From: Warburgia ugandensis
Lineage: Eukaryota; Streptophyta; Magnoliopsida; Canellales; Canellaceae
NCBI GenBank assembly: GCA_035236585.1
Contig: CP141139.1
Location: 35,659,217 to 35,723,216 of the forward strand
Reading direction: 5' to 3'
Length of the DNA stretch: 64,000 nt
Positions 1 to 64,000 of this stretch are shown piece by piece. How positions within the stretch are numbered: position 1 is the stretch's first letter; the number at the start of each line of letters is the position of its first letter. The notes below the pieces were generated by a model. It had not been told where the DNA came from. It saw only the letters and a list, made by a program, of their open reading frames with translations, and made no database searches. The translations under genes were made by a program, and so were the position numbers.

Positions 1-1921
1 AAAAACTAGACTCAGAGGTGTAAAAATTACAAAAAATGGAGCACCTGAGGTTGCCGGCGATGGCGAATCAGTCCGATTGTCATCTCCAGCAACGGCAACC
101 GGAACGGGGAGGAAATGCAGGGACGAGGGAGTGCCACGCGGCACAACGGCTAGAACGCGCTCCACTCCTAACGCGCACTGTTTTCGTCCCCCACACGCAG
201 AGCGCATCCATAAAAGCGCCTACCACCCGCACGGGTGCCTAACGCGCCCGCCATGTGCATGCGGACGGCACATGCCATATGGCAGGCCCATTTTCTTGGT
301 TTTGAGGGTTTTGACCTTTATTCCTTTAAAACATGATTTTAGGAGCTACAGATGTCGAAATCATGATCCAAAAGAGGCGTTGTGATCGTCTCAACAAGGC
401 GGACTTAGATTTAAGACAAAAAATCTAGTTTGGAGTAATTTTTAATAGAAAAACTACTAAATGCTATTAGATGATTCAGATCAAGCTGATCAATAGATGA
501 TCAGGCTTTAGATTTTGGTTATATGCATTAATCATGACATGATTTATGGCATGACAGGTACATCAGGGCATACACCTTGATATCGTTTACACGTTTGTTG
601 GGATAGTGCGATACCAATGTAGGTGATTTCATTCACAAATTTTTCATGATTCTCAAATGGTGATTTGGTGAATTGAATTTTTGAGGCCTGTGGTTTATGC
701 CTTACCATATGCATGAGATTGATTTCAGCATGTAGCTTCTCATGTACGTGCTATCTTTCTAGTGGTTATTGTATGCACTGTTTTTTATATCTTTCATGAT
801 ATTCACTTGATTGTGGTCTTCTTGACATGTGGGAGTCGCTCTGACTTGATATTTGAGACTTTTTGATCCTATGGTAGGATGCAATTTTTCACCTCGTGAG
901 TGCCTGAGTGCCCGTGAGGCTGAAAGGGTGAAAGCGGGTGTGCAATGCGACTTTTCGTGAGTGCCTGAGTGCCTGTGAAGGTGAAAGGGTGAAAGCGAAA
1001 GTGGTACACGTCGTTCCCGTGAGTGCCTGAGTGCCATGAGGGTGTAAGGGTGAAAGGATGAAAGCGGATGGTACAGAGAGCTGACCCCACATTGCCGTAA
1101 GTGTACGTGAGACACTCATAGGGTTTGACTATGTATGATGTTTGATACTTTTGACATGCATTCATGTGTTTCTAGATTTTCTTAGATTGTGCATGTCCTG
1201 ATATCATGGTTGATGATATCTTATTTATTTCATGGACTTGGTATGTCCTTCATCATGTGATTTAAGGCTTTATATTATGTTTGATCATTTTATGATCTTT
1301 ATGCCTGGCGCCATGTGATTTGTTTTTATTGAGATGACTTTGAATGTATATCACCTGAACAAGCATGGCTTGCTAAGGCATTGCTTTGTTTTGCAATGCC
1401 TCAGAATCATAGCGCGAAAATCAGTAAAGGAAGAAGGTGAACTAAAGTGGAGTTGGACGGGGGCTTGAGGACAGATACTGTCAGATACAGAGACAAAGTG
1501 GTGTACATTTGTTGGACAGGTATCGGCTTTTTGGCATTCTCCTTAGTTGTTGTATATATTGATATATTAGACCCATATCACTGTATAGTGGTTATATGTT
1601 TATACATGGATGACGTGGTGATCTTGGACAGACCTTGGAGCTTTGGAACTTTCACTATTATGTATCTTTGCAGTTGCGAAAATGTCACCATGGTTTTAAT
1701 TTGTGAGCATGCTCAAAATGTTTACTTTTGGTTCTATTCTTCAGTGTGGTTATGAGGTGAAATGACCCTCAGGGTTTTCTTAATGGTATTTTTCTTGATG
1801 CTGCGAAAAGTCTTAAATCATGAGTTTTAAGTTATGGAATCCCATCTATTTTCTAACAATAAATTATTATTATTTTTGTATAAATATGGGAAACAATTTG
1901 TTAAAAACCCGGGGTGTCACA
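1..1921 (+). mobile_element. Long LTR, 3' portion (Tekay-like, same family as 34611-36565)
   Basis: The stretch matches 34892-36565 almost end to end: same start at the window edge, same CpG-rich block, same three ~60-bp repeats (about 893-1072) and same hairpins. It ends at 1921 in GGTGTCACA, the 3' terminus seen on the other long LTRs here. No primer-binding site follows, so this is a solo LTR or the 3' LTR of an element lying to the left. The LTR start is outside the window. Open frames in it (for example 759-1165 minus) come from the repeats and are not genes. Family by likeness to the LTRs of the chromovirus at 47530-56242. Confidence 0.75.
893..1072 (+). repeat. Three ~60-bp tandem units inside the LTR
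   Basis: Three units each begin with a CGTGAGTGCCTGAGTG-like string and carry GTGAAAGGGTGAAAGCG-like strings. The same triple array is at about 35866-36030 in the second copy, so it predates both insertions. Confidence 0.8.
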
Positions 1922-2580
1922 GGTACATAAATGATGGCTCTTTTACGTTATTCTTTGAACTTTATAATTACTTAAGATTTATTGTTTTCTATGATACATG
2001 CATCATGTGCACTCCTTTTAAGTTTTAATTGCATGTTTTATTTGTATTGTTAGTCTATATTTAGAGTTTCCCATCAATGATAAGTTTAATTGTATGCTAT
2101 GTAAGGTTTAGGTTTCATTGGTTCAAGTTATTGCATCTACAAAATAGTTTCATTAGTTTCTAAGTTTAGTTTTAGGAAAGTTTAATTTTAAAAATATCTA
2201 TACTTAGAAATTTTTTATTTTCATGCATGTTTTATCTAATTTGCTTTTGATTTATTTGTCACCTATGTCATGTCAGTTGTTTTCTTTAAATGGATTACAT
2301 GGCCTTTTTATTATCTCATTGTTCTCATATCATTATGTTCTTGTTTGTAGTAAATATAGAATAAGAACAATATCAAAAGGAAGAACATGGGAAAAATGAA
2401 GAGCACAAATAAGAGGCCAACACGAGCACTATTCAAAAGAGATATGACACAGGGCGAAGAATAATGGAAAAGGTTATCAGGAGAAAATAGAAAGGAATTA
2501 AAGAAACTATCCAATACAATAGTAGGGAGCAGGAGATAGGTGAGAATAGAGCCTCTTATAGCAGTTTGGTCTGCTCCACA
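1922..2580. other. AT-rich spacer, nothing recognised
   Basis: AT-rich sequence between the LTR end and the first readable part of the transposase-like gene. No coding motif, repeat or promoter could be supported on either strand. Confidence 0.5.
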
Positions 2581-3020
2581 ATAAGAAGCATGGTTTATAT
2601 CACAATTGATGATTGGAGATTTGTGCAATCATTGACAAAAGATACAATATGGGAAATGGTGAAGGTAGGTAAACATAAATAACATATATTATATAATTAA
2701 TAACATACCTTATTTTCAAATATTATAATTTGTTGTGTACTTTAAAAACTGCCTTTGACGTACCTGAGCAGAAGAAGATGCATGCTTTACAAGGAGGTAG
2801 TGAGTAACGGCGAAAATGGAAGAACTACCTTGTTCGTAATTACATAGCTCTATATGTCAACGAACCGCTTGATGCTGTACATAGTGCTTGCCATTTATTC
2901 CGACGTCATTAACCATGATGTGTGGAATGCATTTGTACAGAACGGCACATCCATTCAATTTGAAGTATGTGTGAAAATAATGTTTCATTTAATTAATTAT
3001 ATGCAACATCCAATTATTAC

Positions 3021-6000
3021 ACTTGATTATGCCTTTTGGGTGTTATTTCTGAAAGGCAGGATCGCTATTTTAAAATTTCTTTTAGAAAGGAAACTGCGAA
3101 AACATTTTTCTCTGAAAAGAGTTTTCAAAAAAATACGAGTGTCATCTGACCATTCAAAACACCTTCATGAGTTCTAAAAACACACATTTTACATTCACAA
3201 TATAACAAGTAAAAAATTATCATTTTCAAGAATTTTGTCCAATTACAGCCCACAGTCTCGTATACATTAAACATATTTATACATGTTTAAATCAATCACA
3301 ATATTTATAAAATGTACAGATCATACATACATCATCGATACTCTCTTTGATTATTTGGAGAGCCTGGTCTTAATGTTCTTGCCTTTCTCTTCTTCACATT
3401 TATATGTGGGGTTATTGGGATGAGTATAGGGGAATATTCTTAACAGGTAAAACTAAGGTCGTAAATGTAAATCTATGTAAATTAGCATCTATGCACTCAT
3501 GCACACAGTGAAACATCCTTAGGTATTGTTCTAAGGTTCATTAATATAAACTTATAATGCATCATTTGCAAGCATTCCATCAAAGATTTCAATTCAGTTG
3601 AGTACAACATAAGTGTAAGAAGAATGTGATTTGTCGACGCCAAAAGAAATCCTTATCAAACATGTGTATAAAATCAACAATAAAAGAGTTACGCACTAAA
3701 ATCTCAATTTAAATCACATATAGGAAAATCTTTGTCAATTTATGTCAAACATATCAGTTTCAACATGCAAATATAAATACATCAACTCCCAAATCAGCCA
3801 AGGTATTGTCATGCTAAGTGGAGAGGGTAGCATGACTCTATCATGCGCATGGTGCTTAAAAATCAACTTGCTTCAACTACCCTATATAGGACATCGTAAG
3901 ACTACAGTAACTACCCAATCATGGAACACTAGTAAAAAGAATACATTGATCACTATGATTATGGCAACTACCTAATAGTGGGACACCACATGCTCAAATG
4001 CTGACATTAAATGTGTAAGACTTATCACTATCTAGCATGGGAGGAGAACAAATCACAGAGTGTAGCCTTCCCATGATGCCACACTTGAAATTTAGCCACT
4101 TAGGCTTGATGTCAAAATACCAACTTTTGAAAGGTGGGTAGACATCCTTATAACCCTCCTATTATAGTGCCCACCAACGAAAAGCGAATATCTAAAACAA
4201 ATTCTTGAAAAATCAATGCATGAAAAATCTAGGTACAGTTGTACTTTCAATGACATATTAATCACCTACTAATCATAGAATAAGATCCTAACCATGGTTT
4301 AAAAATTCAAAATTTTCATTTAAATTCTAATAAGATGTCAAATATAAAGAATGCATGAAAATTAGTTAGAAAATCAATTCATGATATGCATTTTACCATC
4401 TCAAGTATAATCATAAAATTCCTTTATTTTTATGGAAAATCTGACAGAGTTTTTCCTATTTATAGGACAATGCAAATTTAACGCATGTGATTTGATTCAC
4501 CTAATAGTTATCATTTCATGTTTAAATAAAAATGAAGACTCTATCTCCTTACGTTCTCATTCACATTTAATATAAGAGTCATCACATAATTTAAATAATA
4601 ACGATACTATATTTCACAACCTCAAAATTAGTCATCAGCTATAATTAAAATGTAGTAATTACATGTATCTAATAAACAATGCTTAAGTGCAATAATTATG
4701 AAAACTTAGCAACCTTAGAATTTACACACCTTGATCTAATGGTTCAAATTTATTGAGATCACTCGCAAATCAATTTGGAGATTGGTCGGGGATTAGGAAT
4801 CACCTATCAGAGCTGTAATTATCAATTAAGCACAAATCTGCGAAATATATAATAAGTGTCACTTCTTGTTCACATATTTGCATACTAAGATACTAATTCG
4901 AATGATCGGATAGTCCCTGATCTACTATTAAATCTCAGATCAAATACATTTCAATGTTGAAGAAGTCAATTTCATATATCAATTAGTCAGATTCAATCTT
5001 CTAGGTTTAAATCACATAGATCTAATTGCTAGAGTGATCAGATCTACAAATTAACAATCTAATACGCCTTTATACATTTAACAAGATTTTCACTTATTAT
5101 TTTTCCTAAATTGTCCTTAACATGCAATTCATATCATTAGATTTATAGATCTATTATCGGATCATGTTTTCAACTGTCAGATTTGTAGATCTAGTATCGC
5201 TCTTGCACTATATTTAGATAAAAATTCAATGGTCAAATGATCTCTGATTGAACTTTTGTTGACATGGATGCATCATTTATTCAGCAAGGATTTCAATCAT
5301 ATAAATTTCCCATTTTATCCTTGCTGAAATTCGGTCGCCGCCGTTGACTATTATACAATTTTAAAAATACAAAATTTCAAGAAAAAAAGTGTGGGTCTTG
5401 TATATCTTGATTTTACCTTCACTCTTGTGGAATTTGGAGTGATTCCATCAACATTTAGTGCCTAAAAATAGGAAAAATCCAACAAAAACCTCAGTTGAGT
5501 TTTTTTGGTCATTGCCAGTGATGAGAGGGGGATGAAGATGAGAGGGAGAGATAGAGTGAAAGAGAGATGGGAGAAGCGAGAGGGAGAGGGAGAGGGAGAG
5601 GGAGAAGACTGGTGCTCAAGTGGGTTTCCTACATGTGCTGGTGACAATCATCAGTGGTGATGTCGACTATCCGTGGAAATAGGGGTATATAGATAGAGAG
5701 AGAAGCAATGTGAAAGATAGAGAGAGATGCGACAAGGGAGAGAGATAGAGACATGGGAGAGGAGAAATAGGGAAGCGACAATGCTCCTAGGCCTCTTCCT
5801 TGCATGACAAACAGCCAGGAATCGAGCTCCACGCATCGAGCTCCTCTTGGTTGGCCATCACGTGGGGTCCATCTATTAAGAGGGGGTGCCATTATCAATT
5901 TGGTCCCCTATGTTATTTAGGAAAATTTTAGTTTTTTCTGTCTCTGTCTCTATTTCATGAAAAATTAGTATCGTCATACATTTTGATTTTTGAGGTTTTG

Positions 6001-6113
6001 AAGTCAAATTTTAAGTTTTTACTAAATTTTACTTTTATGAATTTCCATTTCAACAAAATTTGAGTCTTTACTCCATTTTCAATTTAACTATGGTAAAATA
6101 TAGGGTCGTTACA
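3021..6113 (-). mobile_element. Solo long LTR, ATTAC target duplication
   Basis: The right end (GGGTCGTTACA) reversed gives TGTAACGACCC, the usual start of this LTR clan. ATTAC lies on both sides (3016-3020 and 6114-6118). Internal stretches (about 3060-3180 and 4030-4170) resemble LTRs at 19080 and 26919. The GA-rich block at 5530-5610 would be a CT-rich leader on the minus strand, which gives the orientation. No coding domain inside. The left terminus is poorly matched, so that edge is less sure. Confidence 0.6.
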
Positions 6114-6672
6114 ATTACGTATGTACAAATGTTTAGGCAAATTGTAGCATCTTGAAATTTTATCCAATTTTTCAAAATTAGTGAAAAATCATGATTGATC
6201 CAATGTTCAAAATTCATGTTGAAAAATCAGAATAATTAGATTATGAAACCTTTATCAATAGATTAAGCTTCAAAAGAAAAATCCAATGACTATAAGATAG
6301 CATAAATCTGATGGTAGGGATTTAAATTATTAGTAAAACAAGATTTTTCATTGATATTGGCACCCACTTGACAAATTTCGTTAGAAGTGTGCTAGAGTGG
6401 GCCCCAAAATCATAAATAGCCAATGAGTGAAGAACCCAATTTGGCCTTTATGGATCAAATCTATCCTAACAAACTAGGTAAAGAAATATAGAGAAAACAT
6501 GTCAAAATACAATGAACCTAAGGATATAAGAAATAAAGATAAGGAGGATCTTTGCCTAAATAACTTACAATCAAAAACCAATCAAAAGGACGAAAGTTTG
6601 GAGAGGAAATATGAGACTTGTGATTCTTTAATAGAGGATGTGTGAGCCTCCAAAAGAAAAAAAAGAAGAAAA

Positions 6673-6791
<119 letters not shown>

Positions 6792-7209
6792 AAACTTAAG
6801 AAGAACACCGATCTACAGTGAGGTAGGTAGGTCTGGCGATCTTGTTTTTTAGATTATTTAAAAATTCGTAAACATGAATTTTAATCAGGTTTAAAAGGAT
6901 GAATGCATTTTAGGGTATTTTACGCTTGATCTACATGTGTTCATGAGACTTTCATTCCCATGTACCCATGCTATAATAAATCTATATATATTTCAGGTGA
7001 TTGAACCATGGAATTCACATATACAAAAGCCATGCGTATCATTGAGGAAAGGCATGTGCTAATAGATAAATGTTACATGTGATTATAATAGGATGAAATG
7101 GTATAGATGATTGCCAGTATGAATGTGAGATGATGACAATAGGAAAATCTTATTAAGCATCCAAGAATAACCTTGCATATGGATTATGATATTATAAAAA
7201 AAAGAAGAG

Positions 7210-8420
7210 AAACTTCTTACATGCCTGCATGTGGAATCATGCACATGGGGTGTTATAGAGGAGTGATGGATCCATGTGTAGGAATCCATGTTAATTGGGT
7301 TCATGTGCATGGTCCATCCCAATTGAGACTTTTGACCAATGCATATGGTTGCCTTGGGATTAGTGATCTAACTTGCATGGCCTATGTAATTGACCTTTAG
7401 ATTCATGCGCATGGGGTAAGCATACACCCATTGTACATGATTCATTATAGAAAACCATTAACTTTCTAGCTAGTTAAACACTTGTAGCATACCTATCAAA
7501 TTGACATTTAGATCCATGCGCATGGAGTATTATAACAGAATGAAAGGTCTATGCGTATGGGTTCTTAGGTCATGAATTCATGCACATGATTTGATTTGGA
7601 CTACTAGTAATGCTAGTAGATTATATCAAAACTCTCGATGTATGATGGAGAACTCATTACAAATGGATTTCATTATTGCCAAATGGTAACAGCTTCACAA
7701 TTTGAAAATTTAATACACCTTGACATCGCATGTGTCTTCAATCAAGAGAGTTAATTTATGTATGTTTTAAATCTTCTCATCTGCAAGCAGTTAAGAGAAT
7801 TATCAGGTATCTTAAAGGTACTATAACTCATGGGATCTATAACGCTTGTTTTATTAAGCAAACTTTAGTCATACAGTGTGATGCAGATTGGGGCAATTTG
7901 CTTAATGATAAAAGGTATATACAAGTTGTGAGACCCGCTTTAAGTTTTAAGTTCTGTTGTCTCTTGAAAGTTGGGCTACTCTTTTCTGAAGGAATCCCAA
8001 GGTTGATGGACGTCTAAATATAGATATCAATTCGATCAATTACATTTTTTTTTGTTATGTAATTTATTTATATCAATCTATATAATTTATTAACCTTTGA
8101 TCCATGTGCATGGTCCTTTTCCTTCGAATCTTGATCCATGTGCATGGTTCTTCTCCATTTCGGACGCATGTTATAGGCATAAAGATCTGGTAAATTCAAC
8201 CTAGATTTTATTGCATAGATCCATCTTAGTGGGATATTGATCCATGAGAACTAGACTTGGTTTTGTGCCATTGATCTATGTGCATAGATTTGGTCACTTG
8301 GATATGGATCCATGTGCGTAGACCCATCATCTTGGGTGTTGATCTAAGCCTAGAGATCTCGCATCTGAGCCGTTGATCTGAGGGTGGAGATTTATCACCA
8401 CTGATCCTTGATCCAAACAC
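7210..8420 (+). repeat. Dispersed CCATGTGCATGG-like palindromes
   Basis: About ten copies of a motif close to GATCCATGTGCATGG are spread through this part of the solo LTR (examples near 7300, 7513, 8100, 8135, 8305). The core is an inverted repeat, CCATG-TG-CATGG. Spacing is irregular, so it is not a simple tandem array. Confidence 0.7.
7640..7935 (+). mobile_element. Copia pol fragment inside the solo LTR
   Basis: The frame contains HLQAVKRIIRYLKGT, the hallmark between reverse transcriptase and RNase H of Ty1/Copia elements, then a CDADW-like string. Only about 300 bp are recognisable; no LTR belongs to it. An old fossil fragment caught in, or captured by, the long LTR. Confidence 0.7.
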
Positions 8421-10784
8421 ACTTATTTGACCACCTAGAATATGGACTTAATCACTTAGATCATTCAGAATAAACCTTTGACTTGTGCACACAGAACCAC
8501 CTTTGGATTTTGAGTCTATATGCATAGATCTGATGCTTTAGGACTGCTGATATTTGTATATAGATACCTTTTATATGATCTTTTGATATATGATAGATTG
8601 ATTGTATAATCCATGATCTTTTGGTAATAGGACTGAATGATTTTCAGTCTTGATTATATGATCTAAGATCTTATGATACATGATTGACTAAATTATTGCT
8701 AGATAATATTCCATGACCATCCGATATATGATTGAGCATTTCTATCTCCTTAATTGCTTGAATTATGACCATTTGATACATAATTGGTGGATCTATAATA
8801 TTGAATGCACTATCTATGATGTCAATTGATAATTTTTAGGCCTTACGAACCTTGACACTGGTCATAAGAATAAGGACCTAGTATAAAAAGTTGTTAGAGA
8901 TTCTTATTAAAAGTGAAAAAACGATGGTTCAAACTTTGCACAATGTGTATGATATGATGAATGAAAATTATCCCCTCAATCAATTCAGTTACTTGGGATA
9001 GATATGATGGTTATAAAATACCCAGTATATGATTTTTTATGGGCTCAAGCCCTAATGGGAACTATGATAGGAGAGAGTGCCGGTTTGGTCACCCGACCCC
9101 CACTACCTAAAAAGTGGAATGATATCCAACACCCAAAAGGGGCATATTTCTGAGCTGTTGTTAGGTACCATAGTAGGTGACTCACTGCACCCTGTTGAGA
9201 TAGTCTATAGGCCCCGTGAGGAAATGTTCAAAGTCTTTCTAGGAATTGAAAAGCACACTATACAATGATCTGATCATGAGCATAGTGAGTCCTAGGTGAC
9301 TTTATTAGATTTTGATTTGGTTCCTAAAGATCCTGAGTTTTGGTTATAAAATAGAGCCTTGGATGAGTGATGGATGATCACTAATGAGTTTTGTTACTTA
9401 AATTATTTCTTTATCTACTATAGTGCATTACATTTATTGGTTGGAGAGACCGATGATGAGATTTTGCTTACTCTTTTTTTGATCATATTACTTCTAGAAA
9501 GTATGATTTTATGAGTGTTATATGCAAATGATATTTGAAAATGCATTATGAATGCCTTCATATGAATATAGTGTGAAACTAACCTAGGTCAGGTGTTATT
9601 TATTTTAGTTGCACACAAAACATGATTTTTAAACATGTACATGCTAAATGTCATTGTTTTCTGTGTTTTAAGTAGTTTAGATTTATCTATTGGGTATATG
9701 TATATACTCAACCTACAACATAAATGTAGATCCACATGAAAAGGCAAAGACTGAGGAGTAGAGTGTTTGGATGAGCAGTAGAGAAAATGTGAGGAGATGT
9801 CTCGCACGATTTATTTCAAAACTATGTGATTATGATCATTCATGACAAGAATATTTCTTTTATTTTCATTTGAGATAATCTAGGAACATGGTTGTGATAG
9901 ACTCTTATCCTTGGGATTGATTTTTTTTAGTATGTTTATATGGACTCAAATGTGGGGCACCACTATGTGTGTGTGTGTGTGTGTGTGAATAGAATGCACC
10001 TAGAGTTTTAAAACTGAATGATCTTATTTTAAAAATTACACATTTTTCTCTTTTTGACAAAATAAAAAGGAAAATTTAGGGATCAATCCCTCTTTTAAAA
10101 AGAAATTTAGTGCTTTAAAATCCCAAGTCGTTACACAAATAGTGCAAGAGGAAGAAGCGTACATAAAACTAATATGCAGCACCACTTGTCTAGGTTGAGC
10201 TACGCTTGTTTAAAAGAGTGCAAAAGTAAGCACCTATGATAATATATTCCTGTCAAATTAATGCTGCTATAGTTATATATATTTTGTTCTCTAACTACAG
10301 TGTTTTGCTTGGCAAAAAAAGAAAGCTAGGACTATGGAACCCATTGATCGCTCCATCCTCAGAAAGATGAGGCATTCAATAGGCCGTACTAGCTAAACGT
10401 TCTCAAATGAAACTACTGCACAAATTACTTCTAGCATTGTAAGTGGTTCCACATGTCTATCAATTTTATATAATTAATTACATGACATAATTATATTTTT
10501 CTAATTATATTTTTACAGGACATTCTTACCTAAGAAGGCATAAGTACAGGAACTCTAAGCAGCACTGCTACTAATGATGACATTCTATATAGGGTTATGA
10601 ATTAAATATGTTGTATTATAGACTGTTGTGCTTTCTGAGTGGGCAAATAAGAAGAGTAACTCCAAAGTAAACCTCAATGAAATACGAAGTGAATGGGTTG
10701 TGAGTATGTAATGAGTTTTAATTAGAAGACTTGGAGTAATTACATGAATGTAAAATACATAATAAAGTATTTTTTATTTAGCTT

Positions 10785-12750
10785 TGTGTTCTTTTAGTTT
10801 TCATTATTTTCTTTGAAATATATATATATATATATATATTTAAGCAATGAATGAGTGGAGACTTGGAGTGTGGGAGTAAATGAGTAAGTATGGATGAAGT
10901 GAACTTACTCATTATATGTAAATGAAGTGAATACGAGGGTTGGTTTTCATTATATTCATTGAATATGGAAAATTACCCACACTTCTATTCGAAATTTTCT
11001 ATTGTTATAATTACTTCTTCCTCTTTTCCTTAGGCTACTTCCCCTTTTATGATTACCTCTTCCATATGATTCTCCATTTTGGTGTTCTTGAGATGTTGGC
11101 ACATTTATTTTTTAATTAAATTTAGCTTAAATTGAAGAAGCGAGTTCAACAAATTTTTTAGAATGCCTCAACAACCTTTGCTCATGAATTTGTACTGATG
11201 CCATTAACTCTTGAAAACTTAAATTGAGAAGTGAATACGAGGGTTGGTTTTCATTATATTCATTGAATATGGAAAATTACCCACACTTCTATTCGAAATT
11301 TTCTATTGTTATAATTACTTCTTCCTCTTTTCCTTAGGCTACTTCCTCTTTCATGATTACCTCTTCCATATGATTCTCCATTTTGGTGTTCTTGAGATGT
11401 TGGCACATTTATTTTTTAATTAAATTTAGCTTAAATTGAAGAGCAGTTCCAACAAATTTTTTAGAATGCCTCAACAACCTTTGCTCATGAATTTGTACTG
11501 ATGCCATTAACTCTTGAAAACTTAAATTGAGAAGTGAATACGATGGTTGGTTTTCATTATATTCATTGAATATGGAAAATTACCCACACTTCTATTCGAA
11601 ATTTTCTATTGTTATAATTACTTCTTCCTCTTTTCCTTAGGCTACTTCCTCTTTCATGATTACCTCTTCCATATGATTCTCCATTTTGGTGTTCTTGAGA
11701 TGTTGGCACATTTATTTTTTAATTAAATTTAGCTTAAATTGAAGAGCAGTTCCAACAAATTTTTTAGAATGCCTCAACAACCTTTGCTCATGAATTTGTA
11801 CTGATGCCATTAACTCTTGAAAACTTAAATTGGAGATTTCTTTTATTTCTTCAATAACTAAGACCATGGAATCATATTTTTCCAACAAACTAATAAAAAT
11901 ATTTTTAACAACTTTCTTATCTGTTATAACTTCACCATATATCCCCATTTGATTTACTACTTCAATATTCTAGAAAAATATTCTTTTAGAGTTTCAGATT
12001 TTTTCATCTAGCTATTCTATAACTTACTTCTAAGAGCTTGTAGTATAATTGTTCTCACCTTTGTGGTTCCTAGAAACTAGCCTTGAAGTTCTCATGAATC
12101 TTAGAAATAAATTATTTAAAATTACTTGCTAAATGAAGAACAAGGTTTTTGCATCTCTCTTTTTCGTCTCCTTTAAAGCTTCTCTTTGAATATTTGTAAG
12201 AGTTGCTAATTGCTCGGGTTTTACATAGCCAATTTCAATCAAATCCCATAAGTCTTGTAATAGAAAGAGACTTTTCATCTTCATACTTCAAAAGTCATAG
12301 TTTTCTACAGAGAAATATAGGAAATAGATGGCTATTGGATGCCCAAACCTTGTGTATTTTCTCTAGCCATTGTATTTCGCTACTATAATGATGAATTGTT
12401 TTTACCCACCTTTAAGTCTAGCCACTAGTGTGATGATTTATTTTTGCCCTACCTTTTTCATGCGCAACCACTTTGATCAAACATGCTCTGTTACCAATTT
12501 GTTAGTTTTTGTAAGGTTCAAAAAACAAATATGAAGAGGGAAGAGATAATGTGTTCTTTTAGTTTTCATTGTTTTTTTTTTTTTTAAATGTATATATTTT
12601 TTAAGCAATGAATAAGTGGGAACTTAGACTACGGGAGTAAATGAGTAAGTATGATGAAGTGAATTTGACGCTTGTAAATGAAGTGAATATGGTGGTTGGT
12701 TTTTATTATATTCATTGAATTATATTACTTTTATGAGATGATGAATGAGG
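10785..12750 (-). mobile_element. Small Copia remnant, minus strand, gag-like plus two LTR-like ends
   Basis: The minus frame around 11712-11948 has the Copia gag (UBN2-like) pattern: VVKNIFISLLEKYDSMVLVI, then SNLSFQELMASVQIHEQRL. On the plus strand about 12484-12507 resembles the complement of a methionine-tRNA primer site, followed by TGTTAG, marking the 5' LTR edge. Sequence from about 12550-12720 recurs at 10785-10970, giving an LTR-like pair only 1.6 kb apart. The element is broken and has no pol. It holds a triplicated 303-bp unit. Confidence 0.65.
10926..11832 (-). repeat. Three direct tandem copies of a 303-bp unit
   Basis: Units at 10926-11229, 11230-11532 and 11533-11832 differ by only a few bases each. 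Each unit joins an LTR-like stretch to a gag-like stretch of the Copia remnant, so the duplication arose after, or together with, the rearrangement of that element. Confidence 0.9.
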
Positions 12751-14040
12751 AGAACTTAGAGTGTGAAAATAACCGCGAATGTGTATAGACTTACAAATGA
12801 AGTAAATGTGGATGTTGTAGTGAATGCATGTATTATGGTTTCTTTTATGAAGTATTTTCAAGATAAATGTAGATGTATGATGATTAATTTAGATGTTTTA
12901 TACCCAATATGGAAGTGAATGTATGTTTGTTTTTCATGTATATAGATATTGTAAGAAAATTGTATTAGGTGTTATATTCAATGTAGAAATACAGGTAGTA
13001 ATTGCAATGTAAAAAAAGGGACTTGTGAAGTCGTTTGTCTAAATGACATTAAAAGTACATACTTTTAAATTCATTTGATAAACAACTTTGTCAATCAATA
13101 ACTTCAACAACTTTAAAATTTTGTACTTTTAAAGTCATTTAGATAAACAGCTTCAAAAGTTATCGATTTCAAAGTCGACCCCATAGAAGTCATTTTTTAA
13201 TCAACTTCTACTGTCATTTTTTATCAACTTTAAAAGCCTCCTATGTAGTAGTGAATGATCATAATAACACATACACATTGAGTGATTTACATGGCTCAAC
13301 TAGCCTAGTTCTACATGCAAGAAAAAGGGAGAAAAGCTTCATCTAAGAGAAAATTGTGAGTACAAAGAAGTCTCAAACCCTAACCTAATGATGCTTAAGA
13401 TGGCTGGGATCACTAAAAAGAGAGAAGGAGCCCACTTGTACTTTTTGCAGGTTCTATTTTCCAATTGAAAATATATGCATCGACATTATAGCATCTCATG
13501 AATATAATAAATATGTAAATGGTGCAATAAGACATACATTATTGTTTAAAAATTAGAAACTTGACTCAAAAGTCAAGTGAGTCAAGTCAACTCAAAGACA
13601 CTAGCACGTGACTCAAAAATACCCAAGAGAGATTTAAACTAAAAATTTTACTAATTTAGATGAGATTTATAATTTTTAATATTTATAGTTGAGTTGGTTT
13701 GGTCATAATGTTGTTGTATTGTTTTAGAGCTCTTGCGTTCAAACGTTAACCTAAACAAAATTATTTTACTATGCAACGAGTCGACTTGATAATGACTTGA
13801 TTTGCTACAAGTTGAGTAACTTGACCAAGTTTTTCAAGTATACTGTCTCACTTTTAGAACTAGGCGTACACGAGCAGTAAGATATAATTAGAATTGATTC
13901 GCAGATCCAAGCGAGATGTACATTTTTAAGGTCTACCTTTACCTTAAACTTGCACCAGTTTACACATTCATGACTATTTGGTGAAGCCCATGCTTTGTTA
14001 TTAACAGCAAAAATTGTGGTCATTAGTCAAAAAGGCAGTA
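12751..14040. other. Non-coding spacer with a fold-back element
   Basis: No coding signal was supported. The only structure seen is the fold-back at 13033-13148 and some local short repeats (GACTCAAGTCAA-like near 13560-13620). Confidence 0.5.
13033..13148. repeat. Fold-back (MITE-like) inverted repeat
   Basis: The arm at 13033-13058 is the reverse complement of 13123-13148 with two mismatches in 26 bases. A second partial right arm lies at about 13060-13083, so two nested hairpins are possible. Target duplications were not identified. May be a MITE remnant. Confidence 0.6.
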
Positions 14041-14529
14041 CCTTTGACCAAATGGTTAGCATCTCTGAATCAAACCGTGTAACTTTTTCGCATTAGTCGA
14101 GTGGCAGACATGGGTTTCTACCAAGATGTGGAGTTTGGCTAAAAAAACATTAACTTCTTACATGTGTATGTACTATGGTTAATTGTTGAGTCAATATTGA
14201 TCATGAAGAGAGGATCTGTGGACGTATTTCACCTTGAAACACACATGGGTGAATTTTTTTGGTGGAAAGGTCCAGCCGTCACTTTGGTGCATCAGCACTC
14301 ACGCATCCTCCTTCCTTGCCAAAAATTCAAAGAGCAGTTGGATTCTGCCATTTCATGGGAACCTTCATGTATTGTTGACAAGACCGGATGTCGAAGAATT
14401 GCACATGATGGATTATTTTCTTGGACTTTCTCTAGATTTCCTTGTCTGTTTTTCTTTTTCCCTCTCGAAGAGTCCACTTTTTTGAGTTAGAAATGTAGAG
14501 AAACGTGGAAATTAAACTTTTTCAGCTTT

Positions 14530-14545
14530 TCTCTATAAGTACTCC
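14530..14545 (+). promoter_or_regulatory. TATA box of the ACC synthase gene
   Basis: TATAAGTA at 14534-14541, about 140 bp upstream of the ATG, in a pyrimidine-rich context. No ATG occurs between it and the start codon at 14680, which supports both the promoter and the start choice. Confidence 0.65.
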
Positions 14546-14591
14546 TTCCCCATCTCTCTACTTGCACTCCGACACTCAAGTTGCATTCAGA

Positions 14592-14595
<4 letters not shown>

Positions 14596-14678
<83 letters not shown>
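14596..14678 (+). repeat. (CT)n microsatellite in the 5' UTR
   Basis: An uninterrupted run of CT dinucleotides ends one base before the ATG of the ACC synthase gene. It stays open in the gene's own frame as serine/leucine codons, but no upstream ATG is in that frame, so it should be leader. Confidence 0.97.
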
Positions 14679-14679
<1 letters not shown>

Positions 14680-14682
<3 letters not shown>

Positions 14683-17297
14683 GGACTGGCTAATGGTGAT
14701 GTCCAGCTGCTATCTAAGATAGCTAGCAGTGATGGGCATGGTGAAGATTCTCTTTACTTTGATGGGTGGAAGGCATATGATACTGATCCTTACCACCCAA
14801 CCCAAAACCCTGAAGGAGTTATTCAAATGGGTCTTGCTGAAAATCAGGTTTTGATACTTTTTTTTTTTATTCTCAAATTTTGGCTTCAACTAGATCCATT
14901 TATAAAACGAGACTGAGGAAACATGGAAAGTTAAAATATTTTGTTTTCTCTTTGACAGCTTTCTTTTGATTTAATCGAAGAGTGGATGAAGAAAAACCCG
15001 AAGGCATCCATTTGCACGGCGGAAGGGATGTCGGAATTCAAGGATGCTGCGATATTTCAGGATTATCACGGCTTGCCTGCTTTCAGAAACGTACAAAACG
15101 AAACTTTATTTGCTTCTTTTTTTAATTATTTCTCTTGTTTGTATGAAGTTTTTCACTCACACACACATGCAGGAGTATCAAATGACGTCAGTCATAGGTA
15201 AAATAATTATTTTGGTCTGTGCGTTCTTGTTGTGTATGAGCACCGGCCACGGATCCAGAAAATAATGCAAAAGGGTATCCTCCTCCTTAAAGTTCCCTCC
15301 CCAAGTGCGCGGTTCTGTCACATTAGCTCTTTAGATGGAGTTTCACATCCCCTATTGAGACGTAAATGCCCACGCTCTGTACAACGGGGAGGTCTGTTTC
15401 TGCCGGCACCAGACTTGGAAGGCCCTTTGCCTAATATTAGTGTTATTTATAATCACCAAGTCTCATTGACGATGGTATAGTACCTGTAGTAGAGGCACAA
15501 ACAAAAATCGTAGCATGTTTTACAACTCTTAGACTAACTACGTTAAAGTTTGATACGAAGCTAGTTAAATGTCTTAGAAATGGATCGGGTATGATGAAAA
15601 AAAAAACAAAAATCCAAGAAAAAACTATACTTGTATAACAGTGATATGATAATAAGGATGTAGTTTAACAAATTAAACTCAGTGTGTATGTTTGAGAGAA
15701 CACCTTATAGTTGTTTGTAGTGCTTTTTCCTATTTGTTAATGATGTTATTATAGTAGCAACCTAGAAGGCTCATAACAATTAAGATGTGTTTAATGCACA
15801 GGCCATAGCCAAGTTCATGGAAAAAGTTAGAGGAGGGAAGGTGAAGTTCGATCCAGAGCGAGTTGTTATGGGCGGCGGATCCACTGGAGCAAACGAAGCC
15901 GTAGCATTTTGTCTAGCCAATCCAGGCGACGCCTTCTTAATCCCAACTCCTTATTATCCAGCGTACGTTTCTTTCTTCCTTCTGTCCCTTTTACATTAAA
16001 AAAGAAACAAAAAAAACAAATTAATGGTATTAGGCCTTGTCACCTCATGTTCAGGAATTAGGACCAATTCCAAATGCTGCTGCATTTAAGTAATTTCAGC
16101 TCAGTGAGGGCAAGAAATAATTTATATTCATGAATTATGTACTCAATCTGCATCGTCGACCATTTTTCCTCTTTGCTGATAAGCAAGATAAACCATTTTA
16201 TGATTTCCTCTTTCTTTTTACTTTTATATATTTCATTTGCCGTTTATCAAGAGAGAGAGAGAGAAGAAAATTTTGTCTCAAACAACTTACGGTAGCTCAT
16301 CATTAATTGCAGATTTGATAGAGACTTAACTTGGCGAACAGGAGCACAACTATTCCCGGTCATTTGCGAGAGCTATAACAACTTTCAGATCACTAGAGCT
16401 GCACTAGAAGCAGCATATGAGAAAGCTCAAGAAGCAAACATCAAAGTAAGCGGGATGATCATAACTAATCCATCTAATCCATTGGGGACTCTCTTAGATA
16501 GACAGACCCTAGTAAGCATCGTGAGCTTCATAAACGAGAAGAACATTCACCTAGTCTGCGATGAGATATATGCTGCCAGCGTCTTTAAGGATCCTACATT
16601 CATAAGCATTTCTGAGATAGTGGAGGAAAACGTACAGTGCAACCGCGACTTCATCCATGTTGTTTACAGTCTCTCAAAAGATATGGGGCTCCCAGGCTTT
16701 CGAATTGGTATAGTTTACTCATACAATGATGTTGTGGTTGAATGTGCCCGGAAGATGTCAAGTTTTGGTCTAATCTCAACACAAACCCAACACCTAATAG
16801 CTATGATGCTCTCGGACGCTGAGTTCGTAAAGAAGTTCATAGAAGAAAATCCCAAAAGACTGGCAGCAAGGCACAATCTTTTCACATCAGGACTCGCTCG
16901 AGTGGGGATAAGTTGCTTGAAGAGCAATGCTGGCCTCTTCTGTTGGATGGACTTGAGACCACTACTGAAAGAGGCGACGATGGAGGCAGAGATCGCATTG
17001 TGGCATACAATTATCGACAAGGTCAAGCTTAATGTATCACCAGGTTCTTCGTTCCACTGCTCGGAACCCGGTTGGTTCAGGGTTTGCTTCGCCAACATGG
17101 ATCACGAGACCATGCATGTGGCTCTCCAGAGGATACAGACATTCGTATCTCATGCTAACGGTGTCGCACCGTCAGTAAAGAAACAGCTTCCGCGAAGAAG
17201 TCTCCGACTGAGCTTGTCTTTTGGAAGATGCGAAGATGTCGCCATCACTCCGCACCTATTGACACCTCACTCGCCTCTTCTTCATTCCAAAACATGA
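14680..17297 (+). CDS. ACS: 1-aminocyclopropane-1-carboxylate synthase, type I (four exons)
   Basis: A cytosolic pyridoxal-phosphate enzyme that converts S-adenosylmethionine to ACC, usually the limiting step of ethylene synthesis. Exons: 14680-14847, 14959-15090, 15802-15962 and 16313-17297; phases join cleanly and all introns are GT-AG. The 481-residue product matches family length. Seen in order: GLAENQ at the end of exon 1; [12 protein letters not shown] closing exon 2; [41 protein letters not shown], with the PLP-binding lysine at about residue 276; and WFRVCF, with the substrate-carboxylate arginine near 410. The tail has a basic/serine block ([15 protein letters not shown]-type) and three proline-directed sites (Thr466, Thr471, Ser474), which marks type I, the class stabilised by MAP kinase phosphorylation. 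Two of those sites are threonine where I recall serine. The first ATG after the TATA box was taken as the start. It looks intact. Confidence 0.95.
15091..15801 (+). other. ACC synthase intron 2
   Basis: Starts GTACAAAA and ends AATGCACAG. A more GC-rich stretch at about 15240-15430 differs from the AT-rich rest and may be a small insertion, but I saw no terminal repeats or duplications to prove it. Open frames here are not coding. Confidence 0.8.
15963..16312 (+). other. ACC synthase intron 3
   Basis: Starts GTACGTTTC and ends TTGCAG, splitting the PAF codon series after two bases. Contains a short GA run at about 16250-16264 and nothing else recognisable. Confidence 0.85.
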
Positions 17298-17420
17298 GAT
17301 GGCAAGCATTTCGATCATGAGAAATAATCTATTATACATAGTTTGATACGGGTGCAAGAGTTTACAGAAGAAAAATAAATGATAGGGGTGCGAGCAAATA
17401 AAAGGAAAGAAGAGTAGGTT
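17298..17420 (+). terminator. ACC synthase 3' UTR with two poly(A) signals
   Basis: AATAAA occurs at 17374-17379 and again at 17397-17402, 77 and 100 bp after the stop codon. The cleavage site cannot be read from sequence alone. Confidence 0.6.
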
Positions 17421-19074
17421 TCCTTTGTTTTTTCTATTGCCTGTTGCAAGAAATTTCAGAGTAAAATTTGTTGTACTTGATTTGATTTTTAAGGCAATTG
17501 TTTATATGTTTGTGGTTCACAGGAGTACAGGCCACATGAAGCCGTCTCTAATACATTATTACTATTCTCTTTCTTCAGAATTTCTGTCATACGGATCCAT
17601 TCTTTTGCATTTTTTCAGTATTTTTCAGCGAGGAGAGACACTCACCTGATTCAGCCTCAATCAGATGTCCTTATAAACACTCGTTTTTATATTTCTAATT
17701 CATTCATTTCTGAGCCTCCCATAGTTGTAAAATTGGTGGTGTAAAACCAAAAGACCCTCTTAGTGTCCATTTTATAACCATAAGAGGCCCAAAAATGGAG
17801 GATATAGATTCCAATAGAAATGATTTATGATACCAAGGGCATCTCATTAAGGCCGAATCAAATGAGCATTTGGATCTTTGATAAAATGTAAAAAAAGTAG
17901 ACCCACATCTAATTTTTCTTCAATATATACCATCCATATTTTATGCATGGAAGTCTCTCTCTCCCAAACAAACGCATAAACAATCAATTGAAAGCCACCC
18001 AATAAAAAATTGTAGTCACCCATCTTATATTATTAAACCACAAATGCCGAAGACTTCTATTTGAAATAATTTTCATTGTCAAGGTGGTTACCAAATCATA
18101 GGAGATAATTATGGAGAAAGTTATTTATAGGTGTCATAATTGTAGACGGCAAAGTGTTTTTCGACGAACAAAATAAACAGAGAGTGACCCCACAAGACCA
18201 GTAGATGAAATATATTATGTCAAACACAAGTAGGAAGCAAGTGGGATCCTGCTGCCCTAAATTGACTCCTTTGGATCCGGTATGGCTTTGAAACTATGAC
18301 TTGTAGAGAGGTCTTATCGAAAACTTAACCTTACTGTATTTGTTCCGAGGAAGGACAGCTGACATTCCTATCCCCTTTAGCCCCACTGTCTGGGCTTTCC
18401 TCTAGGGTCGACGGTTGTTAAGTTCACTCTGTCAGACAGAATAAAATGTTTCGAATAAGATGCTAAGGGGTAGTTAAGAAGTAAAGAACACGGCAAACAA
18501 GATGCGAGGTGTATGTGGTTCTTTCTTTGACATGCAATCTCTAGCTTTTCTTCTTGAATGACAACAGATATTAGATGGAGGAATCAAACAAAACATGAAG
18601 CAAAACAATAAAGATAAGCTGTAGCGGATGTTACATGAGAGGGAAAGGTTTTATCCTTTTGAGACAGAAGTCAAGCGGGGCTTATCCAACAGAGTCCTGC
18701 TTCGGTTTTACTTCTTCTACCAGCAGAAGCCCTCCCAAAATAGAACTCTAACATGGTCTCCTTCTTATATCGTTTTCCTCTTTTTAAGAGACGCTCTAAA
18801 ATTGTTGCCACATGTTGTTAGAATTTTAGTGGTCCATAACATTTTTTATTCAAAATCTAACGTATTTGTATGTGGTAACTACCCATGAAGGATAACTGCC
18901 ATTAACCATCATCTTTAAGGGTCCTTGATTCAAGTAGACATGAACACACTATGATTGCCATTATTGTCTTGAATTCTCAGCTATGGCTGGAGGTATGTTC
19001 TTATTCATTTTGTTTCCACTAATTATTATTTGATTTACAGTAAACATGTGGTAGATCAATTTACATGCGATATC
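17421..19074. other. Spacer, nothing recognised
   Basis: About 1.65 kb downstream of the ACC synthase gene. Open frames such as 17425-17649 and 18628-18888 have no recognisable domain. The last bases (about 19066-19079) resemble a methionine-tRNA primer site on the plus strand, which could mean an old LTR lies just to the left; I could not define one. Confidence 0.4.
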
Positions 19075-19079
19075 AGAGC

Positions 19080-22000
19080 TGTGATGACCCGGATTTTTGT
19101 AACACATTTTGTAATACATTTTTCAAAGACAAGGCCCTTAATAGTAAAAAAAATTGCAAACAATGCAGCAAAAATTCTTTTCTTTTAAATCAATTTATAA
19201 CACAATCCAAGTCTCACCTCAACATACATAATACACACAAATATTTTTGTATCAAAATAAAATTTTATTGAATATCAAGAATCATCTAGTAGTTCACTTT
19301 ACACAGCCCCTGTAATACAATTACAATCCATTGTCCAAATATAATCCAAATACAAAGTACATAGTCTGGTTTCACAATCTTCAGAGAAGATACACTGATC
19401 AGTTCAGTAGCGTCTAGGCTCTTCAAGCTATACGTCCTCAAGTCTCCTTCCCTATATCTGAGATATTGTAAACATTCAAACATTTACAATATCTCAGCAA
19501 GCTATGCTTGGTAGGGAATACAAGAATATAATACTTCATTAATACAAGAATACGATATCTCATTCATCATTCTATCGTGTTTACCCATTCATAGACCATA
19601 TCATCATAGAGTACATACATCATTTATATAGTATAGGGTAAACCCATTAAAATAGTGAAAATACTCAAAATTCGTTCCTTCTCCTGGTTATACTCCCACT
19701 CAGGAGATCAATATTAAACCAAATCTTATATGGGAATTTTCTCTCCAGGAACTCATGTATTTCATCATACTTGGCATCTCATCATGCCATGGCATTTCAC
19801 TATGCCTATCATATGTGCATCAAAATGAAAAATCATGAAGGACTACTATGCCGCAGTCTAAATTTGCACAGTGTGCCCAGATAAATGCATAATAATCCAC
19901 TAATACCAACTGTGAAAATAACAAAATCCATGTCCGCATGGGCGAGGACCATGGTTGTCATAGTGCCAGCCTTCCCATAATTGCCCCACCTGACTTTTAG
20001 CCTCTCTTTGGGCATGGCATCCATCATTTCATACATTTTAAGAAACGGGTGGCCAAACCCTCATAACTTCCCTGGCATAGCATCCCTAGGCCTAAGCCTA
20101 TGTAAAACAAAATCACAAGCCACCACGCTTGTATGTAAAATACATTGTACATATCAGACGTTGTGCCTGTTTAACTAAGGTTAGAATATTTTCTATATTC
20201 CCTAGTCCACACATCTCACTAATTTCACATCGTTTAATTGGATCATTAGATTGGATCAATTGGATGCATCATGAGGTTGGATTATTGTTCTAAGGTACCA
20301 CGGGTATACTTATATCATGAAGGTTTATAATTCCAGACAAAAGATCATGTGTGTTCACACACACACACACACATGAATCTTTAATACATTCACCTACCTC
20401 AAAGTGGTATTCACTCCATATTGTCCATCATGATCTTGATTCATATATCTGTCAAACCATACATATAAAGTTATTCCTTTATACAAGTATTCTTTCTACA
20501 TGTATTTGGGTTATCTTATGAAGGATGCCCTAATTTTCCTTGAATCATATATGATCAAGGTTTCAAACCTTCTAAGCTAACAAATCTATACTATAAGTAA
20601 AATCACACAACAATAATATACTCTACATTGTATTTCTTTTCTTTTGTTATTTTTTATCATTTAAGATCTCTCTTGGGTCCTGCCAAATCATCCTTATCTT
20701 ACTTACAATTTTTATTAGGGTTAGAAAATTTGCTAACCTTTTATACTCTTATTATTATTTCTCAACTAGTTAGTGTTTTACTGGATTGAGGGTAACTTAT
20801 TCATCTTAATTCTAGATAGCTCCTCTTATTTCCAATTGACTAAGGTTTACCAGTTATATGCCATTCCCAACGTGGTTAATTCAATCCTCATATAAGGAGG
20901 CGTTTAGACCTCAACAAACGTCAACAACCGAAGATGGAGGGATAGCGAGGTTCATTAGAAACCCCCTTAACCATGACAAATGACATGCAAGGGCATAGCC
21001 TTAGCTCAACCTTTAATAAGGTCCTATGAGCTCATAACCCTAAGTTTTATTTCTACTTGATTTTAATTAATTCCATGAACATATACTATGTCATTCATGG
21101 ATGTTTATTATGCTCCTATTTTGAGACAAGGAAATGGAAAATTCACTCCTTATATTGTCCTACTAACTATAGCCCTTACTATGATTATTTCTCATGATGT
21201 GTATGTGTATTTTATGAAGTCCAACTATATTTCATTAATTACCCCTTTTAAGGTATTTTTCATAACTCTACTAATGTAAAGGAAATTAAAAGAAATTATA
21301 CCAATAAATCTAAATCTAAGGAATTTAAAGACAATCATGCTAGAATTGAAAATTGACATGAATTAAATTTGCTAATAAAACAATTAACTAGAATATTAAC
21401 AACATTTTAATCTAAGAAATTAAAGAAAATTATACTGAAATTGGAAACTTGACATGGATCATAATTAAATCAAATCTACTATTAAAGACCATTAACTAAG
21501 TATCTGATCAATTTATCCTTATGATTCAACCATCCGATTTGTCCATCTTTTAGATCTAGGGTTAATATTACATTAACAGTACAACGCTTGATATTTCATG
21601 TTTTTTATTGATCCAACATCTCTAATAACATGATATTAGCCTTAGATCATCACTTTTATAGGTCCATCTAGTCTGATCATTCTTGATCTACCAGATCAAG
21701 AGGATCCATTGGGATTTTCCAAGATCATTTTTACTTTCAATGGTCTAAACTTTAATTTAGTTCATGTCAGTCCAATCTAACCATCCCTATGATGATTTAT
21801 CATCATTGTATCTTTAATGGATCCAAACCCTCACTTCTGATCACCCCAAATCTACTTGATCAAGGGTGTTAGTAGGTGTATTTTTACTTAACAGAAAGTT
21901 TTAATGATTAAAATGTTGTTTTTATGGGTTCAGTAGGTTTCCCTCATTAAGATGTATTCATATAATCTTCCTGATCAAAAATCAGACTTAAAATGAGTGA

Positions 22001-23567
22001 GCAATTTCATTTTTAAGTTTTTAGTCATTTTCAACTATTGTTCTTAATCTGTAATGTTTTGATCAATTTAACTAATCTAGAGGCTTGGAAATGCTACTGT
22101 GATCATTGATTTTAAAGTTTTGACATGTCCTGGATCCATCCATTAGAAAAGATTTTCATTTTAACATCAATTTGATCATGATCCACTACTATTGGAACTA
22201 ACTTCAAAATGTACTTCATATAAATCAAATAAAAAATCTCAATATCATTATTTCATTATATTCTACACAATACAAGGAATCTATAGCTTCTTTTCAATCT
22301 AGATTTGAATTTAAATTGAGTCTGGAATTGAATTTTCAAGTTTCCATCAATTTCAACAGTCCAGATTGATTCTAGACTATCAGATCTTATTTCCTAAAAT
22401 TAAGGGTCCAAATGAAAAATAAAACTTACTATGATCATGGTTCTTAAGGTTTTTGGGATTTCTGAACCCATTGGACAGTTTAGATTTTTCATCTGAGGTA
22501 TCCTTGATGGTGTTCTAGGCCCACATCATCGATACTAGTTTTTCTAGAAATTTGGCTGGAAAAAAAGTTCGGTGACCCAATTGTAAGAAAAATATATTGA
22601 AAAATAAAAATAAATAAATAAGAAACCTACCTAGAAGTGTCCAAAAGAGAAGATCTTGTCAAAATTAAGAAAATCCTCATAAAAAAGTGAACTATGCTGG
22701 AGACAACATAATTTGTGATCTTCCAATGAAATGGCAGGTGGATCGTGCAATTAGCATAGGGGTTTTGTAGATAAGATTGTTACAAGTTAATCTAAGGGTT
22801 TGGATTTCTGGTATGAGGGTTAGATCACTATATTTCTATAGGTTTTTCACTCAGGGGTAAAATTGGAAATAAGAAAAGAAAGAGAGGAAAAGAGGGAGAA
22901 AGTAGAGAAGGAGAGGGAATTTGGAGTTGGAATCAAAGCCGTTGGTGAATTTCGTGGTGAATTTTATAAATATTTTTGGAAATTTTTCTAAGGTATTTAT
23001 AAGCATTTTCTAAAAAAATTAATTATTTTCCCCTAATAATTATGTTTTTCTTTTTTAAATTTTATATTAAAAAGAATTCCACCACTACCACCTCTGTCTC
23101 CACTACCAACTAGTAGTGGTTTGACCAATTATTGATGTTTCCAGACCATTGCCCCACATTAATGTGAAATGACCGTTTTGCCCTTTTTGTTGAAAAATGT
23201 ATAAAAATACAAAATTTTCATACGAACTCTGATTTTGACATACTTAATGTCATTTTAATTGGTTCACTGAGCATGTTTTCAATTATACATGTCTTATACC
23301 TTGATTATGAGGTGAAATTATATTTTTGCCCTTTTAGGTTAAAAATTGAGAAAAATATAGATTTTTCTCCCAAACTCGAAATTGGACAAACTTATAATCC
23401 ATATAAACCAATTTTCCACATACATATCAAATATCTAGGTTTCCAACCTTGATTTCACTTCTATGATAAGTGAATTTTTAATAACCTTAATATTTGAGCT
23501 TAATTTTTCTTGAAATTTTTAATTTTATTATTTATTCAATCTCCTTACAAAAATTAGGGGTGCTCCA
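19080..23567 (-). mobile_element. Solo long LTR (~4.5 kb), AGAGC/AGTGC target duplication
   Basis: The left end TGTGATGACCCGG is the reversed 3' terminus of this LTR clan; the right end is GGGGTGCTCCA. Flanks are AGAGC (19075-19079) and AGTGC (23568-23572), one mismatch. It aligns by eye with 26919-31039 at many points (hairpin at 19459-19496, the block near 19930-20110, the cytosine-rich stretch near 20950). No coding domain. The right edge rests on the imperfect duplication. Confidence 0.7.
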
Positions 23568-23572
23568 AGTGC

Positions 23573-25394
23573 ATAGTTTGATTCCTCTGCCTAGCAATTC
23601 TAAGTTATTTTAGTTTCTTATTATATGATGAAAATCAAAATTGGTGAAAGATAAAATGAAAATCAGAAAGCTTACCTTGACTTCACTATTAATTGAAGAT
23701 CAAACGACTGGGGATTGACCGATTTATAGGCTTCTAAAAGCTTGGTTTAAATATGCAAAATGGAGAGGCATTGCAATCAAGGGTTTTTTCGTTTTTCCCA
23801 CTACCAGAGTTGTAGCATCCCTTCAATGAAGATCTAGTCAGAAAAACCACTAAAAGCGTAAGATCTGGCCAGAGATAAATGAAATTAGGGCCAAGTTCTG
23901 ATTTTTTCCCTTTTCCAAATCAGGCCTGCATTAGGGAAGGTGGGTTAGTTTTCTCTCTATGAATCAGACCAGCTGCACCATCTCTAGCCTTTCCTTTACC
24001 TGATTGGCAACCAACATGACAGCTAGTCATAATAATCGATCTTTTCCCTGTTTCCCATTCGACAAGACTTGGTGCAAAACCCTAAAAATCGAAGCCCTTT
24101 TCTCATTCCCTTGTTTCCTCCCATAGGCATAGCCAAAAGTGATGATCACCTGATCTGGCTAGCCACGTTTGATCTTCACCAACAGAGAACCCCAATGACC
24201 ACACTGGATTTGATGTGGAGTATCTGTTCTTTTTTGTTTTCTAGCAAGACCTAGTCTACGATTCCCAATCTTCTCCTCCCCATCGGCACGACACCTCATT
24301 GGGAATGCCACGCCAACCACAGATTCTTCAGATTCTGGCATCTTGATTGCTGCTAACCCATGCGATCAATGCGGATTATAGGACTGGTTGTCTGGTGTCA
24401 ACTCACCAAAGTTGCTCTTGTTGCCTAGGAAACTATTGCATTTTCATTGATGATCGTTGGCAAATTTCTGCTAGTCAGCGATTTTGTGAGGAAAGGGAGA
24501 GGGTTTAGATTAGGGTTTGTTGATGGTGAGAAGGAGAGAGGAGAGAGAAGAGATTAGGGTTTGTATATATGTACTTAATATATATATATAATTTATAATA
24601 ATAATAATAAAAAAGGAAAGGGGAATTTTGTAACAACACATGCTACACCCCCTACAAAGTTTCCTCAAAATTTTTATGCATGAACAATTGGCTGAATTAA
24701 TTTAAAATTGTTCATAAAAGTATAAAATAATTGGATGTTAATTTAGAAAAAAAATTAAATTAGTCAATAATTAAAGTTCATTTTTAAGACATTATTAACA
24801 ACATAAATTATTTAGTTTTGTTTATTGCATTCTTATATGGAAATGTCTTAATTGAATAGTTTCTGTATGTCATATGATCAATAGGTATATAATATTGGAG
24901 GAATAGTCACAACATCCTTAAACATGAAAAGACATATATTATGTATTTATTTAAAATTGTTGATCACATTCAAGTTTGAAATGACATCAAATTCTAATTA
25001 AATATCTTTGATATAGTAATTTTGCCCCACAAGAAAATTATTATATTTTATGATTAATTAGGATGAAATAGTAAATTTAATTTTTATTTATTAATTAGCC
25101 CATATGCATTAAGAAATATTTATAATTTATTAGTTTTATCATAAATGTAAGAATCAATTTTTCTGTTAAAATCTTTGCCCACAGGTAGATTTTAATGACA
25201 TACTGATTCATATTTATTTGATTTGACTTGCATTGATAAGCTTATCATTATATTTGATGGTTTATGCCTCATAATTGTTAGTAAGCATTTTTGTTTATTT
25301 ATTTATAATTATTAAATCATTGATATTATTTGATGAAAAATCTAAAGTTTATTATTTGAGTGGTGACAACTTTAAAGTCTGAAAGGAGAAAATT
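23573..25394 (-). other. Unassigned repeat-like DNA with an LTR-type promoter look
   Basis: On the minus strand a TATATATA stretch (about 24570-24590) is followed by a CT-rich leader with AAACCCTAATC strings (24480-24560), the layout of the promoter end of the long LTRs here. A terminus TGTAGCATGTG may lie near 24650. From there to 25394 the DNA is very AT-rich with nothing recognised. No second boundary was found, so this is only a suggestion. Confidence 0.35.
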
Positions 25395-28300
25395 CTTCTT
25401 CTTTTAGGGTTTATGGATCTTAATTGTGCTCTTCGAAAGGAAGAGTCTCTTGAAATTATAAAAACTAGTACCAATGTCGAGACCACTCTATATGAATGTT
25501 GGGAGTGATCTAATCACTTAAGTATGACGTTCATTAAATCTCGAACTAGTACTAGCATCCGTGGGTTGATACCTAAGTGTGCAAATGTCAAAGATCTCAT
25601 GAAATCCATTGATGAACATTTTGAGTCATTTGATAAAGCATTAGCTAGCACCTGGATAAATAAGTTGTCATCAATGAGACTCACTGGCACTAAAAGAGTG
25701 CGTGAGCACATTATGAGGATGAGGGACGTAGCTGCTTAGCTAAAGTCATTACAAATTAAGATTTCTAAGTCCTTTTTAGTGCACTTTATCTTGAACTCTT
25801 TCCCTTCTCAATATGGACCATTCAAAATTTCATATAACACATATAAAGAAAAATGGTCAATTAATGAACTTTTGACTATGTGTGTTCAAGAAGAAGGGAA
25901 ATTAGTTCAAGAGATAGGTGAAAGTGCACATATGGTGATCCATAAAAAGGACAAGAGGCAAGCCTATAAAGAAAAAGGAAAAGGCAAGGTTGTAGCCATA
26001 CTGACAAAAAGGATGCTATCAGGTGTTTCTTTTCTAAAAATAAGGGACACATAAGGAAAGATTGCCCTAAAATGAAGGCTTGGCCAGAGAAGAAAAGTAA
26101 TATTAAATCTTTTATATGTAATGAATCTAATATGGTTGATGTTTCACATACCATATGGTAGATTGATTCTAATTTTACAATTCATATCTGTAATACCATG
26201 CAGGGTTTTCTAAACCAAAGGAGACTGATGGAAAGTGAATGAAGCATCTATTTAGGAAATCAAATGTGTTCACTTGTTAAAGCTATGGGGACATATAGAC
26301 TAGTTTTACAAATTGGTTTTGTACTTGATTTAGAACGAACCTTTTATATTCCTTGTTTTTTAGAAAATTTAATTTATGTATCTAAACTTGTACCACTTGG
26401 ATTTTCATTTTATTTTCATGAATCCTATTTTACTTTATATAATAATTCAGTGGTTGTTGGAAATGGTTCAATATATGATGGTTTATTCAAAATTTATTTA
26501 AATAATGATGTCTATAATGAAATAATGGTTGTACATGGTAACATTGGTACTAAGCATAATGATAGGAATGAGAAATTCTCCATGTTGTGACATCAGAGAT
26601 TAAGACATATCTCCATTGATATAATCAAATGTTAGTAAATGATGGAGTTGTTGAGATACTTGATTTTAAGATTTTGATTCATGTGTAGACTACATTAAAG
26701 TAAAGTAGACCAACAAGTCAAAAAAGCATGTTAAGAGGAGTTCTGACATATTAGAGATCATACGTACTAACATTTGTTGTCCTGACATGAGCTTAAATGA
26801 TCAGAAATATTTCATTACCTTTATAGATGACTACTCACTATTTATGTATCCTTGCTTGCTTCATAACAAGAGCGAAGCATTAGATGCTTTTAAAATATAT
26901 AAAGCAGATGTAGAGAAATGTGACAACCTGAGTTTTTAAAATACCTTTTCATAATTATTTGCAAAGGTAGGGCCCAATTTTTTAAATTCTTTTAAAATAT
27001 AAGCAGCGAAAACATATTTTCTTTGAAATTGATTTGTCAAAAACTCGTGTGTCACCTCAAATTACTTAATCATACATAGATTTTTATATAAAATAAAATT
27101 TCTATTGATTAACAATAGAAATAATTTTATTAAAATCAGAATTGATCCAATGGTTCACATACACAACCCCGATAGTCATTACATACCTTGTCCAAATATT
27201 ATAATTCAAATTACAAAACAATCAATACAATCTTTCTCAAAGTAAATACCATGAGTCGTAGTTCGGTGATGATTATCCACAAATCTTGATCTTTCAATCT
27301 TCCTTAACTATATCTGAGATATTGCAAACATTCAAATATTTACAATATCTCAACAAGCTATACTTGGTAGGAGATTTTAAAAATATATTCAATATATCTC
27401 AAAATCAACAGTTCATTATAACCATGATATACATCAATTTACACATTGGATAATCATTTTATCCTTCACTCATCATATAAATTATATGTTTATATTACAT
27501 ATAAATAAAACCACTGAAAATCTTGAATATATTCAATATCATCAATAATATCTCATTCTCAAACTGATTTCAATATTAACACTAGATGTTAATATATAAT
27601 CATACCGTATTGGTAATCATCGCCTAATACAATATCTGTAATAACTTTTACTGGGTATCTCATCATGCCATAACATAAGGCATCTCATCATTCCATAATC
27701 AATTGCATCATAATGCAAAATATAATCAAAGGACAACATGCTTGCAGTCTTAATCCATACAGCGCGCCTGGATAACTACTCAATACTCCACATACTACGG
27801 TGGAAAATACATATTCATGTTCGTATGGGGGGAACCATGGCTGTCACAGTGGCTGCTTTTCCATAATTGCCCCACTCGACATTTTGCCTCTCTTTGAGCA
27901 TGGTATCATTATCATAATCAGTTTCAAAGAGTGGGTGGCCAAACTCTTATAACTCTCCTAGCATTGGCATCCCTAGGTATAAGCATGTCTTAAAACAAAA
28001 TCACAAGCCTCCATGCTTGTATGGAAAATAATATTTCAATACTTACAGATGATGTATCTGGTTATAATAAGACATGCCAATAACTTCTTTCCTTAAGATT
28101 TGGGGGTCCAACTTATGTAGTTCAATTTTTCTCATTCTACCCATTAAGTAATTTTATAATTACTTAATCAATCACTTTGTATTCATTTCGACATCATTTC
28201 TTGATTCATAAATAATTTTAAGGCAATTATAATCAATTTATAGTTATCAGGATAAGATCATGTGTAAAATATATGTATCTTCTACATTGAATATATTCTT

Positions 28301-29978
28301 AAGGTCCACCTACCTTTACTTTTAACAATCCATCTTCTTGTTGATCTTGATCATCGTATCCTTCAAATATCTGTCAAATCAACATATATAGTCATTCCTC
28401 AACTCATTTATACTTTCCTAGTTGTTCATTTTATCATCCTTACATAGGATGACTTAGATCTTTTTCATTGGATCGTATTGATCAAGGATCTAATCTATTG
28501 ACCCACATTTAAATCTAACATCTATACAAAATCAAACATTTAATCTAAATTATATTTCTGTTTATTGTTCTTTATCATTCAAGCTCTCATCATGGATCTT
28601 GTTTGATCATCCTTATCTTACTTACAATTTTTATTAGAATTAGATAATTTACTATCTTTTATGTTCTTATTATTATTATTCAACCAATTAATGTCTTACT
28701 GGTTAAAGATAGTTTATTTCTTTCCTAATACTAGATAACTCCTTATTTTAGAATTGACTAAGGCTTACTAGTTAAAAGCTACTCACAGAGTGGTTAATTC
28801 AATTCTCATATAAGGAGGGATTTAGACCTCACAAACGTAGCCAGAAGGTGGGGGAAGAGCGAGGCTTTATTAGAGAACCCCCTTAACCACCATGTTCAGC
28901 ATTTACTGGAGTGACCTTAACTCAACCTTCTTTAAGGTTCCTATAAGCTCATATACCCTGAGTACTCTTGCTATTTGATTTTAATTAATGTCTATGAACA
29001 TTTAAAATATCATTTATGGGGTTTATTATTCTCCTAAATTGGGCAAAGGAAATGATATTCCTTATATTGTCCTACTAACTATAGCCCTTACTATCATTAA
29101 GTCCATGTCCTCTATTTATTGTAAATGTCTATCAATACCTATTTTTCCATTAATTACATTTTCCATGTAATTTTCATAACATGAAAATTAAAGCATAAAT
29201 AAATAAATTTAACAATTACACTTACTAATAAATTAAAAGAACATTTACAATAGAATATAATAATTCACATGCTCATTTGAATATATTATATTTGTCTATT
29301 TTGATCCAATGATCATATTTTGATTTCTATTTATTTTTCATCCCATTAAGGGTTTTGATCTTAATCTTTCATTTTTTATTCAGATCTATCACACTATCTT
29401 AATGAGATATCATCACTAAATCATTCATGCATCTCATCTTATGATCTAATCTTTCTTAATCCAATCGATCAATAAGATTTTTAGTCAGTTTCTCAAAATC
29501 AAGCGCATGATCTCAATCTATCCCAAATTAGCCACATCAGACCATTCATTTCTCATGATATTATCATTAGATCATCATCCATACAGATTCAAAATTTTTG
29601 ATCATCCTTGATCAAGGAGATTATTATGTATTTTCAAGGATTTTGTTACTTTTAGTGGTCAAGATCTTAAGATCTATCAAATCAATTAGATCCAATCCAT
29701 TTATTTAAGTTATTACATCATTAGGTCACTAATGGATTAGAATTCTATGGTCTGATCATGTCGAATTTGACTGATCTTGGGAAATAGTATCACTTTTTTG
29801 TGATTCATAGAAATTTACAATAAATAAAACTTAAATTTTATGTTTCCATTAAATTCTACTCTTCACCAGGAATTCAAAGCTTCTTTCCAATCTTGATTTG
29901 GATTTAAAATGAGCTTTGAATTGAGATTTGAAGTTTCAGATCAGTTTTGACAGTCCAGATTTGATCTGGACTATCAGA

Positions 29979-30155
29979 ACACTACAAAACGAGATAGCAT
30001 GCATCACCATCACCGGGAAGCAACGCGGGTTGTTGCTCATCAATGAACGCCTCGAATCTATGGCGTGCACAGTGACACACCCACATGAAGAGTCTCTGTG
30101 TGCCTTACTGATGTGTGTCTCAAAGTTAGATCTCCTGGGAATCTTTGAGACAATC
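29979..30155 (+). repeat. ~177-bp insert flanked by a 17-bp duplication
   Basis: The related LTR at 22340-22400 has a single copy of the flanking string; here it is present at 29962-29978 and 30156-30172 with one mismatch, and the DNA between is richer in GC than its surroundings. It starts ACACTACAAAACG. It could be a retroposed or repair-captured fragment. No poly(A) tail or pol III box is visible. Confidence 0.5.
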
Positions 30156-30839
30156 TGATCTGGACTGTCAGATTAGCTCTTTCCCAAATCAACAGCCAGA
30201 TCTAGTTGAAATCTCATTGTGAACCCAGATTTAGGGGTTCTGAGGTCCCACAATTCCATCCAACGACTTAGAATTCTCATTTGAGCCATTCCTGAGTGGT
30301 TCCCATCTAGGGTTCAACAGATCTGTTTCACCGATGAACCAATGGCTGGTGAAATAGATTCAAAGGTGAATCCTTTGATTTTTAGCTAGAAAAACATGGG
30401 GTTTTTAAAGAGGAGATGCTGGAGACCTACTTGGATCAAATCTGGAGTAGAGAGAAGAGCCAGAGAAGAGGGTTTTTTGCTGGTTTCTGGTGGGTGCAAA
30501 CCATTGTCTATGCTCACTGGTAAATCATCACCACTAGGCCGTATGCTAGAGCTGGAGAAGAAATGGGAAGAGGGAAAATGAAGAAGGGAATGAGGGGAAT
30601 CGGATTCCCGGTTTAGTCCTATTTTTGACATTGAAGAAGGGAGATCAGTCGAGGCATTGCTAAGCTAGGGAAAAACCCTAGTCAACTAAATCGAGCAGTG
30701 CTGTCAAGTGGAAGGAGCGTCCCCAGACGTGCCAGCTTAGGACAAGCTAGTTCCTGGGCCAAGTGCATGTGGGAACTTCCACTCTGGTTGGAAAGAGAGG
30801 AGAGAGAAAAAGAAAAGAAAAATGAAGAAGGAGAAGGAG

Positions 30840-30900
30840 AGGAGGAAAGAGAGAGGGTGAGGGTGAGGGTGAGGGTGAGGGAGAGGGAGAGAGTGGGAGA
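30840..30900 (+). repeat. GGTGAG/GGGAGA short tandem repeat
   Basis: Five copies of a GAGGGT hexamer run into GGGAGA repeats, inside the transcribed-leader part of the solo LTR. The arginine/glutamate-rich open frame over it is an artefact of the repeat. Confidence 0.85.
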
Positions 30901-33654
30901 GGAGTGGAAACTTATAAATTTTGTGTGAATGTTAGGGGAGGTATTTATAGGCTTGTTTTTTAATTATTTTAATTTTAAATGAATTTTCCATTTTTCTTAT
31001 TAAATTCTAAATAATTCCAAAATTTTTGGGGTTCTCACAAGAAATAATGTGGCAAGTAAATTAAAATTATAAGATCTAATAGAGGTGATGAATATTGTGG
31101 TAGATACACAGGAATTGGATAAGTACTTGATCCATTTGTTAAGTTTCTTCAAGAGCAAGGTATTGTAGCTCAAAACACCTTGCCTGACTCACTAGATCAA
31201 AATGGTGTAATAGAAAGAAAAAACTGAACTTTAATGGACATGGTGAGGAGTATGCTTAGCAACTCTAACCTTCCTTTGTTATTATGGAGTAAAGCTCTAA
31301 AAATAGCAGCGTATATATTAAACCGAATTTCAACTAAGGTTGTTTCTAAAACACCATTTGAATTATCGAAAGGTTGGAAACCAAGTTTGAAACATATATG
31401 CATTTGGGGTTGTCTAGCTGAAGTTAGAGTTTATCCCATATGAAAAGTTGGACTCAAGGACTATTAGTGTATATTTTATTGGATATGGTAAAAAGTCTTA
31501 AGGGATTTAGGTTTTATTGTCCATCATATAGTAGTAGAAATATAGAATCAAGAAATGCTAAATTTCTTAAGAATGACATGATTAGAGGGAGTTATCGACT
31601 CAAAACTTAGTTTTTTAGGAAAATCATATTTCTAATCAAGCTCCTACATTAAGTAGTAAACTGGTTATTATTAATTATACCCATCAAAATATGATAGATA
31701 TTAGACAATCATTTATTGACAATTCATGTCTAACTGATAATGTTTTAGTAGATCCCATTGATCATCAACCACAACAAGTTGATGATTAGGAGTCTCCACA
31801 AAAGGTTGATGATGTACCTTTGAGGAGATCTACTAGAGTAGGGAAATCAGCAATTTCTACTGATTATATTGTCTACCTACAATAATCTGACTATGATATT
31901 AGTGCTAAAAATGACCCTAAGATGTTTTCACAACCTACGAATAGTAGTAAATCTAAATTATGGCATGAAGCTATGAAAGATGAGATGGAATCTATTATAG
32001 ATAATAAAGTCTAGGATCTTGTAGAGTTTCCTAGTGGGGCAAAGATCATTGGTTGTAAATGGGTTTTTAAAACCAAGAAAGACTCATTAAACAATATTGA
32101 GCTATACAAGACTAGACTTGTTGGAAAAGGATTCATAAGAGGAATTGATTATAGAGATACATTTTCTCCTGTTTCTAAAAAGGATTCTTTCCGTATCATT
32201 ATGGCATTGGTTGCTTATTTTGACTTAAATTTACATCAGATGGATGTGAAAAAGTATTCCTCAATGGTGATTTAGAGGAGGTCTATATGAAACAACCTGA
32301 AGGGTTTGTCTCAAATGATGGTTATCATTTAGTTTGTAAACTTAAAAAGTCTGTATATGGACTAAAGAAAACCTCTCATTGTGTAACATTTTGATTTTTT
32401 TTTTAAATGAGAAAAATAAATAAATAACAAAATAATATAAGATAATATAAAAAAAAAATTAAATGAATAAATGATATAAGGTAAGGAGAAGAGAGAGAGT
32501 GCTCAAAACGTACTCTCCTCTCTCTCAAGTCTCTCTGTTTCACGTGGACCATCACGCACTGGCGAGGTGGATTTCTCCACCCTTGAACAGCCAAAAACGA
32601 GATAGGATCACTCCACCCTTCCCTTTTGTGTTAATTTCAATGTTTAATTACCTGTTGTTAAGTGTTTAATTTTGGTCAAAATACCCCTAATTTAGTATTT
32701 GATTAGAGCATCTAGACCATTAATTTTAAGATTTTACATCAAATATTTTATTTTAGCTTTAATTGACCATCCAACCATTGAATTGTAAAATTTAGTGGTT
32801 AGATGACTATTAAAGCTAATGGACGGTTTAGATTGCGCTAATTGGGTCCTGTGCATTGCAGATCAGTCAACTCAGGTGTGGATGCTCCAGATCGAATCAA
32901 GGATACAAGATGGAGATTAGATGAAGTTTCATGGAAAAAAGTGGATTTTGAAGAGTCCTAAGACAGAACAAAGTTTAAGACTTGCAGAGTTCTAGCAAGT
33001 CTAAACTTCTAGTGGACCCCACTCTCTCTCATCTCTCATCTCTCCTATCTTATCTCTCTTCAATCTCCCTTTCCCTCTCTTTCACATCTCTATCTCTCAC
33101 TCTCCTTTTTATACCCCTTCCCCTCTCTCTCCAAAAACGTTTTTTTCCCTCCTCTAGTGAGGCTAGGCTGGATCATCTCTCCCCCTCATTCTCTCTTCCT
33201 CTTTCTCCACCTCTTCTCCCCTTCTCTCCCTTTCCCTCTTCTCTCTCTCACGTTTCCTTCTGCCCCTCTTCGGTTGGACCAGCCGGTGATAGGTGCATGA
33301 CACACCTGGGCTGGCTGGCATCCTCATCTTTCACCCTCCTCTAGATCTATTCAATTCACCTCTCATCCCCATCACCGATTGAACCTAGTTCCACTCACGC
33401 CTCCCCAGTCAAATATGTCACCCCTCTTTCTCCTTCGTTACTTCCCATCTCTCTGTCTCTCTGTCTCATTTTCCCCCCATCTACCCAGGCCGGCAGGCTA
33501 GACCAGGCGTCTGCTTCACTCTGCGGACGACGCCCCATCTGCTCCAGCCAGACGGACCAGACATCCAGAACCGGCTGGCATCTCCTTCTTCTCCGGCAGT
33601 GGGAAAAATCGTACAACCCAGTCCGGCCAATTTCTCCCCTCTGCTTCCCTGCCT

Positions 33655-33890
33655 CCGGACGACCCAGTGAGGAAAAACCCAGATTGGTTTTCCTCAATCT
33701 TTTCTCCCATCTTCTTCCCCATCTCATCCTCTGGCCAGCTTCTCTTCCATCTCCTTTGTCGGACGGTCCTGGGAGAGAAAACCCGAATTGGGTTTTCTCC
33801 CATTTTCTCCACACCTTTTTACTCCCCTTCTTCTCTTCACCGGACGCCCCGGGAGAGAAAACCCAACTCGGGTTTTCTCCCCATCTTTCT
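33655..33890 (+). repeat. Three leader units each with a perfect or near-perfect hairpin
   Basis: Units near 33665-33690, 33775-33802 and 33852-33882 share a CCGGACG-like lead and an AGAGAAAACCC stem that pairs with GGGTTTTCTC. The middle of each stem differs between units. Confidence 0.75.
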
Positions 33891-34029
33891 TCTCTCCCTT
33901 TCCTCTTCTCCTCCTTCCTCTATTCTTCTCCCTCTTCTCCCTCTTCCAGATTTCTCCCAAAACGTGTTTTTCTGGTTTTTTCATGAAAAACTAGAACCCT
34001 GAAGAAATTACAAATCTGCACCTGCAGAT

Positions 34030-34265
34030 CTCAGAAATTACAATTCTATCCTATTTTAGAAATTCCATCTGTGTCCTCAAAAGAATTACATCTGTGTCCC
34101 CTGTCAGATTTCAGGAAATTCCATCTGTGTCCCTAAAAGAATTCCATCTGTGTCCCCTGTTAGATTTCAGAAATTCCATCTGTGTCCCCAAAAGAATTCC
34201 ATCTGTGTCCCTTGGCAAATTTCAGAAATACCAATTGGGTCCCCTGTTTAAATTACAACTGTGTC
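34030..34265 (+). repeat. Short tandem array with CCATCTGTGTCCC-like core
   Basis: About eight copies of an AATTCCATCTGTGTCCC-like string at spacings of roughly 27-33 bp, inside the solo LTR. A second weaker array (GGACAGACTATTCA-like) follows at 34305-34385. Confidence 0.8.
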
Positions 34266-36565
34266 CCTGTGCTATTCTGGTTTTAACTTATCTTCATTCT
34301 GACTATTCAGGGACGGTGCAATCCAGGACAGACTATTCAAGGACAGACTAATCCAGAGACAGTGCAATCCAAGGACAAGCTTATCCAAGACGCATTTTAT
34401 TTTTATTTTCTGTTTTCCTTGGAATAAATATTTGTGAACATTGGAACAATTGAATAAATCTGGATTTTATTTTTTGTTAGTTTTTATTCTTTTAGTTGAA
34501 TTTTATTTAAAACTCCATAATTTTAAATCAAGTCCTCGTGGGATCGACCCGTATTTGCATAGCTATACTAAAATAGCCCGTGCAGTTGCGATTAAACAAT
34601 CAACACCTGTAAACGCCGAAAAACGGCATGAAAATGTAGGTTTTTTTCAAAAATCTGTGCGTACTGATTTGCCTAAAAAATTTGGATGAGACGGTGTCAG
34701 ATTTAGATCTGGACCGTTCATATTGTGCATGATGAGGAGAGGAAAGAACCCACAAAATTTTGTGACGATAGAACGACTAGGGACACCGAAAAATTGTAAC
34801 ACGGGAGTTTTTGAAAACGAAACAAAAAGCGTGAAAAAACACTAGATTTTAGAAGGATTTGGGAAAATGGATGGTGGAAATGGAAGGTACGTGAAAAACT
34901 AGACACAGGGGTGTAAAAATCACAAAAAACAGAGCACCTGAGGTCGCCGGCGACGGCAAACCAATCCAATCGTCGTCTCCGGCGACAGCAACTGTAACTA
35001 GCGAAAATACATGGCTGAGGGAGCGCCACATGGCGCGATGAGGGCTCGCCACTTGCAGGGGCACGTGGTGCGACTCGTGCGCACCACGTGGAGAGGTTGG
35101 AACACACCACGCACGTTGTTCCGTCCCCCACACGCAGAGCGCTTCCACAAAAGCGCCTGTTACGTCCACAGAAGCGCCCGCTCCCCTAGAGCGAGTTTTG
35201 ATGCAAGGAGCTTCCACAGAAGTGCCCGGCATGCGCTGCGCGTGCGGCAGGCCCCATTTGCTGGATTTTGGTCTTTTTTGACCCTTTTTGCCTTTAAACC
35301 TTGATTTTAGGAGCTACAGAGGTCCAAATCACGATTCGAAAGAGGCGTTGTGATCGTCTCGACAAAGCGGACCTAGATTTAGGATAAAAATCTAGTTTTG
35401 AGGAACTTTTTAGTAGTGAAACTACGAAATGCTATTAGATGACTCAGATCGAGCTGATCAATAGATAATTAGGCTTTAGATTTTGGTTATAAGTGTTAAC
35501 CATGACATGATTTATGGCATGACAAGTACATCAGGGCGTACCCCTTGATATTGGTTACGTGTTGTTTGGGGATATTGCGATACTGAGGTAGGTGATTTCA
35601 TTCACACTTTTTCTATGATTCTCAAATAGTGATTTGATGATTTGAGTCTTTGAGGCATATGATTTATACTTTACCATATGTGTGAAATTGACTTCAGTAT
35701 GTAGCTTCGCATGTGTGTGCTATCTTTATGGTGGTTATTGCATGCACTATTTTTTATATCTTTCATGATATCCACTTGATTTTTGGTCTTCTTGACATGT
35801 GGGAGTCGTTCTGGCTTGATATTTGAGACTATTGATCCTGTGGTAGGATACAATTTTCACCCCGTGAATGCCTGAGTGCCTGTGAGGGTGCGAGGGTGAA
35901 AGCAGGTGTGCAATGCGACTTTTCGTGAGTGCCTGAATGCCCGTGAGGGTGAAAGGGTGAAAGCGAAAGTGGTGCGCGTAGTTTCCATGAGTGCCTGAGT
36001 ACCCGTGAGGGTGCAAGGGTGAAAGCGGATGGTATAGAGAGCTAACCCCACATTGCCGTGAGTGTATGTGAGACACTCATGGGGCTTGACTGTGTATGAG
36101 GTTTGATACTTTTGACATGCATTCATATGTTTCTAGATTTTCTCGAATTGTGCATGTCCTGATATCATGGTTGATGATATCGTATTTATTGCATGGACAT
36201 GGTATGTCCTTCATCGTGTGATTTAAGACTTTATATATTATTGATCATCTTTCGATCTTTATGCCTTGTTCCATATGCTTTGTTTTATTGAGTTATTTTG
36301 AATGTATATTACTTGCACAAGCATAGCTTGCTGAGGCATTGCTTTGTTTTACAATGCCTCAAAATCAGAGCGCGACAGTCAGAAAGGAAAGAAGGTGGAC
36401 TAGCGTGGAGATGGACGAGGGCTTGAGGACAGAGACTGTCAAATAATGACAGAGTGGTCTACTTTTGGTTGGACTGGTATTGGCTTTTTGGCATTCTCCT
36501 TAGTCATTATATATATTGATAGATTAGACTCATATCACTGTATAGTGGTTATATGTTTATTCATG

Positions 36566-37160
36566 GACCACATGACTTTAAAAGACAAATCTGAATTGAT
36601 GGATGCATTCAGATACACTCTAATACCTTAGGATCATGTTCATAGTAAGATTTATGCTCTTATATATGAATGAATTGATCAAAAACAGTAAAGATGGAAT
36701 TCATCCCTTAAAACGGGCTGAAATATTAAAATCTTAATTATGATGGTAATTGACCTTTAAATTTAGATCTGAAACTTTCCTCAGATTCATATTGATGTTA
36801 AGAATACACTGAACATTTTAGATCATGTTTTTAATTAGTATATACATGATCTGTTTAATCAAATCCGTGCCATTGATTATGGATCATGGCCCACATGACC
36901 CCAAACATAAAATCGGAACTGTTGGATGTGTTTATAAGGTTCCAAAACCTTAAAAACCATGTTCACAATAGAATTTTTATGTCTTTATATCAGTCCAATC
37001 AACCCAAAACAGTAAGGTGAAATTCAGCCCTTAAAAAGGGCTGAAATCGTAAAATTTCAATTCCAATCTCAATTGAGATCCAAATTGAGATCGGAAAGTT
37101 GCGATGGATTCCTTGTAATAATCAAAATGGACTGAATCTATAAAATTTTAATTCTAATCA
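36566..37160 (+). repeat. Diverged tandem duplication, ~325-bp period
   Basis: About 36566-36870 and 36893-37160 share order and many strings (CACATGAC, then CATGTTCA, then CAGTAA and GGGCTGAAAT). Divergence is high, so the duplication is old. Confidence 0.65.
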
Positions 37161-38825
37161 ATTAAAATTTCTGTAATTAAATGGATAAGTAACTAACATT
37201 CTTGATCTACAAGATCTAGGATCATTAGACCACTAATAACTTGTTGGATGATGATGTTATAACATAATAAATAACATCAATGGATTAAATGGTATTGATT
37301 AGGCAGATATTAAGATATCTAGCCTTAAGAATTACTAAAATCCCTAAAAATGAACAGTATCTCCTAGATCAAGATGATCCAGGATGATTGGACAACATGG
37401 ATGTGCTTTGATAATGATCTTGAGATAATATCATAGGGATTTAATGAATGGATGATGTGGATTTGGGCTAGATCAAGATCTATGCCCTTAAATGTTACAA
37501 AGTAACCTAAGATCTCCTTGATGGGGTAGATCAAGGAAGATCAAATCAATGGATGAGATAAATCCATGATTTAGTAATTAAATTACATCAATATAAAATT
37601 TTGGATCTAAAATAAAATGAAGGATCAATATCTAAACCCTAAAGAAATGAAAAATGACTATGGATCAATTAAGACCCTTGGATCATGATAATATGTTAGA
37701 TTTCTATTTCAATTATTGAACATTATGATAATTGTCTTTCATTTCTTAGTTGAATTATTTATTTAATTGGTTATTTAATTTTTTATTTAAGCGTTTAGTT
37801 AATTGTTTATTCATGCTTTAAAGTTATGCTTCAATGCTTAAGTAATTGTAATTTCATTGAAATGGAAATTAAATGAAATTAGAAGGAAGGGACATTCACA
37901 TGGAATGTATGACTTGGACTTAATGATAGTAAGGACCATAGTTAGTAGGATAATATAAGGAATATAAATTCCTTCGTCCAACTTAGGAGAATAATAAATC
38001 TCCATGAATGACATTTTAATTCATAGATTTAATTAAAAACAATTAGAAAGAATACTTAGGATTAAATGCTCATAGGAACCTTATGAAAGGTTGAGTGAAT
38101 GATGGACATAGTGGTTAAGCTAGTAAATGATGGACATAGTGATTAAGGGGGTTATCTAATAGAGCCACGCTCTCCCCCCACCTTCCGTTGACGTTTGTGA
38201 GGTTTAAATGCCTCCTTACGTGAGGATTGAAGTAGCCACTTTGTGTTCAACCATTTAACTAGTAAGCCTTAGCCAAATTGACATAAGAGGAGCAATCCAG
38301 ACTTAGAATGAAATCAGCTACCCTCAACCAATAAAACATTAATTGGTTGAGTAATAATAATGAGAGCATAAGATGTAGTAAATTATCTAATCTTGATAAA
38401 AATTGGAAATCAAGATAAGGATGATCTAACAAGATCCATAGGATCTTGGATGATAAAAAACAAATACTAATGTAGTATTGTATAGTATGTATGTGTATGT
38501 ATAAGAACATAGATAGAGAATCCCAAACCCTTGATCAAATTTGATTCAAGGAAAATTAGGGTATCATCTATAAGAATACATACTTGAATAGGGAAATAAC
38601 CTGATATATATGGTATGACAGATGGATGAATCCAGACCATGATGGACATTGTGGAAGAATACACTGGAGATGTATGAATCAAGATACTACTTTACGGTAG
38701 GTGGATATACAATGATATATTAGAGATTCATGCATAGATATACATGATTATCTGTCTAAAAATATAGACATTCATTATATCAGTATGCTTAGTACCTTAG
38801 CATAGTCATGATCCAAACAAGTGGT

Positions 38826-39125
38826 CCAAAACTTATGATCCAAAACAGATGATCCAACTAAGTGATCCAAAATACATGATCCAACTAAGTGATCCAAAAA
38901 CATATGATCAAACTAAGGCATCCAAAACATATGAATCAATTAAGGGATCCAAAACATATGATCCAATTAAGGGATCCAAAACATATGATCCAATTAAGGA
39001 ATCCAAAACATATGAACCAATTGAGGGATCCAAAACATATGAACCAATTGAGAGATCCAAAACATATGAACCAATTGAGAGATCCAAAACATATGATCCA
39101 ATTAAGTGATCCAAAACATGGGATA
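38826..39125 (+). repeat. 27-bp tandem array, about eleven units
   Basis: Units of the form GATCCAAAACATATGATCCA plus seven more bases. Since 27 is a multiple of three, several frames stay open on both strands (38849-39180); these are not genes. Confidence 0.93.
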
Positions 39126-39669
39126 TAACCAAATGATCAAACAAAGAGATCCAAAACATGGGATCTAACCAAATGATCAAACAAAGAGATCTAACCTCAT
39201 AATCTAATCCACTTGATCTAATTTAATGATCAAGTATAATGAGGTGAAAGTACTAAGATATGAAGATTAAGGAAACCCTAAGAATAGGGTGTGTACAATA
39301 TTCTAGCCTTAGTTAAACAGACAGACCGTCTGATATGTACAATATATTTTTCATACAAGTATGGAGACTTGTGGATTTTGATTTACACAGAGATAGAGAC
39401 TGGGGATGCTATGCTAGGGAAGTTATGAGGGTTTGGCCACCCACTTCTTGAAATTTATATGATGGATACCATGCCCAAAAAGAGGTTAAATGTTGGGTGG
39501 GGCAATAATGGGAAGGCCCCATTGTAACAGCCATGGTCCACCCCATGAGGACATGGATTGATTATTCCACAGCTGGTATTAGTGGAGGATTATACAGTTA
39601 TTCGGGCGCGCTGTACGGATTGAGGCTGTAAGCATAGTAGTCCTAAAGTATTTTACATTATGATGCACA

Positions 39670-39985
39670 TATGATAGGCATAGTATGATGCCATGGCATG
39701 ATGATATGTCATTACATGAGTTCCTAGAATGAACACCCCATATGATAATTAGCTAGGTATTGCTCTCCTAAGTGGGAGTATAGCTAGGGGAAGGAACAAG
39801 TATGGCATGATGATATGCTATTACATGAGTTCCTAGAATGAAAACCCTATATGAGGATTGGCTAGGTATTGCTCTCCTAAGTGGGAGTATAGTCAGGGGA
39901 AGGAACAAGTGTTGAGTAATCTTTGGCTAGGTATTGCTCTCCCAAGTGGGAGCATAGCCAGGGTAAGTAACAAGCTTTGAGCAAT
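39670..39985 (+). repeat. Three ~100-bp direct repeats
   Basis: Each unit contains TATTGCTCTCC followed by AAGTGGGAGTATAG and AAGGAACAAG. The first two also share ACATGAGTTCCTAGAATGAA. They lie in the LTR, upstream of the conserved stem-loop. Confidence 0.85.
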
Positions 39986-40623
39986 CTTTACTATATTAAC
40001 TAATTTGTCATATAATACATAAATAATGTATATACTCTATGTGGAGAGTACACAGGAATGGATGACTATGATGAAATAAGGATTGAGATATGTATTCTTA
40101 TATTGATAAAGTAGTATGTTTTTGTATTCCCCTACCAAGCATAGCTTACTGAGGTATTGTACATGTTTCCATGTTTACAATACCTCGTATCTGAAGAAGG
40201 AGGGTTAGAAGCTCAAGACTATAGAAGACTTAAGAAGATGTGGATGAATAATCAAACAAGATACCTCCTCTTGAAGACATGTATTTTATTTGAGGGAATT
40301 GTATTGTACTGAGAGTTTTTAATGTATGGTGAGATTTGTAAATTTTGGATTATGTAATTTGGACAGGTACTGCTACCATGCTGTACTGTGAACCACTGGA
40401 TGGATCCTGGAAGTTTAATAAAATCAGATTCCTTCAATGGAATTTTATTTTGTACACAAATTGTACTTATGTTATGCATGAAGAGGTGACTTGGGTTTTC
40501 AAAACAAGTTTAAAAAGAAAAGACTTTCTGCTGCTTTGTTTTGCGAATTTTTTTTACTGAGGGGACACCCTTGCCTTTGAAAAATATATTATAAAATGTG
40601 TTTCAAAAACCTGGGTCGTCACA

Positions 40624-42430
40624 CATAAAAACTCGATAGTGCAGTCCATGCATGATTTGACATTAGTCACATTGACAATATTAGCAACAACCGGTTTTAA
40701 GAGAGAAGATTTTATCTAAATAAAGATAAGTTTATCGTGTCATACTCATGTCGTATAATTGGGTGTGTTTTGAGTGGTGCTCGCAAAGTGTCCTCGGCAT
40801 ATATGAGCAGCTTGACCAGAGTACGTAAACTAAGCCTTCCACAAAGATATGGTTGTTGAACGAGAGTTTCAAAGGAAGTATTGAAGCCACATCGTGGCTA
40901 CTAGTTTGGTTGAATCAAAGCTATTGGAAGTCACTGAAAAGGAATCATCGGAAGTCATTGGAGCCAAGAAGCAAAGAAGAAATTGGTAGAGTGAGGGGTA
41001 ATCCATACCATATAAAGCTGGATATGAACTAAGAAAATAAGGTTGTTCTCAGACACTTCAACTGTGGTGAGCTGATTTGTATTTATATGTGAGTATACAA
41101 GACATGAATAACTGTTGATAATATTGAATTGATTACAATCCTTTGATTGAGGAATGGAAACAATGCTAGAAACTAATCCTAACAGCTCAGTTAAATATAG
41201 ATTTAATTTTGAATTCAGGATATTGTTGCAAGAAAAATAGTTTAGACACTTAATCTTATACCTTCATCATGGATTATGCAGGATTTTGGTGGACCGAATG
41301 ACCTTATAACTCACCTTTTGGATAAGTCTCAAGGGGGTCTCGATAAGTTGAAGATAGTTCTTGAAGACAACATAAAGCAAGATGAGGAAGAAGATGATCA
41401 CTTTGGAAGGGTCAGACCTTCTATTTCAAGTTCAATTTGAGATGACCCCGATCACTAGAACAATAGAGCCAAACAAATCTTGTTTGTTTAACTTCTGTCG
41501 AACATGCATATACCCTTAATTATACAAATATTTTGACAATTCTTAAGCACAAAGCAATCTATTATTCAATAGGGAACTAGCCTAATTCAAATGTAATTAA
41601 TTGCATAAGATTCCCCATGCAATAAGACCCGCGGTAAGAAAGGCTCCTCAGTAAATAGCAAGACTTGATTCTTAAGTAAGCATAACTAAAGACTTCTAAT
41701 TAATAACCTACAATAGAAAGATCTCTTAGTAGTTTTCTACTCCTAACATATTGATGATTGCACCCGTAATTTGATCCTATCAATGTGAATGTAAAAATAT
41801 ATAGTTTTGAAGAGAGAAACCTTTAAGTCAACAAAAGAATTCGGACTTTGGATTGAAATATATGACCTAATTTCTGTTTGATCTTTCACTAAAAGATTCT
41901 CACTAAGCACTGTCCTAACTCCAAATGTACAAGATAGTTTGAAATTCTAAAGCCGAAGCGTATGTTGATTGGTGATTTGTTAATTTGTCGTGGTAAAGGG
42001 AATAGGAAGTTGTTTTTTACTTTATTTTGGAAAGAAAAATAGGGAGTTGTTCCATGTTGATAATAGAAGCTTCCCGTGCAAAGAAGAAGATGGAACTGTT
42101 TGCCGGTTGTTATTCCATTTATCAAGGAGATACGATGGTTGCGAAACAAGAATTCTATACCAGGGGAGATGTTATTATCTTGGGAAGAAGTTTCACACTC
42201 ATCCAATTTGGTTTCTTTCACTATCTCAATGGTCGTGTCGCTATGAAAAATATGTGTTTTTTGTTCAACTGCAAAGATTCATTAAACAAAAAAACTTAAA
42301 CAGATTCTGTCATACATTATTCCTCTTGAGTCATTCAAAAGTGTAGTACTAAGAGTAGGAGGATAACAATTTTCCTTCGTTCCGTTGTCTATGATGTCGA
42401 TGCCCTTTTCCCCAAAAATTTTGCGGCCTT
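40624..42430. other. Non-repetitive-looking spacer
   Basis: I recognise no transposon in this 1.8 kb. It holds a possible terminal exon (41282-41440) and an open stretch on the plus strand (42027-42299) with no known motif. It could be host DNA or the 3' part of the Copia body to its right. Confidence 0.4.
41282..41440 (+). pseudogene. Possible orphan last exon of an unidentified protein
   Basis: A pyrimidine-poor but usable acceptor (TTATGCAG) precedes 52 clean codons and a TGA. The peptide starts DFGGPNDLITHLLDKSQGGL, then has an acidic cluster (KQDEEEDDHFG) and ends SISSSI. Codon quality and composition look like a real gene tail, unlike the neighbouring transposon frames. I do not recognise the family. 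No other exon was identified within 1.5 kb upstream, so this may be a fragment. Confidence 0.35.
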
Positions 42431-44494
42431 ATTTGCTGTCCTGTGTATATACTTACTCTGCTAGTCACTCCTTCAAGCATTCTTTGGCAGTCCTCATGAA
42501 GTAGCATGGCTCACCAAATGGTGTTTGACCTGTGGCTCATAGCATCTACGGCTAAAGTAGAGTCTATACCTATGTCAATAGCCATTTTTATTTCATACCA
42601 TAGAGCCTCTACCTCATTGGTAGTCTTCAGGGTCTTAAGTGATTCTTTCCATTTACTGTGAGAATTGATATGTATTGTATTTACAGAGGTATGGAGAGTG
42701 TCAAGTTAAAAATCCACCTTAACATGATTACATATTTACTTGGCCTTATGCCTCACCTCATGTTGAAGAATCCAATGACATGACTTTTGACTTGTCTCGT
42801 AGAAGTGAATAGAGCAGCTACAAGTGACTCTGTCATTACATCGGCCACCTGATTGCGAATCCAAATTTAGCAATCTCTTGGAAACAAGATCACGTACAAA
42901 ATGAAAATCCACTTCTTCATGTTTTCTTCCTGCTCTATACAGGATTGGCTGTTAGATATGTGGCACCAAGATTATCACATTAAAGTATCGGTGGATGATT
43001 AGAGGCGACTACAAGGTCACATAGTAAGGACTGAATCCACACAACTTCGGATGTTGCATTTGCAATGTCTTTGTGTTCTGACTCGGTAGATGATTGAGCT
43101 ATAGTCGGTAGCTTCTTGGCTGACCAGAACGTAAGAATATTTCTAAGAAAAATGGTATATCCACCAGTGGACTTCCGTCATCCAGCCACCTGACTCAATC
43201 GGCACCTTAGTGAACTTAGAGATTAAGAGACTTGAAAGATGTAATGTACAGCCCATGAGTATTTTTGTGACGAAGATAGCGTAGAATACGCTTCATCAGT
43301 TGGACAGTGAAGGTATTGGCAAACCTAGTTATCTGCCAAGGAAATATCTGGTCGGATCAGTGTCACATACTGTAAAGCCCCAACGATGCCGCAATATTGT
43401 CTAGGATCCAACAATGTTTTTCCCGTGTGCCTGGATAGTTTTGAATACGGATACATAGGACTAGAAAGAGGTTTGAGATGTGACATGTTGGCACGAGCTA
43501 TATGGAATGTCATTTATGTATTATTCTCTGCAATATAAACAGGCCACTAGAGGAACGATACACTTCTATCCCAAGAAAATAACTGACCTCGCCTAGATCA
43601 TTTGATGCAAATGAGCGTGTAAAACTCTGATCAATCAGGACAGAGCATCTGAGTTGTTACCGGTAAAAATGATATCATCTACATAGACGAGAAAACAAAG
43701 TAAAACATTGCCACCCCTGTAAACAAACAGCAAGTTATGAGTTTTGGAGCGAGTGAAACCAGGTCGATGTAATATAGAACTCAGCTTTGCAAACCATACG
43801 CGAGTAGAGTGCTTCAAGCCATATATGGATTTATGAAGCTTGCAAGCGTAGTCGGAGGAAGCTTGTCGATAAATCCTGGTGGTTGGGTCCTATATACCTC
43901 CTTAAATAGGTCACTATATATAAAAGGGATTGCTAACATCGAGTTGACGTAGTTACCACCCAAGAGAAACTGCAAGCGATAGTACTAACCGAATAGTTGC
44001 AACTTGAGCGAAGCAGGTGAGAAAGTACAGTGTTATCGATGCCTTGCGGCAAGTCTCTCCCTGTATTTATTAATAAAGCCATCAGGATTGAGCTTGAGAC
44101 AAAAAACCCACTTGCTCCCAACTACATTCATGAATTTTCATCGAGGAACAAGCGTCATATGGTGCCATGGCTTGTCAAGGACTTGATTTCGGCTATCATA
44201 GCACCACGCCATTCCTTGTATTTTTGTGCATCAGTGAAGCCACTTAGTTCATCTAGCTCCGAAAGCACTGATATAAAAACCGATGACAGGGTTAGCTTGA
44301 TGGCAAAATTGGCAGTGGGTCCACGTTGTTTGTGCATATGTTTAAGGATCATACGATGTGTTCTTGATGGTACGGATTTGAATACTAGATTAGTTGAAGT
44401 ACCCTACAAGTCCACAAGCAAATATAGACCAGCTGGATTAGTAATGGAAAAGTACTCATTTGTAGCCATTGGATTGGGTAGGAGGAGATTTTGG

Positions 44495-45676
44495 TGAATT
44501 GAGGAGTTATTATTTGAATTCCCTGGGAGGTCTACCATGGAAGCTATTTTCTTGCTAAGACAATTAGTAGAGAAATATAGGGAAAGGAGGAAAGACCTAC
44601 ATATGGTCTTTATCGATTTAGAGAAAGCTTATGATAGAGTCCCTAGAGAGTTAATATGGAGGGTGTTGGGTGGTAAGGGAGTTTCTCAAGGGTATATAGA
44701 CATAATTAAATATATGTATGAGGGAGCGGTAACAAATGTTGAGACCACTAGTGGTGTGATTGGTGATTTTCCTGTCACTGTAGGATTGCACCAAGGATTG
44801 GCATTGAGTCCATATCTCTTCACATTAGTTATGGATGAGTTAACAAAACATTTGCACAAGGAGATCCCCTAGTGCATGCTATTTGCAGATGATATAGTCT
44901 TACTTGATGAGACAATGGAGGGTGTAAACATAAAGCTAGAGTTATGGAGAGAAGCATTAGAATTTGAAGGATTTAAAATTAGCCGAACTAAGACAGAATA
45001 TATGGAATGTAATTTTAGCAAGGAGAGTAGGAGTGGAACACCAGTCAAGATTGATAACCAAGAAGTCCCCGTGAAAGACCTCTTTCAGTACTTAGGATCA
45101 TTGATCCATGAGAGTGGAGAGATTGAGAGGGAAGTTACCCATAGAATCCAAGCGGGTTGGAACAAATGGAGATGTGCATCTGGAGTTTTATGTGATCGAT
45201 GGGTTCCACTCAAACTAAAAGGAAAATTCTATAGGATGGCTATAAGGCCGACCATGCTCTATGGATCATAGTGTTGGCCAGTTAAGGAACATGATACTCA
45301 TAGGATGAGCATCGCAAAAATGAGGATGTTGAGATGGATGAGTGGTAAGACAAGAAATGACAGAATTAGAAATGAAAATATTATAAAAAATTTAGGGGTA
45401 GCACCAATAGGTAATAAGATGAGGGAGATTAGACTTAGATGGTTTGGACATGTCCAAAGGAGACCAACAACGGCACCAGTTAGAAGGAGTGAGGCAATAC
45501 AAGTAGAAGGTTCTAAAAGGGCAAGGGGAAGGCCCAAAAGAACGTAGATAGAAGTGGTGAGGAAAGATTTAAAAACTTTGGGACTGAATGAAATGATAGT
45601 ATTTAATAGAGTGGAATGGAGGAATAAGATTCATGTGGCTGACCCCTAATTGGGAGAAGGTCTTGATGATGATGAC
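44495..45676 (+). mobile_element. 5'-truncated RTE-type LINE, reverse transcriptase to 3' end
   Basis: One frame runs from about 44510 to the natural stop at 45647-45649. It contains FPGRSTMEAIF, FIDLEKAYDRVPRELIW, GLHQGLALSPYLF, the catalytic FADD, LFQYLGSLI and MRMLRWMSGKTR, then RLRWFGHVQRRP: the fingers, palm and C-terminal block of plant RTE elements. The endonuclease and the start are missing, as usual for 5'-truncated copies. Three in-frame TAG codons (44870-44872, 45269-45271, 45545-45547) break it; no frame change was seen over 1.1 kb. The 3' tail is a short GAT repeat (45664-45675), typical of RTE. It sits in the hinge of the outer Copia. Target duplications were not clear. Confidence 0.92.
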
Positions 45677-46644
45677 ATTCAAATTTGATCGAGATAAGTG
45701 TAAGGAATTTGATGGATGGTTATAAGGTGATAAGAATGGAGAGGAGTTAAATTTTAAATTAAAATTAAAATATGGATTTAAATTAAAATTCAAGGGTTTG
45801 CTAGATTGGGAATTAGGATTAAATGATGGGGTTGAATTAGGGGTGGGTAACAAATTTTGTGAGGAGTGAATTATCAGTCTGAATTGGTTGGACTTAAAGA
45901 TGAGGACTTAGAATTTGAAATTCATGATGAGTTAGGAGTTTGAATAGGGCTAGGTAACCTATTGTAAATGGAATTTAATAGAGAGGAGTTTGGAAGATTG
46001 GCATTAGCAAGTAAGGAATTGTTTAAAAGAGACTAAATTGGAGACATTCAAATTCAAATGGATTGGACAATAACACGCACTTGCATGTGGGGGCATTGTT
46101 GGCTTGGATCCAATTAAAGGGAGAACCGTGCATGGCATTGGAGATGGATATGATGGGAGTGAACCGAGAATGAGTGGATTGGAATAAGGAAAAAATTGCT
46201 CATTAAATCGGGCATGTCTAGCAAGATATATTCATCTGTATTTATGGTCTAAGAACTTGTAACCTACGTGATTTGGTCTATAACCACGGAAAACACAGGT
46301 AACTGTGTGAAACTCGAATTTGTAAGAATTGTATGGTTGGATGAATGGAAAACATACACAATCAAAGGTTTTCAAAAATTTATAAATATGGACTTCTTTT
46401 GAAGAGAATTTGGAAAGGAGAATTTCTTCCTAATTGTGAAATTGGCATTCGATTTATCAAAAAAGTTACATTATCAAATACATGGAACCAATGTTAGTGA
46501 TTTTGGGAATGTAGAGAACGTTAGAAAGCTTGAAATGTGAATTTTTATAGGAGATAGAGGAAGAACCAATGTTTTTTTTTACTTGGTGTGCAAATCTGTT
46601 CCATTCCCCATCCTTAATTGATCTAGACCATTGTAAGAGATTAC

Positions 46645-46991
46645 TGTTAGGTGCAGTAGTTAGGATCCAAATCATACAAAAATGCAATCACACACAAAAC
46701 ACAAAAAGGGTTTACGTGGTTCGGCTATGTATAACCTATGTCCATGAGAGGAGGAGGGGAATATCTTCACTATGAAAAAGAATTACACCCGTTCTATTCT
46801 AATGATTTTGGCTCTGCCTCTAGTCCTATTTATAGAGGCTAGAGGTGGTGAAAAGTTTCGTAGTAGGATTCTAATCCTTCTTTCCTTTTCCTTCTCCGAT
46901 TAGGACTCCTAATCAGATTAAGATTACATTTAACTAACTTGCCTTATTTTGCAGGATTCTTCGGGCATGATTATGGGGATGGACGTCATCA
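46645..46991 (-). repeat. 3' LTR of the Tork-like Copia
   Basis: Matches 63372-63708 along its length. On the minus strand it follows the purine tract at 46992-47010. Confidence 0.93.
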
Positions 46992-47010
46992 ATTCTCCCC
47001 CTCCATCCCC
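46992..47010 (-). promoter_or_regulatory. Polypurine tract of the Tork-like Copia
   Basis: The minus strand is GGGGATGGAGGGGGAGAAT immediately before the 3' LTR, where plus-strand priming takes place in this family. Confidence 0.85.
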
Positions 47011-47529
47011 ATGCCATACTCCACTAGTCTGAACTCATGCCTGCTATGTTTTTACATAGCAGTAGCTTCTCATAGGTTACCACCTTTGTCAACATATCTG
47101 CAGGATTTTCATCAATGTGAATCTTTTCCAGCTTTAGCATCTGTTCTTCTATCACCTCTCGTATCCAATGATACCGTATGTCAATGTGCTTGGTGTGCGA
47201 ATGATACATTGAGTTCTTGCTTAGGTCTAGAGCACTCTGACTATTGCAATATATCTTGTATTCTTCCTATGTGATACCAAGCTCCTGAAGAAACTATTTT
47301 ATCCACAACATTTCCTTGCCTGCTTCAGCTACGGCAATATATTCAGTTTCTATTGTCGATAGAGCTACGCACTTCTGCAACTTGGACTGTCATGATACAA
47401 CTCCCCTGCAAAAGTGAAAATGAACCTTGATGTTGACTTTCTTCCATCAAGATCTCCAACCATATCAGCATCTATGTAACCTTCCAGGAGTGTATTTGTC
47501 CTTCCAAAGCACAGGCACAACTTAGATGT

Positions 47530-50500
47530 TGTGACACCCCAAGTTTTTATAAACCTTTTTCCCAAACTAATAATAATATTATTATTATTATTATTATGTT
47601 TTTAATAAAAATAGATGGGATCCTTGAAAATGAAAACTCAAAATCTATAAATTTTACGCAATGTTAAAAGAATTAACCGAAAATGAAAACCTCGGGAGTC
47701 AACCCCATTCCAAAATTGCAACAATAAATAAAATTAAATCTGAATACTCTGGGCATGCTCAATTTAAAACCACGATAAATACACAAGCTGAGCAAAGACT
47801 ATAATAAATCAAGTAAAAAAGCCACCAGGTTCCATCCATGATCACCACAACAACTAAATCTGTAATTAAACGTTCACTACACCATGGTATGGGTCCAATC
47901 TATCCAAATATGTAAACATCCACGTAAAGTCTTAAAGGTCTAATACAAGTCTAAGAGATGTACACTAATATGTCTCCGAATACAAAAAATGGATAGTCCT
48001 CAGGTCATCGCCCAAATCAATGCTACTTCACCCGCTTTCCTTTCTAGTTATCTCCCTCTATATCTGAGGCATTGCAAAACAAAGCAATGCCTCAACAAAC
48101 TATGCATATGTAGGTGATCATATTCAATTAAAGCTTAATAAAATCACAGTGATAGCATTCAATTAAAGGCTAATAAAATCACAGTGATCGCATTCAATTA
48201 AAGCTTAATAAACTCACATGGCGAATCTCATGTAATAATCATATATAAGGCACGCCAAATAATCAGACGCTCATAATGGAGTAGCATATGAAAACCATAA
48301 ATCTTCAATAAAGATATCAAGTCAAATCATGATGGCATACAAGGCATGATAAAAACACAGATGTGCATCCATGAAAACAATAAGAGTCCATGTCCACAGA
48401 ATAATATGCATGAAAGTTATGATGAATAGGGCATTGTATCAAAAACAACCCCAAGAGTGTCCCACAACGCTCAATCACCGCTAATGAGTACTCATACCAA
48501 TCTTGGGTCCCTCCCGTGCAGCCCGTATCAGCGCCAGAGTTCCTACGACCTAGGCCCAGCTTGCCTCGGTTCACCCCACATCCACATAAGCATACAGAAT
48601 AACAGTATGGGCTACTATGCTGCAGTGACAACTCCACCAGGATTTGAACCACTACCGCTCCCCATCGACACCCAAATGGGAGACTTTGTCCATCCCCATA
48701 GGAAGGAACGAACCCATATGGGGGACTACCCATGATACCATCACCTACGTACCTGGCATTATACCACTTAAGGCCGATGTCTAATAATCATCATCACAAA
48801 GTCAGAGGCCGGGTGGCCAACCCTACAACCCTCATATCATAGTAACCACCGGGTGGAAACACCCGTCATAAATCAACAATAAGTAGTAAATTATGGAAAG
48901 ACTCCATAAAATTATCTCAATAAGTATGATCAAAACCTATGATAAATACAGTACATCATGTGTAAAACATGGTTATTCGCAAAAATAGAATGTCATACTA
49001 CTAGTAAGAAGTAGGAATACATTTATGTGATTACAAGAAGACACAAAACACATGCCTCAAGAACTTTAGAAAACAGGTCATGGTTACTAAAATCACAGAG
49101 AAACTTCGAATGAAATCACCTACCTCGATAAACGTGGTACTCCAATCAGACGTGTAAGCTATATCACGTCGTGCACCCTGACATACCTGTCACATTGTAA
49201 GTCATCAATTACTTGATGTTGTCACATCTCAATTAAATAACTCCAAGTGATAACCCTCCCAATCTGGTAGTTAATCCTAGACTAACGACCTAGATCATCT
49301 GATTAACTCTCTATTAGGGCAATCCTGAGCTAGATGTTTGTCTTCCTGACATCTAGACTGTCATATATCATTTTGAGTTTCAATCCTACTCATTTTTATC
49401 ATGGTCCATTAAATTTCCATTTCATTTAGTGATTCACATGTATCTTTATGATTACACGACGATTTGACGATCAAATCACTCTCTGATCAACACATCCTAA
49501 GACACTTGCTCAGATCGACGCTCAAGATCACTTTTCTTGGAAATTCAATGAGATCTACTCTTCTAATCCCCTAAATCATCCCATATTTTATGTATACCAT
49601 CAAGGTCTAAGGCTTGATCATACATTATTCAGCCTGATCTAGGTCATCTAATAGTATTTAGTAGTTTGACCATTTAAAAGGTACTCAAAGTTAGGTTTTT
49701 ATTTTAAATCTAGGTCAGCGTCATTGAAAGGGTAGTAATCCCCTAAAATCATATTTTTTGTGAATGCATGGCTCAGAAAGATCCAAAAATCAAGAGAAAG
49801 CCGTGCCGTGTGTGCCACCCGCATGTCGTGCATGTGTCGCCTCATGTGCTAGTCGTCCAATGCGCCAACGTGCGTTCGCTGCCCGAGCGTTGCCCGCGTG
49901 CGCCATCGAGCTACTGCCGCTGGGTGCCATCACCGAGAACGACGACTAGCTGGGCACAGTTGCCGGAGACGACGGCCTGACTTCGGTCACTACCAACAAC
50001 TCTCAAGTGTCCAAATGGCCTGATTTTTGCATCGTTATCTCGTGTTTTTACACGATTTTCATTACATTACTAAAAATCTCCTCATTACTATTTTCTTGAT
50101 TTTTTGGCATCCCCAGCCATCCAATTACCATGAAAATTCATGGGTTTGTTCTTTGCTCCATCATACACAAGATGAATAGTTCAGATCATCCATCTGACAC
50201 CGTTTCATTGGGTTATTTTTGCAAAAATAGTAAAATCATGCAGTCACCGAAAAAACGACATTCCACGTCATTTTTCGATGTTAAAAAAAGGGTAAACTAA
50301 ATCGAGATAAGCTGAAAATGGAGAGGGGAAGAGGGAACGAGGGTCTACCTCAATCAGGCCAGCCGAAACGAGAAGCTTCCAGTTCGTGTGCACCTGGGAG
50401 GGGGCTATCCCTGTTGTTATTAGCGTTTGGCGCCGTTGCCGTCATTGGTGACACGAAAGCTGAGGGGGAAAGTTTTGGCTATACAGGAAATAGGCAAGCT

Positions 50501-50803
50501 TTTAAAGCCTCATTTGTGAGTTCCCACGCTCAATCCGTGGGCCCCACGTGTATTTACCATTTTACCCCCTGCCATTTAATTAATACACAAATTAAATAAA
50601 TTAGCTATCTTTCCTCCAGTCTCTGATTTTAGATTTCTTAGTGGCGTTGGATTCCATTTTTCAAGTACATTTCAATTATTAAGGTTTTAACTAGAGATTT
50701 CATCTCCTATTTTCCCAAATCCTCAATTTCCTAATTTTCCAATTTTTTTCATAATTCTACGAAATTACGTATTTTCTAGAATTTAAAATTTTGGGTTATT
50801 ACG
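47530..50803 (-). repeat. 3' LTR of the chromovirus (~3.3 kb)
   Basis: On the minus strand it begins CGTAATAACCC just after the purine tract and ends GGGGTGTCACA. It carries the stem-loop at 48065-48094 and a CpG-rich block at about 49795-49980. Open frames in it are not genes. Confidence 0.88.
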
Positions 50804-50818
50804 GCCTCTCCCCCTTAT
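50804..50818 (-). promoter_or_regulatory. Polypurine tract of the chromovirus
   Basis: The minus strand reads ATAAGGGGGAGAGGC just before the 3' LTR start. Confidence 0.8.
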
Positions 50819-53800
50819 AGAAAATTTCATCCTCAAAATGTAAATGCATATATACCTCTAAGGAAAGAGCTCTGGGTGGTTACGCCTCATCTCGTCTTCC
50901 GTCTCCCATGTAGCCTCTTACGCCGAGTGATGCTGCCAAAGGACCTTGACCAGAGGAATGGTCTTAGTCCTCAACTCCTGAATCTTGCTATCCAAGATTC
51001 GTATATGGCGCTCCTCAAATGTCAAGTTAGGTTGTACCTCTCTTGGAATCTACTTGAGTACATGGGATGGATACAGTACGTATTTTCTCAGCATGGAAAT
51101 ATGGAAGACATCATGTACTCCAGCCAACTGCATGGGCAAGGCTAACTGATAAGCAACAAGTCCAACTCTGCCCAGAATCTTAAAAGGACCAATGTATCTG
51201 AGGCTGAGCTTCCCCCTGACACCAAATCTCATCACTCCTTTCATAGGAGAAACTCTCAAAAAGACATGCTCCCCAACCTCAAACTCCAAGTCCTTCTGTC
51301 TCCTGTCGGCATAGCTCTTTTGGCGGTTGTGAGCATCAGTAGTCATCTCCGAACAAGTCAACCCTTCTCTGTGCACTACTCAATCAACTTGGACTTCACC
51401 ACTTGTCTCTTCCCCACATCACTCCAACACAAAGGAGACCGACAAGGTTTGCCATAAAGCACCTCAAAAGGCGCCATGCCGATACTCGCGTGGTAGCTGT
51501 TATTATATGCAAACTCTACTAGTGGCAAATGCTCATCCTAGCTACCCCTCCAATCCATGACACAAGCCCTCAACAGTCTGAATGGTCCTCTCAGATTGGC
51601 CATCCGTCTGGAGATGGAATGCGGTACTAAATCTCAACCTCGACCCCAAAGCCTCCTACACACTTTGCCAGTACTTCAAGATGAATAGTGTGTCTTAATA
51701 TGAAATAATCGTCAAAGATACTCCATGTAAGCTTACGATCTCCCTCACATACAGCTTGGCCAAGCTATCCACAGTCTGCGTCTATCTGATGGGGAGGAAA
51801 TGGGTAGACTTCGTCAATCTATCAACTACAACCCATATCATGTCATGCCCGCCAGCAATCCTTGGCAGGCCCACTATAAAATCCATATAAGGTGGTTCCA
51901 CTTCCACTCTAGAAGGTCTAATGTCTGCAACAACTTCGATGGTCACTAATGCTCTGCCTTGACCTGCTAACAGGTCAAGCATTGTGCCACACTCACTAAC
52001 ATCCCTCTTCATCCCATTCCACCAAAAATGTCATCTAAGATCCTAATACATCTTCGTACCTTCGAGATGAATAGAATATAGGGACTGGTGCATCTCCTAG
52101 AGCAAATCATGTCTCAACTGATCATCTGTAGGCACCACCAATCTGCCCTTATACTTGACACCTCCATCAAGACCTCTGGAAAATTTGGCCTTATCGGCCA
52201 TGTTCTATGTCTCAGTATCACTCATCTGTGCCTAAAGGATCCTATCAAGAAACCTAGATCAAGTTGAGAGGTTAGCAATCATCACTCTCAACTTTCTACT
52301 CAAGGCATCAACTACAACGTTGGCTTTCCCCAGGTGGTAATTGTATGGTAAAGTCAAATTCCTTGAGGTACTCCATCCATCTCCATTGCCTCATGTTCAG
52401 ATCGCTTTATGTGAAGAAATACTTGAGGCTTTTCTAGTCAATGTATACCTCAAATTTCTCACCATATAAATAGTGTCTCCAGGACTTCAACGTGAACACT
52501 ACTGCTGCCAACTCTAAATCATGGGTTGGGTAGTTTACCTCATGCGTCTTCAGCTGTCTCGACGCATAGGCGATAACCCTCTCATGCTGCATCAACACCG
52601 CTCCTAAACCTCTACCTAATGCATCACCAAACATCACATAACCACCTGAACCTGAAGGTAGGGCCAGTACTGGAGCGGTAGTCAACCTCCTCTTGAGATC
52701 TTGAAAGCTTTCCTCACAAGCATCAGTCCAAACGAACCTAGTGTCCTTCCTAATGAAGGTGGTCATGGGCAAGGCGATCCTTGAGAACCCCTCAATGAAT
52801 TATTAGTAATAACCAACCAAACTGAGAAAACTACGAGTCTTTGTCACTATCATAGGCCTCTCCCAAAGCAAAGTGCCTCCACCTTAGTAGGTCCATGGCC
52901 ACACCATCCTTGAACACCACGTGCCCCAAAAATTGCACATGTCCTAACCAGAAGTCACACTTACTGAGCTTTGTATACAAGAGATGATGGCAAAGCGTGT
53001 CCAACACAGTGTGAAGATGCTCCTTGTGGGACTCGTGGCTAGGAGAGTAGGTCAGGATATCATCCACGAAGACAATCATGAATTGGTCTAAATAAGCCTG
53101 AAATACCCTATGCATCAAGTCTATGAACACTACAAATGCATATATCAAACCAAAGGGCATCACCAAAAACTCATAGTGGCCACACCGACTCCTAAACGCG
53201 ATCTTAGGGATATTATCCTCCCTAGTCCTCAACTTGTGGTAGCCTGAACTCAAGTCAATCTTAGAGAATACCTGTGGCGACTGCAACTGATAAAACAAGT
53301 CTTCAATACGAGGCAAAGGATATCGATTCTTCACAGTAACACTGTTCAGTAATCAGTAGTGTATGCACAACCTCAAAGACCCATCCTTCTTCTTAACGAA
53401 GAGGACTGGTGCTCCCCAAGGAGACCCACTTGACTTGATGAAACCCTTATCCAAAAGCTCCTTCAACTATACCTAGAGCTCTCTCAATTTGTAGGGGTCA
53501 TCTTGTACGGCGCCTTAGAGATAGGTGTTGTGCCAGGCACCAAGTCTATGGTAAAATCAATCTCCCTACATGGGGGTAGTCCTAGCAGCTCATTTGGAAA
53601 TATATCAGCATAATCTCGAACCACATCTATCTCCTCAATCCGTGGCTACTCACTGTCAATCGCCATGATGCAAGCCAAGAACTCTCGGCAGCCTCGAGTG
53701 TAACACCGAGCTGCTCTCATGGCTGAGAGAACACAAAGGCTACTAATGCTCCTCCTGCCCTAGACTACGACCGCTGGTTGATCTGGTACACAACATCTGA

Positions 53801-55464
53801 TATGCTTCTTACGGCAATCTATCGTAACCCAAAATGTCACTAACCAGTCCATCCCAAGATAATGTCATAATCCACCATATCTAAAAGAATAAGGTCAGCA
53901 TCCATCCTAACACCTGATATCTCCATTGGTACCCTCTCGAGGTACTTTGTAGCCTCCACTGTCTCTCCTGTTGGCATCAATACATCTAACCCAAATGTTA
54001 ACTCATACATGCGCAAGTCGAGGCATGATGCAAATGTATATGAAATAAATGAATGTGTAGACCCCGAGCAAAAAAGAAATCTAACATATCTATCAGGTAC
54101 CAGGAAAATACCTTCCACCACCTGGTTCGAGGCCTGTGCCTGCCTCGAGGTAATAGTGAAGACGCGTCCCTGACTACACAGCGGTACCTCTGTAGTGGCA
54201 TCTATCCTCACTGCCCATCTCTCTGACCTCTCAGGCAGTCTCTCATCGCATGCCCTACCTCACCATAGTCGTAACATCCGAATGGCTGTCCCGGCTGGAA
54301 AGGCTACTGTCGCTGCTGGTGGTGGTGGAACTGTTGTGGGCCCTGATGCTGACGGCCCTGTCCTAGGCATGCTCGCCCCATGTGTTGGTCTTTACAAAGA
54401 GGGCACACTCTCCTGCCTTGACCTCTCCTATGTCTAGGAGGGTACTACTGGTTAGGGCCCCCCTGATGATGTGTGGACATGAAGGGCCTCTTGCCCTTAA
54501 AGGACTGACTCATCTCACTGCTCCATACCAGGCCTCTCTCAAGCATGGAATCCATGTCTACTACCTGTCTCACCATGGTCGGGTGTGCAATAAGTACCTT
54601 GTGTCTCAACTGCTACATCAACCTGTCAACAAATCTATCCATCGCCTTCTACTCTGAGGCAAATGGGGCAGATGCAAATCTCCATAGTCTAGTGAATTAG
54701 TTCAAATACTGCTGAACCGTCATACTCCCCTATGCTAATGTAGTGAATTCCATCTTCATAACATGTAGGGCATGAGGAGGGAAGTACTGCTTGTCAAAGA
54801 TCCTCCTAAAATCCTCCCTTAAGAGTGGTGTTGAGCATGGAGGGCGTGTCTACTATTGAGTCTTCCACCAAAACTCAGCCTCTCCAATCAATAAGTATGT
54901 CGCTAGTCTAACCTGATCCTCAGGTGGGACCTCTATCCCCTCAAAGGCCTTCTGTACCTCAAATAGTCATCTCTCTGCCACCGTTGTATCTCCTTCCCCA
55001 CGAAAAGTGAGTACCATCCTCTGAAACCTCTTGAGCTACTTAGCCAATGAAACGTGTGTGCTCGAGGATCCTCCCTTTTTAGCTCCTAGCATAGAAGCTA
55101 TCGGTACTAGGCGGGATGACTGTATTGACGTGTCCTCCTAGACTGCTGCAGTCATCGCTGGGTGGGCAGAGTGCATAGCCTGCATTTTTGCTCGGATCTG
55201 TTGTGTAATCTGCTCAGTGAGACATGGCATAAGGCCCTAAACTACACATGCTACTACATCTGCCTCTTAATCCCCTTGCCCTGGTGTCGCGGTAGGGGTA
55301 GCAACTAGTGGAGCAGGGGTAGACCTAGTCCTCCATCGAGAAGCCATCTATTAACAACCCAATAACACATTATATAAGTATTTCTCCTATCTCTGTCTAA
55401 CTCATGAACATATGAGTTGTAACTCTAATTGGACCCTTAAAGTGGTGATAATGGAATAAACCTA

Positions 55465-55479
55465 GGCTTTGATACCGAA
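55465..55479 (-). promoter_or_regulatory. Primer-binding site of the chromovirus
   Basis: The minus strand reads CGGTATCAAAGC right after the 5' LTR, close to the methionine-tRNA consensus TGGTATCAGAGC. Confidence 0.75.
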
Positions 55480-55480
55480 C

Positions 55481-56242
55481 TGTGACACCCCTGGTTTTTA
55501 TAAACCTTTTTCCCAAACTAATAATAATAATATGTTTTTAAGAAAAATGGATGGGATCCTTGAAAATGAAAATTAAAAATCTATAAATTTTGCACAATGT
55601 TAAAAGAATTAACCGAAAACGAAAACCTCGAGGGTCAACCCCATTCCAAAACTGCAACAATAAATAAAATAAAATCCAAATACTCTGAGCATGTTAGATT
55701 TAAAGCCATGATAAATACACAAGATGAGTAAAGACAATAATAAATCAAGTCAAAAAGCCACCAGGTTCCATCCATGATCACCATAACAGCTACATCTGTA
55801 ATTAAGCGTTCACTACACCATGGTATGGGTCCAATCTACCCAAATATGTAAACATCCAAGTAAAGTCCCAAAGGTCTAATACAAGTCTAAGAGATGTACA
55901 CTAATCTATCTCCGAATACAAAAACTAGATAGTCCCAAATCAATGTTACTCCACCCGCTTTCCTTTCCGGTTATCGCGCTCCAAATCTAAGGCATTGCAA
56001 AACAAAGCAATGCCTCAGCAAGCTATACTTATGTAGGTGATCGCATTCAATTAAAGCTTAATAAAATCATGGTGATAGCATTTAATTAGAGCTTAATAAA
56101 CTCACGTGGCGGTCTCTCATGGTAACAACACATTTTCCCTGGGAAATTAGGGAAGAACAATGCCATGACTGCTAGTGGTGTATGGGCGCTGTCAGTGGAA
56201 AGGGAACAATATTGTTACTGTGGGTAGACCTCCGTCGTTATA
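55481..56242 (-). repeat. 5' LTR of the chromovirus (short)
   Basis: 55481 to about 56121 matches 47530 to about 48225 closely, including the stem-loop at 55988-56017. It is far shorter than the 3' LTR, yet its outer end meets the GATGT target duplication. Confidence 0.85.
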
Positions 56243-59200
56243 GATGTGCCCTTCATGTACCGTAATATCCACTTCACGACTTCCTAATGATCTTTGCCTA
56301 GATTTGAAAGAAATCTGCTCACGACTCCTACTGCATGAGTAATATCCGGCTTGTGCACACCAGTGCATACATCAGACTCCCAACTGCTAATGAGTAGGGA
56401 ATCTTAGCCATCCTATCAGTATCATGTGGTGTTGAGGGACACATCTTCTTGCTTAATTTGAAATGATTGCCTAGTGGAGTGTTGATTGGCTTGGCACTCT
56501 CCATGTTGAACCTCTTGATTACTCGTTCAACTTATTTTTCCTATGACAACCACAACTTCCTTGTTTTTCTGTCACGTGTAATCTTTATCCCCAAAATCTA
56601 CTGAGTTGACCCTAAGTCTTTCATGTCAGAAGACATAGATAACTCTCTCTTCAACCTACTGATCATGGTCCTATCAACATGTCATCTACATAGAGTAGTA
56701 GAATGACAAATTTACCCTCAAGTAATCTCTGGACGTACAAATACTAATCTGCAACTGTTCTTTTGAAACCTTAACTCGTCATGAATGAGTCAAACTTCTT
56801 ATACCATTGTCTTGGTGCTTGTTTTAAGCCATAAAGACTTTTCTTCAACTTGCATAGTAGATGCTTCTTCTTTTTGACTTTGAAACCCTCTGATTGTTCC
56901 ATGTATATCTCCTCCTTGAGATCTCCATGTAGAAAAGTTGTCTTAACACCCATCTGTTCAGGCTCCAAGTTGTGTCTTACCGCCAATCTGAGTATAATCC
57001 TAATTGATGTCATCTTCACTACTAGTGAAAAGATCTCGTCAAAGTCTATTCCTTTCATCTACTCAAAACCTTTGACAACCAATCGCTCTTTATACTTGAC
57101 TGGTTCTCCATTGCCTCCTCTTTTCACCTTGAAGACCCACTTGTTCTTCAGTGCTCTTTTCCCCTTGGGAAGTATCACTAGCTCAAATGTCTGATTTTTC
57201 TTTAATGAGCTAATTTCTTCTTACACAGCTTGCACCCATTTGCCCTTGTCCTCATGCGCCAGGGCTTGTTGAAAATTCTCTGGCTCCCCCTCATTAGTGA
57301 GCATGATATATTCTGATTCGAAACATTTCTGTGATGGAATTAGAATATGTCCTTTTGTTAACATCTTTGGTTGAGCTTCTGCTTCAAGCTGAGGTGATGA
57401 TTCAACATCTGATGTTATAACATCTTCTAGTATAGGGGACTGATGCTCCCCTTGCTCGAACTCCTCTGCCTCTGGTTCCATTTCTGGTGCAGCTTCTAAG
57501 TCGATTTGAATGGGTGCTGAATCTGGTACTAAAGCTAGAGTGCCAGTATCTTTAGCCTTTCTTGGATCTTCATAGAACTGATTCGCCTGAAATATTACAT
57601 CTCTACTACGGATGATTCTTCGCGTCTCAGGGTCTTATAATCTGTATTCAAATTCTTCATCTCCATAACTGATGAAGATACATGGGGTAGATTCCAGGTC
57701 TAGCTTTTGTCTCATCTCTTTGGATACATGTACAAAAGCTCTGCACCCCAATACCCTTAGGTGTGCATAGGTCACTTTCTTGCTGGTCCACTTCTATTCT
57801 GGAACTTCGAAGTCAAGTGGTGCTAGTGGTGACCTATTGATCAAGTAGCATGTGGTCTTCACAGCTTCACCCCAGAATGGCTTAGGTAGCTCAACCATAC
57901 TGAGCATGCATCTTACTCTCTCCACAATGGTTTGGTTCATCCTCTCAGCTACTCCATTGTGCTATAGGGTACATGGAACTATCTTCTCATGTCGAATGAC
58001 GTGTGCTGCGCAATACGCCCTAAACTCTTTTGATGTGTATTCTCCGTCATTGTTTGTTCTGAGGCTCTTGAGCTTCTTTCCAGTTTGTTGCTCCACCATC
58101 GCATGGAATCTTTTGAAGCATTCAAATACCTGTTCTTTATTCTTTACAAAGTATACCAATACCCTCCTAAATGCATCATCTATAAAAGTTACAAAATATT
58201 TGTTCCCGCCCAATGACTCTACTTCCATGGGATCACATACATCCGAGTACACCAAACTCAAAATAAATAGTAATTGCATGGATTAAGAGCTATACCTTTG
58301 GCTAGTTTGATGAGCTACTTCTTTACAAGTATGAACAGACCTTTCTCTCCCATGTGGCCGAGTCTTCTATGTCAAAGGTTTGAAGATCCTTCATCCTCCA
58401 CTATGTTAAGGCTGTCTTTAGATAGTACAATGTGCTGCATATGTGTCCTTTAGCACGATCATAGCGCCTTTCATCAATTTCCAGGTACTATTGCCAAAGT
58501 AGTTTGTGTAGCCTTGTTTGTCAAGAGCCGGGACTGATATCAGATTCAGTCTCAGTTCTTGTATGTGTTGCACATCCTTGAGTACTACTATGTAGCCTAT
58601 GTTTGTCTTTATCTGCACATCATGGATCCCAACTATTCTTGAGGAATTGTCATTCCCCATCTTCACAGTGCCAAGTCTCCTTCTTTGTATGTGATGAAGA
58701 AGTCTTTGTGTGGAGTAGCATGATAGGAAGCTGCTATGTCTATCACACACTCTGCTTCGCTCTTGATTACGTGCAGGCATGACTCTTCCTTTGTAGTGAG
58801 CACTGCTATGTCCTGAGCAATGGAGACTATTGTCTCATCATTGTACTCCTTTGGCTTGCCATAACCCATCTCTTTCTTCAATTTTTGAGAATCTCTGTTC
58901 ATATGCCCTAGAATGCCACAATGGTAACACTTGAACTGTCCTCTCGGTTGACTTTTTAATCTGTTGCGAGTCTGCGATCTCCCTCTTGACTTGCTCTTGC
59001 TCCTACCCCTTTGCATGTCTCTCCCAGTGTGCTTGTTTTCTATTACCAAGGCATGTGTCTGGTCTATGCCAACTTCTTTCCTTCTGTCTCCTCAATGAAT
59101 AGCGTCTTTGACCATAGGCATGGTCAATTTTTCTTCTGGTGCTGAGTTACTGAGTGAAATTACCAGTGTCTCCTAGCTTTCAGGTAGTGAGCTCAGCAAT

Positions 59201-59699
59201 AATAGAGCTTGCCATTCATCTCCAAGTTGTAATGCCACTGTTCCTAGCTGATTTACTATATTTTGAAATTCGCTGGTATGTTCAACCACAGTCATTCCAC
59301 TCCTTAGCTTTAGATTAATAAGCCTTTTTTATCAACAAGGCCTTGTTTCGAACAGTCTTAGCCTGATACATATTCTCTAACTTTTCCTAGAGAATATAGG
59401 CATTTTCTTCTTGAGCAACGTGGTGAAATACGTTGTGATCAATTCACTGTCGGATCTAACCTATGGTTTTCTTATTCATTTTTATCTAGTCTTTTTCAGA
59501 AACTCCCTTAAGTCTTTTTCCATGATCATCTAAAGGACCATGAAGATCTTTGTAGTACAAAAGGTCTTCCATTCTAGGTTTTCACAGCGTATAATTAGTG
59601 GCGTTTAATTTTATCATGGCTCTAACCACGATATTTACAAAACTCGTCTCATCCAAGGTTTCAAACTTTATTTCTATATTTTCTAAGTAGAATTGGGAA

Positions 59700-60612
59700 G
59701 AATGGAGTGTACAAATGAGTCCAAAACAGTCAAAACCCTTAGGAAGGGTATTTTTCACAATTTTAGGGGTGCCCTAAATTTTCTGTTTCGGGGGTGTCCT
59801 TATCAATTTAGGTGGTACTGATTGAGCACGTAGGGGTGCCCCCTGTAATTTTGCATGGTTCTGTTTCAAACCGTAGATAGGGTGTCGTTATCAATTTTTT
59901 GGTCTGTATGTCGGGCGGTAGGGGGTGTCTTTATCAAACAGGCGTCTAAGTTTTTGGACACCTAATATAAAAGATAAAGTTCAGAAGAGAAAAAAAACCT
60001 AACCTTCTCTTCTCTCCTCTTAGTGCAGTGTGCGGCAGCTTGCTCAGCCGCTTCCCTTGGTTGAGGTAGCAATCTAAGCTGTTACTAGGTGCGTTGCTCT
60101 CCGGCAAAGGGTTTTTCAAGTAGATCATTCTCCGGGGCGGCTTTCTCGGATTGTACCATCAGTGGGTGATCCTCCATTATGATGATCTTCCGGCAAAGGT
60201 TTTTGAGAGTGTGGAAGTCTCCGAAGAGGTGGATCTTCTGAGATAAGTGTCGCCTTCCTTTTCGTTTCCTTTTTTTCTTCTTCTTCTTTCAGTTTCTGTT
60301 GGTAGTTGCCGACCGGCCAAAACCAAGCTTCCCTTTCCTCCTTTTAGGTCTGTATAAGGGTTTTCAATCAACTTTTCCACTAGCTGGCCGAAAACCCCTT
60401 TCCTCTCTTCTTTTTTTCTCTTTCAAATCTACCGACAATGGGGGTTTCTGGATGATTTTTCTACCAACTGGCTAAACCTTTTTTCCCCTTCTTTCTTCTT
60501 CTTCTTCCTAACGAGGAGATCGTTGACCTGGAGTCTTTTTCTCTCTCCCTCTGTTCCGGCTACAGCAACAAGGGGTTCCAATCGGGTTTTTCTCTGGTCG
60601 ACCAGAACCCTA
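59700..60612 (-). other. Leader region of the Tork-like Copia (inner part)
   Basis: Lies between gag and the solo LTR, with no supported coding frame. CT-rich patches (60240-60300, 60480-60550) recur. With 62851-63357 it forms a leader of about 1.4 kb. Confidence 0.6.
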
Positions 60613-62850
60613 TGTAATGACTCAAATTTTTCAATATTATTATATCACTTTTACAATCACGATCAATCATGATGTTTGGTTTGTTTATTTTGAAAATTAA
60701 TATACGGTTAAATCACCTAAATAAATGGTTAGATGTTTTAATTTAATTAAAATATGAAATAAAGGAATTTGTGAGCAAAGTCAGTGTAATTAGATTCTAC
60801 ACTCAAAATGGAATCCAACCCCTCAAAGAACACTAAAAACGGAGCTTGTATGACAAAGTTATGGACGTTTAAAGACCAAAGATAGTTTTGTAATTTAAAC
60901 TTAAAAAACGAAAAAGACTTGAAAATGCAGGGGGTCGTACCATCATGCCTGTATATAGCCGTAAGGAGCGGCGGCACCGCCATTGGGCAACACTGCCTTT
61001 GCAGGCTATAAAGCATGCTTTTCCCCTCCTCTCCGATCATGTTTTCCAGACTACTTTGTGCTAGGGTTTTCGGCAAAAATCGAAAAACCCTCCTTCAGTT
61101 TTCCCTGCAAATTTCGACAACGGCCAGGCCTTTCCTTTGGGCCATCCATTCCCTTCTCTTCTCGTCCCCATTTTCCCCCTGGAATCACCAAAAAATGGGT
61201 CTCTCCCCCCCTCGTATTTTTCGGCGACCTGGGATGCAGGCAAAGGAAAAGGGCACCGCACCACCAGAAAGAGGGCATCTCTGACTACCTAAGTAAGCCC
61301 CATCTCCCTCTCTGTCTCCCCTTCGTCGTTCCCCTAGAATTAGGCCGGATCTAGCATTTCCCGGCCAGAGAATCAGTCAAGGAAGACGAGTTTGTTCCAG
61401 AACCCTCACCCGGCTATCCTAGGGGCGTGGTGTGCGACACGCGCCTGGGGCACGGTCCCTGGCACCAGGGTGCGCAAGTGCCAGAGAGCAATGATATGCA
61501 CGCACCCATGCCAAAGACACGTCCAGCGACACCATCCAGGACGAGCACCCTAGCGCGTAGCTCGGGTATGTGCACACATGCAAACGCGATCCTTGTTCGA
61601 CCAGGACGCACACGCGTCCTGGGAACCATGACGCGTGGGCCCGGTATGGACAAATATGGTTCGTCCGTAGGTTAGCAACACTAAAACTGCAATTACGGAG
61701 GCTATATAAGTCTAATTGACGATTTGAAAGAATCGTTGTGTCCGTATTGATGACGTAGACCTAATGAGACTATACAAGTTCGGGTTAGAGGCATATTTCA
61801 TATGACTATAGTCTAAACCCTATAGAGATTGCATAGATCTATAGAATCAAAGATGATCAAACTTTATAGATTGATTTGTTGGGTCTATTAGGAGACCAAT
61901 ATGCCTAGATCCACTCTAAGTTACAGACTTGTTCTAGGCATCAAGGACAGGTGACCTGGAGGTCTGACTAGGAAATCGAACCGTTCAATGACACAATCTT
62001 GATGACATGAAAGAGATTAAAGGCAATCTAATCATTAGATGTTAATAGTATACGTGAGATCTAGCCTAAAAGCGTATTAAGAAAGGACTTATAGATTCTA
62101 AAAAGCAGATCTAGCCGTTAATCTAAGTAATGATCCATAAAGGTTGGAAAATAATACTTGAATCCTTGTTATTAATTTATATTCAAGGTTTCACAAAGGT
62201 AACTCAGGATTGAGTAATGAAGAATACAATTTAAGGAACATCGAGGTAGGTAGTCTAATACTATTATATTTTTAATGCATGTCCAAATGTACTTAATTTG
62301 TAGGTAGTCTGAGACTACTAAGTTTTTAAATGCTTACACAAAAAGGAATTACTGATGTTTTAAATGGAAAGCTCTTAAATTTATACATATTGCATGTCGT
62401 GTTTTCAAAATAGTAATATCAGATCACCTACTAAGTATGAGGAATACTCATCCAAATATATTATTTTTACAGATTAGCCCAAAAAGGCCAAAAAGGATTA
62501 GAAGAGACCCCAGGACATGTTGGTGTCACGATCAAGTAAAGAAGGAAGAGACACGTATGAATGTAAGTAGACTCTTTACCTTTTGGACATGTATCTGTAA
62601 TTATTATAGTTGGACTGTGCACTGTGACTGGATAGACCTGGGAAGACATTTATGGTTTTCTTCATTTTTCAGAATTTTCTTATTCATCTTGAAAGAAAAT
62701 GACACTCGGGGTTTTCAAAATTGAATTTAAAATAAAAGATTTTTTGCTGCATTGCATTGTTTTCCAAAATTGATTTCAAATAGGGATCGATCCCGCTTTA
62801 GGAATTAGTTATTGCATTTAAAAATGCATGGGAAAACCTGGGTCATCACA
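60613..62850 (+). mobile_element. Solo long LTR inside the Copia leader
   Basis: Starts TGTAATGACTC, ends GGGTCATCACA, with CCCTA (60608-60612) and CCCTC (62851-62855) beside it, one mismatch. A conserved block (about 61700-61770) resembles 353-410 and 35325-35390 of the other LTR family. It has a CpG-rich block at about 61420-61640. No coding domain. Confidence 0.85.
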
Positions 62851-62855
62851 CCCTC

Positions 62856-63357
62856 ATGCCCCTCCTTATTTTGATTTTTTCGGCGAGAAGTCTTACCAGA
62901 GAATGGTTCTCCAACTTAGGCAAAGTCTGATCTTGGGTCAGTTTCTGATAGACTGATCTGGATCGCTCGATCTAAGTGATCTGGGTCGTTATCCGAACGA
63001 TCTGAGTCATTCGATGGTCAAGCGATCTGAGCCCTCCAATCTAACGTTTTCCTATGATTTGGGTTTACACTCGGCCTGGATCTGAACAGGATCTGGCCCA
63101 GGATTGTCTGTGTCCAAACGTAGTCTGGGCTTGGACTTGAGCTAGGCCGCACCTGGGCTGGTTCTAAGCGTTGATTTGGGCCGTACTAGGCCCAAATCTG
63201 GACATGGATCTGGGCCACTCCTGGTCCAAGTCTAGATGTGGATCTGGGCCGCACTTGACCAGATTCCAAACGCAGATCTGGGCTGCTCCTGGCCCAGATC
63301 TAATCTATCTCCTGCATTGCTGGTACTGTTTCTGACAATCTTCTTCTGTGTTCACTT
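62856..63357 (-). other. Leader region of the Tork-like Copia (outer part) with degenerate repeats
   Basis: From about 63060 to 63310 a string close to GATCTGGGCC recurs every 40-60 bp in a degenerate way. No coding frame. The primer site follows at 63358. Confidence 0.6.
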
Positions 63358-63369
63358 GCTCTGATACCA
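63358..63369 (-). promoter_or_regulatory. Primer-binding site, initiator methionine tRNA
   Basis: The minus strand reads TGGTATCAGAGC, the standard plant retroelement site complementary to the initiator-methionine tRNA end, two bases after the 5' LTR. Confidence 0.92.
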
Positions 63370-63371
63370 CT

Positions 63372-63708
63372 TGTTAGGCGCAGTAGTTAGGATCCAAATC
63401 ATACAGAAACGCAATCACACACAAAATACAAAAAGGGTTTACATGGTTCGGCTATGTATAGCCTACATCCACGAGAGGAGGAGAATATCTTCACTATGAG
63501 AAAGGATTACACGCGTTCTATTCTAATGATTTTGGCTCTTCCTCTGGTCTTATTTATAGAGGCTAGAGGTGGTGAAAAGTTTCCTAGTAGGATTCTAATC
63601 CTACTTTCCTTGTCCATCTCTAATTAGGACTCCTAATCAAATTAAGATTACATTTAACTGACTTGCCTGCAAAATCTTCGGGCGTGATTATGGGGATGGA
63701 CTCCATCA
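63372..63708 (-). repeat. 5' LTR of the Tork-like Copia
   Basis: Matches 46645-46991. A TATTTATAGAGG string near 63550, TATAAATA on the minus strand, is the likely promoter. Confidence 0.93.
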
Positions 63709-64000
63709 ATTACTAGGCGTAGATTTGATAGGTGGGAGGTGAAATGGTGCTTTGCACCTGTGTCAAGAATCCAATCCTCTTGATTTCTAGTTTCTGATCC
63801 TTGATGAGATGCAATGCGAGCAGTAGGCTGTTGTTCATTGGACCCACTAAGGAGACACAACAATTTGAGGCATTTGTCTGTAGGATGACCGACCTTTGTG
63901 ACCGAACTGACTCCCCAATCTTGGTCGTGCATAATTGGGATTATAAGCACATTAGGATGGAACTTTATTGGTGCTACAACTAGCACCTTTGCAAAAATTT

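Follow-up and report, generated by a model that had tools for sequence, protein, structure and literature searches.

A conserved hairpin in the long LTRs of plant Ty3/gypsy elements and its putative role as an RNA stem-loop in the predicted R region

Hairpin copies and element remains at the locus

The window (the whole stretch of 64,000 nucleotides analyzed here, from contig CP141139.1 of the Warburgia ugandensis assembly GCA_035236585.1) carries nine LTRs with a hairpin (Table 1). The hairpin-bearing LTRs are those of Ty3/gypsy elements, in a plant genome of 1.12 Gb. The coding remains between LTRs D and C matched RVP_2, RVT_1, RT_RNaseH_2 and SH3_Tf2-1, which identifies them as Ty3/gypsy, and a Met-type primer-binding site (tRNA-Met), with differences, directly follows LTR D. 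The same primer-binding site lies just past the LTR in two further copies (L046 and L062), and the group-2 type of LTR end together with this site occurs at 2,451 places in the genome. A chromodomain (the mark of Chromovirus, Tekay/Del-like elements) was not found in the ORF pieces searched, all of which are decayed and come from incomplete elements; L229 and L230, chosen to class group 2 by reverse transcriptase, hold open stretches of at most 83 aa, none of them recognized. Search of the whole window against Rfam at gathering score gave 0 matches, hammerhead retrozyme included.

Table 1. Positions of hairpin copies and associated features in the window
Feature	Position	Strand	Description	LTR 3' end and remarks
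Small palindrome	1360..1372	+	CAAGC-ATG-GCTTG	immediately 5' of hairpin A
Hairpin A	1376..1401	+	group 1, GGCATTGC stem	1921
Hairpin J	9690..9711	+	TGGGTATAT type	10135, 425 bp away; weak fold, z -1.6
Hairpin F	19458..19497	-	group 2, GATATTGTAAA stem; RNA stem predicted, 18-bp	19080
Hairpin G	27314..27353	-	group 2	26919; LTR start possibly 31054
Hairpin B	36332..36361	+	group 1	likeness to copy A ends ~36574
Hairpin E	40150..40187	+	group 2, GGTATTGTA stem	40623
Hairpin C	48064..48095	-	group 1	47530
Ty3/gypsy coding sequence	51053..54259	-	protease, reverse transcriptase, RNase H, Tf2-type SH3	between LTRs D and C
Hairpin D	55987..56018	-	group 1, one G:U	55481
Hairpin I	62432..62450	+	TAAGTAT-GAGGA-ATACTCA, one A:C mismatch	62850; weak fold, z -0.7

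An initial annotation of this DNA had listed seven stem-loops in LTRs of different groups. All seven (A to G) are present where it placed them, in two LTR groups and with three stem types. Arms are perfect in five of the seven stems. The other two (55988 and 27315) each have one non-Watson-Crick position; their LTRs are on the minus strand, so that the odd pair reads as G:U on the LTR's own strand. The distance from hairpin to LTR end, put at about 375-590 bp, was 379-535 bp for six copies (A 520, C 535, D 507, E 437, F 379, G 396) and was unmeasurable for B since its LTR end was not found. Two weaker candidates had also been named: the one at 9690-9711 is a true member (copy J), while 62305-62317 is not the hairpin, which the same LTR carries further along (copy I). 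A small AAGC-N3-GCTT palindrome, described as usually lying just 5' of the stem, is exact in 4/7 copies (A, B, E and F); D and G have one of its pairs as U:G, and in C the palindrome is disrupted.

Predicted RNA folds of the seven copies gave z-scores from -3.0 to -7.3. In families H, I and J the stems are short, and the fold energies of the four copies folded do not stand out (z -0.7 to -1.8). Perfect inverted repeats (≥10 bp, loop 3-16, simple repeats filtered out) numbered 17 in the window versus 0-2 per dinucleotide shuffle (12 shuffles); four of the 17 are these hairpins and the other 13 are not, so factors unrelated to the hairpin also make inverted repeats frequent here, and the window count alone proves little.

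Abundance and covariation across LTR families

The hairpin is real and more widespread than initially recognized: it was found in at least 5 LTR families, and a pattern for its 5' flank matched 8,911 places genome-wide (control 3). A script detected the hairpin in 97 of 100 sampled 5'-flank places, a count that includes one copy (L078) in which inspection shows the right arm to be lost; in the three script failures (L081, L132 and L136) both arms remain recognizable despite insertions or deletions. Among 119 copies found only via downstream sequence, which include window copies E and A (L009 and L039), 114 carry the hairpin; by eye it is visible in two of the five failures (L021 and L206), and an arm is lost in the others (L048, L199 and L222). 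In 15 of 18 LTRs chosen solely by LTR end and primer-binding site, the hairpin lies 352-443 bp before the LTR end; of the three exceptions, two had no hairpin in the stretch read and one had a stem of just 5 bp. Across all LTRs measured, the distance to the LTR end is 352-535 bp. A pattern with a pyrimidine at left stem pair 5, used to look for new families sharing the 5' flank, returned 28 places; on inspection each was a decayed or shifted copy of a known type.

Outside the hairpin the LTR groups are barely alignable. Cross-group alignment gave six matches in 5 of 12 LTR pairs, five of them at the hairpin block and the other weak; the remaining 7 pairs, including all three with A, had no match whatever. 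Pair-keeping double changes numbered 10 in 15 pairs, versus 0-1 with one side slid and a mean of 0.05 for other column pairs. Six of these are confined to single copies and one to a pair of copies, which leaves only three that map to deep branches. This count was taken from a re-rooted tree with pair 6 unscored; the first rooting, which split deep changes at the root, gave 9, and the re-rooted 10 is used. The covariation score was 0.241 versus 0.154 in shuffled alignments (0 of 500) and ≤0.090 in slid ones, and two of the five measures in the covariation analysis do not stand out. These checks, which the initial annotation had proposed, were run in simple form instead of with R-scape, and the hairpin claim withstood them.

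That annotation had also held that pairing rather than sequence is kept, which is supported, with one qualification. Numbering from the T of TGAG, pair-keeping double changes occur at stem positions 5, 6 and 11, and inner stems diverge in further families, their letters switching among G-C, A-T and T-A; the closing TGAG/CTCA pairs hardly change and are preserved as sequence. The data thus support a hairpin that conserves pairing plus sequence, rather than pairing alone. Two new stem types occur among the 18 LTRs; at stem pairs 5-7 their arms pair with their own partner in 3/3 and, between the two blocks of families, with the old types in 0/3. Inner stem and loop vary while pairing is kept, with the whole stem ranging between families from 7 to 18 bp, the hairpin from 18 to 38 bp and the TGAG-to-CTCA distance from 10 to 30 bp. 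Dead copies have accumulated 0.022 and 0.027 changes per site in the hairpin, somewhat fewer than in each of the flank regions used for comparison (0.024-0.080); this decay of dead copies within the hairpin fits the proposal of past selection on the live element.

RNA, DNA and mutational readings of the hairpin

Between families the two sides of the stem changed in concert, a pattern suggesting that the element RNA needs the fold. As best explanation we somewhat favor a conserved cis-acting LTR structure, present in a large group of plant Ty3/gypsy elements, that would act as RNA of the live element in the predicted R region. More tentatively, and short of an even chance in our judgment, it may be these elements' own kind of R-region stem-loop, with fixed TGAG/CTCA and a free inner stem, needed for the RNA life cycle, a plant counterpart of the retroviral ones and common in long plant LTRs. 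The predicted R region is bounded by a TATA-like box upstream of the hairpin and AATAAA downstream, and a hairpin inside it would lie near both ends of the genomic RNA, like the R-region stem-loops of gamma-, beta- and lentiviruses. This element order is weak, and the places where transcription starts and poly(A) is added are guessed from TATA-like and AATAAA matches: upstream TATA-like matches, themselves weak, occur in 19/32 A-type LTRs at -110 and in 9/31 E-type LTRs at -130, others lie by eye at -60 to -150, no match is common among the 10 F/G copies, and a commoner match in A-type LTRs lies at +170 (28/32). The likeliest putative role is RNA processing or expression of full-length RNA (5' leader and 3' end), followed by dimerization or packaging; the roles named in the initial annotation (RNA 3'-end formation, dimerization or packaging) are guesses.

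The hairpin is also near-perfect as DNA, and could instead be a promoter site in the LTR that binds a two-part symmetric protein, its symmetry coming from the protein, or that forms a cruciform. The TGAG/CTCA letters and AAGC-N3-GCTT are preserved as sequence (the latter partly owing to the sampling pattern), and the available portion of PMC2829016 describes repeat motifs of palindromic form that lie upstream of the promoter in Sirevirus LTRs. A fixed two-part site fits poorly with the differences between families in hairpin length (18 to 38 bp), in TGAG-to-CTCA distance (10 to 30 bp) and in inner letters. A spread G:U variant almost without its A:C mirror likewise argues against a DNA site: at pair 3 of family I, G:U is found at 379 of 967 places and A:C at 1, although the 379 copies may descend from a single founder. 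The general G:U excess, which would favor RNA, is 47 to 23 over A:C in 114 copies and not clearly above background. It was not counted because the flank bias is comparable (C-to-T per C over G-to-A per G of 1.03, 1.79, 1.42 and 1.47 in four flank regions, all from the E and A families); the sample of 100 gives a biased test, since its places were picked with a pattern that already dictates how the left arm begins. On balance we regard the DNA-level reading as unlikely.

We find it less probable still that the hairpin or the small palindrome serves reverse transcription or genome dimerization by pairing two RNAs or guiding strand transfer in R. CAAGC-N3-GCTTG is self-complementary, and candidate dimerization palindromes near the 5' end of Ty3 RNA in yeast are reported in the part of PMC11381356 available; against this, the loops share no palindrome and differ in length and letters, and the small palindrome is absent from families H and I. 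Common descent and chance, with an ancestral palindrome persisting or arms exchanged by template switching or conversion without selection, is very improbable. Loop-inverted copies exist (L087), so exchange between arms does happen, but flips are rare: one loop type is found exactly flipped at 2 places versus 576 unflipped. One-sided changes build up in dead copies, and at the 28 places with a left pyrimidine at stem pair 5 the matching right change is found in none that is readable; arm correction is thus slower than decay.

Relation to known LTR structures and significance

Stem-loops in the R region are described for gamma-, beta- (HML) and lentiviral LTRs (PMC2664473, PMC3601003, accessible text). 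They lie in or near the start of R, where the hairpin reported here is predicted to lie, and like it they keep structure over sequence in otherwise variable LTRs; a conserved hairpin with pairing kept was likewise found here. The present hairpin differs in belonging to plant Ty3/gypsy elements, with R borders that are only predicted and a putative function. For plant Metaviridae LTRs, modeling was prevented by length variation, according to the accessible text of PMC3601003. The repeat motifs of Sirevirus LTRs (Ty1/copia) are also dyad-symmetric and conserved in distant plant elements; as characterized in the portion of PMC2829016 available, they form boxes that are present in many copies upstream of the TATA box and almost always contain a CGG-CCG core. 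The hairpin is built of different letters, lies in Ty3/gypsy LTRs and has no CGG-CCG core in its stems, and is therefore not such a motif. The ENE triple-helix element of Evade/Copia93, also an RNA stem-loop of a plant retrotransposon, has U-rich internal loops and lies between the ORF and the 3' LTR (PMC12501189, accessible sections). In contrast, the hairpin stem is continuous or nearly so and lies inside the LTR, and predicted folds of twelve copies contain no U-rich internal loop, which sets it apart from an ENE; the copy E fold has a two-base bulge. DS/PAL6 of Ty3 is likewise short and palindromic and lies near the 5' end of the genomic RNA of a Ty3-type element, as the present structure would; it belongs, however, to a set of palindromes within gag coding sequence (PMC11381356, accessible part), whereas the structure here is in the LTR.

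Search of IMG/VR with the stem pattern gave three contigs, by eye with a different inverted repeat in an unrelated phage-like setting, and a reverse transcriptase search found no outside relatives. We found no prior report of this hairpin in the literature covered, which leaves out most subscription journals; the main text of a 2024 plant LTR analysis (PMC11656987) has no occurrence of 'palindrom', 'hairpin', 'stem-loop' or 'secondary structure'.

A large share of many plant genomes consists of long LTRs, and few parts inside them have a known role. The hairpin is a landmark with which solo LTRs can be found and R placed, and its reading is testable with existing RNA data. Compensatory change across LTR families that can otherwise barely be aligned points to a required step in the life of the element.

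The hairpin in the window and across the genome

All seven stems (copies A-G) claimed by the initial annotation are present, and each is located in an LTR (plus strand: A, B and E; minus strand: C, D, F and G), with a ..TCACA terminus located for 6/7 LTRs. The LTRs fall into group 1 (A-D) and group 2 (E-G). A Met-type primer-binding site with a few differences follows LTR D, and Ty3/gypsy element remains lie between LTRs D and C. Folded as RNA in the sense orientation of the LTR, all seven copies formed the main hairpin, closed by TGAG/CTCA (z-scores: -3.0 to -7.3), and six of them also a small 5' hairpin; in F and G of group 2, the predicted stem reaches 18 bp through extra U:G and G:U pairs. 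The first of two weaker candidates in the initial annotation proved to be a hairpin of a further type (TGGGTATAT); the second was not the hairpin, which its LTR, a match to family I described below, carries at another position. With these two additions, nine LTRs in the window have the hairpin.

Features of the window (window positions)
Feature	Position	Remark
Match to the LTR type of L240 and L248	4426-4636	minus strand
TGGGTATAT-type hairpin	9690-9711	LTR ends at 10135
Tandem copies	10785-12720	~303 bp, up to 99% alike
Class I/II aminotransferase	16296-17294	presumably resembling ACC synthase; on such gene content we judge the genome to be that of a plant
Reverse transcriptase remains	44498-45268	RVT_1 on 44498-44869; we take them to resemble a non-LTR element
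Ty1/copia remains (RVT_2, rve)	56774-59091	adjoin truncated LTR D; probably a nested insertion there
Weak candidate	62305-62317	not the hairpin
Family I hairpin	62432-62450	LTR ends at 62850
TGGACA motif	1513, 40360, 62584 and others	

The genome (1.12 Gb, 14 contigs; window: G000:C14:35659217-35723216) was searched with exact patterns. The stem arm GAGGCATTGC together with a perfectly matching partner arm occurred at 2,769 places (control: 0) and the flank pattern AAGYATRGCTTGYTGAG at 8,911 (reversed control: 3). Among the first 100 listed of these 8,911 places, 97 parsed by script as hairpins at a threshold of ≥8/11 pairs and 3 failed, with script and eye disagreeing on four copies. Three flank queries that left the hairpin out returned 119 copies, 114 of which parsed as hairpins and 5 of which failed. 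The hairpin analysis as a whole covers one genome and few independent change events, and several of its counts come from exact patterns.

Hairpin families and relatedness of the LTRs

Cross-group comparison of the twelve LTR pairs by blastn (E-value: 0.01) gave six matches in five pairs (B-E, B-F, B-G, C-G and D-G); LTR A had no match with any group-2 LTR. Five of the six matches span the hairpin block and stay within -83 to +55 of the hairpin, so that the groups, where alignable at all, align mainly there; the sixth, in the pair B-G, is upstream by ~1 kb in B and ~2.5 kb in G.

A further set of LTRs was selected blind to the hairpin: they had to end in GGTCRTCACA and be followed by the primer-binding site (2,451 places; control: 0). 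Eighteen of the first 19 listed were read, each over ~170-560 bp before the LTR end, the other one being that of L183, where the hairpin was already known. In 15/18, a hairpin whose closing pairs are TGAG/CTCA, or a near variant, lies 352-443 bp before the end. These 15 comprise six copies each of family H (TGAGTATA/TATACTCA) and family I (TGAGTAT/ATACTCA), two copies of a third GGCATTGC family (L231, L241) and a single F/G-type copy (L244); the third family, H and I are represented by small samples. A single mismatch within the first seven pairs occurs in three of the 15 (L236, L243, L245). Among the other three LTRs, L232 has a stem of only 5 bp. L240 and L248 showed no such hairpin in the stretch read before the LTR end; their LTR type has an AAATGAG/CTCATTT palindrome ~180 bp before its end.

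Families H and I share the upstream CCTAC with the other families; downstream of the hairpin, at +139 to +222, 17/24 copies across all families examined have a TGGACA motif. On this basis, the LTRs of the hairpin families look homologous. The small 5' palindrome (AAGC-N3-GCTT) is absent from H and I. By eye, several H and I copies (L233-L247; window 62460-62570) have, within ~170 bp after the hairpin, a T-rich tract that ends in CAG and, ~140 bp beyond it, GTAAGT; the two resemble a 3' and a 5' splice site, respectively.

Covariation of the stem pairs

When left and right arms were matched at stem pairs 5-7 (numbered from the T of TGAG; one copy per family), 3/3 pairs formed within each family, 2-3/3 among group 1, E and F, and 0/3 between any of these and H or I. 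The full score was reached by 2/120 permutations because H and I are interchangeable.

For a tree count, 185 copies were aligned across the hairpin, and the tree was built from 56 non-stem columns. The 15 stem pairs underwent 10 pair-keeping double changes, versus 0-1 in controls with one side slid by 1-5 columns and an average of 0.05 for other column pairs. Three of the 10 fall on deep branches (pair 5, G-C to A-T and back; pair 11, C-G to T-A); a further one is on a branch with two copies, and the remaining six each concern a single copy. The groups also differ at pair 6 in a pair-keeping way (C-G versus T-A), which the tree count left unscored.

Pair statistics were computed for 80 short copies (63 distinct) against 500 shuffles. 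Paired cells (98.0% versus 93.7% shuffled), cells changed on both sides (79 versus 30.9) and the covariation score (0.241 versus 0.154; slid score ≤0.090) were each reached by 0/500 shuffles. Stem pairs with a double change (4 versus 2.8; 94/500) and pair types (11 versus 11.4; 500/500) did not stand out. In the same copies, no covariation was found for the small 5' palindrome, whose letters are kept, partly because the sampling pattern required them.

Possible RNA structure or DNA site, and decay

The inner letters and length of the hairpin differ among families, which argues against a rigid two-part DNA site. In family I, pair 3 is G:U in 379 of 967 exact places and the mirror change A:C in 1; A-to-G and T-to-C are about equally frequent in E- and A-family flanks. 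This family-I excess speaks for RNA, although the G:U copies may share one founder; a general G:U excess was not clearly above background. AATAAA lies downstream of the hairpin in 26/31 E-type (~+270) and 28/32 A-type copies (~+480). Placement of an RNA hairpin within a predicted R region, between a TATA-like box and AATAAA, is only weakly suggested, because upstream boxes are common in A-type copies alone (19/32), and there a downstream TATA-like match is commoner still. Among known structures, the hairpin comes closest to the R-region stem-loops of retroviruses (PMC2664473, PMC3601003); a literature search of partial coverage found no account of this hairpin in plant Ty3/gypsy LTRs.

The group-1 loop is inverted relative to its flanks near the middle of L087 and at G000:C1:71850264 and C14:33138044, and one loop type has 2 exact flipped versus 576 unflipped places; these rare inversions seem to be mediated by the stem. 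The best 30 E-family LTRs (L009-L038) showed, by eye, no primer-binding site directly after the LTR end and look like solo (or 3') LTRs.

The hairpin carries 0.022 changes per site in E copies (flanks: 0.024 and 0.080) and 0.027 in A copies (flanks: 0.042 and 0.050), and thus decays in dead copies, somewhat less than its flanks. Dead copies may be under mild constraint, with no strong sign of host upkeep; we take the pairing to have been kept in live lineages.
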